Positions 1-64,000 of a stretch of DNA of 64,000 bases are shown here, piece after piece; position 1 is the stretch's first letter, and each line of letters begins with the position of its first letter. This DNA is from Paracoccaceae bacterium. Lineage in GTDB: Bacteria; Pseudomonadota; Alphaproteobacteria; Rhodobacterales; Rhodobacteraceae. The translations under genes and the position numbers were made by a program. The stretch is from contig JAIXZY010000024.1 in NCBI GenBank assembly GCA_027489355.1, positions 1-64,000 on the forward strand, read 5' to 3'. The notes beneath the pieces were generated by a model. That model ran no database searches, was not told the DNA's origin, and saw nothing but the letters and a program-made list of their open reading frames with translations.

Positions 1-2
1 CC

Positions 3-1226
3 CTGGCGGTCGGCTGCTCGGTGCTGGCGAACCTCGCGCTGGTGATGCTGTTCCCCGAGAACCGGCGTCTCAGCGAGGTCGAGGCCTTCTTCACCCTGCT
101 CTTCGACCTGGGCCAGCTGACGTTCCTCATCTTCCTGACCGGAGGGCTGACCAACCCCTTCGCGATCCTGGTGCTGGCGCCCGTCACGATCTCGGCCTCG
201 GTTCTGCGGCTGAGGTCCACGGTGATCCTGGGTGCGCTGGCGATCCTTGTCGTCTCGGCTGCCGTGGTCTGGTACCTGCCCCTGCGCTTTGCCGACGGCA
301 GCGAACTGGTGATTCCGCAGATCTTCGCCTTCGGGTTCTGGCTGTCGATCGTGATCGGCATCCTGTTCCTCGGCCTGTATTCCCGGCGGGTGGCGACCGA
401 GATGCGCTCGATGTCCGAGGCGCTGCTGGCGACCCAGATGGCCTTGGCGCGGGAACAGAAGCTGACCGACCTCGCCGGCGTGGTCGCCGCCGCCGCGCAT
501 GAATTGGGGACGCCCCTTGCCACCATCAAGCTGGTCAGCGCCGAGCTGATCGAGGAGCTGGATGCCCAGCCCGAGCTGCAGGAAGACGCCCGCCTGATCC
601 GCGACCAGGCCGACCGCTGCCGGGACATCCTGCGCGACATGGGGCGGGCCGGGAAGGACGACCTGCACCTGCGCCAGGCCCCGCTGTCCGCCGTCCTGCG
701 CGAGGCGGCCGAGCCGCACCTGTCGCGTGGCAAGCGCGTGGAGTTTTCCTTCGCGCCTACCCAGGACGGCGCCGAGGAGCAGCCGACGATCCTGCGCCGC
801 CCCGAGGTCATCCATGGCCTGCGCAACCTTGTGCAGAACGCGGTGGACTTCGCCCGTTCGGCCGTCTGGGTCGAAGGTGAGTGGACCGCCCGGCGCATCA
901 TCGTGCGGATCACCGATGACGGCGAAGGCTTCCCTCCCGGAGTGATCGGCCGCATCGGCGACCCCTTCGTCCGCGCCCGCCGCATCGAGCCCGAGACCAG
1001 GCGGCCGGGCTATGAAGGCATGGGCCTTGGTCTTTTCATCGCCAAGACGCTTCTGGAACGCTCGGGCGCGGACCTGTCCTTCGCCAATGCGACCGACCCC
1101 TTTCTTGCGCCCGGGGACCGGCCGGAACGGTCCGGCGCGGTGGTCGAGGCCGTCTGGGATGTCGGCGATCTGGTCGCGCCGATGGGTCCCGGCGGACTGG
1201 GTGAGAATACGCGGATCGAAGGGTGA
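3..1226 (+). CDS. regB: Sensor histidine kinase RegB/PrrB, 5' truncated by window edge
   Basis: This is the C-terminal part of a membrane redox-sensing histidine kinase of the RegB/PrrB/ActS family, which in Rhodobacterales phosphorylates RegA to control photosynthesis, respiration and carbon fixation genes. The frame is open to the left edge, so the first transmembrane segments are missing; the GTG at 21 is internal. Visible parts are several hydrophobic helices, the ubiquinone-binding motif GGLTNPF, an H-box AAHELGTPLATI with the phospho-accepting His, the RCRDILRDM segment that carries the redox-active Cys in characterised RegB, and ATP-binding boxes DDGEGFPPG and GMGLGLFIAK. RegA and SenC are expected upstream, outside the window. 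The C-terminal tail after the catalytic domain is short. Family call is secure; the exact signal is inferred from the family. Confidence 0.93.
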   Translation: MAVGCSVLANLALVMLFPENRRLSEVEAFFTLLFDLGQLTFLIFLTGGLTNPFAILVLAPVTISASVLRLRSTVILGALAILVVSAAVVWYLPLRFADGSELVIPQIFAFGFWLSIVIGILFLGLYSRRVATEMRSMSEALLATQMALAREQKLTDLAGVVAAAAHELGTPLATIKLVSAELIEELDAQPELQEDARLIRDQADRCRDILRDMGRAGKDDLHLRQAPLSAVLREAAEPHLSRGKRVEFSFAPTQDGAEEQPTILRRPEVIHGLRNLVQNAVDFARSAVWVEGEWTARRIIVRITDDGEGFPPGVIGRIGDPFVRARRIEPETRRPGYEGMGLGLFIAKTLLERSGADLSFANATDPFLAPGDRPERSGAVVEAVWDVGDLVAPMGPGGLGENTRIEG

Positions 1227-1233
1227 AGCGCAG

Positions 1234-1248
1234 TTAACGGCCAATTAA
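1234..1248. promoter_or_regulatory. Perfect TTAA-N7-TTAA CtrA-type box
   Basis: Two TTAA half-sites sit exactly 7 bases apart (1234-1237 and 1245-1248) in the 71-base gap between regB and the PAS-protein gene. This is the full consensus for the cell-cycle and motility regulator CtrA. It lies 50 bases upstream of the ATG at 1298. Sequence match is direct; CtrA binding is inferred. Confidence 0.6.
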
Positions 1249-1297
1249 CCGATTGCGGCCTAGCCTTTGGGGGTACGGGTAACCTCCGGGGGTCAGG

Positions 1298-2863
1298 ATG
1301 ACAATCGAATGGTCGATGGCGTTGGGTCTGGCGCTAAGCGCGTGTCTTGTCGCGATGGCGGCGGTGCTGCTGGTCACGGCCTGGCAGGGCCGCCAGATTC
1401 CCCGGGTGCCAAGCGTCTTCGACCAGTCGCCTTCGCGCGTGGTCTATCTCTTTGACGGCGAGCGCCTGGTTGACGCCTCGCCTGCTGCCCGCGCCCTTCT
1501 GCCCGAGGGTGAGGATAGCCGGGCATGGTCCCGGCTGCTGGCCCGCTTTGCTCAGGATTTTCCAAATCTTTCCGACAGCTTGGCAAGCCTGCCGCGGGTC
1601 GGCCAGATGCAGATCGCGTCGCGGCCCGGCAGTGCCTCGCCGCTGATCCTGAAGGCCGAGCATGTGGCAGGCCTTACGCGTCTGACCGTTCTTGCCGGGC
1701 AGGAGGAGGAGGCTCGGCAGGGCGACGCGGCCACGACGGCGGCTCTGAGCCAGGAAGTGATGGCGCAGCGTACGGTCCTGTCGCGCGCACCGGTGCTGAT
1801 GTGGAAGGAATCGGCCGAGGGCAACGTGATCTGGGCGAATCATGCCTACCTCATCCGCGCGATCGAGCTTCTGCCCGAGGGTGAGGATCTCTCCTGGCCG
1901 CTGCCGCAGCTTTTCGGCCAGGAAGCCGGAAAGGGCCGCGCGCCCCGCCTGAAATTGCAGATGCCCAGCGGGGCCGAGTGGTTCGACCTTGTGCGGATGC
2001 CGTCCGGGGACGAGACGCTTTGCTATGCACTGGCTGCCGACAAGGCGGTGCAGGCCGAAACCGCGCTGCGCGAGTTCATGCAGACGCTGACCAAGACCTT
2101 CGCCGACCTGCCGATCGGGCTTGCGATCTTCGACCGCTCGCGCTGCCTGCAGATGTTCAACCCGGCGCTGACGGACCTGACCACGTTGCCGCCCGAACTG
2201 CTGATCTCGCGCCCCACGCTGAACGCGTTTCTCGACGCGATGCGCGCCCGCGCCATGATCCCGGAACCGCGCGACTACCGCAGCTGGCGCAAGCAGCTGG
2301 CGCGGCTGGAGGAAGAGGCGACGATGGGACTTTTCGAGGAAACCTGGAGCCTGCCGGGCGGCCAGACCTACCGGGTCATCGGGCGTCCGCATCCGAACGG
2401 GGCACTGGCCTTCATGTTCGAGGACATCTCGAACGAAATGTCCCGGACCCGCCGCTACCGCGCGGATGTGGAACTGGGCCAGTCGGTGATCGACGCGGTC
2501 GAGGATGCGGTGGCCGTCTTCTCGCAGGGCGGACAGCTGGTCATGTCGAACCACGCCTATGCCCGGCTCTGGCAGCACGACCCGCAGGTCCTGTTGTCCG
2601 AGGCCAGCGTGTCCACGCTTTGCGCCTGGTGGCGCGACCATGCAGCTCCGACGCTGCTGTGGGACGACGCCATAGACTATGTGACCAGTTCGGGCGACCG
2701 CACACCGTGGGAAGGCGAGGTGCGCCTTCTGGACGGCCGTCTGGTGATGTGCCGCTTCCGCCCCCTGACCGGAGGGGCGACGCTGATCACCTTCCGCGCC
2801 CAGACCTCTGCCAGTTTCGCCGCGGTCCGGGACACCGGGGCGCTGGGGCTTCTTACGGCCTGA
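1298..2863 (+). CDS. Membrane-anchored PAS-domain protein without an output domain
   Basis: A 521-aa protein with one N-terminal membrane helix (about residues 5-28) followed by a cytoplasmic region with at least two PAS-like domains, roughly 255-375 and 385-500. The second follows the helix-rich SRTRRYRADVELGQSVIDAVEDAVAVF segment start typical of linked PAS units. No histidine kinase, GGDEF, EAL or phosphatase domain follows, so the protein ends at its sensor part. The ATG at 1298 is chosen because GGGGGTCAGG lies directly before it. It is preceded by a CtrA-type box at 1234 and lies 37 bases before tsaE. I recognise it as a conserved Rhodobacterales PAS protein, but its partner is unknown; an adaptor or decoy role for a separate kinase is possible. 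Confidence 0.75.
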   Translation: MTIEWSMALGLALSACLVAMAAVLLVTAWQGRQIPRVPSVFDQSPSRVVYLFDGERLVDASPAARALLPEGEDSRAWSRLLARFAQDFPNLSDSLASLPRVGQMQIASRPGSASPLILKAEHVAGLTRLTVLAGQEEEARQGDAATTAALSQEVMAQRTVLSRAPVLMWKESAEGNVIWANHAYLIRAIELLPEGEDLSWPLPQLFGQEAGKGRAPRLKLQMPSGAEWFDLVRMPSGDETLCYALAADKAVQAETALREFMQTLTKTFADLPIGLAIFDRSRCLQMFNPALTDLTTLPPELLISRPTLNAFLDAMRARAMIPEPRDYRSWRKQLARLEEEATMGLFEETWSLPGGQTYRVIGRPHPNGALAFMFEDISNEMSRTRRYRADVELGQSVIDAVEDAVAVFSQGGQLVMSNHAYARLWQHDPQVLLSEASVSTLCAWWRDHAAPTLLWDDAIDYVTSSGDRTPWEGEVRLLDGRLVMCRFRPLTGGATLITFRAQTSASFAAVRDTGALGLLTA

Positions 2864-2900
2864 GGGTTGCGGCGGCGATCCGCGCCGCTACAGTCGCGCC

Positions 2901-3359
2901 ATGCCGGATGACGTGATCCTTGACCTGCCCACCGCCGCCGACACCGAGGCGCTCGGCCAACGCCTTGCCACGCTGGCGCGGGCGGGCGACGCGATCCTGC
3001 TGGAAGGCCCGATTGGCGCGGGGAAAAGCTGCCTGGCCCGCGCCTTCATCCGCGCGCGGCTGGGGCGCGAGGAAGAGGTCCCGTCGCCCACTTTTACCCT
3101 CGTCCAGGTCTACGAGGATGGCGGTACCGAGATCTGGCACGCCGACCTCTACCGCCTGACCCACCCCGACGAGGTCTGGGAGCTTGGCTTGGACGACGCC
3201 TTCACCTCGGCCATCTGCCTTGTCGAATGGCCCGACCGGCTGGGCGCGCATGTGCCGCCGGACGCGCTGCGCATCCGGCTGGAGGCTCTGGGCGACGGAC
3301 GTCGGGCCGTGCTGTCCGGAGGCCGCGAAGAACTTGTCCGCGCCCTGACCCATGACTGA
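2901..3359 (+). CDS. tsaE: tRNA threonylcarbamoyladenosine biosynthesis ATPase TsaE
   Basis: TsaE is the small ATPase that drives the TsaB-TsaD complex during synthesis of t6A at position 37 of ANN-decoding tRNAs. The 152-aa length fits. The Walker A loop GPIGAGKS is at about residues 36-43, followed by the family motif SPTFTLVQVY and the HADLYRL segment; the WPDRLG motif lies near the C-terminus. It overlaps the next gene, amgK, by 8 bases, starting a run of overlapping genes (tsaE-amgK-murU-addB-addA) that probably is one transcript. Cytoplasmic. Confidence 0.95.
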   Translation: MPDDVILDLPTAADTEALGQRLATLARAGDAILLEGPIGAGKSCLARAFIRARLGREEEVPSPTFTLVQVYEDGGTEIWHADLYRLTHPDEVWELGLDDAFTSAICLVEWPDRLGAHVPPDALRIRLEALGDGRRAVLSGGREELVRALTHD

Positions 3360-4368
3360 CCGGGTCGCCGATATCGCCGCCTTCCTGGCCGCTGCCGGCT
3401 GGGGCAGTGCCGAACGCCGCCATCTGGCCGGCGATGCCTCGGACCGCCGCTATGAGCGCCTGCGGCTTGGCGCGGCGACGGCGGTCCTGATGGACAACCC
3501 GCCCGGCGGCGCCGACGACCCCGCCGCCTTTGCCGCGATGGCGCGTCACCTGAGCGCGCTTGGCCTCTCGGCCCCCGCGCTTCTGGCCGAGGACCTGGAC
3601 CGGGGTCTGCTCCTTCTCGAGGACCTGGGCGACGACCTTTACGCGCGCCTCTTGCAGGCCGATCCCGCCCGCGAGGCCGAGCTTTATGCACCCGCCGTGG
3701 ACGTCCTGCTACACCTGCAAGAGGCCACTCCTCTTGACGGACTGCCGAACCTGACCGCGCAGGACTGGGCGGAAGCGGCCGGTTTCGCGCTGGACTGGTA
3801 CGCCTTTGCGGCCACGGGGACGAAGCCCGACAAGGCTCCCTTTCTGGACGCGCTGACCGCTGCGCTTCTTGCCCATGCAGACGGCCCGCGTGTCCTGATC
3901 CTGCGCGACTATCATGCCGAGAACCTGCTTTGGCTGCCCGGTCGCGCGGGGCTGAAGCGCGTGGGACTTCTGGACTTCCAGCTGGGCCAGTTCGGGCAGC
4001 CGGGCTATGATCTCGTCTCGCTGCTTCAGGACGCCCGCCGCGACGTCGCGCCAGAGACCGAAGCCGCGATGGTAGCGCGGTTTGCGGCTGCGAAAGGGGC
4101 CGACCCCGAGGCCTTTGCCGCACACTATGCTACCCTGGGTGCCCAGCGCGCGCTGCGGATCCTGGGGATCTTCGCCCGCCTCTGCCTCGTCGCCGCCAAG
4201 CCGCAGTATCTCCGCCTGATCCCGCGCGTCTGGAGCCAGCTCCAGCGCAACCTCGCTCACCCCGAGCTTGCCGGACTCCGGGCGATCTGCGATGCCCTCC
4301 TTCCCGAGCCGACCCCCGACATCCTGCAAAAGATCGAACAGCAATGCCCGGCTTCCCCTTCCCGTTGA
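3352..4368 (+). CDS. amgK: Anomeric MurNAc/GlcNAc kinase AmgK (aminoglycoside phosphotransferase fold)
   Basis: A 338-aa kinase of the aminoglycoside-phosphotransferase family. The N-terminal GDASDRRYERL loop, the catalytic-loop segment LRDYHAENLLWL and the metal-binding LLDFQ motif are visible. Its immediate neighbour encodes a MurU-type nucleotidyltransferase. The tsaE-amgK-murU arrangement matches the anabolic peptidoglycan recycling route described in Pseudomonas, in which AmgK phosphorylates MurNAc at C1 and MurU converts it to UDP-MurNAc, bypassing fosfomycin-sensitive de novo synthesis. The start overlaps tsaE by 8 bases. The fold is certain; the MurNAc substrate is inferred from gene context. 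Confidence 0.82.
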   Translation: MTDRVADIAAFLAAAGWGSAERRHLAGDASDRRYERLRLGAATAVLMDNPPGGADDPAAFAAMARHLSALGLSAPALLAEDLDRGLLLLEDLGDDLYARLLQADPAREAELYAPAVDVLLHLQEATPLDGLPNLTAQDWAEAAGFALDWYAFAATGTKPDKAPFLDALTAALLAHADGPRVLILRDYHAENLLWLPGRAGLKRVGLLDFQLGQFGQPGYDLVSLLQDARRDVAPETEAAMVARFAAAKGADPEAFAAHYATLGAQRALRILGIFARLCLVAAKPQYLRLIPRVWSQLQRNLAHPELAGLRAICDALLPEPTPDILQKIEQQCPASPSR

Positions 4369-5048
4369 TGGTCTTTGCGGCTGGTTTCGGCACCCGGATG
4401 GGCGCACTGACAAAGGATCGCCCGAAACCTCTGATCCCGGTCGCGGGTCGGGCGCTGATCGACCATGCGCTGGCGATCGGGGCCGAGGCCGGAGTGTCGC
4501 GGACCGTCGTCAACACGCATTACAAGGCCGACCAGATGGCAGCCCACCTGGCTGGTCGGGACATCGCGATCAGCCATGAACCGGACCAGATCCTGGAAAC
4601 CGGGGGCGGACTGAAGGCGGCTCTGCCGCTCTTGGGGACCGCGCCCGTCGCGATCCTGAACAGCGACGGCATCTGGACCGGCGCCAATCCCCTGACCCAG
4701 CTTGCCGCCGCCTGGGACCCCGACCGGATGGAGGCGCTGCTGCTTCTCTTGCCGCTGGACCGCACGCTGGCCCATGGGCCGAAAGGCGACTTCCGCCTTG
4801 CCCCCGACGGCCGCATCTCGCGCGGCGAGGGGGGCGAGGATCACGTCTACATCGGCGCGCAGATCCTGAAGACCGGGCGCATCGCGACTACCCCCGACGC
4901 GGTGTTCGGCCTGAACCGGACCTGGACCGAGATGATCGCCGCAGGCACCGCCTTTGGCCTGGTCCACGACGGCGGGTGGTGCGACGTGGGCCATCCGGAG
5001 GGGGTTGCCGAGGCCGAACGGCTGCTCCACTCTGCCGGACATGGCTGA
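4368..5048 (+). CDS. murU: MurNAc-1-phosphate uridylyltransferase MurU
   Basis: A 226-aa sugar-1-phosphate nucleotidyltransferase. The nucleotide-binding signature AAGFGTRMGALTKDRPKPL is at the N-terminus and an ILNSDGIW segment (equivalent of the metal-binding Asp) follows at about residue 100. With AmgK it would make UDP-MurNAc from recycled MurNAc. I place the start at the ATG at 4368, which shares its A with the amgK stop (TGATG) and puts the signature right after the start Met as usual for the family; an in-frame ATG at 4344 would add eight residues. It overlaps addB by 8 bases. A role in ordinary NDP-sugar synthesis is the alternative, less likely because of the amgK pairing. Confidence 0.83.
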   Translation: MVFAAGFGTRMGALTKDRPKPLIPVAGRALIDHALAIGAEAGVSRTVVNTHYKADQMAAHLAGRDIAISHEPDQILETGGGLKAALPLLGTAPVAILNSDGIWTGANPLTQLAAAWDPDRMEALLLLLPLDRTLAHGPKGDFRLAPDGRISRGEGGEDHVYIGAQILKTGRIATTPDAVFGLNRTWTEMIAAGTAFGLVHDGGWCDVGHPEGVAEAERLLHSAGHG

Positions 5049-7938
5049 TACCCCGAACCTTTTCGCCCTGCCCCCCGGCGTCGATTTCCCCGCCGAACTC
5101 GTCGCCGGGCTGATGCAGCGGATGGCGGGTCAGCCGCCCGAGGCGCTGGCTCGGGTCACGCTGATCGTCAACACCCAGCGCATGCGCCGACGGGTTGTCG
5201 AGACGCTTCAGACCCGCGGCCCGCTGCTCTTGCCGCGCATCCTGCTGGTGACCGAGGTCGCGGCGCTGGCTGACCTGACCCTGCCGCGCCCGATCTCTCC
5301 GCTGCGGCGGCGGCTGCAGCTTTCGGTGCTGCTTGACCGGCTTCTGGCCACCGGGACGACGCATTTCCCCCGCACCGCGCTTTACGACCTGTCGGACAGC
5401 CTGGCCGCGCTGATGGAAGAGATGCAGGGCGAAGGCGTCTCGCCGGATCGGATCGCGGGGCTGGATGTGGCAAACCACTCGGCCCACTGGGCGCGGATGC
5501 AGGCCTTCCTGGGCATCGTCTCCGAGGTGATGGCGGGCGAGGCCGAGGACGCCGAAGCGGTCCTGCGCCGCGCGGTCTCGGCCTTGGGCGAGAGTTGGAC
5601 ACAGGCGACGCCGCGCCATCCGGTGATCCTTGCGGGCTCTACCGGGTCGCGCGGGACGACGGCGCTGCTGATGCAGGCGCTGGTGCGTCAGCCGCACGGG
5701 GCGGTGGTGCTGCCGGGCTTCGACTTCGACCTGCCTCCGGCTGTCTGGGCCAGCATGGAGGACGCGCTGACCGCCGAGGACCACCCGCAGTACCGCTACC
5801 GCAAGCTGATGGACCTTCTGGACTGCGACCGGGACGCGATCCGACGCTGGACACCGGCCGACGGCCCGGCCCCCGACCGCAACCGACTGATCTCCCTGTC
5901 GCTTCGCCCGGCACCGATCACCGACCAGTGGCTATCCGAAGGACCGACGCTTCCCGACCTTGTCCCCGCGACCGAAGGTTTGACGCTGCTCGAGGCACCC
6001 ACCGAACGCAGCGAGGCGCTGGCCGTCGCCCTTGTCCTGCGCGAGGCGGCCGAGACCGGGACGCGCGCGGCCCTTGTCACCCCCGACCGGAACCTGACCC
6101 GCCGCGTCACCGCCGCGCTGGATCGCTGGGGCATCCGCCCGGACGATTCCGCCGGCCGCCCTCTGGCCCTGTCCGCCCCCGGTCGCCTGATGCGGCAGGT
6201 TGCGGCGCTGTTTGGCCAGAAGCTGACCGGCGACGCGCTGCTGGCGCTGCTGAAGCACCCGCTTGCCTTTTCAGGTCCCGGCCGTGGCCCGCACCTGATC
6301 CTGACCCGCGAGTTCGAACTGCATCTGCGCCGCCACGGTCCCGCCTTTCCGACAGCGGACAGCATCCGCGACTGGGCCGATCGGCAACGCCATGACCGTG
6401 CCGCCGACTGGGCGCGGATCGTGGCCGAAACGCTCTGCGGGCATGAAACGATGGGCCGGATGCCGCTGACCGAGTTCGTCGCCCGCCACCTGGCACTTAC
6501 CGAGGCGCTGGCGCGCGGCTTTGCCGAAACCGGCGCGGGCGGGTTGTGGGACAAGGCCGCGGGCGAAGAGGCGGCGAAGGCCCTGGCCGAGCTTCAGGCC
6601 GAGGCCGACGCGGCGGGCGAGATGTCTCCGCTGGATTATGTGGGCGTCTTCCACGGCGTCCTCCAGCGCCACGAGGTGCGCGAGACGGAAAGCGTGCATC
6701 CCGGCATCATGATCTGGGGGACGCTGGAGGCGCGGGTGCAGGGCGCGGATCTCGTGATCCTGGGCGGTCTCAACGACGGCATCTGGCCCGCCCAGCCCGC
6801 GCCGGACCCCTGGCTGAACCGGGCGATGCGCAAGGAGGCGGGGCTGTTGCTGCCCGAACGCCGGATCGGACTGTCGGCGCATGACTACCAGCAGGCGGTG
6901 GCGGCGCGACGGGTGATCCTGTCGCGTTCGAAGCGCGGGGCCGAGGCCGAGACGGTCCCCTCGCGCTGGCTGAACCGGCTGGTGAACCTGATGGCGGGTC
7001 TGCCCGCGCGGAACGGTCCCCAGGCGCTGGAGCTGATGCGGGACCGCGGCGACGACTGGCTGCGGAAGGCCGCGGCCTTCGACCGGGCAACCGAGATCGC
7101 GGCGGCGAAACGCCCCTCGCCCCGCCCGCCGGTCGAGGCGCGGCCCAAGCGGCTTTCGGTGACCGAGATCAAGACCCTGATCCGCGATCCCTATGCGATC
7201 TACGCCCGCCACGTCCTGAAGCTGAACCCGCTGGACCCGCTGCGACCGGAACCCGACCCCCGCCTGCGCGGCGTGGTCCTGCATGAGATCCTGGAGGTCT
7301 ACCTGCGCCGGGGCGGCGGCGGGCGCGACGTGCTGATGTCCATCGCCGAGGCGGTGATCGCCGACCGAGTCGCCTGGCCCTTGGCGCGCACCATCTGGCT
7401 GTCCCGCATCGGGAAGGCTGCCGACGCCTTCCTGGCCTTCACCGAGGCCACCGGAGGGACCCCCGTCCTGCTGGAGGAGAAGGGGGCGGTGCAACTCCCC
7501 GGCCTGGACTTCACGCTGACCGGCAAGCCTGACCGCATCGACCGGCTGCAGGACGGGCGACTTCTGCTGATCGACTACAAGACGGGCGAGCCTCCGACGG
7601 CGAAGCAGCAGATGCATTTCGACAAGCAGCTTCTCCTCCTGGCCGCGATGGCCGAGGAAGGGGCGTTCAAGGGGCTGGATGCCGAAGAGGTGGCGCGGGT
7701 GGTCTATGTGGGTCTCAAGGCGCAGCTCAAGACACAGGAGGTCGTGCTGACCCCCGGCCAGATCGCCGAGGTCTGGGCCGAATTCGCCCGCCTGATCGCC
7801 GCCTATGCCCGGCCCGGACAGGGCTACACTGCCCGCCGCGCCCTGGAATCGGTCCGCGATGCCAGCGACTACGACCACCTGTCGCGCTTCGGCGAATGGG
7901 ACATGACCGACGACCCCGCGCCCGAGGTGCTGTCGTGA
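5041..7938 (+). CDS. addB: Double-strand break repair protein AddB
   Basis: A 965-aa subunit of the AddAB helicase-nuclease, which resects double-strand ends to load RecA. The N-terminal half is a degenerate helicase-like region; the C-terminal RecB-type nuclease domain carries LIDYKTG with the catalytic Asp and Lys at about residue 845. The segment where Firmicutes AddB has an iron-sulfur Cys reads SVTEIKTLIRDPYAIYA, without Cys, and no CxxCx5C cluster exists near the C-terminus, so no Fe-S cluster is expected. The ATG at 5041 overlaps murU by 8 bases; a longer in-frame extension upstream runs through murU and is rejected. The stop overlaps the addA start (GTGA). Confidence 0.92.
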   Translation: MADTPNLFALPPGVDFPAELVAGLMQRMAGQPPEALARVTLIVNTQRMRRRVVETLQTRGPLLLPRILLVTEVAALADLTLPRPISPLRRRLQLSVLLDRLLATGTTHFPRTALYDLSDSLAALMEEMQGEGVSPDRIAGLDVANHSAHWARMQAFLGIVSEVMAGEAEDAEAVLRRAVSALGESWTQATPRHPVILAGSTGSRGTTALLMQALVRQPHGAVVLPGFDFDLPPAVWASMEDALTAEDHPQYRYRKLMDLLDCDRDAIRRWTPADGPAPDRNRLISLSLRPAPITDQWLSEGPTLPDLVPATEGLTLLEAPTERSEALAVALVLREAAETGTRAALVTPDRNLTRRVTAALDRWGIRPDDSAGRPLALSAPGRLMRQVAALFGQKLTGDALLALLKHPLAFSGPGRGPHLILTREFELHLRRHGPAFPTADSIRDWADRQRHDRAADWARIVAETLCGHETMGRMPLTEFVARHLALTEALARGFAETGAGGLWDKAAGEEAAKALAELQAEADAAGEMSPLDYVGVFHGVLQRHEVRETESVHPGIMIWGTLEARVQGADLVILGGLNDGIWPAQPAPDPWLNRAMRKEAGLLLPERRIGLSAHDYQQAVAARRVILSRSKRGAEAETVPSRWLNRLVNLMAGLPARNGPQALELMRDRGDDWLRKAAAFDRATEIAAAKRPSPRPPVEARPKRLSVTEIKTLIRDPYAIYARHVLKLNPLDPLRPEPDPRLRGVVLHEILEVYLRRGGGGRDVLMSIAEAVIADRVAWPLARTIWLSRIGKAADAFLAFTEATGGTPVLLEEKGAVQLPGLDFTLTGKPDRIDRLQDGRLLLIDYKTGEPPTAKQQMHFDKQLLLLAAMAEEGAFKGLDAEEVARVVYVGLKAQLKTQEVVLTPGQIAEVWAEFARLIAAYARPGQGYTARRALESVRDASDYDHLSRFGEWDMTDDPAPEVLS

Positions 7939-10900
7939 CCGAAGCCTCCCGCCGTCAGATCGAGGCCGCCGATCCCGCCCGCAACACCTGGCTCTCGGCC
8001 AATGCCGGGTCGGGCAAGACCCGCGTGCTGACCGACCGGGTGGCGCGGCTTCTGCTGTCCGGGGTCGAGCCGCAGCACATCTTGTGCCTGACCTACACCA
8101 AGGCCGCCGCCTCCGAGATGCAGAACCGCCTGTTCCGCCGCCTGGGCGAATGGGCGATGAAGCCGGATGCAGACCTGCGGGCCGCGCTGGCGGAACTGGG
8201 CGAGACGGACCTGTCCGCGAAACGCCTGCAACGCGCGCGCCAGCTGTTCGCCCGCGCCATCGAGACGCCGGGCGGGTTGCGCATCCAGACCATCCACAGC
8301 TTCTGCGGCAGCCTTCTCCGCCGCTTCCCGCTGGAGGCCGGGGTGCCGCCCGGTTTCGCCGAGATGGACGACCGCGCGGCAAGGCACATGCGCGCCGAGA
8401 TCGTCGAGGAGCTGGCCGACGGGCCCCATGCCGCCGTCGTCCGCCGCCTGACCGAGGTGCAGAACGGCGAGGATTTCGGCGCCCTCGTAGAACAGATCGC
8501 CAGCCACCGCGCGGGGTTCGAAACGCCGCTGAGCGCCGAAGCGATCTGGCCTCTGTTTGGCCTTCCCCCCGGCTTCACGCTTGGCGATGTGCTGTCCGAC
8601 GTCTTTTTCGGGGACGAGGCGGTCTGGATGTCGGGCGTGGTCGGCATCCTCGCCAACGGGTCCAAGACCGACGCCAAGGCGGCCGAGACACTGCGGACGC
8701 TCGACCTGCGGTCCCCGACCTCGCAGACGCTGATGGCGCTGGAAGACTGCCTGCTGAACAAGGGTGGCAGCACGGACCCGTCCAAGCACTACACGGCGAA
8801 GATCGGCAGCTTTCCAACCAAGGACACGCGGCCCCTTCTTGGCGACCTGATCGATCCGCTGAACAACCTGATGGCCCGGGTCGAGGCCGCTCGCGCCAGG
8901 CGCGTCGCCCTGATGGCCGCCGAAAAGACCCTGGCGCTGCATGACTTTGCCGCGCGGTTCCTGCCGGAATACGCGACCCGCAAGGCCGCGCGGGGCTTGC
9001 TCGACTTTGACGACCTGATCTCTCGCGCCAAGGCCCTGCTCAAGGACCCGGCGCTGGCGGCCTGGGTGCTGTATCGGCTGGACGGTGGCCTGGACCATAT
9101 CCTGGTGGACGAGGCGCAGGATACCAGCCCCGAACAGTGGGAGCTGATCGAGGCTCTGGCCGAAGAACTGATCGCCGGCGAAGGGGCCAGCACCCGGCCG
9201 CGCAGCCTGTTCGTGGTGGGCGACAAGAAGCAGTCGATCTATTCCTTCCAGGGCGCCGACGTGGCGGCCTTCGACCGGATGCGCGACCATTTCGCCAACC
9301 GCCTGGCGGGCGGCGCTGGCCTTGCCGACAGCGCGCTGCTCCATTCCTTCCGCTCGTCTCCGGCAGTGCTGGCCGTGGTCGATCAGACCTTCACCGCGGC
9401 CCAGCACCAGGCGCTTGGCGGCGGGTCGCAGCATCTGGCCTTCAACAGCACCCTTCCCGGCCGTGTCGACATCTGGCCGGTGATCGAGAAGGAAACCAAG
9501 GAAGACCCCGGCCCCTGGTTCGAGCCGATCGATACCCCCCACCCCGAGGACCCCAATGTCGCCCTGGCGGCGAACATCGCCGACTGGATCAGGGCGCGCG
9601 TGGAGGGTGGCGAGCAGATCCCGACCGCGAAGGGCCCGCGCCCGATCCACTTCGGGGATTTCCTGATTCTGGTGCAGCGCCGGTCCGACCTGTTCCACGA
9701 GATCATCCGGGCCTGCAAATCGCGGGGCCTGCCCATCGCCGGGGCCGACCGGCTGAAGCTGGGCGGGGAACTGGCGGTCAAGGACCTGACCGCGCTTCTG
9801 TCCTTCCTCGACACGCCCGAGGACGACCTCTCGCTGGCCGCCGTCCTGCGCTCACCCCTCTGCGGCTGGTCCGAGGCGGATCTGTTCCGCCTGGCCCATC
9901 CGCGCAAGGGCTATCTGTGGGAGGCGCTGCGCGACCATCCAGGGCATCAGGCCACGCGCGACTTTCTCGACGACATGCGCAAGCAGGCTGACTTCCTGCG
10001 CCCCTATGACCTGATCGAACGCGTTCTCCATCGTCACGACGGCCGCCGCAAGCTGATCGGCCGCCTGGGGGCCGAGGCCGAGGACGGGATCGACGAGCTT
10101 CTAGGCCAGGCCCTGTCCTACGAGACCTCCGAGGTCCCCAGCCTGACGGGGTTCCTCACCTGGATGGAGACGGACGAGGTCGAGGTGAAGCGCCAGCTGG
10201 ATGGCGAGGGCAGCCGCATCCGCGTGATGACCGTCCACGGCGCCAAGGGGCTGGAGGCCGAGATCGTCATCCTGCCCGACACCTGCGACCGCAACCCGCA
10301 GGAACGTGACCAGATCTACCAGGTCCCCGACGGCCCCCCCGTCTGGAAGGTCGCCAAGGAGGAAAGCCCTCCGGTCATCGCAAGCGAACGCGCGGCGCGG
10401 CAGGCGCGGGACGCGGCAGAGCGGCTGCGGCTGCTTTACGTCGCCATGACCCGGGCGCGGTCCTGGCTGGTTGTGGCCGGGGCGGGCAAGACCGAGAAGG
10501 CCGAGTGCTGGCACAACCTGATCCGGGCAGGCGTCGAGGCGGCGGGCGCGACGCGTATCGACGGCGGCATCCTGCGCCACCAGTTCGGCGACTGGCCCCC
10601 GCCGGTGCCGCCCGTGACGAGAAAGGCGATGACCGCCGAGCTTCCCGCCTGGGCCTGGCAGCCTGCGCCCGAGGTGGCCCGCCCGCCGCAAGTGCTATCG
10701 CCCTCGGACCTTGGCGGGGCCAAGACCTTGCCGGGCGAAGCCGACACCGAGGCGCTGGCCCGCGGCACCGCCCTTCACCTGCTGCTGGAGCGGCTTCCCG
10801 GCCGGCCCGCGTCCGACTGGCCGCCGCTGGCCGCCGCGCTTCTGGACGAAAGCCTCCGCGATGCCGCGCTGGCCGAGGCGCAGCTGGTGTTGACCCACCC

Positions 10901-11237
10901 CGAGCTTGCCCCCCTGTTCGGCCCCGACAGCCTGGCCGAGGTCGCCGTCTCTGCCCCCTGGGGCGCCCGGACGCTGGCGGGAAGCATTGACCGGCTGGTA
11001 CTTACGCCCGACCGGGTCCTGGTCATCGACTACAAGTCGAACGCCCTGATCCCCGACCGCCCCGGGCTGATCCCCGAGGGCATCTTGCGCCAGCTTGGGG
11101 CCTATGCCCACATGCTGGCCGCCATCTATCCCGACCGCCGGGTGGAGACCGCCGTCCTCTGGACCCGCCGCCCCAGCCTGATGCCGGTCAGTCCCGAGAT
11201 CGTGAGGGCGGCCCTGGCCCGCGCCACGATAGCTTGA
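7935..11237 (+). CDS. addA: Double-strand break repair helicase AddA
   Basis: The 1100-aa UvrD/Rep-type helicase and nuclease subunit of AddAB. Walker A NAGSGKTRVLTDR is near residue 25, motif Ia LTYTKAAASEM follows, the Walker B/DEXX box reads ILVDEAQDTSPEQW at about residue 390, motif III is VGDKKQSIYSFQGAD, motif V/VI region includes MTVHGAKGLEAEIV and LLYVAMTRAR, and the C-terminal nuclease motif is VLVIDYKSN. The start is the GTG at 7935, overlapping the addB stop by four bases, which implies translational coupling and equimolar subunits; an upstream in-frame extension inside addB is rejected. Confidence 0.95.
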   Translation: MTEASRRQIEAADPARNTWLSANAGSGKTRVLTDRVARLLLSGVEPQHILCLTYTKAAASEMQNRLFRRLGEWAMKPDADLRAALAELGETDLSAKRLQRARQLFARAIETPGGLRIQTIHSFCGSLLRRFPLEAGVPPGFAEMDDRAARHMRAEIVEELADGPHAAVVRRLTEVQNGEDFGALVEQIASHRAGFETPLSAEAIWPLFGLPPGFTLGDVLSDVFFGDEAVWMSGVVGILANGSKTDAKAAETLRTLDLRSPTSQTLMALEDCLLNKGGSTDPSKHYTAKIGSFPTKDTRPLLGDLIDPLNNLMARVEAARARRVALMAAEKTLALHDFAARFLPEYATRKAARGLLDFDDLISRAKALLKDPALAAWVLYRLDGGLDHILVDEAQDTSPEQWELIEALAEELIAGEGASTRPRSLFVVGDKKQSIYSFQGADVAAFDRMRDHFANRLAGGAGLADSALLHSFRSSPAVLAVVDQTFTAAQHQALGGGSQHLAFNSTLPGRVDIWPVIEKETKEDPGPWFEPIDTPHPEDPNVALAANIADWIRARVEGGEQIPTAKGPRPIHFGDFLILVQRRSDLFHEIIRACKSRGLPIAGADRLKLGGELAVKDLTALLSFLDTPEDDLSLAAVLRSPLCGWSEADLFRLAHPRKGYLWEALRDHPGHQATRDFLDDMRKQADFLRPYDLIERVLHRHDGRRKLIGRLGAEAEDGIDELLGQALSYETSEVPSLTGFLTWMETDEVEVKRQLDGEGSRIRVMTVHGAKGLEAEIVILPDTCDRNPQERDQIYQVPDGPPVWKVAKEESPPVIASERAARQARDAAERLRLLYVAMTRARSWLVVAGAGKTEKAECWHNLIRAGVEAAGATRIDGGILRHQFGDWPPPVPPVTRKAMTAELPAWAWQPAPEVARPPQVLSPSDLGGAKTLPGEADTEALARGTALHLLLERLPGRPASDWPPLAAALLDESLRDAALAEAQLVLTHPELAPLFGPDSLAEVAVSAPWGARTLAGSIDRLVLTPDRVLVIDYKSNALIPDRPGLIPEGILRQLGAYAHMLAAIYPDRRVETAVLWTRRPSLMPVSPEIVRAALARATIA

Positions 11238-11262
11238 CGTTCCCGGCGCGGGTTCTTACGTT
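11234..11262 (+). promoter_or_regulatory. Sigma-70-like promoter of trxA
   Basis: TTGACG (11234-11239) and TACGTT (11257-11262) are 17 bases apart, just beyond the addA stop and 33 bases before the trxA ATG. It would let trxA be transcribed independently of the upstream operon. Pattern match only. Confidence 0.45.
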
Positions 11263-11294
11263 CCTTACCCGACAAATCCCGTAGGAGAACGATC

Positions 11295-11621
11295 ATGGGT
11301 GCCGCCACCGTCGCCGTCACCGACGCCACCTTCGATGCCGAAGTCCGCAAGTCGCCGATTCCGGTTGTCGTGGACTTCTGGGCCGAATGGTGCGGCCCCT
11401 GCCGCCAGATCGGCCCGGCCCTGGAAGAGCTGGCCACGCAATATGCAGGCCAGGTCAAGATCGTGAAGGTCAACGTGGACGAGAACCCGGACAGCCCCGC
11501 CACCCTTGGCGTACGCGGCATTCCGGCGCTGTTCATGTTCAAGGACGGCCAGGTCGTGTCGAACAAGGTCGGCGCCGCGCCCAAGGCCGCGCTGGAAAAC
11601 TGGATCAAGTCGGCGATCTGA
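11295..11621 (+). CDS. trxA: Thioredoxin
   Basis: A 108-aa cytoplasmic thioredoxin, the general dithiol reductant for ribonucleotide reductase, methionine sulfoxide reductase and peroxiredoxins. The active site is [13 protein letters not shown] (Cys-Gly-Pro-Cys at about residues 33-36), and the cis-Pro region reads [15 protein letters not shown] clear ribosome binding site, TAGGAGAACGATC, precedes the ATG. It has its own candidate promoter and is followed by an intrinsic terminator hairpin. The location right after addA is commonly seen in Rhodobacterales. Confidence 0.97.
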
Positions 11622-11647
11622 TCCGCAGCTGAGCCCCTTGAAGACGC

Positions 11648-11677
11648 ACGCCCGGTCTGCAACGACCGGGCGTTTGT
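11648..11677 (+). terminator. Intrinsic terminator after trxA
   Basis: A perfect 10-bp stem, ACGCCCGGTC (11648-11657) and GACCGGGCGT (11664-11673), closes a 6-base loop and is followed by a short T-rich run. It lies between trxA and the convergent DUF1127 gene and may act in both directions. Confidence 0.8.
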
Positions 11678-11690
11678 CGTTCGCGCGGCT

Positions 11691-11960
11691 TTACCAGTTG
11701 CCCGCCCGCGCGGCCGCCTCCCGCACAAGCGCATCCGATCCATCGCCGGAGAGCGGCTGCGCCAGCGCCTGCTCCAGGTCTTCCCAAGTCAGCCCGATGT
11801 CGCGCAGAAGCACCGCCGACGTCTGTGCAAAGGCCTTGCGCATCTGCCGCCGGTGGTGCCATTCGCCCAGGCGCAACAGCACCTCGGCCATCGGGGCGAT
11901 CAGCGCCGCCCGGCCCGTGTCCGATCTTGTCCGGTCCATCTTCGCCTCCATCGTGGTCAC
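11691..11960 (-). CDS. DUF1127 (YjiS-like) small protein
   Basis: An 89-aa protein whose C-terminal half contains the DUF1127 signature (basic helix followed by LLRDIGLTWEDLEQAL). In alphaproteobacteria such proteins are small, often arginine-rich, and several influence phosphate, carbon or RNA turnover; the molecular role of this one is unknown. Three in-frame Met codons are possible near the start (positions 1, 4 and 8), so the exact start is uncertain. It is convergent with trxA and divergent from the HxlR regulator. Confidence 0.75.
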   Translation of the reverse strand: MTTMEAKMDRTRSDTGRAALIAPMAEVLLRLGEWHHRRQMRKAFAQTSAVLLRDIGLTWEDLEQALAQPLSGDGSDALVREAAARAGNW

Positions 11961-12084
11961 TGTCCCGATCCTTTCCCCGGACCGGCTTTCGGACCAGTGC
12001 GGCGACCGGACCGGTGCGCTACGCTTTTCGAACTAGCCGCAATGGATCGCCGCTCTGTATGCTTTCCGTAAAGGAGCCGGTGCC

Positions 12085-12795
12085 ATGTCATCCAAGCCCT
12101 ATGGGACGATCTGCGCGCTGTCCAAGGCCTGCGAGATCCTTGAACCGCGCTGGACGCTGCTGATCCTCAACCAGATCTGGAGCGGCTACACCCGGTTCAG
12201 CGACATCCGCCGGGCGGTCGGCAACATTTCTCCCGGCGTGCTGTCCAAGCGGCTGGGCGAACTGGAGAAGGCAGGGCTGGTCGAACGGATCGAGGACCGC
12301 GCCAAAGGCACCGTGGACTACATACGCACCCAGGCCGCCATCGAGCTTGAGCCGATGATGGACGGGCTGTCGATCTGGGCGCAGCGCCACATTGACGCCG
12401 AGGTGGCGCTGTCGGACGCCAATCTTTCCAGCATGATGTGGTTCTTCGGCAAGGCCGTGCAGACCGCGCATTTCCCCACGCGCCGCATCGTGATGCGCCT
12501 GCATTTTTCCGACGAATCCGGGCCTTATCCCACCTGGTGGCTGCTGGCCGAACCTGGCGCTTCGCCCGAAATCTGTGTCGAGGTCCCCGACCTTGACGTC
12601 GATCTCTATATCGAGACGACAAAGGTTTCCTGGCAGGCGCTGTTCCTGGGCCGGTCCACCATCCCGCGCGAGATCGATGCCGGTCGGCTGTTCGTGACCG
12701 GAGACGCGCTTCTAATCCGAATGATGGACCAATGGCTGCCGCGATCGGTCTACGCCGGGGCCGGGAACATCCGGATGCTTGGCGCCGCGGAATAG
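12085..12795 (+). CDS. HxlR-family winged-helix transcriptional regulator
   Basis: A 236-aa regulator. The N-terminal 100 residues are a classic HxlR winged helix: CALSKACEILEPRWTLLILNQI, then SPGVLSKRLGELEKAGLVERIED as recognition helix and wing. HxlR proteins usually consist of this domain alone; here about 120 extra residues form a C-terminal domain of the SCP2-like type seen in some family members, which could bind a hydrophobic ligand. The ribosome binding site AAAGGAG precedes the ATG. No obvious target is adjacent; the following DMT transporter on the same strand is a candidate. Confidence 0.85.
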   Translation: MSSKPYGTICALSKACEILEPRWTLLILNQIWSGYTRFSDIRRAVGNISPGVLSKRLGELEKAGLVERIEDRAKGTVDYIRTQAAIELEPMMDGLSIWAQRHIDAEVALSDANLSSMMWFFGKAVQTAHFPTRRIVMRLHFSDESGPYPTWWLLAEPGASPEICVEVPDLDVDLYIETTKVSWQALFLGRSTIPREIDAGRLFVTGDALLIRMMDQWLPRSVYAGAGNIRMLGAAE

Positions 12796-12868
12796 GCCCG
12801 GTCGCAAATCGCACGGCCAGCGTCGGTGGCGGGGCGGAGACTCGGGCCTTCCGTCGCCATGTTCGGCC

Positions 12869-13762
12869 ATGCTTCGCCCCTCGCCGCTTCTGTTCCTCGC
12901 CCTTGCCGCCGCACTGGTCATCTCGTGGAGCTCGGGCTTCGTTGGCGTCCGGTTCGCCAACGACGCGGCCACGATCCCTCAGGTCCTGTTCGGGCGCAGC
13001 GTCATCTCGGGTCTGCTTCTGCTTCCGGTGGCCTTGCTTTACGGCCCGAAGCTTGGACTTCGCGCCGTGATGGAGCAGGGACTCTACGCGTTTCTCGGCA
13101 TGTTCCTCTACCTCGGCGGCTTTGCCCTGGCGATCGGCCAGGGGGTGCCCACGGGACTGGTCGCGCTGATGGCCGACCTTGTCCCCTTGGGCATCGCCGT
13201 CCTCTCTGCCCCTATCCTGGGTCAGCCGCTGACCCGCCGCCAATGGATCGGCACCGCCGTCGCGCTGACCGGAGTCCTCCTCGTCTCGGCCGATGCGCTG
13301 GCCCTGGGCGATGCCCCGCCCCTTGCCTATGCGCTGCCGATCCTGGGGATGCTGGCCTTTGCCCTGTCCACCGTCGTCCAGGAGCGCAAGGCCGTGCTGC
13401 CCCTGTCGATCCCGCAGCGGCTGAGCCTGCAGTGCCTCTGGGCCGCTGCAATGTTCGCGCCCTTTGCACTGGCCAGCGGCGGTTTCTTCCCGACCCTCAC
13501 CGCCGACTTCGCGCTGGGGATGGCGTGGTTGGTGGTTCTGGCAACCTACGGCGGCTGGTTGATTTACTACCTCTTCCTCCGTCTCTACCCGCCGGCGATG
13601 GTTTCGGCCACGGTCTACCTTTCCCCGCCCGTCACCATGCTTTGGGCCTGGGTGCTGTTCTCCGAGCCACTGACCTGGGTGATGGCGCTGGGTCTGGCCG
13701 TCACGCTTGCCGGGGTCGCGCTGGTCGCGACGGGGCGCGCGACGCCTGCCCCGGCCGAGTGA
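12869..13762 (+). CDS. DMT-superfamily (EamA) transporter
   Basis: A 297-aa inner-membrane protein with about ten hydrophobic helices in two EamA repeats. The segment ISWSSGFVGVRFA near the N-terminus and the DLVPLGIAVLSAPILGQPLT motif at the end of the first repeat are typical of drug/metabolite exporters. I use the ATG at 12869, which places the first helix directly after the start; an upstream in-frame start at 12779 would add a 30-residue arginine-rich stretch overlapping the HxlR gene and is rejected. Substrate unknown. Confidence 0.88.
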   Translation: MLRPSPLLFLALAAALVISWSSGFVGVRFANDAATIPQVLFGRSVISGLLLLPVALLYGPKLGLRAVMEQGLYAFLGMFLYLGGFALAIGQGVPTGLVALMADLVPLGIAVLSAPILGQPLTRRQWIGTAVALTGVLLVSADALALGDAPPLAYALPILGMLAFALSTVVQERKAVLPLSIPQRLSLQCLWAAAMFAPFALASGGFFPTLTADFALGMAWLVVLATYGGWLIYYLFLRLYPPAMVSATVYLSPPVTMLWAWVLFSEPLTWVMALGLAVTLAGVALVATGRATPAPAE

Positions 13763-13796
13763 TTGTCAGCCCCGACTGTCCTGCTAGACTGACAGC

Positions 13797-14741
13797 ATGG
13801 CCCCGCTTTCCATCCTTCTCCTCGGCGGCTCCGGCACAATCGGCCGGGCGACCGCGCAGGCGTTGCGGGCCGAGGGGCACCGCGTCACCGCGCTGATTCG
13901 GCCCGGGGTCGACCCGCCCGCCGGCTGCACGATCCTGCGCGGGCAGGTGGAGCCCACGACTCTCACGCAGGCGATGACGGGGATCGAGGCCGTCGTCTCC
14001 TGCCTGGCCTCCCGCACGGGTGAGCCAAGGGACGCCTGGGCCGTCGACCACGCCGCCAACTCTGCCGCGCTGACGGCGGCCGTGGCAGGGGGTGTCCGTC
14101 ACTTCACCCTTATCTCCGCGATCTGCGTGCAGAAGCCGCTGCTGGAGTTCCAGCGTGCGAAACTCGCCTTCGAGGCCGAACTGCAGGCCGCCCCCCTGGA
14201 CTGGACCATCGTCCGTCCCACCGCCTTCTTCAAATCGCTTTCCGGTCAGGTCCACCGCGTGCAGCAGGGCCGCCCGTTCCTTGTTTTCGCGGACGGCCGA
14301 CTGACCGCCTGCAAGCCGATCTCGGACGCCGACCTCGGCCGCTTCCTGGCGCTTACCCTGACTGACCCCGACACGCGCAACCGCATCTTGCCGATCGGGG
14401 GTCCCGGTCCGGCGATCACGCCCCTGGACCAGGCCGCGATGCTGGGGCGCCTCACCGGCCAGCCTGTCCGCATCAAACGCGTCCCGGTCGCGCTCATGCA
14501 TGGGATCGTCGGTCTTCTGACCGTGCTTGGCGCGCTCTCCCCCCGTCTCAAGGCCAAGGCGCAACTCGCCCGTATCGGCCGCTACTACGCGACGCAGTCG
14601 ATGCTGGCCTGGAATCCCATCGCGCAAAGCTACGACGCGGACGCCACGCCCGAGTTCGGGACCGACCGGCTTCAGGACCACTATGCCGCCATGCTGCGGG
14701 GCGAAGTGGCGGATGACCGCGGGGCGCATGCCATCTTCTGA
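13797..14741 (+). CDS. bciA: Divinyl (proto)chlorophyllide 8-vinyl reductase, BciA type
   Basis: BciA reduces the C8 vinyl group of divinyl (proto)chlorophyllide with NADPH during (bacterio)chlorophyll synthesis. The 314-aa protein has the Rossmann motif LLLGGSGTIGRATAQAL and, diagnostically, the segment RPTAFFKSLSGQV (about residues 140-152) followed by GRLTACKPISDADLGRF, which I recognise from BciA/DVR enzymes rather than from generic atypical SDRs. The gene is alone among housekeeping genes, as is common for bciA outside photosynthesis gene clusters. If correct, the host makes bacteriochlorophyll. A generic NmrA-like reductase is the alternative. Confidence 0.85.
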   Translation: MAPLSILLLGGSGTIGRATAQALRAEGHRVTALIRPGVDPPAGCTILRGQVEPTTLTQAMTGIEAVVSCLASRTGEPRDAWAVDHAANSAALTAAVAGGVRHFTLISAICVQKPLLEFQRAKLAFEAELQAAPLDWTIVRPTAFFKSLSGQVHRVQQGRPFLVFADGRLTACKPISDADLGRFLALTLTDPDTRNRILPIGGPGPAITPLDQAAMLGRLTGQPVRIKRVPVALMHGIVGLLTVLGALSPRLKAKAQLARIGRYYATQSMLAWNPIAQSYDADATPEFGTDRLQDHYAAMLRGEVADDRGAHAIF

Positions 14742-14848
14742 ACGCTTTCCGCATCCGTTCTTTCATTCTCAGGACTTTTCCTGTATGGCCCCCGCCATCT
14801 GAGACGTGAGGCCCGCCCCCGGGGCACATGCAAAGGATACGGGGGAAG

Positions 14849-14866
14849 GGCGGCAATGGGGCCGCC
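14849..14866 (+). promoter_or_regulatory. Hairpin in the pnp leader
   Basis: GGCGGC (14849-14854) and GCCGCC (14861-14866) can pair around a 6-base loop, 48 bases before the pnp start. In enterobacteria pnp mRNA is autoregulated through RNase III cleavage of a leader stem. This stem is shorter than that one, so any similar role is speculative. Confidence 0.3.
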
Positions 14867-14914
14867 AGATATCGGGGGCACCGGCAGGGGCCGGGTCCTC
14901 AGAGGAAACGATAC

Positions 14915-17056
<2,142 letters not shown>

Positions 17057-17079
17057 GTCCTTCATCTGGCGCGAATGTG

Positions 17080-17110
17080 AAGGCCCCGTGGGAAACCGCG
17101 GGGCCTTTTC
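17080..17110 (+). terminator. Intrinsic terminator after pnp
   Basis: AAGGCCCCG (17080-17088) pairs perfectly with CGGGGCCTT (17099-17107), loop of 10 bases, followed by TTC. It starts 23 bases after the pnp stop. Confidence 0.85.
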
Positions 17111-17183
17111 CGTCTTGTCTCACGAACTTTTGCGGTGCGCGTGACCTGCGCCTCCGCAAGGATCGCAAGCAGAGGACAAGAGC

Positions 17184-17768
17184 ATGATCTTCACCCGCCG
17201 TACCTTCATTGCCACCGGCCTTGCCGCCGGCCTGACCAGCCGCGCCTTCGCCCATCAGACCGCCGAAGACTGGGTCATGCCAGAGGAGTTCCTGCCACGC
17301 CCCGTCCGCTTTTCCGAACCACAGGCCCCGGGGGCCGTAATCGTGGACCCCGACTACTTCGCGCTTTACCTCGCGCTCACGGCGGATGAGGGCATCCAGT
17401 ATTCGGTCGGCGTCGGACGCGGCAACCTTTACGAATCCGGTGTGTTCAACGTGGGTGCCAAGAAGGAATGGCCCAGCTGGACCCCGACCGACGAGATGAT
17501 CGAACGCGACCCCGACCACTATGCCAAATGGGCCGACGGGATGCCCGGCGGGCCGGAAAACCCCCTGGGGGCGCGGGCGCTTTACCTGTTCGACGACGCC
17601 GGCAACGACACCTTCCTGCGCATCCACGGCACGCCCGAACCCTGGACCATCGGCTCGGCCGTGTCGAACGGCTGCGTGCGGTTGGCGAACGAGCACATCA
17701 CTGAGCTTTACGACCAGGTCGAACTGGGCGCGCCGGTGCTGCTGCTGCCGAAGGTGGAAAGCGTGTAG
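17184..17768 (+). CDS. L,D-transpeptidase (YkuD domain), probably Tat-exported
   Basis: A 194-aa YkuD-domain protein that would form 3-3 peptidoglycan cross-links or attach proteins to the wall in the periplasm. The active-site motif is HGTPEPWTIGSAVSNGCVRL, with the catalytic Cys in SNGCVR at about residue 166. The N-terminus is a twin-arginine-like signal, TRRTFIATGLAAGL, with a cleavage region SRAFA. The Rhodobacterales genome typically carries several such paralogues. The gene stands alone between the pnp terminator and a shared terminator with the convergent peroxiredoxin gene. Confidence 0.92.
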   Translation: MIFTRRTFIATGLAAGLTSRAFAHQTAEDWVMPEEFLPRPVRFSEPQAPGAVIVDPDYFALYLALTADEGIQYSVGVGRGNLYESGVFNVGAKKEWPSWTPTDEMIERDPDHYAKWADGMPGGPENPLGARALYLFDDAGNDTFLRIHGTPEPWTIGSAVSNGCVRLANEHITELYDQVELGAPVLLLPKVESV

Positions 17769-17785
17769 GGGGGCCGAAGCCCCCC
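17768..17785. terminator. Shared hairpin terminator between convergent genes
   Basis: GGGGGGC (17768-17774) and GCCCCCC (17779-17785) form a 7-bp G/C stem with a CGAA loop. It starts on the last base of the L,D-transpeptidase stop and ends 4 bases before the peroxiredoxin stop, so it probably terminates both. T-tracts are poor on either side. Confidence 0.6.
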
Positions 17786-17789
17786 AGGC

Positions 17790-18440
17790 TCAGGCCTTGG
17801 CGAAGCGCAGGTAGGGAAGCTTGATGTCCAGCTCGCCGAAGCGTTCCTTGGCCTGATCGTTGTTCAGCGCCAGCGCCACGATCACGTCCTGCCCCGGCAC
17901 CCAGTTGGCGGGCGTCGCCAGCGGCACGCCGTCGGTCTTCTGCACCGCATCCAGCGCGCGCAGGATTTCCGCGAAGTTGCGGCCCACCGACATCGGGTAG
18001 GTCATCGTCAGGCGCACCTTCTTGTCCGGCCCGATGATGTAGACCGTCCGCACCGTGGCCGAATGGGCCGGAGTGCGGCCCTCGGTCGGCAGGTAATATT
18101 CCGCGGGCAGCATGTCATAGGCCTTGGCGACGGTCAGCGAGGTGTCGTCAATGATGGGGAAATCGGCTGCGGCACCGCCAAAGGCCTCGATGTCGCGCTT
18201 CCACTTCTCGTGGTCGGACACGCCGTCCACCGACACACCGATGACCTTGGTCTTGCGCTTGGCCCACTCCGCCGCGAGCTGGGCGACGGCGGCGAATTCG
18301 GTGGTGCAGACAGGGGTGAAGTCGCGCGGGTGGCTGAAGATAATGCCGTAGCTGTCGCCCAGCCAGTCGTGGAACTTGATGGTCCCGGCGGTGGATGGGG
18401 CGGTGAAGTCGGGGGCGATGTCGTTGATGCGGACGGCCAT
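17790..18440 (-). CDS. 1-Cys peroxiredoxin (Prx6 subfamily)
   Basis: A 216-aa peroxidase that reduces hydrogen peroxide and organic hydroperoxides in the cytoplasm. The peroxidatic motif is HPRDFTPVCTTEF (Cys at about residue 45), with the conserved catalytic Arg in the SATVRTVYIIGP segment. The length and the C-terminal extension (DQAKERFGELDIKLPYLRF) are those of the Prx6/AhpC-TSA 1-Cys group; no resolving Cys is visible. Transcribed away from an otherwise empty 148-base gap that holds its promoter. Confidence 0.93.
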   Translation of the reverse strand: MAVRINDIAPDFTAPSTAGTIKFHDWLGDSYGIIFSHPRDFTPVCTTEFAAVAQLAAEWAKRKTKVIGVSVDGVSDHEKWKRDIEAFGGAAADFPIIDDTSLTVAKAYDMLPAEYYLPTEGRTPAHSATVRTVYIIGPDKKVRLTMTYPMSVGRNFAEILRALDAVQKTDGVPLATPANWVPGQDVIVALALNNDQAKERFGELDIKLPYLRFAKA

Positions 18441-18588
18441 TTGAAACCTCTTCGGTTGGACTCCTGTCTGGCGGCGAACATATGCCTATCGGAACAGGGT
18501 TTCATCCCCCCGCGTGATTTCCCCGCCAAAAAGGAATGCAGTTCTGTCGGGTCGTGGCATCACAGATAAATCGTCCCAAGATGCGCGC

Positions 18589-19623
18589 CTAGTCGAAGGT
18601 CCCCGTCACACGTCCGAACAGCATGAAGGCCCGCGCGGTGCGGGTATCGGCAAGGTCGGCGAGTTCGGCGTCGGTCGCGTTCGGCTCGAACGCGGCGAAG
18701 GTCTTGTCGAAGGCCCGCAGGAAATGGTGGGCCGCATCACGGAACACCGGGTCGGACTTCATCCGCGCCGCCGTCAGCGCAAGCGAGGCACGGTCGCGGA
18801 TGCCGCCCAGCGCCGCGATCGACCGTCCGCGCTCTCCTGAGGCAAAACGCCGCCACAGCTCGGGGTGGCAAAGGTCGGGCTGGAGATCGTCCATGTAGAT
18901 GCCGTCCTGGCTGAGCAGCGTCAGCACATCCTGTGCCGCGCGGATCAGCTTGGACGAGGTGCGGTTCTCCAGCGCCAGGCGCAGGGCGCGGAAGCCCTCC
19001 TTGTCCTCGGGGGTTTCCGGGAATTGCAGCGCGCGGATGAAATCGGCGACCGACAGCGGAGGGCGGAACTCCTCGGGCGGGGTGCCCAGCGCAAGGCGTG
19101 GCTCCTCGACGGCGGGTTCTGGCCGCGGTTGGACCAGGGCGGCCTTCCGGTCTGCCGAGGGTACCGAAAGGGCCGAATCCCGGCGCGAGGTGAAGGTAGC
19201 CAGCACGGTCTGCGCCTCGCGGGTCGAGGCGGCGATTTCGTCCAGCTTCTTCTCGACCGAGGGCTTCAGTCCGTTCCCTTGCGATTGCGCCTGCACATAG
19301 CTGGACCGCATCGCGTCGACCGTGGCTTGCAGCCGCTTCGCCTCGGCGCGCAGTTCCCGGATCGACCGCAGGGTGATGACCACGGCCCATATCAGCGCGA
19401 TGGGCAGGAAGACCATCAGCAGCGTCATGATCAGGCCCAGCGTCCGCGTCTCGCTGCCCGGTGGCGTGACCAGCACGTAGACGAGGATCAGGATCACCCA
19501 GACCAGGCTCAGGCCGACGCCGGCGATCTCCATCCCCCGGCGGGGCGGATCGTTCAGCTGCGCCAGGGGACCTTCGGCAAGGCCGGCGTCCCCTTTCGGC
19601 AGGTCCTTGAGCGGCGGTTTCAC
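18589..19623 (-). CDS. Conserved two-TM membrane protein of unknown function
   Basis: A 344-aa protein I recognise only as a conserved Rhodobacterales hypothetical. Two membrane helices (about 32-53 and 63-85) are followed by a coiled-coil-like stretch (RSIRELRAEAKRLQATVDAM), a proline-rich low-complexity linker around 165-190, and a helical C-terminal domain of about 150 residues. The linker and the absence of Cys argue for a cytoplasmic C-terminus. It lies 15 bases downstream of greA on the same strand and may be co-transcribed. No catalytic motif is visible. Confidence 0.8.
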   Translation of the reverse strand: MKPPLKDLPKGDAGLAEGPLAQLNDPPRRGMEIAGVGLSLVWVILILVYVLVTPPGSETRTLGLIMTLLMVFLPIALIWAVVITLRSIRELRAEAKRLQATVDAMRSSYVQAQSQGNGLKPSVEKKLDEIAASTREAQTVLATFTSRRDSALSVPSADRKAALVQPRPEPAVEEPRLALGTPPEEFRPPLSVADFIRALQFPETPEDKEGFRALRLALENRTSSKLIRAAQDVLTLLSQDGIYMDDLQPDLCHPELWRRFASGERGRSIAALGGIRDRASLALTAARMKSDPVFRDAAHHFLRAFDKTFAAFEPNATDAELADLADTRTARAFMLFGRVTGTFD

Positions 19624-19638
19624 CAGGGTTCCCCCGGA

Positions 19639-20115
19639 TCAGAGATAACGGATCGACAGGATTTCGTAGGACCGGGTCCCGCCCGGAGTCTTCACCTCGA
19701 CGCTGTCGCCTTCTTCCTTGCCGATCAGCGCGCGGGCCAGCGGCGAGCGCATGTTGAGGAGCCCGTTCTCGATGTCGGCCTCGACCTCGCCGACGATCTG
19801 GTAGGTCTTCTCCTCGTCGGTCTCTTCGTCGACCAGCGTCACCGTGGCGCCGAACTTGATCGGGCCGGACAGTTTCGACGGATCGATGACCTCGGCCAGC
19901 GACAGGGTGCCTTCTAGCTCCTTGATCCGGCCCTCGATGAAGCCCTGCTTCTCGCGCGCGGCATGGTACTCGGCGTTCTCCGACAGGTCGCCGTGCTCGC
20001 GGGCTTCGGCGATGTCCCGGATGATCGCCGGACGGTCCACCGTCTTCAGCTGCTTCAACTCGGCATCCAGCGCGTCGAAGCCGCGCCGCGTCATCGGGAT
20101 CTTTTCCATCGGCAT
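19639..20115 (-). CDS. greA: Transcription elongation factor GreA
   Basis: GreA rescues backtracked RNA polymerase by stimulating cleavage of the nascent RNA. The 158-aa protein has the N-terminal coiled coil with the tip acids in [20 protein letters not shown] and the C-terminal FKBP-like domain ending [18 protein letters not shown] and [10 protein letters not shown]. Two starts two codons apart are possible (MPMEK); the second has better spacing to the upstream GGA. The gene is divergent from the ETF-ubiquinone oxidoreductase gene across a 268-base gap that holds both promoters and nothing else I can recognise. Confidence 0.96.
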
Positions 20116-20383
20116 TCCACAGTAAAAGAAGAAGCCACGGGCCGGGTGGGGCCCATGACTTCGGACAACTCCCCTTCACCACACCCGATGAAGTGCACAA
20201 ATGCAAGGGGTCATGCCGCGCGCGCGCAACCGGCGGTCGCCGGGAAGACAGAAAGTTTCGCGGCAGCATGTGCCGGTGGCGTGATGTTGCGTCATGGTTG
20301 ACGTCGGGTCGCCGCTGGGGCAACAGGGACGCCGCAAACAAGCCAGGGTTCAGGGTGGGTGGGACTGCCCGGGAAGGACAGGG

Positions 20384-22027
20384 ATGACCGTTCAGCGCGA
20401 GAAGATGGATTATGACGTCGTGATCGTCGGCGCGGGGCCTGCGGGTCTTTCGGCGGCGATCCGGCTGAAGCAGCTGGACCCAGATCGGTCCGTGGTCGTA
20501 CTGGAAAAGGGGTCAGAGGTCGGCGCGCATATCCTGTCGGGCGCGGTTCTGGACCCTTGCGGTCTGGACGCCCTTCTTCCCGACTGGCGCAACATGGGCG
20601 CGCCGATCAAGACCCCGGTGAAGGAGGACAACTTCTACCTCCTCGGTCCCGCGGGGAAGATCCGCATCCCGAACTGGCCGATGCCGCCCCTGATGTCGAA
20701 CCACGGCAACTACATCGTCTCGATGGCCAACGTCTGCCGCTGGATGGCCGGGGTTGCCGAGGGTCTTGGCGTGGAAATCTTCCCGGGCATGGCCTGCTCC
20801 GAACTCGTCTTCGAAGATGACAAGGTCGTCGGCGTCGTCGCCGGTGAATTCGGCCGCGACCCGGAAACCCGCGAGCCCGGCCCGGGTTACGAACCCGGCA
20901 TGGAACTGCGCGGCAAGTATGTCTTCCTATCTGAAGGCGTCCGCGGCAGCCTCGCCAAGCAGGTCATAGCCAAGTACGAGCTCTCCAAAGGCCACTGCCC
21001 GCAGAAGTTCGGCCTCGGCATGAAGGAAATCTGGGAGATTGACCCTTCGAAGCACCGCGAGGGGACCGTCACCCACACGATGGGCTGGCCCCTGGGCAAG
21101 AACGCCGGCGGCGGATCGTTCATCTATCACCTGGAGAACAACCAGGTCTACGTGGGCTTCGTCGTCCACCTGAACTACGAAAACCCCCACCTCTACCCCT
21201 ACATGGAGTTTCAGCGATTCAAGCACCACCCGATGGTCGCGGAACTGCTGAAGGGCGGCAAGCGCGTGGCCTACGGCGCCCGCGCGATCAGCGAGGGCGG
21301 CTGGCAGTCGATCCCGAAGATGGTGGCCCCCGGTGTGGCACTGCTGGGATGCTCGGCGGGCCTGGTGAACGTCCCCCGCATCAAGGGCAACCACAACGCC
21401 ATGCTGTCCGGCAAGGCCGCCGCCGAGGCCGCCCACGTCGCCATCACCGCTGGCCGCGCGCAGGATGAACTGACCGCCTATGAGACCGAAGTCCGCACCG
21501 GCGCCATCGGCAAGGACCTGAAAAAGGTCCGCAACGTCAAGCCCCTCTGGTCGCGCTACGGCCTGACCGCCAGCCTGATGGGCGGCGGGCTCGACATGTG
21601 GCTGAACACCATCGGCCTGACCGCCTTCGGCACCCTTCGCCACAAGAAATCCGACGCGGCCGCCACCGGCCTTGCCAAGGACTTCACGCCGATCGACTAT
21701 CCCAGGCCCGACGGGAAACTGTCCTTCGACCGCCTGACCAACGTCGCCTTCTCCTTCACCAACCATGACGAGAACCAGCCCGCCCACCTGGTCCTGAAGG
21801 ACCCGTCCATCCCGATCGCCGTCAACCTGCCGAAATACGCCGAACCCGCGCAGCGCTACTGCCCGGCCGGCGTCTACGAGGTGCTGGGCGAAGGCCAGGA
21901 CGCCACTTTCCGGATCAACTTCCAGAACTGCGTCCACTGCAAGACCTGCGACATCAAGGACCCCAGCCAGAACATCGTCTGGACCACGCCGATGGGCGGC
22001 GGCGGGCCGAACTACCCCAACATGTGA
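20384..22027 (+). CDS. Electron transfer flavoprotein-ubiquinone oxidoreductase
   Basis: ETF-QO passes electrons from reduced ETF, produced by acyl-CoA and other dehydrogenases, to the ubiquinone pool at the inner membrane. The 547-aa protein has the FAD-binding motif VVIVGAGPAGLSAAIRL, the quinone-site and membrane-surface region, and the C-terminal 4Fe-4S ligands in CVHCKTCDIKDPSQNIVW together with the earlier RYCPAGVYEV Cys. I chose the ATG at 20384 because of the upstream GGAAGGACAGGG; an in-frame start at 20294 would add 30 unconserved residues. etfAB are not in the window. Confidence 0.95.
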   Translation: MTVQREKMDYDVVIVGAGPAGLSAAIRLKQLDPDRSVVVLEKGSEVGAHILSGAVLDPCGLDALLPDWRNMGAPIKTPVKEDNFYLLGPAGKIRIPNWPMPPLMSNHGNYIVSMANVCRWMAGVAEGLGVEIFPGMACSELVFEDDKVVGVVAGEFGRDPETREPGPGYEPGMELRGKYVFLSEGVRGSLAKQVIAKYELSKGHCPQKFGLGMKEIWEIDPSKHREGTVTHTMGWPLGKNAGGGSFIYHLENNQVYVGFVVHLNYENPHLYPYMEFQRFKHHPMVAELLKGGKRVAYGARAISEGGWQSIPKMVAPGVALLGCSAGLVNVPRIKGNHNAMLSGKAAAEAAHVAITAGRAQDELTAYETEVRTGAIGKDLKKVRNVKPLWSRYGLTASLMGGGLDMWLNTIGLTAFGTLRHKKSDAAATGLAKDFTPIDYPRPDGKLSFDRLTNVAFSFTNHDENQPAHLVLKDPSIPIAVNLPKYAEPAQRYCPAGVYEVLGEGQDATFRINFQNCVHCKTCDIKDPSQNIVWTTPMGGGGPNYPNM

Positions 22028-22142
22028 CGGGCTCACGAAAGCTTGTCCCGATCCCTGGGGCCTGGCCGCAACGCCAGGCCCCAGTGCATTGCGCGCGCCC
22101 CGGCGGCGGGCTACCCTCGCCCCAACCCTGGAGGAGAGGCCG

Positions 22143-23858
22143 ATGCGCCAGATCATGTCCCGCACCCTGACCGTGCTTCTTCTGGCAGCGGCCTTGGGCA
22201 CACCTCTGCGGGCCGAAGAGACAATCGACAGCGGCGCCTACCTCGCCGCCCGGATCGCCGAGGCCGAGAACGACTTCCGCGCCGCAGCCACCTGGTATGG
22301 CAAGGCAATCATGACCGACGCCGGAAACCCCCAGCTTCTTGACGGGGCCATCCTGGCCGAGATCGGGATCGGCGACCTCCCCCTGGCGATCGAGGCTGCA
22401 AAGCTGCGCAAGGGCATCGAGGGCGAGCCGAGCCAGCTGGCCGAAATGGCGCTTCTGGCCGACGAGGCCAAGCGCGAGGACTATGCCGCGATCCTGGCGG
22501 CAGCCGATGCCGGGCGCGACGTGGGGCAGCTGACCAACGCGCTGGTCTCGGCCTGGGCCAAGGTCGGCGAGGGCAAGATGTCCGAGGCGGTCGAGGCCTT
22601 CGACGCCGTGACCAAACAGAAGGGGTTCGAGGCCTTCGGCTTCTACCACAAGGCCCTTGCCCTCGCCTCGGTCGGGGATTTCGAGGGCGCGGACGAAATC
22701 CTTTCCGGCCGCGTCGCGGGTCCGATCTACGTCATGCGGCGCGGGGTCTTTGCCCACGCCCAGATCCTCAGCCAGCTGGAACGCAATCCCGAGGCGCTGG
22801 CGCTTCTGGACCGCTCCTTCGGCACGGCTCCCGATCCGTTGATCGACGATCTGCGCACCCGGCTGAAGGCGGGCGAGCCCATTCCCTTCGACACTGTCAC
22901 CTCGGCTCGCGACGGGATTGCCGAGGTGCTGTTCTCGATCTCTACCGCGCTGAACGGCGAGGCGGACCCGGTCTACACCCTGCTCCATCTGCGCATTGCC
23001 AGCTACCTGCGGCCCGATCACTCCGACGCGCTCCTTTTCACCGCCGACGTGCTTGAGGAACTGGGCCAGCACCAGCTTGCGGCCGACACCTATGCCGCCT
23101 TCCCGCCCGAAAATCCGGCCTATGTCACCGCCGAGATCGGCCGCGCAGGGGCGCTGAAGTCGCAAGGCAAGGCCGACGCTGCGATCGAGGCGCTGCAGGC
23201 GCTCGCGCGGACCAATGGTGGTATCCAGCGCGTGCACTTCGCGCTTGCCGACCTTCTGCGCAGCGAGGAGCGTTTCGACGAGGCCGAGGTCTCCTATACC
23301 GCGGCCATCGATCTTGCTACCGAAGCGAAAGAGCAGGACTGGGTGCTCTACTTCTATCGCGGCATCTGCCACGAACAGTCGAAGGACTGGGCACCGGCCG
23401 AGGCCGATTTCCGCAAGGCGCTGGAGCTGAACCCGAACCAGCCGCAGGTGCTGAACTACCTCGGCTACGGCCTTGTCGACCGCGGCGAAAAGCTGGACGA
23501 GGCTCTGGGGATGATCGAAAAGGCCGTCGCCGGCGATCCGGACCAGGGCTACATCATCGACAGTCTGGCCTGGGCCTATTTCAAGCTTGGCCGCTATGCC
23601 GACGCGCTTGCGCCGATGGAGAAAGCCTCGCTCCTGGAACCTGTCGATCCCATCGTGACGGACCATCTGGGCGACGTCTACTGGATGAACGACCGCAAGC
23701 TCGAGGCTCAGTTCCAGTGGCGCCGGGCGCTGTCCTTCCAGCCGACAGACAAGGACAAGGCGCGCATCCTGCGCAAGCTTGACGTCGGACTTGACACGGT
23801 CATGGCCGAGGAAGGGACTGCCCCTGCGCCGGTCAAGGCGGCCGAGAATGGCAACTGA
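22143..23858 (+). CDS. Exported tetratricopeptide-repeat protein
   Basis: A 571-aa protein with a Sec signal peptide ([17 protein letters not shown]) and TPR-like helical repeats through most of its length; the best are at about 395-520 (for example [20 protein letters not shown] and [20 protein letters not shown]). It probably acts as a periplasmic or outer-membrane-associated scaffold. The start at 22143 follows GGAGGAGAGG. It overlaps ispE by 11 bases, an arrangement I recall as common in Rhodobacterales, but no functional link to isoprenoids is apparent. Confidence 0.85.
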
Positions 23859-24699
23859 GGCCGTCGCAGAAACCGCGCCGGCCAAGATCAATCTCTGTCT
23901 CCATGTGACCGGCCGTCGCGCTGACGGCTACCATCTCCTGGACAGTCTGGTGGTGTTCGCGGATGTGGCGGACCGGGTCTTTGCCTCGCCTGCGCATGGG
24001 CTGTCGCTGGTTGTGGCGGGGCCAGAGGGGGCGGGACTTCAGGCCGAGACCGACAATCTCGTCTTGCGCGCCGCCCGCGCGATGGGTGTCATCGACGCGG
24101 CGCTGATCCTGGACAAGCACCTGCCCGTCGCCTCGGGTATCGGCGGCGGGTCGACCGACGCGGCAGCCGCGCTGCGGGCCCTGCAGCAGTTGACCGGACG
24201 ACCCCTTCCGGCGATGGCCGAGATCCTGCGGCTCGGGGCCGATGTGCCGGTCTGCATGACCGGGCGCCCCGCGCGGATGGCTGGCATCGGCGACCGGGTG
24301 ACCCCGCTTCCGCCTTTGCCGCCGCTGTTCTGCGTGCTGGTGAACCCGCGTCTGCCGGTGCCGACACCGCAGGTCTTTGCTGCCTTGGCGTTCCGGGAAA
24401 ACCCCCCGCTTCCGGACCTCCCGCCCGCCGTCCTGGCCGATGCCAGATCCTTCGCGGATTGGCTGGGCGGGCATACCCGAAACGACCTCGTTCCGCCTGC
24501 GCGCGAGGTTGCCCCGATCCTGGCCGAAGTGCAGGCCGCGCTGGATGCGACGCCGGACTGTCTCTTGGCCCGGATGTCCGGCTCGGGTGGCACCCACTTC
24601 GGCCTCTTTGCCACGGAAGGGGCGGCCCGTGACGCCGCCGAGATGCTCCGCGCCGCGCATCCCTTCTGGTGGGTCGAACCCGGCCGCATTCAGGACTGA
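23848..24699 (+). CDS. ispE: 4-diphosphocytidyl-2-C-methyl-D-erythritol kinase IspE
   Basis: IspE is the GHMP kinase of the MEP pathway to isopentenyl diphosphate. The 283-aa protein has [20 protein letters not shown] at the N-terminus, the ATP-binding loop [20 protein letters not shown], and the C-terminal [12 protein letters not shown] motif. The ATG at 23848 lies inside the end of the TPR gene, overlapping by 11 bases; a longer in-frame start at 23779 is rejected. It is convergent with fliP across 184 bases that contain two strong hairpins. Confidence 0.96.
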
Positions 24700-24746
24700 C
24701 CCCCGCGTTCGGGGGTACCCGCGGTAGGGTGGGCGATCCGCCCACC
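24700..24746. terminator. Tandem hairpins between ispE and fliP
   Basis: CCCCCG/CGGGGG with a CGTT loop (24700-24715) begins on the base after the ispE stop, and GGTGGGCG/CGCCCACC with a 3-base loop follows at 24728-24746. Neither has a T-tract, so rho-independent activity is uncertain, but their place between convergent genes fits termination. Confidence 0.5.
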
Positions 24747-24853
24747 GCCCCATCGTCGCCCTGGCCGCGCGTCAGCCACGGGCCGGAAGGTCATGGTTGA
24801 CCGATCCTGAACGCCCGCAAGCAAGCCATTGATTTTCATTGACATATGCCGAT

Positions 24854-24868
24854 TGTCCACCGTGGACA
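24854..24868. repeat. 15-bp palindrome downstream of fliP
   Basis: TGTCCAC and GTGGACA flank a single C. It lies 16 bases beyond the fliP stop. It could be a protein-binding site or part of a terminator for the flagellar genes. Confidence 0.4.
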
Positions 24869-24883
24869 GCCCGGCTGAACCGC

Positions 24884-25606
24884 TCAGAAATAGCTCCTGA
24901 CCAGCGCCCCCGAGATCAACGCCCAGCCGTCCGCCACCACGAAGAAGACCAGCTTGAACGGCAGCGAGACAATCGCCGGCGGCACCATCATCATCCCCAT
25001 CGACATCAGGATGGCTGCCACCACGAGGTCGATGATCAGGAAAGGCAGGAAGATCAGGAAGCCGATCTCGAACGCCCGCTGGATTTCCGACAGCAGGAAG
25101 GACGGCACCAGCAGCGACAGCGGCGCGTCCGCCGCCGCCACCGGAGTGGCCGACCGCAGGTCCTGCAGAGTCTGCAGCGTCTCGACATCGACCCGTCCTG
25201 CCATGAACATCCGGAACGGCGCGATGGCCGCCTGCAATCCCGGCCCCACCTCCAGCGTCCCGTTGGTCATCGGCTCGATCCCCTTGACCCAGGCTTCTGT
25301 GAAGACCGGGTCCATCACATACCAGGTCAGGAACAGCGCCAGGCTGATGATCAGCATGTTCGGCGGCGCCTGCTGCAGCCCAAGGGCCTGGCGAAGGATC
25401 GACAACACGGTCACGATGAAGGGGAAGCAGGTGACCATCACCGCAAGCCCCGGCACGATCGACAGCACCGTGATCAGCAGCAGAAGCTGCACCGAGCGCA
25501 GCGACAGCGACTGCCCTCCGTCGCCAAGATCGAAGGACAGTTCCTGCGCCAGGGCGGGGCTGGCCAGAAGCGTCAGCGCGACGGCCAGCCAGGCCGCTCG
25601 CCTCAC
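24884..25606 (-). CDS. fliP: Flagellar type III secretion protein FliP
   Basis: FliP forms, with FliQ and FliR, the export gate at the base of the flagellum. The 240-aa protein has a cleavable signal (LAVALTLLASPALAQ) and four membrane segments, with the family motifs ITVLSIVPGLAVMVTCFPFIVTV (first part), LRQALGLQQAPPN and FLIFLPFLIIDLVV. It is the last gene of a four-gene minus-strand run (fliF, fliH-like, fliN, fliP) and overlaps fliN by four bases. fliQ, fliR, flhA and flhB are not in the window. Confidence 0.95.
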   Translation of the reverse strand: MRRAAWLAVALTLLASPALAQELSFDLGDGGQSLSLRSVQLLLLITVLSIVPGLAVMVTCFPFIVTVLSILRQALGLQQAPPNMLIISLALFLTWYVMDPVFTEAWVKGIEPMTNGTLEVGPGLQAAIAPFRMFMAGRVDVETLQTLQDLRSATPVAAADAPLSLLVPSFLLSEIQRAFEIGFLIFLPFLIIDLVVAAILMSMGMMMVPPAIVSLPFKLVFFVVADGWALISGALVRSYF

Positions 25607-25872
25607 AACCCGCCCCGCAGGTTCGCCACTTCGGTCAGCCGGACAGCAAGCTGCCCGGCATTGTCGCCCTCAAGCTCGGTCAGCTCGCCCCGGGCGATGA
25701 GCCGGTCACCGACATAAAGCTCCACCGGGTCATCCACCCGCCGGTCCAGCTGCAGCACGGCATCCTTCGACAGTCGCAACAGGTCGCGGACCAGAGGCCG
25801 GGCGCGGCCCACCGATATGGTGACCTCGATCGGGACCTGGGAGAAAGGGTTGGTATCGGCAATGTCTTCCAT
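25603..25872 (-). CDS. fliN: Flagellar motor switch protein FliN
   Basis: FliN builds the lower C-ring and contributes to CheY-P dependent switching. The 89-aa protein is little more than the SpoA domain: VPIEVTISVGRARPLVRDLL, LDRRVDDPVELYVGDRLIARGE. E. coli FliN is 137 aa, so the N-terminal arm is short here, as is usual for alphaproteobacterial FliN. It overlaps fliP by four bases and follows the fliH-like gene by 9 bases. Confidence 0.92.
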   Translation of the reverse strand: MEDIADTNPFSQVPIEVTISVGRARPLVRDLLRLSKDAVLQLDRRVDDPVELYVGDRLIARGELTELEGDNAGQLAVRLTEVANLRGGL

Positions 25873-25881
25873 GGGGCGTCC

Positions 25882-26466
25882 TCAGGTGTTGAGGTTGAAG
25901 AAGGCGCGAACGGCGATGGCGATATCGGTTGTGACCTGGCCCAGGTCTATCTTGGTCTCCGACGCGCCGAAGCGGATGTAGACCTGCCCGTCCGGCATGG
26001 TCGGCTCTTCGTCGATCACCATGGGCAGACCCGTGGCCTGGGTCAGCAGATCCTCGACCTGCGCGCGCACCGCGGGGTTCAGGACCAGGGTCAGCGGCGC
26101 GTCGGCAAGCTCGTCCGCCAGCGGCATCACGGCGTCCAGCACGGTCGGAGCAAGCGCCTCGCGTGCCACCTCGGGAAGCAGGCGGTTGACCATCTCCAGG
26201 ATCAGCGGCTTGATCGACTGCAGGACATGGCTCCGCGCGTCCTGGAAGGTGAAGGACAGGCTTTGCAGGTTGCGCGCCAGGTCGGCCCTGATCCTGCCCT
26301 GATCGCCCTGCTGGGCGGCCACCGCATCATCCCAGCCGGCAGAATAGCCCTGCTCGAACGAAGCAACCTTCGCCTCCTCGACCGCCGTTGCCTCGACCAG
26401 CGGCTGCATCGACCCATCTGCCGCAGGGGCGGTGTCGAACACCTCAAGGCGCAGCGCCGGCATCAC
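25882..26466 (-). CDS. FliH-like flagellar export regulator
   Basis: A 194-aa helical protein between fliF and fliN. A coiled-coil N-terminal half (EEAKVASFEQGYSAGWDDAVAAQ has the FliH-type GYxxGW feature) is followed by a domain resembling the FliH/YscL C-terminus. By position and shape it would be the stator that regulates the export ATPase FliI. Primary-sequence similarity is low, so this rests partly on gene order. Overlaps fliF by four bases. Confidence 0.65.
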   Translation of the reverse strand: MMPALRLEVFDTAPAADGSMQPLVEATAVEEAKVASFEQGYSAGWDDAVAAQQGDQGRIRADLARNLQSLSFTFQDARSHVLQSIKPLILEMVNRLLPEVAREALAPTVLDAVMPLADELADAPLTLVLNPAVRAQVEDLLTQATGLPMVIDEEPTMPDGQVYIRFGASETKIDLGQVTTDIAIAVRAFFNLNT

Positions 26467-27836
26467 GCGGGCTCCTCTTCATGTTCCATCCAGCCGCGCA
26501 GGATCTCGATCGATTCGGTCTGGCGCTGCTCGATCAGACGGCGGAGCCTCGTGGCCGGGTCTTCTTCGGGTTCGCCGTCGCTGCCCGCTTCGCCTCGGGA
26601 CGTGGCAAAGGCCCCGTAGTCAAAGCCGTCATCTACCTCGCCGTTCAGCGCCAGGCTTCCGGGGATCATGGCCGGAGGAAGCGCAAGCTGGGTTTCCGGA
26701 GCGGGCAGGGCTGCCCGGCTGGCCGAGGTCAGGACCGGGCGGATCACGAAGAGGCCAAGGACCAGTGCAACAAGCGCAAGCACCCCGGTCTGGATCATCG
26801 ACATCACATCGATCTGCCCCAGCGGGGGCAGGAGGCTCGCCGTCGCCTCGGTGCCCTCGGGCAGGGGCAGCGGCTGGAATTCAAGCGATTTCAGCGTAAG
26901 GACGTCACCGCGCGCCTCGTCGAGGCCGACGGCCGCGGCCACAAGCTCACGCAGGGTGGCCAGTTCTTCCTCGGGGCGGGGGCTCCAGGTCCGGGTGCCG
27001 TCGTCAGCGACCGTCACAACGCCGTCCACCATGACTGCTACCGTCATGCGCCGCACCGAACCGGGGTTGCGCAGGATCTCGCGCTGCGTTTCGGACACTT
27101 CGTAGTTCACCCGTTCGCGGGTTTCCGAATTCTCGCTCTTGCCCTGTCCACCGGCAGCGGCATCGCCTTCCGGAAGATTGGACGCGACAGTCACAGCGCC
27201 GCCCGGTTCAGAGCTGGAGCCGGTCCGCTCTTCCGTTTCAGAGGAAATCGCGACGCGGCCCTGCGGATCGAAGGTCCGTTCCGTGATGGCCTCCCTTTCG
27301 GAAACGAGATCGACCGAGACTTCGACCACCGCCTTGCCATCCCCGACGCGCGCGGCCAGCAGGCGTTCCACATTGCCCTTGATGGCGGCGGCCCGGTCCG
27401 CGGCGTCGCCTGCCTGAAACTCGGCTGCCTCTTCGCCACCGATCAGGCCCGCGACGGTGTCGATGATCTGCACCGCGTCCGGCACCATCCCGGCCACGGC
27501 GCTGGCCACCAGATGCCGGATCGCACGCGCCTGCGCCTCGCTGAGTGAACCGGAGACGGTGGTCAGAGTGACCGAGGCCGTGGGCTTGGTGTCGGACTGA
27601 AAGGCCCGCCCTGGCGCGCTGGCGATATGGACGCGGGCGGACTTCACCTCGGGCATTGCAAGAAGTGTGCGGGCGATCTCGCCTTCTTTCGCGCGCCAGT
27701 AGGCGGCATTGTCCTTGGCGCTGGCGACCGACTTGCCGGTGGCGATATCGGCCTGGGTCTTGTTGAGGTTGGCGTTGATGCCCTTCATCGTCTGCAGGGC
27801 AACCATCGCGCTGGTATTGGTCAGGATCGACGACAT
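26463..27836 (-). CDS. fliF: Flagellin N-terminus fused in frame to a truncated FliF (MS-ring protein)
   Basis: Residues 1-47 are a typical roseobacter-type flagellin start: MSSILTNTSAMVALQTMKG through VASAKDNAAYW. From residue 48 (RAKEGEIARTLLAMPEVKSA) the sequence is FliF: ring-building motif 3 (about 60-135), the beta-collar (150-320), the second transmembrane helix (about 344-363) and the C-terminal FliG-binding tail rich in acids. The usual FliF N-terminal helix and first ring domains, about 150-170 residues, are absent, as is the rest of flagellin. The 457-aa frame is uninterrupted. Such a protein should not assemble a normal MS ring. It is either a deletion that joined a flagellin gene to fliF, or an assembly error at about 27690-27700. 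Operon partners downstream are the fliH-like gene, fliN and fliP. Confidence 0.88.
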   Translation of the reverse strand: MSSILTNTSAMVALQTMKGINANLNKTQADIATGKSVASAKDNAAYWRAKEGEIARTLLAMPEVKSARVHIASAPGRAFQSDTKPTASVTLTTVSGSLSEAQARAIRHLVASAVAGMVPDAVQIIDTVAGLIGGEEAAEFQAGDAADRAAAIKGNVERLLAARVGDGKAVVEVSVDLVSEREAITERTFDPQGRVAISSETEERTGSSSEPGGAVTVASNLPEGDAAAGGQGKSENSETRERVNYEVSETQREILRNPGSVRRMTVAVMVDGVVTVADDGTRTWSPRPEEELATLRELVAAAVGLDEARGDVLTLKSLEFQPLPLPEGTEATASLLPPLGQIDVMSMIQTGVLALVALVLGLFVIRPVLTSASRAALPAPETQLALPPAMIPGSLALNGEVDDGFDYGAFATSRGEAGSDGEPEEDPATRLRRLIEQRQTESIEILRGWMEHEEEPA

Positions 27837-27979
27837 TATTCAGTCCTTCACACGGGGCCGCAGGTTTCACGGCCGGGATAGCCACGAGGCGTGGCAGTTT
27901 GGGCGTTCTGTCCGTGCCTGCCGGGTCCGCCAGGCGCCGCCCCGTCATGGGACGCGTTGTCAGTGAAGCGTCAAAGCAG

Positions 27980-27994
27980 CTAACCAATTCCTAA
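27980..27994. promoter_or_regulatory. CtrA-like box upstream of the flagellin/fliF start
   Basis: On the minus strand the sequence is TTAG-N7-TTAG, one mismatch per half-site from TTAA-N7-TTAA with exact spacing, about 145 bases upstream of the start at 27836. CtrA controls flagellar genes in Rhodobacterales. Binding is inferred. Confidence 0.4.
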
Positions 27995-28006
27995 ACGCCG
28001 ACCGGG

Positions 28007-28021
28007 AAATGCCTGGCATTT
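28007..28021. repeat. 15-bp perfect palindrome upstream of the flagellin promoter
   Basis: AAATGCC and GGCATTT flank a single T, between the flgN-like stop and the CtrA-like box. Candidate operator or remnant terminator of the flgJ/flgN unit. Confidence 0.4.
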
Positions 28022-28029
28022 GAATCGCA

Positions 28030-28338
28030 TCAGACACGTCGCGCCGGCATCATGCCCGAGGCCGCGATCTCTGCCTTCTGTCCGCGCGCGTCGTAGGTGG
28101 TCAGCGTCGGTCCCCGGGTGATTTCGGCCACCCGATGGCGGGCGGCCTTCACCCCGCGCATCGCGGCGTCGAGAAGGCGGGCGTTCCGCCGGGCCTTCGC
28201 CCGCAGCCGTTCCAGCGTCCCGAGGTCTTGCGGGGGGGCCGCCGCTTCGATTCGCGGCTCGAGATCTGACAGGGCCGCAAGATCGCCGGCCAGAAGCGCA
28301 TCGGCGGCCTGGTCAAGCAGGGATTCAAGCGGCACCAT
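28030..28338 (-). CDS. FlgN-like flagellar chaperone candidate
   Basis: A 102-aa mostly helical protein encoded between the flgJ-like gene and the flagellin/fliF chimera, overlapping the flgJ-like gene by 14 bases. Helix content, size and position fit FlgN, the chaperone for hook-filament junction proteins, but I see no diagnostic motif. Its C-terminus is short and basic (SGMMPARRV). Could also be another small flagellar export chaperone. Confidence 0.5.
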   Translation of the reverse strand: MVPLESLLDQAADALLAGDLAALSDLEPRIEAAAPPQDLGTLERLRAKARRNARLLDAAMRGVKAARHRVAEITRGPTLTTYDARGQKAEIAASGMMPARRV

Positions 28339-28597
28339 TCTCGGCCTCCACCATCGAGTTGAAGATCAGCTCGGCCAGCCCGACGCCGCCGTTCTGGACG
28401 ATGAGTTTCGCCTGCTCCTGCCTCAGAAACGAGGAGAACTGCGCCTCGCCCTCGCCTCCGCCGAAAGCGCCCTGGATCTCGCCCAGGCCGGAATGGGCCA
28501 GCATTTCGGAGAGGAACGTGGCCTCCAGCTCCTCGGCCTTGGCCATGAGCCGATCGTGGCGCGGGGCGGGTGCGGCGGAAAGCGGGGAGATGTCCAT
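28325..28597 (-). CDS. FlgJ-like rod-binding protein
   Basis: A 90-aa protein matching the N-terminal rod-binding domain of FlgJ (KAEELEATFLSEMLAHSGLG, then FSSFLRQEQAKLI and GLAELIFNSMVE). The muramidase domain of enterobacterial FlgJ is absent, as is normal in alphaproteobacteria. It would cap the growing rod in the periplasm. I chose the ATG at 28597, with GAGG upstream; a longer in-frame start at 28693 would overlap the divergent fliK promoter. Confidence 0.78.
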   Translation of the reverse strand: MDISPLSAAPAPRHDRLMAKAEELEATFLSEMLAHSGLGEIQGAFGGGEGEAQFSSFLRQEQAKLIVQNGGVGLAELIFNSMVEAENGAA

Positions 28598-28644
28598 CGG
28601 GGCCTCGGGGTCGGTCGGATTTTCCGCAACGATCCGCGACGGGG

Positions 28645-28659
28645 GTAAAGAATGGGTAA
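28645..28659. promoter_or_regulatory. CtrA-like box in the flgJ/fliK divergent promoter
   Basis: GTAA-N7-GTAA (TTAC-N7-TTAC on the minus strand) has the exact half-site spacing of a CtrA box with one mismatch per half. It lies between the divergent starts at 28597 and 28685. Inferred. Confidence 0.3.
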
Positions 28660-28684
28660 CCTCTTGGCGGGATAAACGGGGGAG

Positions 28685-30448
28685 ATGCGGCAAAACGTTG
28701 TGGTATCCATGCAGACCGTCCTTGTCCTTGCTCCGATCGCGCCCCTGACCGCCGGTGCGGCGATGCCGGCCCCCGTGGCGGCGGACGGGGAATTTCTCGC
28801 CTCGTTCGAACAGGACGGGGACACCGAAGGGAAAGAGGCGCCGGGCCCGGCCGTGGCGTCGGTGGCCTGGCCGATGCCGATCCTTGCGTCCGCTATCCCC
28901 GGTCCTGAACGCAAGCTTGCCGAGGCTCCGGGTGCAGGCGGTGCAGAAAGGGCGGTCGATTCGGGGATGCTGGAGGAACCGCGCGGCGCGATGCCTGCCC
29001 TGACGATGACAGACGCGCAGGAAGGGGCTGAGACGCCTTCGTCTTCACCTCGGGCAAAGCCGGTCCCATCCTCCGGACGTCCTGCGGAAACCGTGCCAGA
29101 CGGCTGGCCGCAGACATCCGCAGAGCCTTCGCGAGTGTATCCGGGGCGCGAACCTGCGGCCGAAATCGCAGATCCCGCCGGGGGATCGGGTGACATGCTG
29201 TCTGACCCGGTGCCAGCCGCGTGGCGGGAGAGTGTCCCGTCGGCGCTGGATGCCCCCGGTGACGCGATGCAGATGCGTGCCGATTTCGGCGGGGTGGCGG
29301 CGTCGCAGACCGCGGCCGCAGGTGGCCCCCCGCATGTCGGCGGAGCGGTGGCCGTCCTGGGGCCAGGCCGGGGAAACATTCAGGACCATGCTGCCGAGCA
29401 GGCAACTCCGGCCCGTGCGATGTCGGCGCCCCACAGCGTTCGGGTGGATGGGGCGGGTAACGCACCGTTTTCACCGGATGTCGGGACGGGACATCCGGCG
29501 CCGGCGTCATCTTCCCCGACCCTTCCGCTTGCGCCATCAGCGCAGTCCGTGCCGGCCGTGCCGCCGGTTCAGCGACCGGATCGCCTTGGGCGGGGTCCGG
29601 GCATCGAGCGCGACAGTCTCGATGACGCGCCGTCACCCGGACTTGCCGAAAGCGTTGTCAATCCCAACGCGCAGCGGGGCGTCCTGCTTTCGGAGGAGAA
29701 GCCCGTTCCAAACCCCGGTTTCTGGGAGCGGCTGTTCAACAGCGTTGCAAACCCGCTGGCACAGTCGGCACCAATGATTGACGAAGGCAGCGCGTCCGGG
29801 GAAAGCCTGACGGCGTCCGATCCTGCAAGCCCGCCCGCAGATGCGTCGCGCGCCATTCCGGCCACCGCCGTAAGCGGAGCGGCCCGGCCCGCCGCACCGC
29901 TGCGTCCGGTGCCGCCGGACGGCGTCGGTCTGACTCCCGACCTGCCCCGGGACGAGAGTCGGGACGGTCTGCTCACCGCTCTGGGATCCGCTCTTGCCGC
30001 AGCCTCGGCCCCGTCCCATGCTTCGGCGGCGCCGCCTCAAGGGACGGCCTCGCTGCCGGTGCCGCAGGTGACCGCCCAGATCACCGCGGCGCTGTCGCAG
30101 TCGGCGGATGGGGCGACCGAACTGGCGCTCTCGCCCGAGGAACTGGGCCATGTCCGCCTGCGGCTTGAGCCCGACACCGCGAACCCGGACCGCATGGTGG
30201 TGACGATGACCTTCGAGCGGCCCGAGACGCTTGATCTGTTCCGCCGTCATGCCGGCGAGCTTGCCGATGCGCTGCGGGCGGCGGGTTATGCCGGGGCCGA
30301 TATCGGCTTCGGTCAGGGCGGGGGTGGCTCAAACGGATCCGACCGCACCGCCGGCCAGCCGACCGCCCAGGATATGCCGGACCTTGCACCCCCGCCTTCC
30401 GCCGCCCCGCGCCTTGCCGTCGGGGCTTCTCTTGACCTCAGATTGTGA
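28685..30448 (+). CDS. fliK: Flagellar hook-length control protein FliK
   Basis: FliK is secreted and measures hook length before export switches to filament substrates. The 587-aa protein has a long low-complexity Pro/Ala-rich N-terminal two thirds and a C-terminal domain with the family motif LSPEELGHVRLRLEP followed by TFERPETLDLFRRHAGELADALRAAGY (first part shown). The start at 28685 has GGGGGAG immediately before it; a second Met at residue 9 is an alternative. It is divergent from the flgJ-like gene and 7 bases ahead of flgD. Confidence 0.88.
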   Translation: MRQNVVVSMQTVLVLAPIAPLTAGAAMPAPVAADGEFLASFEQDGDTEGKEAPGPAVASVAWPMPILASAIPGPERKLAEAPGAGGAERAVDSGMLEEPRGAMPALTMTDAQEGAETPSSSPRAKPVPSSGRPAETVPDGWPQTSAEPSRVYPGREPAAEIADPAGGSGDMLSDPVPAAWRESVPSALDAPGDAMQMRADFGGVAASQTAAAGGPPHVGGAVAVLGPGRGNIQDHAAEQATPARAMSAPHSVRVDGAGNAPFSPDVGTGHPAPASSSPTLPLAPSAQSVPAVPPVQRPDRLGRGPGIERDSLDDAPSPGLAESVVNPNAQRGVLLSEEKPVPNPGFWERLFNSVANPLAQSAPMIDEGSASGESLTASDPASPPADASRAIPATAVSGAARPAAPLRPVPPDGVGLTPDLPRDESRDGLLTALGSALAAASAPSHASAAPPQGTASLPVPQVTAQITAALSQSADGATELALSPEELGHVRLRLEPDTANPDRMVVTMTFERPETLDLFRRHAGELADALRAAGYAGADIGFGQGGGGSNGSDRTAGQPTAQDMPDLAPPPSAAPRLAVGASLDLRL

Positions 30449-30455
30449 GACCAGA

Positions 30456-31112
30456 ATGGACGTCACCTCTGCCACTTCGGTTGCAAGCCCCGCGGCCACA
30501 GCTGCGGCCCCTGCCAAGATCACCTCGGATTTCAATACCTTCCTGCGGATGCTGACGGTGCAGATGCAGAACCAGGACCCGCTGAAACCCATCGATTCGG
30601 CGGATTATGCCGTGCAGCTGGCGACCTTTTCGGGTGTCGAACAGCAGGTCCGCACCAATCAGCTTCTGGCGGACCTGCAAGGCAAGTTCCAGCAGCTGGG
30701 CATGTCCGAAATGGCCAGCTGGATCGGGAAGGAGGCCCGCGTGGCGGCTCCGGTGCTCTATGATGGTAGCCCGCTCACGTTGTCGCCGAACCCGGCTGTC
30801 GGAGCGGACAGGGCGGTGCTGGTGGTGAAGGACGCGCAAGGCAACCTCGTCTCGCGCGAGGAGATTCCGGTCAGTGCCGAGCCTTACCAATGGCTTGGCG
30901 CCGGTGCGGACGGTGCCCCGCTGCCGCCGGGCACCTATTCCATCGAGTTGGAAAGCCTGAGCGGCGAGCGGGTGATCACGACCCAGCCGGTCGAGCACTA
31001 TGCCAAGGTGATCGAGGCCCGGGGCGGGCCGCAGGGGACGAAGCTGGTCCTTGAAGGCGGGGTCGAGGTGCTTGCCGTCGACGTCACCGCCCTGCGCACG
31101 CCGCAGAGCTAG
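30456..31112 (+). CDS. flgD: Flagellar hook-capping protein FlgD
   Basis: FlgD caps the hook while FlgE subunits assemble. The 218-aa protein has the N-terminal motif FLRMLTVQMQNQDPLKPID and AVQLATFSGVEQQVRTNQLL, then a tudor/fibronectin-like C-terminal domain. The ATG at 30456 follows the fliK stop by 7 bases; a longer in-frame start within fliK is rejected. The stop codon TAG lies inside a CTAG shared with the convergent ubiB gene. Confidence 0.94.
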   Translation: MDVTSATSVASPAATAAAPAKITSDFNTFLRMLTVQMQNQDPLKPIDSADYAVQLATFSGVEQQVRTNQLLADLQGKFQQLGMSEMASWIGKEARVAAPVLYDGSPLTLSPNPAVGADRAVLVVKDAQGNLVSREEIPVSAEPYQWLGAGADGAPLPPGTYSIELESLSGERVITTQPVEHYAKVIEARGGPQGTKLVLEGGVEVLAVDVTALRTPQS

Positions 31113-32641
31113 ATGAACCTGTCCAGCGCCATCCCGGCCGCGAAGGCCAGGACAATGGCCGCTGCCCAGAGGAAGGGGGCGAAAGACCGGCGCGGTCGCA
31201 GGACGACCGTGGTCGGATTGCCCGCGCGGACAAGCTGCGCCTCGACCAGCGCGGGCAGCTTCGGGCCGAAGCGCGCCATGACGCGGGCTGTCTTCAGCAG
31301 GTCGCGCAGCACGGCCTTGGGGCCGATGTTCTCGCGGATGTAGCGTTCGACAGTGGGGCTTGCGACTTGCCAGATGTTGATGTGCGGGTCGAGCGAGCGC
31401 GCCACGCCTTCGACCACGACCATCGTCCGCTGCAGGAGAATCAGCTCGGTCCGCGTCTCCATCCCGAAGCGTTCGGTGACCTCGAAGAGATAGGCGAGGA
31501 GACGTGCCATCGAGATGCGGCTTGCGTCCATGCCGAAGATCGGCTCGCCCACGGCACGCAGCGCGCGGGCGAATTCGTCGATGTCGCGGTCGGCGGGGAC
31601 ATAGCCCGCCTCGAAATGCACCTCGGCGACGCGGCGGTAATCCTTGCGGATGAAGCCCATCAGGATTTCGGCATAGACCCGGCGGGTGTATTCGTCGATC
31701 CGGCCCATGATGCCGAAATCGTAGGCGATGATGTCGCCATCCAAGGCGACCTTCAGGTTGCCCTGGTGCATGTCGGCGTGGAAAAAGCCGTCGCGCAGCG
31801 CGTGGTTCAGGAACAGCTGCAGGACCCGCGCGGCCAGCACCCGGCGGTCGAGCCCGGCGGCGTCGATCAGCGCGTTGTCGTTCAACCCGATGCCTTCGGC
31901 CCAGCCCAGCGTCATCACGTTGCGGCTGGACAGGAACCAGTAGGGCTTCGGCACGCGGAAGCCTTCGTCCTTTTCGGTATTTGCGGCAAATTCGGCTGCA
32001 GAGGACGCTTCCAGCCGGAGGTCCAGCTCTCCCATCACCACGCCTTCGAAATGCGCGATGACCTCGACCGGCCGCAGTCGGCGCGAGAAGGGGGCAAGCC
32101 GTTCGATCCAGCGGGCGGCCAGGTAGAAGGCGTCGATGTCCTTGCGGAAGGCGCGTTCGATGCCGGGGCGGAGGACTTTGACCGCGACTTCCTCGCCGGT
32201 GTCGGCCAGCCGGGCGCGGTGGACTTGCGCGATCGAGGCGGCGGCGACGGGTTCGGAGAAGTCGGAGAAGAGGGTGGAGACGGGAAGTTCCAGCTCGGCC
32301 TCGATCATCTGCTTGGCGATGGAGGTCGGGAAGGGCGGCAGCTTGTCCTGCAGGTATTTCAGCTGCTGGGCCAGTTCGTCGCCAACGATGTCGGGGCGGG
32401 TGGAGAGGACCTGGCCGAACTTGATGTAGGCCGGGCCAAGCGCGGTCAGCGCCCGGGTGGCGGGGGGCAGCTCGGGGTCGCCCTTGAGGCCCAGCCACTT
32501 GAACGGCCAACCCAGCATCCGCGCGGCGAAGCGCAGGCGCGGGGGGGCGCGGAAGGCCTCAAGCACCACGTCCATCGCGCCGGTGCGTTCCAGCGTGGCG
32601 CCCGTACGGATCAGGCGGAGGATGTTGTGCGGACCCTTCAC
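31109..32641 (-). CDS. ubiB: Ubiquinone biosynthesis kinase-like protein UbiB
   Basis: UbiB is an atypical ATPase/kinase needed for ubiquinone synthesis, probably helping extract lipid precursors from the membrane. The 510-aa protein has the KxGQ motif in [14 protein letters not shown], the Ala-rich loop [11 protein letters not shown], the catalytic-type segment [11 protein letters not shown] and DFGIMGR, and C-terminal membrane helices ([20 protein letters not shown]). The start is the GTG at 32641, overlapping the ubiE stop by four bases. It is convergent with flgD, sharing a CTAG. Confidence 0.95.
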
Positions 32642-33384
32642 AGCTTCCAGCCGGAATGCAGCGCGGCGATGCCGAGCGAGAGGTTGCGATACTTCACCAT
32701 CTCGAACCCCGCGGCGCGGATCATGGCGGCGAAGGTCTCCTGATCGGGGAACTTGCGGATCGATTCGACAAGGTACTGATAGCTGGCGCGGTCGCCGGCT
32801 ATCACCTGGCCCATGACGGGGATGATGTTGAACGAGTAGAGGTCGTAGGCCTTCTGCATCAGGTCGTTCGGAATCTGACTGAACTCCAGCACCATGAGCC
32901 GCCCGCCGGGACGCAGGACGCGGAAGGCCTCGGACAGGGCGTCGGGGATGCGGGTGACGTTCCGGATGCCGAAAGAGATCGTGTAGACGTCGAAGCTGTT
33001 GTCGGGGAACGGGAGCGCCATCGCGTCGCCGACGACCCAGTCCAGGCTGTCCGCCATCTTCTCGGCCTCGGCGCGCTTGCGGCCCTCGATCAGCATGGGT
33101 TCGGTCATGTCGCAGACCACGGCCGAGGCGCCGGGGGCGCGCGACAGGAAGCGGAAGGCCACGTCGCCGGTCCCGCCCGCCACGTCCAGAAGCCGCTGGC
33201 CGGGCCGCGGGGCGAGCCAATCCATCATGGCGTCCTTCCAGAGACGGTGGATGCCCACCGACATCACGTCGTTCATGATGTCGTATTTCGAGGCCACACG
33301 GCTGAAGACGCCATGCACCATCCCGGCCTTTTCGGTTTCGGGGACGTCCTGGAAACCGAAATGGGTGGTATTTTCTTTGCTCAT
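32638..33384 (-). CDS. ubiE: Ubiquinone/menaquinone C-methyltransferase UbiE
   Basis: A 248-aa SAM-dependent C-methyltransferase of ubiquinone biosynthesis. The SAM motif is [15 protein letters not shown], preceded by the family signature [19 protein letters not shown] and followed by [14 protein letters not shown] and EFSQIPND. The ATG at 33384 is used; the reading frame stays open far upstream but that stretch runs antisense through mutM and echA. Operon with ubiB (four-base overlap), divergent from mutM. Confidence 0.97.
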
Positions 33385-33468
33385 CGGGCTTGCGATCCTT
33401 CGTCTCAGCCCCTCCTTATAGTCCGCCACCCCGCGCCCGCAATGCGCCGAACTGTCCAAGAGCCGCCG

Positions 33469-34320
33469 ATGCCCGAATTGCCCGAGGTTGAAACCGTCCG
33501 CCGGGGCCTTGTGCCGGTGCTGGAGGGAGCCGTCATCGCCCGGGCCGACGTCAACCGTCCCGACCTGCGCTGGCCCCTGCCGGACCGGATGGCCGACCGG
33601 CTGACAGGGCGCAGGGTCACGGCCCTGCGGCGACGGTCGAAATACATCCTGGCCGACCTCGACAGCGGCGAGACGCTGCTGGTGCATCTGGGCATGTCGG
33701 GCCGGATGCTGATCTCGGGCGCGCAGGTCGGCAGGTTCCACCACGACCATCCCGCGCCGCAGAAGCACGACCATGTGGTCCTGCACATGGCCTCGGGCGC
33801 GCGGATCACCTTCAACGACGCCCGGCGCTTCGGGGCTATGGACCTGATGCCCACGGACCGGGCCTCGGACCATATGCTTCTGAAGGGGCTGGGGCCGGAA
33901 CCCTTTGGCAACGATTTCAACGGGCCTTACCTCGCTGGCCGACTGAAAGGCCGGAAGACCCCGATCAAGGCGGCGCTGCTGGATCAGGGGATCGTGGCGG
34001 GCCTGGGCAACATCTACGTGGCCGAGACCCTTTACCGCGCGCGGATCAGCCCGCTGCGGCTCGCGGGGGATCTGGATGAGGCCGAGGCGCAGCGCCTGGT
34101 CCCGTTGATCCGCGAGGTCCTGGCCGAGGCTATCGAGGCCGGGGGCTCGTCCTTGCGCGACTTCCGGCAGGCAAATGGCGAGCTTGGCTACTTTTCCAAG
34201 CATTTCCAGGTCTATGACCGCGAGGGCGACCCCTGCGAAACCCCCGGCTGCAGCGGCACCGTCACCCGTACGGTACAGTCCGGGAGGTCGTCGTTCTGGT
34301 GTCCCGCCTGCCAGAGGTGA
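33469..34320 (+). CDS. mutM: Formamidopyrimidine-DNA glycosylase MutM (Fpg)
   Basis: MutM excises 8-oxoguanine and Fapy lesions. The 283-aa protein begins [14 protein letters not shown], giving the catalytic N-terminal Pro and Glu, has the helix-two-turn-helix region ([17 protein letters not shown]), and ends with the zinc finger Cys4 set (CETPGC ... CPACQ). Divergent from ubiE; 57 bases before echA. Confidence 0.97.
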
Positions 34321-34377
34321 CTTGCCAAGCCGCCGATTGGTGCTAGGAGTCCCTCGACTGCCATCAAGGAGGCCGGC

Positions 34378-35154
34378 ATGGCCTATGAAACGCTGATCGT
34401 CGAGACCGAGGACTATGTCTCGCTGATCCGGCTGAACCGCCCCGACGCCATGAACGCCCTGAACCTGACGCTGATGCGCGAGCTGGCTGCCGCGATCACG
34501 GCGGCAGAAGCGAACGACCGCGTGCGCTGCATCGTCATCACCGGGTCGGACAAGGCCTTCGCCGCCGGGGCCGACGTGAAGGAAATGGCCGAGAAAAGCT
34601 TCATCGACGTCTATTTCGATGACCTGTTCGGGCCGGAATCCCGGATCATCGCGCAGGCCCGAAAGCCGATCATCGCGGCGGTCGGCGGCTATTGCCTTGG
34701 CGGCGGCTGCGAACTGGCGATGATGGCCGATTTCATCATCGCCGCCGACACCGCCAAGTTCGGCCAGCCGGAGATCAACCTGGGCATCGTCGCCGGAATG
34801 GGCGGCACCCAGCGGCTGACCCGCGCAGTGGGCAAGTCCAAGTCGATGGACATGCACCTGACCGGACGCTTCATGGATGCGGCCGAGGCAGAGCGCTGTG
34901 GTCTTGTCAGCCGCGTCGTCCCGGCGAAGAGCCTGCTGGAAGAGACGATGAAGGCGGCGCAAAAGATCGTCGAGAAGTCCGCCGTCACGACCCGCGTCGT
35001 CAAGGAATGTGTGAACCGCGCGCAGGAAACCACCCTGGCCGAGGGGCTGCTGTTCGAACGCCGCATGTTCCACGCGGTCTTTGCGACCGAGGATCAGAAG
35101 GAAGGCATGGCTGCCTTCCTGGAAAAGCGTCAGCCGCAGTTCCGCGACCGCTGA
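34378..35154 (+). CDS. Enoyl-CoA hydratase/isomerase
   Basis: A 258-aa crotonase-fold enzyme, probably the short-chain enoyl-CoA hydratase of fatty-acid or butyrate/PHB metabolism. Oxyanion-hole residues are in [11 protein letters not shown] and [14 protein letters not shown]; the two catalytic Glu lie in GGGCELAMM and [17 protein letters not shown]. An AAGGAGG ribosome binding site precedes the ATG. In Rhodobacterales this gene usually stands directly before rpsT-dnaA; here the alginate-type locus follows instead. Confidence 0.93.
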
Positions 35155-35387
35155 ACGCCTGTCAAACCGGCGTCTGCAAGGCATTTGCCCGCTGATGCGG
35201 CAGGCGTCCGCGCAAAAGCGTGCGGCTCGGCGAAATCCCGCCGCGGCGGCTGGATCATCCTCTGGCGCTGCAACCATGAAGGGAACAAACTTGTCCTCGT
35301 TGCGTTGAACCGGCCAGAAGTGGGACCAGGGTATCGGAACGTGGGACGCAGGGCGTATGCACCGGCGCGTGCTGAAATGAGGCCGCA

Positions 35388-36056
35388 ATGACTTTTGCGG
35401 ATCTCAGATTGAGCATCGCGATCATCGACGGCAACCCGTTGCTCGCCGACGGAATTGCCGCGCTTTTGCGTCAGGATCCCAGTTTTACCGCGCGGACCGA
35501 GTTCCTTGGATCGGGCCTTGGGCAGTCCCAGCCGGACCGGTTCGACGTGGTGATCATCGACCCGGCGCAACTGGAGACCTCGCCCGGCCAGCTTGCGCAG
35601 GACCTGCGGCAGCGGGCGGGTGCGATGGTGGCCTATTGCAGCTCGCTTTCCGAGGACCTGGCGCGTGCCTGCATCGGCGCCGGCTTCCACGGCGTGCTGC
35701 CCAAGACCGTTTCCTTCGACGTGCTGAAGATCGCCCTGGCCACGACGGCCCGGGGCGGCATCTTCATCGATGCAGCCTTTGCGGCGGCGATCGCACCCCA
35801 GGCGGGTGCCGAAGACCCTCCGCCAGCCCCCGCCCAGGACGCGCGGCTATCCGCGCGAGAGCTGTTCGTGCTGAAATCGGTGGCATTGGGCAAGTCGATG
35901 AAGGAAATCGGCAAGGAACTTGCCTTGTCCTCAAAGACGGTCGAGACCTACAAGGCCCGGGGCAGCAGCAAGCTGAACCTCTCGGGGCGCCGGCAGATCG
36001 TGGAATTTGCCATCTCGCAAGGTTGGGTCGAGGGCACCCGCCTCACCGCCGGCTGA
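35388..36056 (+). CDS. NarL/LuxR-type response regulator next to the alg operon
   Basis: A 222-aa regulator with a receiver-like domain (about 8-120) and a GerE/LuxR helix-turn-helix ([21 protein letters not shown], first part, then [19 protein letters not shown]). The putative phospho-acceptor Asp is in VVIIDPAQ, the Thr/Ser in AYCSSLS and the Lys in GVLPKTVS, so phosphorylation remains possible, but the N-terminal acidic pair is reduced to a single Asp (IAIIDGN). No cognate kinase is adjacent. It lies 285 bases upstream of algD on the same strand and is the obvious candidate regulator of that operon. The start is the ATG at 35388 after GAGG. Confidence 0.85.
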
Positions 36057-36162
36057 GAAAACCGCCGGCCTTCAACAGGTTCTGGAAAACCGCCGGCGAT
36101 GGCGGCAAGACCACCTTCGCACCCGCAGAAACGCCTGACAGGAAAAACCTTACACCGCCGGT
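36045..36162. repeat. Four ACCGCCGG direct repeats upstream of algD
   Basis: ACCGCCGGC occurs at 36045, 36061 and 36089 and ACCGCCGGT at 36154. The copies at 36057-36069 and 36085-36097 extend to the identical 13-mer GAAAACCGCCGGC, 28 bases apart. The first copy overlaps the end of the regulator gene. In a GC-rich genome short matches are cheap, but the clustering ahead of algD suggests operator sites. Confidence 0.4.
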
Positions 36163-36175
36163 TTAGGCTGTCAGG
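36134..36175. promoter_or_regulatory. Inverted repeat in the algD leader
   Basis: CCTGACAG (36134-36141) and CTGTCAGG (36168-36175) are perfect 8-bp arms separated by 26 bases that include AAACC and GGTTT inner arms. It may be a hairpin ending the regulator transcript, an attenuator, or an operator. No T-tract follows. The rest of the 285-base gap (to 36341) shows a TTGACC at 36197 but no convincing -10. Confidence 0.4.
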
Positions 36176-36341
36176 ATCAACCCGTCCTGTAGGGACTTGA
36201 CCCGACAAAACGTCCGGAAAATCGGGGTTTTTCCCTGACTTTTCCATCTTTTGCGACCGTGCCTACCCTGTTTCCGGGAAGCTGCGCTGCGGCATGCGGC
36301 GCGGGAGTTACGGCCTTGTGCCGGGGAAGAGGATTGACGGA

Positions 36342-37661
36342 ATGACACGACTTGCAGTGTTTGGAATCGGCTATGTCGGCGTGGTCTCGGCAGCCTGCCT
36401 GGCCCGGGACGGCCATCAGGTCATTGCGGTGGACGTGGACCCGGCCAAGGTTGGGGCGATCAACGCGGGGCGGTCGCCCATCGTCGAGAAAGGTCTGCCC
36501 GACCTGATCGCCCAGGTGGTCGGCGAAGGCCGGCTGACCGCGACGACGGATGCGCGGGCGGCCGTTCACGGCACCGACGCCTCGTTCGTCTGCGTCGGCA
36601 CCCCCAGCGCGCCGGATCACTCGATCGGGCTGACCTATGTGACCGCGGTCTGCGAGGAGATCGGGCGCGCGCTGGCCGGTCACCCCGGCTTCCACTCGGT
36701 CATCCTGCGGTCGACCATCGTGCCGGGGACGATGGAGCGGGTCTGCGTCCCGATCCTGGAACGCGCCTCGGGCAAGGTCGCCGGGCGGGACTTCGGCGTA
36801 GGCTACTACCCGGAGTTCCTGCGCGAAAGCTCGGCCATCCAGGATTATGCCGACCCCGGACTGATCGTCTTCGGGGCGCTGGATTCGGCGACGGGGGCGC
36901 TTCTGACCGAGCTGAACCGCGATCTCCCCTGCGAGATCAACCTGGTCGACCTCGCGACGGCCGAGATGGTGAAATACACCTCGAACGCCTGGCGGGCGGT
37001 CAAGGTCAGCTTTGCCAACGAGATCGGGAACATTGCCAAGGCGGCCGGGTTGGATGGCCAGCGGGTCATGTCGATCCTGTGTTCGGATCACAAGGTTTCC
37101 ATGAGCCCCACCTTCCTGCGCCCCGGCTTTGCCTTCGGGGGGTCCTGCCTGCCCAAGGATGTGCGGGCGCTGCGGGCCTTTGCGGCGGAACGCCGGGTCG
37201 CCTCGCCGCTGCTGGATGCCGTGCTGGTGGCCAACGCCGCGCAGATCGCCCGGGCCGAGGAGATGATCCATGCCTCGGGCAAGACGCGGATCGGGATGGT
37301 GGGGATCAGCTTCAAGCCGGGCACGGACGACCTGCGCGAAAGCCCGCTGGCCGAACTGGCCAGCCGCCTGATCGGGCGCGGGATGCAGCTGTCGGTCTAC
37401 GACCCCTTCGTCCACGAGGCCTTCGCCAACGACAATACGGCGGTCGGCCGCGGGCTGGACCAGGATATCGCGCTGGGAAGCCGTCTGGTCGGCTCGATCG
37501 ACGAGCTGATCGAGGGGTCGGACATCGTCCTGGTGGGCAACCGATATGACGAGGCGATCCAGCCGCTCCAGGCGGCGCTGGGCAACCGCCCGATGGTCGA
37601 CCTGACCCGGATCAAGCCGGGCCAGCGGTCGGAAGGCACCTACATGGGGATCTGCTGGTGA
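36342..37661 (+). CDS. algD: GDP-mannose 6-dehydrogenase AlgD
   Basis: AlgD oxidises GDP-mannose to GDP-mannuronic acid with NAD+, the committed step of alginate synthesis. The 439-aa protein has the NAD motif FGIGYVGVVSAACLARDGH, CVGTPSAPD, the catalytic Cys269 in FGGSCLPKDVRAL, and the family segments YYPEFLRESSAIQDY and FANEIGNIAKAAGLDG that match Pseudomonas AlgD better than UDP-glucose dehydrogenases. It ends GICW exactly as Pseudomonas AlgD does. The ATG at 36342 puts the Rossmann strand at the start; an in-frame start at 36294 is less likely. First gene of the operon; its stop overlaps the alg8 start by one base. Confidence 0.93.
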   Translation: MTRLAVFGIGYVGVVSAACLARDGHQVIAVDVDPAKVGAINAGRSPIVEKGLPDLIAQVVGEGRLTATTDARAAVHGTDASFVCVGTPSAPDHSIGLTYVTAVCEEIGRALAGHPGFHSVILRSTIVPGTMERVCVPILERASGKVAGRDFGVGYYPEFLRESSAIQDYADPGLIVFGALDSATGALLTELNRDLPCEINLVDLATAEMVKYTSNAWRAVKVSFANEIGNIAKAAGLDGQRVMSILCSDHKVSMSPTFLRPGFAFGGSCLPKDVRALRAFAAERRVASPLLDAVLVANAAQIARAEEMIHASGKTRIGMVGISFKPGTDDLRESPLAELASRLIGRGMQLSVYDPFVHEAFANDNTAVGRGLDQDIALGSRLVGSIDELIEGSDIVLVGNRYDEAIQPLQAALGNRPMVDLTRIKPGQRSEGTYMGICW

Positions 37662-39133
37662 TGACCCGGCCGCCTCTCATCCTGGGCCATGTGCTTTACC
37701 TGGCGGTGCTGGCGCTTCTGGTGCTGAGCATACCTCCGGGGGCGCTGGGCCATGTCTCGGACGGGCTGATCGTGGTCGGTGTGGTCGGGGCCTGGCGCTA
37801 TGGCTGGGCGGCGGTCAACTACCTGCGGGCGATGGCCTATACGCGACTGGCCTATCCACGGCTTAAGGCGCGCGCGCTGGCTGCACATGCCGCCCTGCCC
37901 CTGCGGGGCCACGCCTATTTCCTGATCACCAGCTACAAGATCGAGCCCGAGACCACCCGCCGCGTCTACCACGCACTGTTCCGTGCGGCGGCGGCGGCCG
38001 AGGGCGGCGCGACCGTCGTGGCGTCCGTCGTGGACAGCGCGGACCTGCGGCTGATCCAGCGCATTCACGCACTGATGGATGTGGACATGGCGGGGGTCCG
38101 GCTGGTTGTCGACCAGATTCCCGGTACCGGCAAGCGCGATGCGCTGGCCCGGTCCCTGCGGCTGATCGGCCGCCAGGCGCCGTCGCAACGCGACATCCTG
38201 CTTCTCGTCGATGGCGACAGCTGCGTGCCGGAGGACATCGTCGCGGCGACGGCCCCGTTCTTCACCGATCCCTCCGTCGGCGCCTTGACCACGGACGAGG
38301 CCGCCGAGATCCGGCCCAGCCTCTTTGCCGACTGGTTCGCCCTGCGCTTCACCCAGCGGCAGATGATGATGAGCTCGATGGGTCTGTCCGGCCGCGTGCT
38401 GACACTGACCGGCCGCATGTCCGTCTTCCGCGCGGACCTGGCGACGCAGCCCGAGTTCATCCGGCTTGTCCAGCACGACCACATCGACCACTGGCGACTG
38501 GGGCGCGTCGACTTCCTGACCGGGGACGACAAGTCGACCTGGTTCTGGCTGCTCCAGCGCGGCTACAGGATGCTCTATCTGCCGGATGTGACCTCGGTTT
38601 CGCTGGAAAGCCAGCCGCTGCCGGGCTTTGCGGACAGCGCGATCACGCTGATGATCCGCTGGTTCGGCAACATGCTGCGCACCAACGGGCGCGCCCTGTC
38701 GCTGGGGCCGCGGCGGATCGGGCTGTTCACCTGGTGGTCGATCCTGGACCAGAAGCTGGGCATCTGGACCACGCTCGCCGGTCCGATCTCGGTCGCGCTG
38801 GCGGCGCTGTTCGTCGAGCCGCTGGTGATCCCGGCCTACATCGCCTGGGTCATGGCGACCCGCTACGCCTTCTGCTGGGTGCTTGCCACCGTGCGCGGGC
38901 GGGGCTTCCCGATCACCTATCCGCTGCTTCTGTACTTTGGCCAGATCGTCGGCGCCGCGGTGAAAAGCTACGTGCTCTTCCGCCTCGACCGGCAGCGCTG
39001 GACCCGCCAATCCACCGGCGTTGCGGTCCCGGCCCTTGGCGAGCGGCTGCGCGCCATCGGCTCGACCTATGTGCATGTCCTTGCCCTCGGCTGGCTGACC
39101 TTCGGGGTCATGCTGCTGTCGGGGCTTGTCTGA
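37661..39133 (+). CDS. alg8: Alginate polymerase catalytic subunit Alg8
   Basis: A 490-aa GT2 family membrane glycosyltransferase that would polymerise GDP-mannuronate and pass the chain through the inner membrane. Two N-terminal helices, a cytoplasmic GT domain with D184-G-D186, the acceptor-site motif LTGDDKSTWFWLL and the TGRMSVFRADLA segment, then C-terminal helices. The segments LGPRRIGLFTWWSILDQKLGIWTT (first part) and LLLYFGQIVGAAVKSYV resemble Pseudomonas Alg8. The ATG at 37661 shares its A with the algD stop; a GTG one codon earlier is possible. The classic QxxRW of cellulose synthases is replaced by MIRWFGNMLR as in Alg8. Confidence 0.92.
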   Translation: MTRPPLILGHVLYLAVLALLVLSIPPGALGHVSDGLIVVGVVGAWRYGWAAVNYLRAMAYTRLAYPRLKARALAAHAALPLRGHAYFLITSYKIEPETTRRVYHALFRAAAAAEGGATVVASVVDSADLRLIQRIHALMDVDMAGVRLVVDQIPGTGKRDALARSLRLIGRQAPSQRDILLLVDGDSCVPEDIVAATAPFFTDPSVGALTTDEAAEIRPSLFADWFALRFTQRQMMMSSMGLSGRVLTLTGRMSVFRADLATQPEFIRLVQHDHIDHWRLGRVDFLTGDDKSTWFWLLQRGYRMLYLPDVTSVSLESQPLPGFADSAITLMIRWFGNMLRTNGRALSLGPRRIGLFTWWSILDQKLGIWTTLAGPISVALAALFVEPLVIPAYIAWVMATRYAFCWVLATVRGRGFPITYPLLLYFGQIVGAAVKSYVLFRLDRQRWTRQSTGVAVPALGERLRAIGSTYVHVLALGWLTFGVMLLSGLV

Positions 39134-39157
39134 AACCCTATCCGAAAGGACCGACCC

Positions 39158-40249
39158 TTGGACCAGGCTATCACCACACAGACCCGCCAAAGTCCGGCAG
39201 CCCACGGCTGGGGCGGCCCGGCCGACCACCCGATGCTGGACATCCCCTTCCACGTCGAGATCGACGGGCGGCAGTACAAGGGCCGCGAGATTTCGCTGGT
39301 GCGGGCCACGGTCAGCGGGTTGATCGACCCGCACATGCAGGGGCTGGAGCGTATCGCCTGGGTGGTCTTCCGCTTTCAGGGCTACACCGTCGGCCTGTCG
39401 ATCGAGGTCCGCCTGGACGAGGTTGACGCCGCGAAGGGCCTGGCGACGCTGGTGTTCCTGGAGCCGATGGGCGAGCACCTGCCGCAACTGCGCCACCTGA
39501 TGAACGCCTATATCGCCGGGGATCTGGTGACGCTGGGCAATGTCCTGGCGGTGCGCCAGTCGGCCGCGGCCAAGCCCAAGGCAGGGCCTGCGCCGGGACG
39601 GGCCGCACGGCGCTTTGGCGGGACGCTGATGCTGCTGGCGCTGACGGTGCTGCTGCTGGGTCTGGTGGGGGCAAAGGTGTTCCAGCGGGTCTTCACGCAC
39701 CGTCTGGCAACACCGGCGGTGGTCGGGTTCGAGGGCCGCACGCTGGCGGCCACGGCCACGGGCCAGATCGACTATCTCGACCCTCAGGCGAAGGCGGGCG
39801 AGGTCGCCTTCGCGATCCGGTCGAACACCGGGCAGGCGCTTTCCGTGGTGATGCCCTGCGATTGCCGGGTCGAGATGCTGGGCGTCGAGGCCGGGTCCAC
39901 CGTCTTTGCCGGCGATCCGGTGCTGCGCGTGTCCGACTCGGATGCGCCGGTGATCCTGAGCGGAAACGTCCTGCCCGAGGAGATGCTGGACTTTGCCCGC
40001 GCCAGCGCCGTCGACCTTCGCTTCGCCGACGGGGCGCGGGTGACTGCGACCCTTGCGCCCGAGGGTCTGGGTTCTGCCGCGCCGGGCGAGGCCGTGCCCT
40101 TCCGCCTGGTCCCCGACCAGCCCCTGACCGAGGACCGCGCTGGACAACTGGCCGAAGTCACCCTGCGCCGCCCCCTTCCTGCTGCTGCCGATGCCATCGC
40201 GGGCATCGCCACCTTCTTTACCCTCAATGAAAAGGCAGAATCGCCATGA
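39158..40249 (+). CDS. alg44: Alginate copolymerase Alg44 with a degenerate PilZ domain
   Basis: A 363-aa protein with the Alg44 layout: N-terminal PilZ-like domain (about 26-118), one membrane helix (155-177) and a periplasmic HlyD-like domain with PCDCRVEMLGVEAGSTVFAGD (233 onward), closely resembling the SPCDCRVV region of Pseudomonas Alg44. In Pseudomonas, c-di-GMP binding by RxxxR and DxSxxG (D44, S46, G49) activates polymerisation. Here no RxxxR precedes the domain and the second motif reads E44-I-S46-L-V-R49, so the Asp and Gly are lost. Binding of c-di-GMP is therefore doubtful. Separated by 24 bases from alg8; its stop overlaps algA (ATGA). Confidence 0.9.
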   Translation: MDQAITTQTRQSPAAHGWGGPADHPMLDIPFHVEIDGRQYKGREISLVRATVSGLIDPHMQGLERIAWVVFRFQGYTVGLSIEVRLDEVDAAKGLATLVFLEPMGEHLPQLRHLMNAYIAGDLVTLGNVLAVRQSAAAKPKAGPAPGRAARRFGGTLMLLALTVLLLGLVGAKVFQRVFTHRLATPAVVGFEGRTLAATATGQIDYLDPQAKAGEVAFAIRSNTGQALSVVMPCDCRVEMLGVEAGSTVFAGDPVLRVSDSDAPVILSGNVLPEEMLDFARASAVDLRFADGARVTATLAPEGLGSAAPGEAVPFRLVPDQPLTEDRAGQLAEVTLRRPLPAAADAIAGIATFFTLNEKAESP

Positions 40250-41700
40250 TGCAGTGCATCACTCCCGTCGTCCTTTGCGGCGGCATGGGGTCCCGTCTCT
40301 GGCCGATGAGCCGGGTCGAGCAGCCCAAGCAGTTCCAGCCGACGCAAGGAAAGGGCAGCCTGACCTATTTCCAGGCCACGCTGCAGCGCCACCGCGGGCC
40401 GGACTTCGGCCAGCCCATCGTGGTGACCAACGCCAACCAGGCGGCGCTGGTCCACAAGCAGCTGGATGACCTGCAGCTTCAGGGCCAGGTGATCGGGGAA
40501 CCCGTGGGCCGGAACACCGGGCCCGCGGTGCTGGCCGCCGCGATCTCGGCCCAGCGGCAGGACCGCGATGCGCTGATCCTGGTGCTGCCCTCGGACCACA
40601 TGATCAAGGGCAACATCAACCGGATCATCCGGTCGATGCGTCCGGCGGCGGGCGAGGGGCGGATCGTCAGCTTCGGCGTGGTCCCGACCTATCCCGAGAC
40701 AGGCTACGGCTACATCACCGACGGCGGGGCCTTCGCGGATTATCCCGGGCTGCATCAGGTGGCGCAGTTCGTGGAAAAGCCGGGCTACGACCACGCCCGG
40801 CGGCTGATCGAGGCAGGCGGAGCGTTCTGGGCCTCGGGCATCAGCCTGATGCGGGCCGAAACGCTGATCGAGGAGTTCCGCCGCCTGGACCCCGTGACCC
40901 ATGCCGCCGTGACGGCCGCCCTCGACGGGGCCGAGTTGCGGACGCTGGGGATCGTCCTGGACGAGGAAAACTTTCGCCAGGCGGCGAACGAGCCGACTGA
41001 GCGTCAGGTCTTCGAACGAACGCCTGCCATCGCGCTGGCCCCGCTGCACGGGGTGGAATGGGACGACGTCGGGGCCTGGAACGCGGTCTACAAGATCGCC
41101 GACCGCGACCCGGACGGGAACGTGCTGCATGGCGACGTGATCGCGATGAACACCCAGAACTCGCTGGTGCAAAGCGAGACCCGGCTGGTCGCGGTGATCG
41201 GCATGCAGGACACCGTGGTGATCGACACGCCGGACGCCGTGCTGGTCACGAAACGCGCCCATTCGCAGGACGTGAAGCAGCTGGTGGACAAGCTGAAGGC
41301 GGGCCACCGGCGCGAGGTGCGGACGCATACCACGCGCGAGATGCCCTGGGGCCGGATCGAGACGGTCGCCAGCGAGATGGGCAACGACATGCGGATCATG
41401 ACGGTGCAGAAGCGCGCCTCGCTGCAGGTCAACGGCACTGGGCTGGGGCCGAGCCTTCTGACGGTGCTCTCGGGCGAGGGCTGCTGCCTGATCGACGGCG
41501 AGGAGGTGGTGGTGCGCCGCGGCCAGACCATCGCCATCGAACCGGACGAGGCGCTTCCGCTGACCAACGCGTCCGATGCCGAGTTGAAGCTGGTGCATCT
41601 GGTGTTCCGCGGCGCGGCGGAGGTCGGCGCCCCGGTGACGGGGGCCGAGCCTTCGCCACCGCTGCAGGCGGCACAGCGCCGGTTGCCGGAGGCCATCTGA
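40246..41700 (+). CDS. algA: AlgA-type mannose-1-phosphate guanylyltransferase with degenerate isomerase domain
   Basis: A 484-aa protein colinear with bifunctional PMI-GMP enzymes. The guanylyltransferase half is intact: CGGMGSRLWPMSRVEQPKQF at the N-terminus, EPVGRNTGPAVLAAA, VLPSDHMI, FVEKPGYDHA. The C-terminal cupin half, which in AlgA isomerises fructose-6-phosphate with metal bound by QxHHHRxEHW, reads Q394-VNGTGLGP402, without any His, and the later PHR motif is also missing. It should supply GDP-mannose to AlgD but not mannose-6-phosphate, which must come from another enzyme. The overlap with alg44 (ATGA) and the one-base overlap with the next gene indicate tight coupling. Confidence 0.9.
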   Translation: MMQCITPVVLCGGMGSRLWPMSRVEQPKQFQPTQGKGSLTYFQATLQRHRGPDFGQPIVVTNANQAALVHKQLDDLQLQGQVIGEPVGRNTGPAVLAAAISAQRQDRDALILVLPSDHMIKGNINRIIRSMRPAAGEGRIVSFGVVPTYPETGYGYITDGGAFADYPGLHQVAQFVEKPGYDHARRLIEAGGAFWASGISLMRAETLIEEFRRLDPVTHAAVTAALDGAELRTLGIVLDEENFRQAANEPTERQVFERTPAIALAPLHGVEWDDVGAWNAVYKIADRDPDGNVLHGDVIAMNTQNSLVQSETRLVAVIGMQDTVVIDTPDAVLVTKRAHSQDVKQLVDKLKAGHRREVRTHTTREMPWGRIETVASEMGNDMRIMTVQKRASLQVNGTGLGPSLLTVLSGEGCCLIDGEEVVVRRGQTIAIEPDEALPLTNASDAELKLVHLVFRGAAEVGAPVTGAEPSPPLQAAQRRLPEAI

Positions 41701-43127
41701 TGCGCTTGCTGACCTCGATCCTGGCCGTCCTCGCCCTGGCCTGCCCCCTGCGGGCAGAGTCGGACGCGATCCTGCACGGGGCGATTGCCCGCGTGCTGAA
41801 GGACGGCCGGGATGGCGAGGTGCTGGCGGTTCTGGCCGACCGGCTAGCGGGTGGGGTGACCCTGCCCGAGGTGGCCGGCGGGGCCGAGGTCACGGACGAG
41901 CCGATGAAGGTGCTGGAAGGGGACATCCAGGCCGCGCTGACGCAACTGGCGATCCTCGCCGGGGGCAACGGACACCTGTCCCTGCAACTGGCGCAGGCCA
42001 GCACGAAGGACGTGATCTACCTCTTGTCCGGCCGGGCCACCCTGTCGGGGCTGGAGGCGGCGGGCTACCTTCAGCGCCGGGCGAACGGCTGGCGGCTGTC
42101 GCGGCCGCTGGTCCTCTGGCCCGGTGCGGCGCTGGTCCTTGCGCCGGGAGAGCTGCTGGAGCTCGACACTGCCGCAGGGGCCTTTGTCCTGAGCTTCGGC
42201 GATGTCCGCGTTACCCGCGCCACCCTGCGCGGCGATGGAGGAGAGAACCCCCGTGTGCCGCAGTTCCGGCCGTTTCTTCTGGTCACGGGTCAGGGCAGCT
42301 TCCGTGCCGAACGGTCCACCTTCGCCGACCTGGGCTTCGACGGACCCGTGGCCTTCCGCGGGGTGTCGGTGCTGACCGGTGGGCTGATGAAACCCGCCTT
42401 GTCCCCGGTGGTAGAGCGCAATCGCTTTCAGAACGTGTTCAGCCTGTCCTTCGAGGGTGGAGACGGTCTGGTCCTAAGCCGGAACCGCATCGCCGGAGCC
42501 GGGGCAGCGGCGGTCTCGGTCAAGGACGGGCGCGGCATGGTGCTGGCCGGAAACCGGATCGGCCATACGGACAGCGGGGCGGGCATCCGCCTTTCCGGGA
42601 CGCTGCAGGATGTGGTGATCGCGGGCAACGTCATCTCCGGCGGGGCGCGCAACGGTCTGCAGATCGACGGCAAGGCGCAGCGGCTTGGTCTGCGCGGCAA
42701 TGTCATTCTTGACAACGACGGGTCCGGTGTAAGCCTCGGGCCGGCCACCTGCGTCGCTGTGCAGGGCAACATCATTGCCGGGAACGGCACCGCGGGCCTG
42801 CGGCTGACCCGGTCCGGGTCGGCGAGGATCGCTGACAATGCCGTGCTGGACAATGGCTCGGCCGGGATCGAGGTCGAGGCGCAGTCGGGGCTTGGCCCGG
42901 TCCTCTTGTCCGACAACGTCCTGCGCGGCAACCGCGAGGGCCTGCGCGCCGCCGGTCTGGGCGAGGTGCGCCTGTCCGGCAACGACCTGGCCAACCAGAC
43001 CCCGCGCCAGTTCGCCGGGGATTTCTCGCCTTGGCTTGGACCCTATCTCAGCGCGGGCGACGGCCTGGTGATCCCGGCCGCGATCACCGCCGACCCCGTT
43101 TCCCCCGATCCGTGTCAACCGGAGTAG
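41700..43127 (+). CDS. algG: AlgG-like periplasmic beta-helix protein lacking the DPHD epimerase motif
   Basis: A 475-aa exported protein (signal LLTSILAVLALACPLRAES). The N-terminal region matches AlgG in pattern (SRPLVLWPGAALVLAPGELL, FRPFLLVTGQGSF), then come right-handed parallel beta-helix repeats from about residue 230 to 440 (GLVLSRNRIAG, GMVLAGNRIG, VVIAGNVISGG and so on). AlgG converts mannuronate to guluronate in the polymer with a DPHD catalytic motif. Aligning by the preceding SPVVERNRFQNVFSLSF segment, DPHD is replaced by S273-V-K-D276; no DPHD occurs elsewhere. It may be a structural member of the export complex or use other residues. Five bases before algI. Confidence 0.75.
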   Translation: MRLLTSILAVLALACPLRAESDAILHGAIARVLKDGRDGEVLAVLADRLAGGVTLPEVAGGAEVTDEPMKVLEGDIQAALTQLAILAGGNGHLSLQLAQASTKDVIYLLSGRATLSGLEAAGYLQRRANGWRLSRPLVLWPGAALVLAPGELLELDTAAGAFVLSFGDVRVTRATLRGDGGENPRVPQFRPFLLVTGQGSFRAERSTFADLGFDGPVAFRGVSVLTGGLMKPALSPVVERNRFQNVFSLSFEGGDGLVLSRNRIAGAGAAAVSVKDGRGMVLAGNRIGHTDSGAGIRLSGTLQDVVIAGNVISGGARNGLQIDGKAQRLGLRGNVILDNDGSGVSLGPATCVAVQGNIIAGNGTAGLRLTRSGSARIADNAVLDNGSAGIEVEAQSGLGPVLLSDNVLRGNREGLRAAGLGEVRLSGNDLANQTPRQFAGDFSPWLGPYLSAGDGLVIPAAITADPVSPDPCQPE

Positions 43128-43131
43128 CCCG

Positions 43132-44562
43132 ATGGTGTTTTCCTCGGAAATCTTTCTGTTCCTGTTCCTGCCGCTGTTCCTGGCGCTGTACTACCTGACG
43201 CCGTTCCGCTTCCGGTCGGCGCTGATCCTGGCCGGGTCCTACCTGTTCTACGGCTGGTGGCGGTTCGACTTCCTGCTGCTGCTGTTCCTGACCACGCTCT
43301 GGACCTACGTCATCGGCCACCGGATCGGCGCCAACCTGGACACGCAGCGGGCGCGGTTCTGGTGCGGCGTGGGCGTTGCGGGCTGCCTGTCGGTGCTGGG
43401 GGTCTTCAAGTACCTCAACTTCTTCATCGACAGCTTTGCCGCCCTTCTTGGCACCACCGCCGAGGGGCTGGACATCCACTGGCGGCTGATCCTGCCCATT
43501 GGCGTGTCGTTCTACGTCTTCCACTGCATCAGCTACCTCGTCGACATCCTGCGCAAGGACGCGAAGCCCACGGCCAACTTCTTCGACTTCGCGGCCTTCA
43601 TCGCGCTGTTCCCGCAGCTGGTCGCCGGGCCGATCCTGCGCTTCAAGGACCTGGCCCACCAGTTCGAGCATCGGGTCCACAGCGCGCAGAAGTTCGCGGA
43701 TGGCATGGCCTGGTTCGCCGTGGGACTGGCGAAGAAGGTGCTGATCGCTGACAGCATCGCGCCCCTGGCGGACCTTGCCTTCTCGACCCCCGATCCGTCG
43801 GCACCGCTCGCATGGGCCGGGTCCGTCGCCTACATGCTGCAGCTTTATTTCGACTTCTCGGGCTACAGCGACATGGCGATGGGGCTGGGCCTGATGATGG
43901 CCTTCAAGTTCCGCGAGAACTTCGACACGCCCTACATCTCGGCCTCGATCACCGAGTTCTGGCGGCGCTGGCACATCAGCCTGTCGGTCTGGCTGCGCGA
44001 CTACCTGTACATCCCGCTGGGCGGCAACCGGATCAGCGAGCGGCGGACCTATGTCAACCTGATGACCGTCATGGTGCTGGGCGGGCTGTGGCACGGGGCC
44101 AACTGGACCTTCGTGATCTGGGGCGTCTGGCACGGCGGCTGGCTGGCGCTGGAGCGGTGGATGGGCTGGTCGATGCGGCCGCGCACTCTTGCCCGCGTCA
44201 CCTGGACGATGCTTCTGGTGTTGCTGGGCTGGGTGATCTTCCGGGCGGCGGATGTCGGCCAGGCCTCGCAGGTCTATGCCGGGATGGTGGGGCTGAACGG
44301 GATCTCGCTTCCCGTCGAGATCGCGCTGCAGATCACCCGGGAAAGCCTGGTGATCATGGCGCTGGCGATCCTTATCTGCGCCATCGAACCCGCGGCCCGC
44401 GACCTGGTGGTGCGGCGCTACTACGTTCCCTCCGGTCCCGGAGGCGCGCTGGCAGTCAGCGATACGCTGGCCCCGGCGGTCCTGACCTCGGTTCTCTTTG
44501 CCCTGTCGGTCATGCGGCTGGCCGAGCAGAGCTTCTCTCCGTTCCTCTACTTCCAGTTCTAG
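43132..44562 (+). CDS. algI: Alginate O-acetyltransferase AlgI (MBOAT)
   Basis: A 476-aa membrane-bound O-acyltransferase that carries acetyl groups across the inner membrane to the periplasmic acetylation machinery. It has the family start VFSSEIFLFLFLPLFLALYY, LPIGVSFYVFHCISYLVD, FDFSGYSDMAMGLGLMMAF, FWRRWHISLSVWLRDYLYIP and the catalytic His321 in GGLWHGANWTF (Pseudomonas AlgI H322). All expected MBOAT residues are present. With algJ, algX and algF it forms a complete O-acetylation module. Confidence 0.95.
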   Translation: MVFSSEIFLFLFLPLFLALYYLTPFRFRSALILAGSYLFYGWWRFDFLLLLFLTTLWTYVIGHRIGANLDTQRARFWCGVGVAGCLSVLGVFKYLNFFIDSFAALLGTTAEGLDIHWRLILPIGVSFYVFHCISYLVDILRKDAKPTANFFDFAAFIALFPQLVAGPILRFKDLAHQFEHRVHSAQKFADGMAWFAVGLAKKVLIADSIAPLADLAFSTPDPSAPLAWAGSVAYMLQLYFDFSGYSDMAMGLGLMMAFKFRENFDTPYISASITEFWRRWHISLSVWLRDYLYIPLGGNRISERRTYVNLMTVMVLGGLWHGANWTFVIWGVWHGGWLALERWMGWSMRPRTLARVTWTMLLVLLGWVIFRAADVGQASQVYAGMVGLNGISLPVEIALQITRESLVIMALAILICAIEPAARDLVVRRYYVPSGPGGALAVSDTLAPAVLTSVLFALSVMRLAEQSFSPFLYFQF

Positions 44563-44570
44563 GTGGTCCC

Positions 44571-45650
44571 ATGCAGTTCATCCTTCGCCATGCGCGCTAT
44601 GCGCTGCCCGTCGCCTTCTTCACCTACGCGGCGATCTTCAACCTGGGCTACGCCCGTTTCCCCGGTGCCGACGAGGTGCCGACCGACCGAACCGCGCTGA
44701 CCGGCGCGCTGACGGCGAAGCTGGACGAGACCTACCGCAAGTCCTTGCCGCACCGCGACGGGGCTATCGGGATGATGGGCGCGCTGCGCTACCTGGCGGT
44801 CGGCGAGGGGCGCAAGGGCGTGGTGACCGGAACGGACGGCTGGCTTTTCACCGCCGAAGAGGTGCGCCCGCTGACCGACGACCTGGACAGCTCGCTTGCC
44901 CGCATCGCGCGGATCAGCGGCCAGCTGGAGGCGGCGGGGGCGCGGCTGGTGATCGTCCCGGTGCCGGGCAAGCTGGACGTGCACGTCGCCCATGCCGACG
45001 CCGAGACGGCAAAAGGGATCGCCACGCTGTACGACGCCTTCCTGTCCGGGTTGCAGGACCGGGACATCCCCGTCCTCGACAGCCGCGACGCGCTCCGGGT
45101 CGACGCCGCCCGCGATGTAGCGTTCTTCCGCACCGACACCCACTGGACCCCGGTCGGGGCCGAGCATGTGGCGCGGGCGCTGGCCGCATCGGGGCTGGTG
45201 GAACAGGGCGAGACCGAGTTCGGGATCTTTACCAGCGCGCCGGTGGAGTTCACTGGCGATCTCGTGTCGTTCGTCACCAGCGACCGGCTGGCGCCGCTGG
45301 TCGGGTTCCAGCCCGAAACGGCGACGCCCTATACCGTTTCCCCCAAGGCCGGGGGCGATGCGCTGGACATCTTTGCGGGGACCGAGGCCGGAGCGACACT
45401 GCTGATCGGCACCTCGTATTCCGCCAACCCGACGTTCAGCTTCGCCGAGGCGCTGAAGCTCGCGCTGCGCCGCGATGTGCTGAACCTGGCGGTCGAGGGC
45501 AGGGGACCGGCGCAACCGATGCTGGACTATCTGCGGTCTGCCGATTTCCGCGACGCCCCGCCCGAGCTGGTGATCTGGGAATTCCCGGTGCGCTATCTGA
45601 CTGACCCCGCGCTGTGGGATGCGCAAGGCCCGGTGAAGAGCGGTGCTTAG
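44571..45650 (+). CDS. algJ: Alginate O-acetyltransferase AlgJ (SGNH hydrolase-like)
   Basis: A 359-aa membrane-anchored periplasmic protein with an N-terminal helix (ALPVAFFTYAAIFNLGY) and an AlgX/AlgJ-type SGNH domain. The catalytic triad positions are D189 and H191 in TDTHWTPVGAEHV and Ser282 in LIGTSYSANP. It would relay acetyl groups from AlgI. The ATG at 44571 is 8 bases after algI; the overlapping end with the next gene is 8 bases. The last motif, VIWEFPVRYL, matches the family end. Confidence 0.92.
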   Translation: MQFILRHARYALPVAFFTYAAIFNLGYARFPGADEVPTDRTALTGALTAKLDETYRKSLPHRDGAIGMMGALRYLAVGEGRKGVVTGTDGWLFTAEEVRPLTDDLDSSLARIARISGQLEAAGARLVIVPVPGKLDVHVAHADAETAKGIATLYDAFLSGLQDRDIPVLDSRDALRVDAARDVAFFRTDTHWTPVGAEHVARALAASGLVEQGETEFGIFTSAPVEFTGDLVSFVTSDRLAPLVGFQPETATPYTVSPKAGGDALDIFAGTEAGATLLIGTSYSANPTFSFAEALKLALRRDVLNLAVEGRGPAQPMLDYLRSADFRDAPPELVIWEFPVRYLTDPALWDAQGPVKSGA

Positions 45651-46416
45651 GCTGGCCCATATCGGCCTGGCACTGGCCCTGGGCATTGCTGCCCCGGTGG
45701 CGGCAGACGTCGTGCTGCCGCCGGGGATCGCGGCAAGCCCGGCGCTGAAGTCGCTGCGCAAGTCGATGCTGGCAGGGACCGAGCTGTCGGACGTCCAGCT
45801 TCAGCGCCTGGCCGACGCGGGCGAGGGCCTGGCCGCGGCCCGCTATGCCAAGCGGCTGGAGGAACGCCGCGATCCGGCATTCATCGACGACGCGGCGCAC
45901 TACTATTCCATCGCCGTCTACCAGGGCCGCGACTTCGCGCTGCCGCGCCTTCTGGCGACGCTGACCGACAAGACGGCCGAGTTCGGTCCGGGCCGGCTGC
46001 GGAACATCCGCGGCGTCCTGGAACGCGCGGCGCGGCGGGGCGATGCCAAGGCCGCCGCGGGCCTGGCCGAGATCCTGCTGGCCGGCGCGCCCTTCGACCC
46101 CGACATTCCCCGCGCGCGGGAGTTGCTCTTGGTTGCGGCGCAGGGTGGCGACACCAAGGCCGCGATGAAGCTCGCGCTCAGCCATATCCAGGGTGAACCG
46201 GGCCTGCCCCCCGACCCCGAAGCTGCCCGCCCCGCGCTGGAATACGCGCTGGCCAGCCCCGACCCCGGGGTGCGGGCCATGGCCCTGGCTCTGGCCAAGC
46301 AGATTCCCGGCGGGGAAGAGCTGCAAGCCGCAGCAACGCCCCCGGCGGACCCCGCCGACCTTGACCGCAGCAAGCGCCCGCCCATGCGGCCCGCCCTGGA
46401 AGGAGACGCCCCATGA
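45643..46416 (+). CDS. Exported Sel1/TPR-like protein between algJ and algX
   Basis: A 257-aa protein with a signal peptide (IGLALALGIAAPVAAD) and about four to five helical Sel1-like repeats (for example AGEGLAAARYAKRLEERR, RGDAKAAAGLAEILLAG, GGDTKAAMKLALSHIQG). It has no lipobox Cys. Its place inside the operon suggests a periplasmic scaffold, taking part of the role of AlgK, the TPR lipoprotein that joins the alginate periplasmic complex to the outer-membrane porin. The start is a GTG at 45643 overlapping algJ by 8 bases; the stop overlaps algX (ATGA). Function inferred only from fold and position. Confidence 0.72.
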   Translation: MLRLAHIGLALALGIAAPVAADVVLPPGIAASPALKSLRKSMLAGTELSDVQLQRLADAGEGLAAARYAKRLEERRDPAFIDDAAHYYSIAVYQGRDFALPRLLATLTDKTAEFGPGRLRNIRGVLERAARRGDAKAAAGLAEILLAGAPFDPDIPRARELLLVAAQGGDTKAAMKLALSHIQGEPGLPPDPEAARPALEYALASPDPGVRAMALALAKQIPGGEELQAAATPPADPADLDRSKRPPMRPALEGDAP

Positions 46417-47798
46417 TGCGCCCCGTGTTCGCCCTCTGCCTTCTCATCGCCCCGGCCGCCCACGCCGGGCCGTCGCAGTTCGGCTGCGCCAACACCGAAT
46501 TCGCCCCCTCGGCCAGCATCGAGGGCAAGGACGGCGTCTTCTACCGCGTCCAGTCCGACCTGCGGCTTCAGCACCCGATGGACGATGCCGTCGTGGCACA
46601 GCTGGCCGAACTGACCCGCGTCCTGGCCGAGCAGGGGACCACACTGGTCTATGTGAACGTTCCCACCAAGGGCCAGGCCATGCCGCAGTACCTGCCGCCC
46701 GAGGCCACGGCCTACGGCTATGACCCGGCGCTGATGCAGGCCAACTACAAGGACGTCACCGACCGCCTGAACGCCGCCGGAGTTCCCGCGCCCGACCTGA
46801 TGACCGCGATGCTGAAGGCCGGCCCGGACGAGAAGGTCTTCTTCCAGGCCGACTTCCACTGGACCCCGTCGGGCGCCCGGCTCGCGGCCCAGGCCATCGG
46901 CGAGATGATCCGCAGCCTGCCCGCCTATGCCGACGTGACGCCGGTCAAGTTCACCTCACAAGAGGCGGCGCCCGAGATCGCCTTCTCGGGCCTTCGGCGC
47001 GAGTTGCAGACCTACTGCAAGGACACCCTGCCCGAGGTCAAGGCCACCACCTGGCAGACGACGCGTGCCACCGACGGGGACCTTTCTGCCGCCGACATCT
47101 TCGCCGATGCGGGCGCGTCCGAGGCTGCTGCCCCCGACGAAGCCGCCGCCGATCCGGCCGCCGGAGAGCCGCTGGACATCTTCGGCACCGGGGGCGCCGA
47201 GGCCAGCCTGGTGCTGGTCGGCACTTCGTTTTCCGACAGCAGCATCAACAACTTCGCGGGATTCCTGTCCGAATATGCCGGGATCGAGGCGGTGAACTAC
47301 GCCATCACCGGCGGCAACCAGTTCGGCTCGATGACCTCGTACCTGACCTCGCGCGATTTCGCACAGAACCGGCCGACCTTCGTGGTATGGGAAAACCCGA
47401 TCTACAACAGCCTGGCCCAGTTCGGCCCGGTCCCGATGGACGAGTTGATCGTCGCTGCCGGTCCTGCCTGCGACATCGCCACGGGGGCCGCGGTCGAGGA
47501 CAACACCCTTGCCGCGACCTTCCAGCCCGGCCAGCTGAAACCCCAGGATGCCTTCCTGTTCGACCAGGGCAGCGAAGGCGCGCGGGTGGCGACAGTGACC
47601 TTCGAGACGGGGTCCGGCATCAGCCGGTCGCTGCGGATCGAACGGTCGGACCGACTGCGTGCCACCGGCCGCTTCTTCCTGAAACTCGAACCGTACTGGC
47701 AGCCCGACTTGGTGAAGGTGACCGTCCGCTTCGACCGGCCGCTGACCGACAGCTCTGCCCTGACCCTTTGTCCAACCCAGAAAGGAGACGCGTCATGA
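46413..47798 (+). CDS. algX: Alginate O-acetyltransferase AlgX
   Basis: A 461-aa periplasmic protein (signal FALCLLIAPAAHAGP; Pseudomonas AlgX is 474 aa). The SGNH domain carries D147 and H149 in ADFHWTPSGARL and Ser272 in LVGTSFSDSSIN; a C-terminal beta-rich carbohydrate-binding module follows from about residue 345. AlgX binds the polymer and performs the terminal acetyl transfer. A 25-residue Ala/Asp/Glu-rich insertion (around 228-252) interrupts the SGNH domain. Coupled by ATGA overlaps to both the preceding and the following gene. Confidence 0.92.
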   Translation: MMRPVFALCLLIAPAAHAGPSQFGCANTEFAPSASIEGKDGVFYRVQSDLRLQHPMDDAVVAQLAELTRVLAEQGTTLVYVNVPTKGQAMPQYLPPEATAYGYDPALMQANYKDVTDRLNAAGVPAPDLMTAMLKAGPDEKVFFQADFHWTPSGARLAAQAIGEMIRSLPAYADVTPVKFTSQEAAPEIAFSGLRRELQTYCKDTLPEVKATTWQTTRATDGDLSAADIFADAGASEAAAPDEAAADPAAGEPLDIFGTGGAEASLVLVGTSFSDSSINNFAGFLSEYAGIEAVNYAITGGNQFGSMTSYLTSRDFAQNRPTFVVWENPIYNSLAQFGPVPMDELIVAAGPACDIATGAAVEDNTLAATFQPGQLKPQDAFLFDQGSEGARVATVTFETGSGISRSLRIERSDRLRATGRFFLKLEPYWQPDLVKVTVRFDRPLTDSSALTLCPTQKGDAS

Positions 47799-48424
47799 AA
47801 CGCATCCACCTGACCCTCCCGTTCCTTGCCCTTGCGGCCTCGGCCGCGCTGGCGCAGGACGCCAGCCTTTATGAGGACGTGGCCAACCCCGATGCGAGCT
47901 TTGTCCGCGTCGTGGACCCCACGGCCTCGGTCGCGGTGATCCAGTCGGCCAGCTTTGACCGGGTGGAAAAGGGGGTCACGCCCTATGTGGTGATCGACGG
48001 CGCCAGCGAGGTGAACATCAGTGCCGGCGAGACTTCGGCCACGGAACAGGTGCAGCCGGCGACCTTCTATTCCTTCGTCGTCGGGGCGGACGGCACCTCA
48101 GCGCTTGTGGTCGACAAGATCACCCGCAACCCGGCCCAGGCCGACGTGACCTTCTACAACCTTTCGGACATCGCCTCGGCCGATCTTTACGTTCCGCAGG
48201 CCAAGGCCGTGGCAATCGAGGGCGTGGCCCCGAACAGCGGCGGCGCCGTGGCGCTGAAAGCCCCGCTGACGCTGGATTTCGAGATCCGCGATGGCGAGAC
48301 CGCCGTCGCCACCGTTCCGGCGGTCGACCTGAAGCGCCGCGAAGGCGTCGCCATCGTCCTGTCCGGCACCGGAGGCAGCTACACCGCCACCGTGACGCCG
48401 AACGCCCTGGCCAAACAGCCCTGA
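47795..48424 (+). CDS. algF: Alginate O-acetylation protein AlgF
   Basis: A 209-aa exported protein (signal LPFLALAASAALAQD) made of two beta-sandwich-like halves. The beginning of the mature part, DASLYEDVANPDASFVRVVD, resembles the ALYGP-APKGSTFVRLYN start of Pseudomonas AlgF (216 aa), and the C-terminal GEAV-like RREGVAIVLSGTGGSY also matches. AlgF supports AlgJ/AlgX in acetylation. ATGA overlap with algX; 13 bases before the 909-aa gene. Confidence 0.87.
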   Translation: MKRIHLTLPFLALAASAALAQDASLYEDVANPDASFVRVVDPTASVAVIQSASFDRVEKGVTPYVVIDGASEVNISAGETSATEQVQPATFYSFVVGADGTSALVVDKITRNPAQADVTFYNLSDIASADLYVPQAKAVAIEGVAPNSGGAVALKAPLTLDFEIRDGETAVATVPAVDLKRREGVAIVLSGTGGSYTATVTPNALAKQP

Positions 48425-48437
48425 AGGGACCCTGACC

Positions 48438-51167
48438 ATGCAGCGCATCCTCGCCACACTCCTGATCCTCGCCCTGCCCGTCGCGGCGGGGGCGCAGACG
48501 GTGGACCTGGTGTTCGAACCGCCCGAGCTGGAAACCGGCCCGGTCTGCGAACCCCGGCCTTCTGACGAGGCGCTGGTCGCGAAATGGAAGGGCGTTTCTC
48601 CCGACGCCCGTCCCGAGACGGACACGGCGATCATCAAGCGCGACTTCCGCCGCCTGATCGAGATGGACCCCCAGGGCTGGTTCGACACGGTCAGTTCCGT
48701 GCAGGAACGGTTCCGCCAGATCGACCCGCAGTATTCCGAGGCTAACCTCCTGATCGACCGGATCGAGCTGCTGCTTGCCGTCGGACGGGTGGCCGATGTG
48801 CAGAAAGAGCGGCTGATCGACCAGCTCTCGGCACTGGACCTGCGCCAGACCCCGCGTGCGCAACAGCTGCTGGCGGGCTACCTGATCCGGGGTATCGGCG
48901 TGCCGAAGGACGTGGAACGCGGCGAGGCGCTGCTGCTGCAGGCCGGGTTCGGCGGCAATGCGGACGCGATCCTGCAACTCGTGGAACGCGAGATCCAGGG
49001 CAACCCGGTCAAGGGCTGGGACGTGCCGCCGGAACTGGGCGTGACGATGGCCTTCGGCGCGCTGGTCGGCAAGCTGGACCCGCTGATCTGCGACCGGGTG
49101 AACCGGATCGCGCGCGAATACATGAATGGCGATATCGTGACCCGCGACCCGGCGCTGGCGGAACGCTGGTACCGCTTCTCGGCCGATCTGGGGGACCCCC
49201 TGTCCGCCTGGCGCGTGGCCGAGATTCACTTGCGGGCCGAGGATCTGCCCAAGGACAACGAGGTGCTGATCCGCTACCTGACCGCCGCCGCCGATGCGGG
49301 CTTGCCCTATGCCCAGGTGGCCCTGGCGCGGCTTTACGCCGACGGCGCGCTGCTGCCGCGCGACCTTGAGCTTGCCGATGCCACCTATGACGCGGCGGGC
49401 GAGGTCTGGCCCTCGGGCGAGGCGAGCCATGTCCTGTTCCTTCAGGCCCAGTCCCGCCGCGATGCGGACTGGACCCCGCGATATGTCGAGGCGCTGTCCC
49501 ATCTGGTCCAGACGCCGGACGCCCCCGCCTGGGCGCTGATCGCGATGGCGGACCAGGTGATCGCCTCGAAGGGCCGCTGGGCCGGCGAGGCGGAGGCGCG
49601 GGAACTGCTGGATCGGGCCATCGCACTGGGCGAATACGCCGCGCTGGAGAAGACCGCGGCGATGAAATTCCGCGCCGCGCGGACGGCGCAGGACTTCTAC
49701 ACGGTGACGGACGAGTTGATGCAGACCGTCGCCTCCTCGGGCGAGGTCGATCCCATGCTGGAACTGTCGAATGCCTTCATCTGCCGTGCCCCGGACGCGC
49801 CGCAGGTCGAAGAGGCCGACTACTGGGTCAAGGTCGCGGAAAGCACCGCCTCGAAGGCCGTCGACTTCACCCCGGAAGAACTTGCGCGGCTGGCCGCCAC
49901 GCCGGACCCCATCGCCGAAGCCGAGATTCAGACCCAGGCCCTGACCGGCCGGATCACCGCCATCGCGCAGTACATGTACCTGCTGGAACAGCGCGGCGTG
50001 CCGGACGAAACGCTGGTCTTCTGGGACAGCTACGCGACCCGATTCCCCGGCGTGACCACGGCCCGCGCCTCGCTGGCGCTGAAGGCCGCCCGCAGCCCCG
50101 CCGCCCGCACCGCCGCGCTGGACATGTTCCGCAAGGCCGTGGCGATGGGCGAGCCCTCGGCCGGTACCCAGTTCGCCGAGGCGCTTCTGGAAGAGGAGTA
50201 CGCCACGCCCGAAAGCCAGGCCGAGGCGCTGGGCATCCTGTTGCCGCTGGCCGACCGCGGGATCGGCGACGCGCTGGCGATGCTGCCGCTGGCCGACCCG
50301 CAAAGCTTCCCCGACCTTGCCGCGGTGATGGATCGGTACGGCGAGGTCGTGGATGCCCGCGGGGATTTTGACGCCCTTCTGCTGGCCCTGCCGCTGATCA
50401 GTGACCGCACCGTCTATGCCGACTACCTGACCCGTGCGACCTCGATCACCGCCTGCACCTTCGACGAGGCGCTGCGGCTCACCGACGCCGTGGGCCGGGC
50501 CGGGGACCGGGCGCTTTTCGAACGCTGGCTGCGCATCTCGGACTACCTGGCGGGCGGCGAAGGCTATGCGCTGGCCGAACTGGCGGATGTCTACAGCCGC
50601 TATGCCACCGACGCCGACCAGCCGAAGATCCTGGCTTATTACGAGGCCGCGCGCGCCGAGGGCAGCCGAATCGCGATCCACCGGCTTCTCAACATCTACT
50701 CCCGCCGCTCGGCGCCGCAGTACGACCCGCAAGCGTCGGCGGCGCTGTTCGAGGATCTCGTCCGCTTCAGCGCGCCCGAGGACCTGCCCGGCACGCTGGC
50801 CCGCCTTCGGGCCGCAACGCCGGAAATCCGCGCCATCGCCGGCAAGACCATCGATGAGACCGCGCTTTACCTGGCGGCGGCCGAATCCGGCAGCGGGGTT
50901 GCGATGCGGGAATACGCCCTGATCCTGCGCAAGACCGCCACGACCCCGGCGCAGGTGCTGGAATCAACCGACTGGCTCCGCCGCGCCGCCGAGGCGGGCG
51001 AACCCGCCGCAATGATCGACTATGCCGAGGCTCTGGTCTTCGGCATCGGCACCACCCCCTCGCGCGACGAGGCGCTGGCCTGGCTACAGAAGGCCGCCGA
51101 CCTTGGCAGCGACGAGGCCGCGCAACGCCTGCGCTCAATGCAACTCTCGACGGAGGCCAGCCAATGA
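48438..51167 (+). CDS. Large exported Sel1-repeat protein, AlgK-like candidate
   Basis: A 909-aa protein with a signal peptide (ILATLLILALPVAAGAQ, no lipobox Cys) and Sel1-like alpha repeats spread through its length, for example DPLSAWRVAEIHLRA, AGLPYAQVALARLYADGALL and, near the end, AGEPAAMIDYAEALVFGIG followed by SRDEALAWLQKAADLGSDEA. It is roughly twice as long as Pseudomonas AlgK. In the absence of an AlgK lipoprotein and AlgE porin in the locus, this is the best candidate for the trans-periplasmic scaffold. Overlaps the algL-like gene by four bases (ATGA). Confidence 0.75.
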   Translation: MQRILATLLILALPVAAGAQTVDLVFEPPELETGPVCEPRPSDEALVAKWKGVSPDARPETDTAIIKRDFRRLIEMDPQGWFDTVSSVQERFRQIDPQYSEANLLIDRIELLLAVGRVADVQKERLIDQLSALDLRQTPRAQQLLAGYLIRGIGVPKDVERGEALLLQAGFGGNADAILQLVEREIQGNPVKGWDVPPELGVTMAFGALVGKLDPLICDRVNRIAREYMNGDIVTRDPALAERWYRFSADLGDPLSAWRVAEIHLRAEDLPKDNEVLIRYLTAAADAGLPYAQVALARLYADGALLPRDLELADATYDAAGEVWPSGEASHVLFLQAQSRRDADWTPRYVEALSHLVQTPDAPAWALIAMADQVIASKGRWAGEAEARELLDRAIALGEYAALEKTAAMKFRAARTAQDFYTVTDELMQTVASSGEVDPMLELSNAFICRAPDAPQVEEADYWVKVAESTASKAVDFTPEELARLAATPDPIAEAEIQTQALTGRITAIAQYMYLLEQRGVPDETLVFWDSYATRFPGVTTARASLALKAARSPAARTAALDMFRKAVAMGEPSAGTQFAEALLEEEYATPESQAEALGILLPLADRGIGDALAMLPLADPQSFPDLAAVMDRYGEVVDARGDFDALLLALPLISDRTVYADYLTRATSITACTFDEALRLTDAVGRAGDRALFERWLRISDYLAGGEGYALAELADVYSRYATDADQPKILAYYEAARAEGSRIAIHRLLNIYSRRSAPQYDPQASAALFEDLVRFSAPEDLPGTLARLRAATPEIRAIAGKTIDETALYLAAAESGSGVAMREYALILRKTATTPAQVLESTDWLRRAAEAGEPAAMIDYAEALVFGIGTTPSRDEALAWLQKAADLGSDEAAQRLRSMQLSTEASQ

Positions 51168-52207
51168 CCCCGCGATCCCTTGTCCTTGTCCTGCTGCTGG
51201 CGACCCCGGTGGCCGCCGAGGATGCGCCGAAATGCCCGTCCGACGCGGCGCCCGTCGTCACGCTGGGCTTCGGCAGCCGCTACACAGACGACAGCAAGAA
51301 CCGCAGCGAGTTCGACGAGGAAGGCGACAAGGCCGTGACCGCGGCGCTGAAGCCGATCGACGACTTCATCGCCGATCTCGCGCGGCAGACGAACATCCTC
51401 AACGATCCGAAGACGAAGCCCGCGGATGCGCAGGAGGCAGCCGCCTGCGTGATGGAAAGCGTGCTTGCCTGGGCCAAGGCGGACGCGCTGAGCGATCTGC
51501 AGACCCAGGGTGCCAAGCTTTCCGCGCCCTCGCGGGTGGGAGGTATCGCATTTGCCTATGCGGCGGCGCTGAAGGTCCTTCCCGCGCCCGAGGGGCAGGA
51601 AGAGATCGAGGCCTGGCTGCTGGCCCGCGCGCGGCAGACGATGGCCTTCTTCGACACTGACGCCCCGCCCCGCGCCTCGCAGAACAACCTGCGCGCCTGG
51701 GCGGGACTGGCGGTAACGCGGGTGGGCCTGGTGCTGGAAGACCCTGCGCTGATCGACTGGGGGGCTGCATCTGCCGAGCTTGTGCTTTGCACCGCGGCCG
51801 AGGACGGCAGCCTGCCGAACGAGATGTGGCGCGGCAAGCTGGCGCTGCATTACCAGCTGCATGCCGTGGCCCCGCTCGTCACCACCGTCGCGCTGCTGAA
51901 GGATATGCGGCCCGAACTGGTCTCGACCTGCGACGACGCGCTTGCGCGGGTGGTCCGCTTCACCCTTGACGGGCTGGACGATCCTGCGGCCGTCGAGAAG
52001 ATCACCGGGAAGCCGCAGACCGTCGGCGGCAGCCGCAAGCCGCGCGACTTCGAACTGGCCTGGATTCCGGCCTACCTGGCCCTTGACCCCGATCCGCAGA
52101 TCGCGGAGCTGGTGGCAAAGGTCGAAGAGCTGGGCAATTCCAAACTGGGCGGCGACCAGCGCCTGCTCTGGCCCGTGGCGGTCGGGGCCGATCCGGCCGA
52201 TGGGTGA
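51164..52207 (+). CDS. algL: AlgL-like (PL5) protein with altered active site
   Basis: A 347-aa exported protein (signal SLVLVLLLATPVAAED) of the polysaccharide lyase 5 fold. The alpha-toroid segments NNLRAWAG and PNEMWRGKLALHYQLHA align with NNHSYWAAW and PNELKRRQRALAYHNYA of Pseudomonas AlgL. The spacing N175 to R223 (48) and R223 to Y230 (7) equals N201-R249-Y256 in AlgL. But the catalytic His (H202) is Leu176, and the Lys at K66 is Arg39 in SRY. Beta-elimination is therefore in doubt; it may bind polymer without cleaving, or act on a different uronan. Last gene of the operon. Confidence 0.8.
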   Translation: MTPRSLVLVLLLATPVAAEDAPKCPSDAAPVVTLGFGSRYTDDSKNRSEFDEEGDKAVTAALKPIDDFIADLARQTNILNDPKTKPADAQEAAACVMESVLAWAKADALSDLQTQGAKLSAPSRVGGIAFAYAAALKVLPAPEGQEEIEAWLLARARQTMAFFDTDAPPRASQNNLRAWAGLAVTRVGLVLEDPALIDWGAASAELVLCTAAEDGSLPNEMWRGKLALHYQLHAVAPLVTTVALLKDMRPELVSTCDDALARVVRFTLDGLDDPAAVEKITGKPQTVGGSRKPRDFELAWIPAYLALDPDPQIAELVAKVEELGNSKLGGDQRLLWPVAVGADPADG

Positions 52208-52359
52208 GAGGGGTTTCCTTTCCCCGCCATATCCTCTATAGGCCGCCCTTACATGCGCGTGGGCCCGCTTAGGCAAGAATCAGATCCATCCCTTGGGATG
52301 GGGCCTTCTGGTCTTTCGTGCGACAGAATTGAAACCGATAGACCGCAAGGAAGCCACCC

Positions 52360-52635
52360 ATGGCAAACACTGAACAGTCCAAGAAACGCGCCCGCCAGTC
52401 GGAAGCCCGTTACGCCGTCAACAAGGCGCGCCGCTCGCGCATCCGCACCTTCCTGCGCAAGGTCGAGGAAGCCATCGTCTCGGGCAATGGCGAAGCCGCC
52501 GTCGCCGCGCTGAAGGCGGCCCAGCCGGAACTGGCCCGTGGCGTGACCAAGGGCGTGCTGCACAAGAACACCGTGGCGCGGAAGATGTCGCGCCTCGCCT
52601 CGCGGGTGAAGGCCGTCGCCGCACCCAAGGCCTGA
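52360..52635 (+). CDS. rpsT: 30S ribosomal protein S20
   Basis: A 91-aa basic protein starting [20 protein letters not shown], with the conserved [18 protein letters not shown] end. It binds 16S rRNA. An AGGAAG ribosome binding site precedes the ATG. The 152 bases between the algL-like gene and rpsT hold its promoter. A strong terminator follows. It precedes dnaA as in other Rhodobacterales. Confidence 0.98.
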
Positions 52636-52664
52636 TCGTCCCAAAGGACCGAATCCGGAACACC

Positions 52665-52700
52665 AAGGGCGCACCCGCAGGGGCTGCGCCCTTCGGCATT
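52665..52700 (+). terminator. Intrinsic terminator after rpsT
   Basis: AAGGGCGCA (52665-52673) pairs perfectly with TGCGCCCTT (52685-52693) around an 11-base loop, followed by CGGCATTTT. Confidence 0.8.
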
Positions 52701-53108
52701 TTGGCGCCCGTCGGAGGCGCCAATTTGGCCCCCCGTTGCCGATTTGCCAGAGCCTTCGGATTCGGGTTTGGGGAATCTCTGTCAAGCGCGTTGTTCGGTT
52801 GCAGACCTCTCGCACGGCTTGCTAGCGTGACCCTGCGATTCACTTCGTCCTGGGGGACATGAACGGGTCGCAAAGGGAAAGCTGCTGCACTGGAACGGTG
52901 CCCGCATGGGCGCAAAACCTGAGTTTTCCATTTGCGATCAACAGGTTGGAGGTAGCAGCCAAGCTACCCCGTCTTGCGCGTCAAGGGGCCGGCTTGCTGG
53001 CGTCTCTTGTCGTGCGTTGTTCTGTCCCTCTGTCGTGTCCTCTTGTGCCGGCCATTCCGGCCCGCATCGGACATGGGCGCAAGCGGCTCGTTCGAAGACG
53101 TCAGGAAA
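52701..53108. other. Gene-free rpsT-dnaA spacer
   Basis: About 400 bases without a convincing gene. Short open frames exist but have no ribosome binding site and no recognisable product. I looked for DnaA boxes (TTATNCACA or its complement) and found none, nor an AT-rich unwinding region, so there is no sign of oriC here. It presumably holds the dnaA promoter and long leader. Confidence 0.6.
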
Positions 53109-53131
53109 GGATCGGCAATCAATGCCGATCC
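53109..53131 (+). promoter_or_regulatory. Strong hairpin 22 bases upstream of the dnaA start
   Basis: GGATCGGCA (53109-53117) and TGCCGATCC (53123-53131) form a perfect 9-bp stem with a 5-base loop (ATCAA). It lies just ahead of the dnaA ribosome binding region, so it could affect translation or be an operator. It is not followed by a T-tract. Confidence 0.5.
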
Positions 53132-53153
53132 GGGGATATTGGCAGGCTATAGA

Positions 53154-54515
53154 ATGACAAATGAAACCTGGGGGCAGGTTCGGGAAGAGTTGATCAAGCG
53201 CGTTGGCAAGAACAACTACACCACCTGGATCGAACCTCTGAAGCTTTCCCATCTGAAGAACGGCGTTGCGCGCTTTGAGGTGCCGACGATCTTCTTCGGC
53301 GACTGGGTCCAGCGCAACTATGCCGACCACATCCGCACCCAGCTGACCTCTGCCGGCGCGCTGGTAGATCGCGTCGAATTTGCCGTGGGCGCCGTCAAGG
53401 CCGACTTGCGGCCGCAGCCGGCGAAAGCCGCCGCCGCGCCGAAGCCCGCCCGCGCGCGTCCCTCGGACGAAGACCTTCCCGGCGCGCCGCTGGATGCCCG
53501 TTTCACCTTCGACAGCTTCGTCGTCGGCAAGCCGAACGAGCTGGCCCACGCCGCTGCCCGCCGGGTGGCCGAGGGCGGGCCCGTGACCTTCAATCCGCTG
53601 TTCCTTTATGGCGGCGTCGGTCTGGGGAAGACCCACCTCATGCACGCCATCGCGCATGAGCTGCAATCCCGCCGGCCCGAGCTGCGCGTCCTTTACCTGT
53701 CCGCCGAGCAGTTCATGTACCGCTTTGTCCAGGCCCTGCGCGACCGCCAGGTCATGGATTTCAAGGAGCTGTTCCGGTCCGTTGACGTCCTTATGGTCGA
53801 CGATGTTCAGTTCATCGCCGGGAAGGATTCGACACAGGAAGAATTCTTCCACACCTTCAACGCCCTGGTCGATGCCAACAAGCAGATCGTCATTTCGGCC
53901 GACCGCGCTCCGGGTGAGATCAAGGATCTTGAGGAACGCATCAAGTCGCGTCTGCAGTGCGGCCTGGTCGTCGACCTGCATCCGACGGACTATGAACTGC
54001 GGCTCGGCATCCTGCAGCAGAAGGTGGACCATTACCGCAACCAGTATCGCGGCCTGGTCCTTGCCGACGGCGTTCTGGAGTTCCTGGCGCACCGCATCAC
54101 CACCAACGTCCGCGTGCTCGAAGGCGCGCTGACCCGCCTTTTCGCCTTCGCCAGCCTTGTCGGGCGCGAGATCACGCTGGACCTTGCCCAGGACTGCCTG
54201 GCAGACATCCTGCGCTCGTCGGACCGCAAGCTCTCGATCGAGGAGATCCAGCGCAAGGTGGCTGAACATTACAACGTCCGCCTGTCCGACCTGATCGGCC
54301 CGAAGCGCCTGCGCACCATCGCACGGCCGCGTCAGGTGGCGATGTATCTGTCCAAGCAGCTGACTCCGCGGTCGCTGCCGGAAATCGGCCGGCGCTTCGG
54401 CGGTCGTGATCACACAACGATCATGCACGGCGTGCGCAAGATCGAGGAGCTGATGACGACCGACAGCCAACTGGCCGACGATCTGCAGCTTCTGCGCCGT
54501 CTGCTTCAGGGTTGA
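53154..54515 (+). CDS. dnaA: Chromosomal replication initiator DnaA
   Basis: A 453-aa AAA+ initiator. Domain I begins WGQVREELIKRVGKNNYTTW, domain II is a short Ala/Pro-rich linker (about 82-108), domain III has Walker A GGVGLGKTHLMHA and Walker B LMVDDVQFIAGKD, and domain IV contains the DnaA-box recognition helix RRFGGRDHTTIMHGVRKIE. The ATG at 53154 is chosen from domain I alignment; the frame stays open upstream to 52974 through the hairpin, which I treat as leader. Followed by dnaN in the standard order. Confidence 0.98.
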   Translation: MTNETWGQVREELIKRVGKNNYTTWIEPLKLSHLKNGVARFEVPTIFFGDWVQRNYADHIRTQLTSAGALVDRVEFAVGAVKADLRPQPAKAAAAPKPARARPSDEDLPGAPLDARFTFDSFVVGKPNELAHAAARRVAEGGPVTFNPLFLYGGVGLGKTHLMHAIAHELQSRRPELRVLYLSAEQFMYRFVQALRDRQVMDFKELFRSVDVLMVDDVQFIAGKDSTQEEFFHTFNALVDANKQIVISADRAPGEIKDLEERIKSRLQCGLVVDLHPTDYELRLGILQQKVDHYRNQYRGLVLADGVLEFLAHRITTNVRVLEGALTRLFAFASLVGREITLDLAQDCLADILRSSDRKLSIEEIQRKVAEHYNVRLSDLIGPKRLRTIARPRQVAMYLSKQLTPRSLPEIGRRFGGRDHTTIMHGVRKIEELMTTDSQLADDLQLLRRLLQG

Positions 54516-54569
54516 GCGCCGGGCGGCCTTGACGGCCCCCGGAAACCTCCGCACAGTCCAATCCAACGC

Positions 54570-54597
54570 TTGTAAGCCGGTGGAAACCGGGTAAATT
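54570..54597 (+). promoter_or_regulatory. Candidate promoter of dnaN
   Basis: TTGTAA (54570-54575) and TAAATT (54592-54597), spacing 16, lie in the 118-base dnaA-dnaN gap, 36 bases before the dnaN ATG. Pattern match only. Confidence 0.35.
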
Positions 54598-54633
54598 CGT
54601 CGTCCCTTCAGGGGGTCGGCAGGGGGAAGCCAG

Positions 54634-55752
54634 ATGAAGCTCAGCATCGAACGCGCCACGCTGTTGAAGGCGCTCGCCCAGGCGCAGTCGGTCGTCGAAC
54701 GCCGCAACACCATCCCGATCCTGGCGAACGTGTTGATCGAGGCCGAAGGGAACCAGGTCTCGTTCCGGGCCACCGACCTTGATATCGAGGTCGTGGACCG
54801 CGCCCCCGCCATGGTGGAACGCGCAGGCGCGACCACGGTGTCGGCGGTGATGCTGCATGAGATCGTCCGCAAGCTGCCCGATGGCGCACTGGTCAACCTG
54901 ACCGAGGATGCCGCTTCGGGCCGTCTGACCATCACAGCGGGCCGGTCGACCTTCAGCCTGGCGACCCTGCCGAAGGAAGACTTCCCGGTCATGGCCTCGT
55001 CGGAATATTCCTCGAACTTCTCGGCCAAGGCGCCCGAGCTGCGGCGACTGTTCGACAAGGCGAAGTTCGCGATCTCGACCGAGGAGACGCGCTATTATCT
55101 GAACGGCGTCTACATGCATGTATCGCAGGGCGAGGGCGGCAAGGTGCTCCGCTGTGTCGCGACCGACGGCCACCGACTGGCCCGCATCGACGCGCCCCTG
55201 CCCGAAGGCGCCGACGGGATGCCCGGCGTGATCGTGCCGCGCAAGACGGTGGGCGAGTTGCGGAAGCTGCTGGACGATGACGAGGCGACCATCGCCGTCT
55301 CGGTTTCCGAAACGAAGGTTCGCTTTGCCACACCCGCCATCACCCTGACGTCCAAGGTCATCGACGGTACCTTCCCCGATTATACCCGGGTGATCCCCAC
55401 CGGGAACACCCGCAAGCTGGAAGTCGACGCGAGCGAATTCGCCAAGGCCGTCGACCGCGTGGCGACCGTGTCGTCCGAACGCTCACGCGCCGTGAAGCTG
55501 TCGCTGGAAGAAGACCGTCTTGTTCTTTCCGTGAACTCGCCCGACAGCGGGGCCGCCGAGGAAGAGTTGGCCGTTGCCTACGGCGACGACCGGCTGGAGA
55601 TCGGCTTCAACGCCAAGTACCTTCTGGAAATCGCCAGCCAGGTCGACCGCGAGAATGCCGTCTTCCTCTTCAACTCTGCCGCCGACCCGACCCTGATGCG
55701 TGAAGGCAACGACACCACGGCCGTCTACGTCGTCATGCCGATGCGGGTCTGA
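54634..55752 (+). CDS. dnaN: DNA polymerase III sliding clamp, beta subunit
   Basis: A 372-aa clamp protein with the three repeated clamp domains: MKLSIERATLLKALAQAQSV at the start, ETRYYLNGVYMH in domain II, and the C-terminal YVVMPMRV. It tethers replicative and repair polymerases to DNA. AGGGGGAAG precedes the ATG. Upstream of recF by 29 bases. Confidence 0.98.
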   Translation: MKLSIERATLLKALAQAQSVVERRNTIPILANVLIEAEGNQVSFRATDLDIEVVDRAPAMVERAGATTVSAVMLHEIVRKLPDGALVNLTEDAASGRLTITAGRSTFSLATLPKEDFPVMASSEYSSNFSAKAPELRRLFDKAKFAISTEETRYYLNGVYMHVSQGEGGKVLRCVATDGHRLARIDAPLPEGADGMPGVIVPRKTVGELRKLLDDDEATIAVSVSETKVRFATPAITLTSKVIDGTFPDYTRVIPTGNTRKLEVDASEFAKAVDRVATVSSERSRAVKLSLEEDRLVLSVNSPDSGAAEEELAVAYGDDRLEIGFNAKYLLEIASQVDRENAVFLFNSAADPTLMREGNDTTAVYVVMPMRV

Positions 55753-55781
55753 CCAACCCCCGGCACCGAAAGGGAAATCCG

Positions 55782-56876
55782 GTGGGCGGTCTGGCGATCG
55801 AAACCCTTGCGCTCGCGCATTTCCGCAGCCACCGGGCCACGCGGCTGACCTTTGACGGCCGTCCGCTCGCCATCACCGGTCCGAATGGCGCGGGCAAGAC
55901 CAACATCCTTGAAGCGGTGTCCCTGTTGTCCCCCGGCCGCGGCCTGCGCCGTGCCGCTGCCGAAGACTTGGCCCGCAAGCCCGAGGGGCTGGGCTGGAAG
56001 ATCACTGCCCGCGTCCGTGGCCTTTCCGCGGCACATGACCTGGAAACCTGGGCCGAACCCGGCGAGGCGCGGCAGGTGCGCATCGACGGCAAGGCCGCAA
56101 CGCAGGCCAGCCTTGGCCGTATCCTCCGCGTGCTCTGGCTAGTCCCCGCGATGGACCGGCTGTGGATCGAGGCCGCCGAGGGCCGCCGCCGCTTTCTGGA
56201 CCGGATGACGCTCAGCTTTTTCCCGGAACATGCCGAACACTCGCTCACATACGAAAAGGCGATGCGAGACCGGAACCGGCTGATCAAGGATCAGGTCACG
56301 GACGCGCACTGGTATGCGGCGCTTGAAGCCCAGATGGCGGAGGCTGGCGAGGCCATAACCGCCCACCGCCGCGCCGCCATCGCCCGCATTGCAGCAGCGG
56401 CCGACCCGTCCAGCGCCTTTCCGTCCGCCGCACTGACGCTGACCGGACCCGACGGCAGCGATGAGCCGCAGGATCTCGCCCTTGCATTGGCCGAGGGGCG
56501 CCGCCGCGACATCGCTGCCGGGCGTACCCTTGTCGGCCCGCACCGCGCGGACCTGCTGGCGCGCTACACCGCCAAGGATATCCCGGCCGATCAGTGCTCT
56601 ACGGGTGAGCAGAAGGCCTTGCTGATCAGCCTGATCCTTGCAAATGCCCGCGCCTTGGCCCAGGACCTTGGCCGCGCGCCCATCCTCCTGCTGGACGAGG
56701 TCGCGGCGCATCTTGACGAAGGCCGCCGCGCGGCGCTTTACGACGAGATCAGCGCGCTTGGGGCACAGGCCCTGATGACCGGCACGGAAGCGGACCTGTT
56801 TGCCGCCCTTGGAAGCCGGGGTCAGACCTGCAGCGTGGTTGAGACGAGTACCGGTTCGCAGATCACGATGGAATAA
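55782..56876 (+). CDS. recF: DNA replication and repair protein RecF
   Basis: A 364-aa SMC-like ATPase that loads RecA at gaps with RecO and RecR. Walker A GPNGAGKTNILEAV is at about residues 34-47, the signature motif STGEQKALLISLILA and Walker B PILLLDEVAAHLDEGRR follow. Start is a GTG at 55782 after AAAGGGAAATCC. A LysE-family gene follows by four bases. Confidence 0.97.
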   Translation: MGGLAIETLALAHFRSHRATRLTFDGRPLAITGPNGAGKTNILEAVSLLSPGRGLRRAAAEDLARKPEGLGWKITARVRGLSAAHDLETWAEPGEARQVRIDGKAATQASLGRILRVLWLVPAMDRLWIEAAEGRRRFLDRMTLSFFPEHAEHSLTYEKAMRDRNRLIKDQVTDAHWYAALEAQMAEAGEAITAHRRAAIARIAAAADPSSAFPSAALTLTGPDGSDEPQDLALALAEGRRRDIAAGRTLVGPHRADLLARYTAKDIPADQCSTGEQKALLISLILANARALAQDLGRAPILLLDEVAAHLDEGRRAALYDEISALGAQALMTGTEADLFAALGSRGQTCSVVETSTGSQITME

Positions 56877-56880
56877 CCGA

Positions 56881-57501
56881 ATGACCGTTTCCTTTCACGA
56901 ACTCCTCCTCTACGCGCTAGGCATGGCGGGCCTCTGGGCTGTTCCCGGCCCGGTCTGGGTCGCCCTCACCGCCCGCGCACTTTCCGGAGGGTTCTCCGCC
57001 GCCTGGCCGCTCGCCGTGGGCGTGGCACTGGGCGACCTGGTCTGGCCCCTGGCGGCTATCCTGGGCCTGAGCTGGATCGAGACGGCCTACGGCGACTTCC
57101 TGTCGATCCTGCGCTGGGTCGCCGCGGCGATCTTCCTGGTCATGGGCTTCCTCCTGATCCGCAAGCCCGCCGCCACGCTGAACGCCGACAGCCGCCTCAC
57201 GCGTCCCGGCATGTGGGCTGGCTTCTCGGTCGGCGTTGCTGCTGTGATCGGCAACCCCAAGGCGATCCTGTTCTACATGGGCGCGCTGCCCGGCTTCTTC
57301 ACGCTGGAGCGCCTGACGGCCCCCGACATCGCGGTCATCATCGCGATCTCTGCGCTGATCCCGATGGCCGGAAACCTTGCCCTCGCCCTTTTCCTTGACC
57401 GCGCGCGGCAGCTCCTCTCCAGCCCCGAAAGCGTGCATCGGCTGAACGTCGGGTCGGGCATCCTGCTGATCGCGGTGGGGCTGGTGATCCCCTTCCTCTA
57501 G
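56881..57501 (+). CDS. LysE/RhtB-family exporter
   Basis: A 206-aa inner-membrane protein with about six helices. The motif GLWAVPGPVWVALTARALSGG near the N-terminus and GVAAVIGNPKAILFYMGALPGFF in the middle (first part) are typical of LysE/RhtB amino-acid efflux proteins. Substrate unknown. It sits between recF and gyrB, 4 bases after recF, and may be co-transcribed with it. Confidence 0.9.
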   Translation: MTVSFHELLLYALGMAGLWAVPGPVWVALTARALSGGFSAAWPLAVGVALGDLVWPLAAILGLSWIETAYGDFLSILRWVAAAIFLVMGFLLIRKPAATLNADSRLTRPGMWAGFSVGVAAVIGNPKAILFYMGALPGFFTLERLTAPDIAVIIAISALIPMAGNLALALFLDRARQLLSSPESVHRLNVGSGILLIAVGLVIPFL

Positions 57502-57523
57502 CTACCAAATCTTGTGGGCAGGG

Positions 57524-62052
<4,529 letters not shown>

Positions 62053-62056
<4 letters not shown>

Positions 62057-63039
62057 TGCAGCGTCCCGTATTGAGCGGCCAGCTTGTTCACCAGCCGGTA
62101 GGCCCGGACCAGCCGCATCGGCGGGATGTCCGGCTGGATGAAGTGCCCGCCGTTGAAGATGAACCCTCCGCCCGGTGCATAGATGCCGAAGCGTTCTGTG
62201 ATGTATTCGTCCAGCTCCTCGCCGTCGTACTTCAAAAGCCCGTCGATCACGTCCAGCGACCCGTAGATGACGATCTTGTCGCCCCACTTCGCCTTGACCT
62301 CGCGCGGGTCGATCCCCGCGCTTTCCTGCACCGGGTGCCACGAGGTGTAGCCCATTTCGATGATGTCATCGACGACCTGCAGGATGTAGCCGTCCGAGTG
62401 CAGGTTGACCGGCATCCCCCTGGATCTTGCGTGCTGGACCACCCGCATCGCATAGGGCTTGATCAGTTGGCGCCAGGACTTCGGGCTGAACAGCATCGTC
62501 CCGTTGGACCCCCAGTCGTCCGACAGGGTCATCATGTCCACCCCGGCCTCGATCATCTGGTCGACCTGGACGCACATCCAGTCGGCATAACGGTCGAAGA
62601 AATTGGCCATCAGCTGCGGGTTGCCGCCCAGGTTCATCCAGCAATTCTCGATGCCAAGGAAGCTCGACGTCCCCTCCACCATTCCCCAGCAATGCGCCAG
62701 GACGCATCGCTTGCCCTTGTGATCGCGGATCGCCGTGGCGATGTTTGTGCCGCCGAAATCATAGTTCCAGTCGGTGAAGTTCAGCCACTTGGGATGCTTC
62801 GGATCCTCCAGCTGGACATCGGCGAGTTCATGGATGTCGAACTTGCGGCCGTGCTGGTTCGGGAAGGGCATGAGGCCCACGAAGACGTCGATCCCGAACT
62901 CCTCGATGAACTTCTCACGGGGGCCGTAATCGGCCTCCAGCCGCTCCAGGAACTGCTTCTGGTAGAGCCAGCAGTCGATGGGCGTGCGGTCCACCGGCTT
63001 GTGGTTGATCGTCGCCATCACGCGTTCATAACCGTTCAT
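62053..63039 (-). CDS. Uroporphyrinogen decarboxylase-family protein (not HemE)
   Basis: A 328-aa protein with the URO-D TIM-barrel fold pattern, from MNGYERVMATINHKPVDRTP to a C-terminal GGGFIFNGGHFIQPDIPP. The group also contains corrinoid methyltransferases such as MtaA and CmuA, which bind zinc with HxCG; here the equivalent reads NLHSDGYI with Asp for Cys. It lacks the HemE N-terminal signature, so heme synthesis is unlikely. It is coupled by four-base overlaps to the DUF4037 gene upstream and the GH78-like gene downstream, which suggests a role in degrading a glycoside or methylated sugar. Function unknown. Confidence 0.78.
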
Positions 63040-64000
63040 TCATATTCCTCCAGAAGCAGCATCCGCCGCCAATCCTCCAGCCCCACCCCCGCGACGAATT
63101 CGGAGTGGAACCCTTCCCAATGCACCTGCTCCCACTGCGGAACGATGCCCCGGATCTCTGCCGGGCACTTGCGGATCAGTTCGGCATAGGCGCTTTCAAG
63201 CAGCCGGTAGCCCGAGGTTGCCGAGACCCTGTAACGCGGATGCGGGGCGATCAGGCCGTCCTCGACCATCGCCTGGTCCAGGACGTCGGACATCTGGTGC
63301 AGAAGTTCCAGCTTCCGCTCCCAAGGCGTCGACAGCTTCGGCGCTTCTTCGACAATGGCCGCCAGCCGTGCCCCCATCCGGGGCAGGCGGTGGAACATCA
63401 CCGTCAGCCACTTGTCATAGGGATAGTATTGACGGTCAAGGAGGAACGCCATCTGTACCCCCCAGCGCAAGGACCGCGCGAAGGTCGTGTTGGCGTAAAG
63501 CTCGTTGTTCCGCAGCAAAGCCCGTTTCAGCGCATAGACCCCCATGCCGCTGAAATACCGGCACCAGTGCGCCAACCGCCGCAGCCGGACCTCCTCGGGG
63601 TAGTAGCCCATCAGCGCGTCACGCACTGCCGAGAAGCGGCCCGAAGGGTCATGCCAGACCTCCCCGGCGATCACATGCATCATGTCCTCTTCCGGGATAG
63701 CCAGCCATTGTGAATGACTGTTCGGTGGAGCGTCCAGACCGATCGTCGAGCGCAAGTGATGCTCCAGCGACCCAAGCGCCACGCCCTTCGTCCGCGTATA
63801 CCCCTCGCGCAATTCGCGCCCACGCCATGACGACGGCAGACCCTCCGCCAGCGCGTCCTCGATCACCGCCCCACGCAAGGCCATCACGCCTTCAGGCAGC
63901 AGCACATTCACGCGCAGACCAAAATGGTGGTCGGTGGAATACTCGTCATCCAGCCGCAGCACCTCGGACCCGTAACCGAACACCCCGGCCGCCATCTGGG
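63036..64000 (-). CDS. DUF4037 protein, 5' end beyond the window
   Basis: The frame is open to the right edge, so the N-terminus is missing; the visible part is about 321 residues. It has a nucleotidyltransferase-like beginning (GYGSEVLRLDDEYSTDHHFG, with the paired acidic residues of such folds) and a helical DUF4037 domain (VWHDPSGRFSAVRDAL, KWLTVMFHRLPRMGARLAAI). DUF4037 proteins are poorly characterised. First visible gene of the overlapping DUF4037/URO-D-like/GH78-like operon. Confidence 0.75.
   Translation of the reverse strand, partial: QMAAGVFGYGSEVLRLDDEYSTDHHFGLRVNVLLPEGVMALRGAVIEDALAEGLPSSWRGRELREGYTRTKGVALGSLEHHLRSTIGLDAPPNSHSQWLAIPEEDMMHVIAGEVWHDPSGRFSAVRDALMGYYPEEVRLRRLAHWCRYFSGMGVYALKRALLRNNELYANTTFARSLRWGVQMAFLLDRQYYPYDKWLTVMFHRLPRMGARLAAIVEEAPKLSTPWERKLELLHQMSDVLDQAMVEDGLIAPHPRYRVSATSGYRLLESAYAELIRKCPAEIRGIVPQWEQVHWEGFHSEFVAGVGLEDWRRMLLLEEYE

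Follow-up and report, generated by a model that had tools for sequence, protein, structure and literature searches.

The alginate operons of Pseudomonas and Azotobacter are arranged in the order algD-8-44-K-E-G-X-L-I-J-F-A. Rearranged alginate operons without algKE or without parts of the modification genes have been described (Bundalovic-Torma et al. 2020, PMC7112194); in the sections of that paper cited here, the atypical operons are named from deep-sea bacteria and active-site losses are not discussed, and these operons may overlap with the clade described below. According to the cited parts of a 2015 review, every alginate-producing bacterium has an AlgG gene and uses periplasmic lyases, laboratory AlgG mutants that keep the protein without epimerase activity produce polymannuronate, and no mannuronan-producing organism has been identified in nature (PMC4444821). 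Those mutants are laboratory strains, whereas the epimerase signature of the locus studied here is missing in natural genomes. In the accessible part of the Yangia ND199 paper, one O-acetylation gene was the sole related mention, and no paper recognised by its title and the start of its abstract dealt with this clade or its active-site losses, most subscription papers being beyond reach. In this study, we believe that a complete synthase-dependent operon most likely produces a poly-beta-D-mannuronate that carries O-acetyl groups and undergoes no epimerisation to guluronate, and we put the probability of this reading at roughly 60%. Because its epimerase, lyase, isomerase and c-di-GMP-sensing parts are without the known key residues, the operon may make an acetylated pure-mannuronate polymer instead of true alginate.

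The window (the whole stretch of 64,000 nucleotides that was analysed) holds a LuxR/NarL-type regulator gene with a GerE domain (35388-36056, plus strand; Pfam GerE 7.2e-14), followed by twelve plus-strand genes at 36342-52207 in the order algD-8-44-A-G-I-J-sel1a-X-F-sel1b-L. A sequence-only reading of this DNA had claimed twelve same-strand genes behind a LuxR-type regulator, and strand, order and coordinates were all as claimed; the two genes that it left unnamed, after algJ and after algF, both encode Sel1-repeat proteins, of 257 and 909 aa, respectively. Its description of near-continuous overlaps fits seven of the 11 junctions, with overlaps of 1-8 nt; at the remaining junctions, the genes are separated by 4, 8, 13 and 24 nt. 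The algD start is probably at 36342 rather than at 36294, because relatives align from 36342 and their upstream frame is not open (judged by eye), and alg8 starts at GTG 37658 or ATG 37661. The operon ends at 52207, which is 152 bases before the rpsT ORF (52360; Ribosomal_S20p), and dnaA lies at 53154. Flagellar genes are found upstream of the operon in the same window, and a 457-aa frame on the minus strand (26463-27836) has FliF C-terminal and YscJ/FliF matches together with a weak flagellin N-terminal match.

The operon has AlgD, Alg8, Alg44, AlgG, AlgX, AlgL, AlgI, AlgJ, AlgF and AlgA homologues in common with Pseudomonas and Azotobacter, and the acetylation triads and polymerase motifs are kept. 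In contrast to those operons, algA follows alg44, algL is last, algE is absent, two Sel1 proteins are found where AlgK would be expected, and the AlgG DPHD, AlgL His/Arg/Tyr, AlgA QxHxH and Alg44 RxxxR signatures are missing. The operon is alginate-like in its working parts and lacks four canonical features, namely the AlgG motif, the AlgL residues, the Alg44 motif and AlgE. The proposal that several regulatory or modifying functions have apparently been lost, with polymerisation and acetylation seemingly unimpaired, agrees with our residue-by-residue comparison, and the gene identities first read from motifs are tied to the alginate machinery by family, fold and tree evidence.

The operon is patchily distributed. 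In the genus, 8 of 32 genomes carry Alg8, the window's included, and in the seven loci of the 31 other genomes all twelve genes recur in the window's order, although in L018 alg8 is divided over two frames next to a stretch of N and algD of L016 is cut by a contig end. Three of these loci lie beside rpsT and four do not, so the chromosomal site of the operon varies. When 390 genomes of the order were surveyed by Alg8 identity alone, 24 had an Alg8 of at least 56% identity, followed by a gap to 42%. Other Rhodobacterales have Alg8-like synthases with an identity of 30-42% (L177, L178 and L179 among them), which are deeply divergent and have different neighbours; some of these neighbourhoods hold AlgD, AlgA, AlgX, AlgJ and AlgI relatives and some hold few alg genes, and these synthases possibly make other polymers. 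In a scan of named genomes, the best 80 of at least 566 relatives (at least 591 stretches) were kept, so this sample leans to near relatives, and "clade" below means those rows. The best-80 sample covers Rhodobacterales and Rhizobiales (Rhizobium, Agrobacterium albertimagni, Devosia, Cohaesibacter and Roseibium). The closest named relatives of the operon in this sample are Tabrizicola, in keeping with the earlier assignment to Rhodobacterales. The losses are common to the sampled alphaproteobacterial clade instead of being peculiar to this chromosome. The comparison took in 89 loci, of which L019 and L020 fall outside the clade; four duplicates (L021, L022, L023 and L053) do not enter the counts. 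The gene order is the same in nearly all sampled loci of both orders with a long enough stretch. In L076 (Cognatishimia sp. DT_16), the alg44-to-sel1a stretch is missing between alg8 and algX through a deletion or an assembly fault; it keeps algD, alg8, algX, algF, sel1b and algL, and is counted among the 59 AlgX rows given below.

In the Alg8 tree of 105 rows, made by a quick method with SH-aLRT support only, the 84 clade rows stand together with a branch support of 100, and the canonical operons and the clade lie on one side of a branch with a support of 96. The program warned of long branches meeting, chiefly that of L165, an alphaproteobacterial operon with DPHD and NNH that is drawn as the sister of the clade on a long branch, so that its place is unsure. 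A new finding here is that, by these sequence comparisons, the operon falls into a single, well-supported Alg8 clade with sampled members in both Rhodobacterales and Rhizobiales.

A decaying or silent operon in which losses accumulate would also explain a patchy presence (7/31 other genus genomes), several lost signatures and the split alg8 of L018 beside Ns. We consider this very improbable, because all twelve frames are open, the same genes and order occur in two orders, and the dN/dS of the twelve genes against three genus relatives was 0.09-0.30 (own Nei-Gojobori script). The dN/dS values of AlgG and AlgL were 0.15-0.20 and 0.17-0.22, respectively, and that of DnaA was 0.06-0.09, from the two relatives with dnaA in their stretch. 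These values indicate that the degenerate parts are maintained under purifying selection, and the recurrence of the same substitutions across the sampled clade indicates that the losses are old.

AlgD and AlgA, as expected of an alginate operon, are both encoded in the window. AlgD (36342-37661) matched GDP-mannose 6-dehydrogenase in the PDB (1mfz) at 8e-126, the next match being UDP-glucose dehydrogenase at 2e-68, and its Cys motif GGSCLPKD is present; the Cys motif was found in 84/84 clade rows of the best-80 sample. AlgA carries the guanylyltransferase motif GGMGSRLWP. The GT2 polymerase Alg8 (37658-39133; Pfam GT2 9.1e-31) has DGD and TGDDKSTW, and GDDKSTW was found in 86/86 rows, two of these outside the clade (best 80 of 566 relatives). 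AlgI, AlgJ, AlgF and AlgX are all present in the window with their catalytic signatures. AlgI (43132-44562), an MBOAT O-acetyltransferase (Pfam MBOAT 2.3e-28), has the LWHG motif, which is kept in 60/62 rows of the same sample, the misses being L032 and L044. AlgJ (44571-45650), an SGNH-like acetylesterase (Pfam ALGX 1.8e-64), has DTHW and GTSYS, each of its two motifs being kept in 60/62 rows of the best-80 sample; the rows that fall short are L077, whose protein has 269 aa, L047, which misses the Ser motif, and L094, a mis-assigned AlgX. AlgX (46413-47798), the terminal acetyltransferase and scaffold (PDB AlgX 3.2e-30; Pfam ALGX 2.9e-48), has DFHW and GTSFS with the triad intact, and AlgF (47795-48424) matched Pfam AlgF at 2.3e-9 (37.4 bits against a cut-off of 34.4).

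The sequence-only reading would have been weakened by best matches to non-alginate systems, and none of the three proteins that it singled out gave such a match. The sole PDB sequence matches of AlgX were AlgX and AlgJ, the first PDB matches of the Alg44 model were the P. aeruginosa Alg44 PilZ domain, and Alg8 grouped with canonical alginate Alg8 in the tree; a PDB sequence search with Alg8 and Alg44 gave no useful match. The divergent Alg8-like synthases of other Rhodobacterales, some with few alg genes nearby, mean that the polymer cannot be told from Alg8 homology alone. An Alg8-family synthase might therefore work on an alginate chassis with a different sugar nucleotide or linkage, and the known active sites for modification are missing, as a changed substrate would predict. 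We regard this other polymer as quite unlikely, since AlgD is by far nearest to GDP-mannose 6-dehydrogenase, algD and algA are in the same operon, the Alg8 clade joins canonical alginate Alg8, and AlgF, AlgI, AlgJ and AlgX are all of the alginate type.

The AlgG-like protein (41700-43127) is a right-handed beta-helix without DPHD. According to the cited part of the review, proton abstraction by AlgG is likely performed by the histidine of DPHD (PMC4444821). The predicted model folds like AlgG, and the motif is absent in the window and in all clade rows of the best-80 sample (0/76), where the column of the histidine holds Arg, Lys, Ser and others. Across 34 aligned AlgG rows, none of the columns of His, Lys, Arg, Tyr or Glu was invariant or nearly so, which favours a non-enzymatic role. 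Among the 12 comparators with an AlgG-like protein, DPHD was found in eight; it is absent in L172 and L176 (second-type operons with AlgIJFX), L019 and L166. The loss of the AlgG signature has therefore happened, or is ancestral, elsewhere, and is not unique to the clade. L172 (G292) and L176 (G288), from gammaproteobacteria-like genomes, have the AlgL NNH and Alg44 RxxxR intact beside an AlgG without DPHD, and G292 also holds a canonical DPHD operon. A search of the window's genome for a second AlgG found none at E 1e-3, a threshold at which the window's own AlgG also escaped detection. Rhizobium tibeticum (G090) has a second AlgG with DPHD (L184) on another contig than its clade-type operon, so one clade genome could still epimerise.

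The AlgL-like protein (51164-52207) belongs to the PL5 family (Pfam Alginate_lyase 2.8e-24), and its alignments with PDB AlgL show that the catalytic His, Arg and Tyr are replaced by Leu, Leu and His, respectively, with NNH absent. In the best-80 sample, the His202 column is Leu in 51/52 clade rows and the catalytic His in 1/52, the Arg249 column is Arg in 6/51, and the Tyr256 column is His in 51/51 and Tyr in 0/51; the 52 rows represent 50 genomes, since L128 comes from the same genome as L095 and L130 from the same genome as L089. NNH was found in 14/15 comparators. The pocket of the same rows has an alternative set of residues, with Asn in 52/52, a new Arg two residues on in 51/52, and Tyr in 51/51. 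These conserved polar residues suggest that AlgL may be remodelled instead of dead. The window's genome has one PL5 match, the operon's own, when searched for a second lyase.

It is conceivable that the AlgG-like protein and the AlgL-like protein have kept their enzyme activity through remodelled sites, and that the product is an ordinary acetylated alginate with both mannuronate and guluronate and an active clearing lyase. The alternative AlgL residues, including the new Arg and the His that replaces the catalytic Tyr, the purifying selection on both proteins, and the presence of an AlgL-like gene in 43/43 clade genomes searched (from the best 80 of 566 relatives) are in its favour. Active AlgL has also been reported to be needed for viability during alginate production, though H202A is tolerated (PMC8829089), and as far as that source is cited here, this argues against a functioning system whose lyase is dead. 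Nevertheless, we judge this alternative unlikely, because the AlgG rows have no near-invariant candidate column and a variable DPHD His column, and because the same source reports that H202A, R249A and Y256F of P. aeruginosa AlgL abolish detectable activity in vitro. Overproduced AlgL H202A was reported to raise the alginate yield about three-fold (PMC5099689).

Alg44 (39158-40249) is the co-polymerase, with a PilZ fold, a membrane helix and an HlyD-like part; its AlphaFold2 model has a pLDDT of 86.4 and its first PDB matches are Alg44 PilZ 4rt1 and 4rt0. Studies have shown that R17 and R21 belong to the canonical c-di-GMP site and that Alg44 mutations blocking c-di-GMP binding stop alginate production (PMC8461298, as cited in part). 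The c-di-GMP motifs RxxxR..[DN]xSxxG are absent from the window's Alg44; they were found in 7/7 main operons of comparator family f67 and in 0/81 clade rows (best 80 of 566 relatives), a count with at most 80 informative rows because Alg44 of L028, one of the 34 rows of alignment A4, is out of frame in the PilZ part. AlgA (40246-41700) combines a mannose-1-phosphate guanylyltransferase with a degenerate mannose-6-phosphate isomerase cupin without QxHxH, and this motif was found in 0/78 clade rows of the best-80 sample and in 11/11 comparators. The protein scored 374.1 bits against TIGR01479, about one bit over the cut-off of 372.95; since the bifunctional model was passed without the metal-binding motif, automatic isomerase annotation would probably mislead. 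The window's genome has no PF01238 or PF07221 match that could supply an isomerase in trans. Two other proteins in the genome have the PF01050 isomerase domain with QxHxH, so the isomerase half of AlgA may be redundant.

The AlgE porin was searched for with PF13372, with controls that held no true AlgE. On that footing, there was no match in the window's genome and matches in 2/38 genomes, G046 (outside the clade) and G093 (Salipiger mucosus); in the clade this makes 1/36 genomes, and the G093 match is on another contig than the operon. No co-conserved extra gene was found among the window ORFs outside the operon or in 20 stretches beyond algL, where the downstream clusters, judged by example sequences, comprised an ABC-transporter ATPase-like ORF group in 9/20, read-through and Sel1b frames, and no porin. 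Both Sel1-repeat proteins are candidates for AlgK: sel1a (45643-46416) has a Pfam Sel1 match of 8.9e-5, under the cut-off, and sel1b (48438-51167) one of 4e-20. The Sel1a profile scored 18-34 bits against canonical AlgK-sized frames.

Part of the clade has gone further. In the best 80 of 566 relatives, 13 loci (L061, L068, L081, L086, L089, L091-L095, L097, L098 and L100) have no algI, algJ or algF in the stretch and so lack the acetylation set, and L161 is a fourteenth; together with the truncated L088, they form one nested Alg8 group of 15 with a support of 100. AlgX D174, H176 and S269 have been reported to be required for O-acetylation in P. aeruginosa (PMC4148444). In this subclade of the best-80 sample, the triad His is Arg in 13/13 and the Ser is Glu (8), Asp (4) or Ala (1), whereas the remaining rows keep His in 59/59 and Ser in 58/58. 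Deletion of AlgI, AlgJ or AlgF was reported to leave secretion unaffected, AlgX being the only one among these whose deletion affects it (PMC9734138, as far as cited). The acetyl supply and AlgX catalysis are lost and AlgX is kept, as a scaffold role predicts, and the group is a candidate natural AlgX pseudoenzyme subclade.

A homologue of the LuxR-type gene lies upstream in most of the 89 loci compared (best-80 sample of relatives). The receiver-like domain of the regulator falls under the Pfam cut-off (Response_reg 2e-5, 25.2 bits against 30.2). The intergenic promoter region (36057-36341, plus strand) contains palindromic words resembling CCTGwCAGG, as well as a conserved GTGCCTACCCT stretch, ahead of algD. 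As judged by eye, both also occur in six genus relatives and are candidate binding sites. A search for a sigma-70-like site upstream of algD found none (1.2 expected).

From the kept and lost signatures, the folds and the clade, which are read from sequence, we infer the polymer chemistry (mannuronate, no guluronate), the scaffold roles and the loss of c-di-GMP control. With the non-epimerised mannuronan as product, AlgD and the guanylyltransferase half of AlgA would supply GDP-mannuronate, while mannose-6-phosphate isomerisation is probably carried out by the other ManC-type proteins of the genome. Polymerisation by Alg8 and Alg44 would not be gated by c-di-GMP at the known PilZ motif, and the LuxR-type gene would probably control the operon at the level of transcription. 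The periplasmic conduit may consist of AlgX, the Sel1 proteins and the AlgG-like helix, the last as a scaffold and not an enzyme, and AlgI, AlgJ, AlgF and AlgX would acetylate the chain. The AlgL-like protein may be either inactive or working with a changed active site, and the polymer would leave through the outer membrane by a route other than AlgE.

For the clade as a whole, we see an even chance that these Alphaproteobacteria naturally make a non-epimerised mannuronan with pseudoenzymes (AlgG, probably AlgL, the AlgA isomerase half and the Alg44 PilZ domain) as scaffold, and that the subclade lost AlgI, AlgJ and AlgF and kept a catalytically dead AlgX conduit. Guluronate content controls gelling, so a pure acetylated mannuronan would have material uses. 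The clade would be a direct candidate for a natural mannuronan producer among culturable environmental strains, such as Tabrizicola soli and Marinovum algicola, the latter a member of the subclade that lacks algI, algJ and algF. It also bears on the non-catalytic roles of AlgG and AlgX, a question raised in Pseudomonas, and on whether Alg44 can activate Alg8 without c-di-GMP, which is reported to be required in Pseudomonas (PMC8461298). If this reading is true, the structural and catalytic roles of the alginate complex would have come apart naturally in this clade, which would make its polymer independently of c-di-GMP and export it without AlgE.
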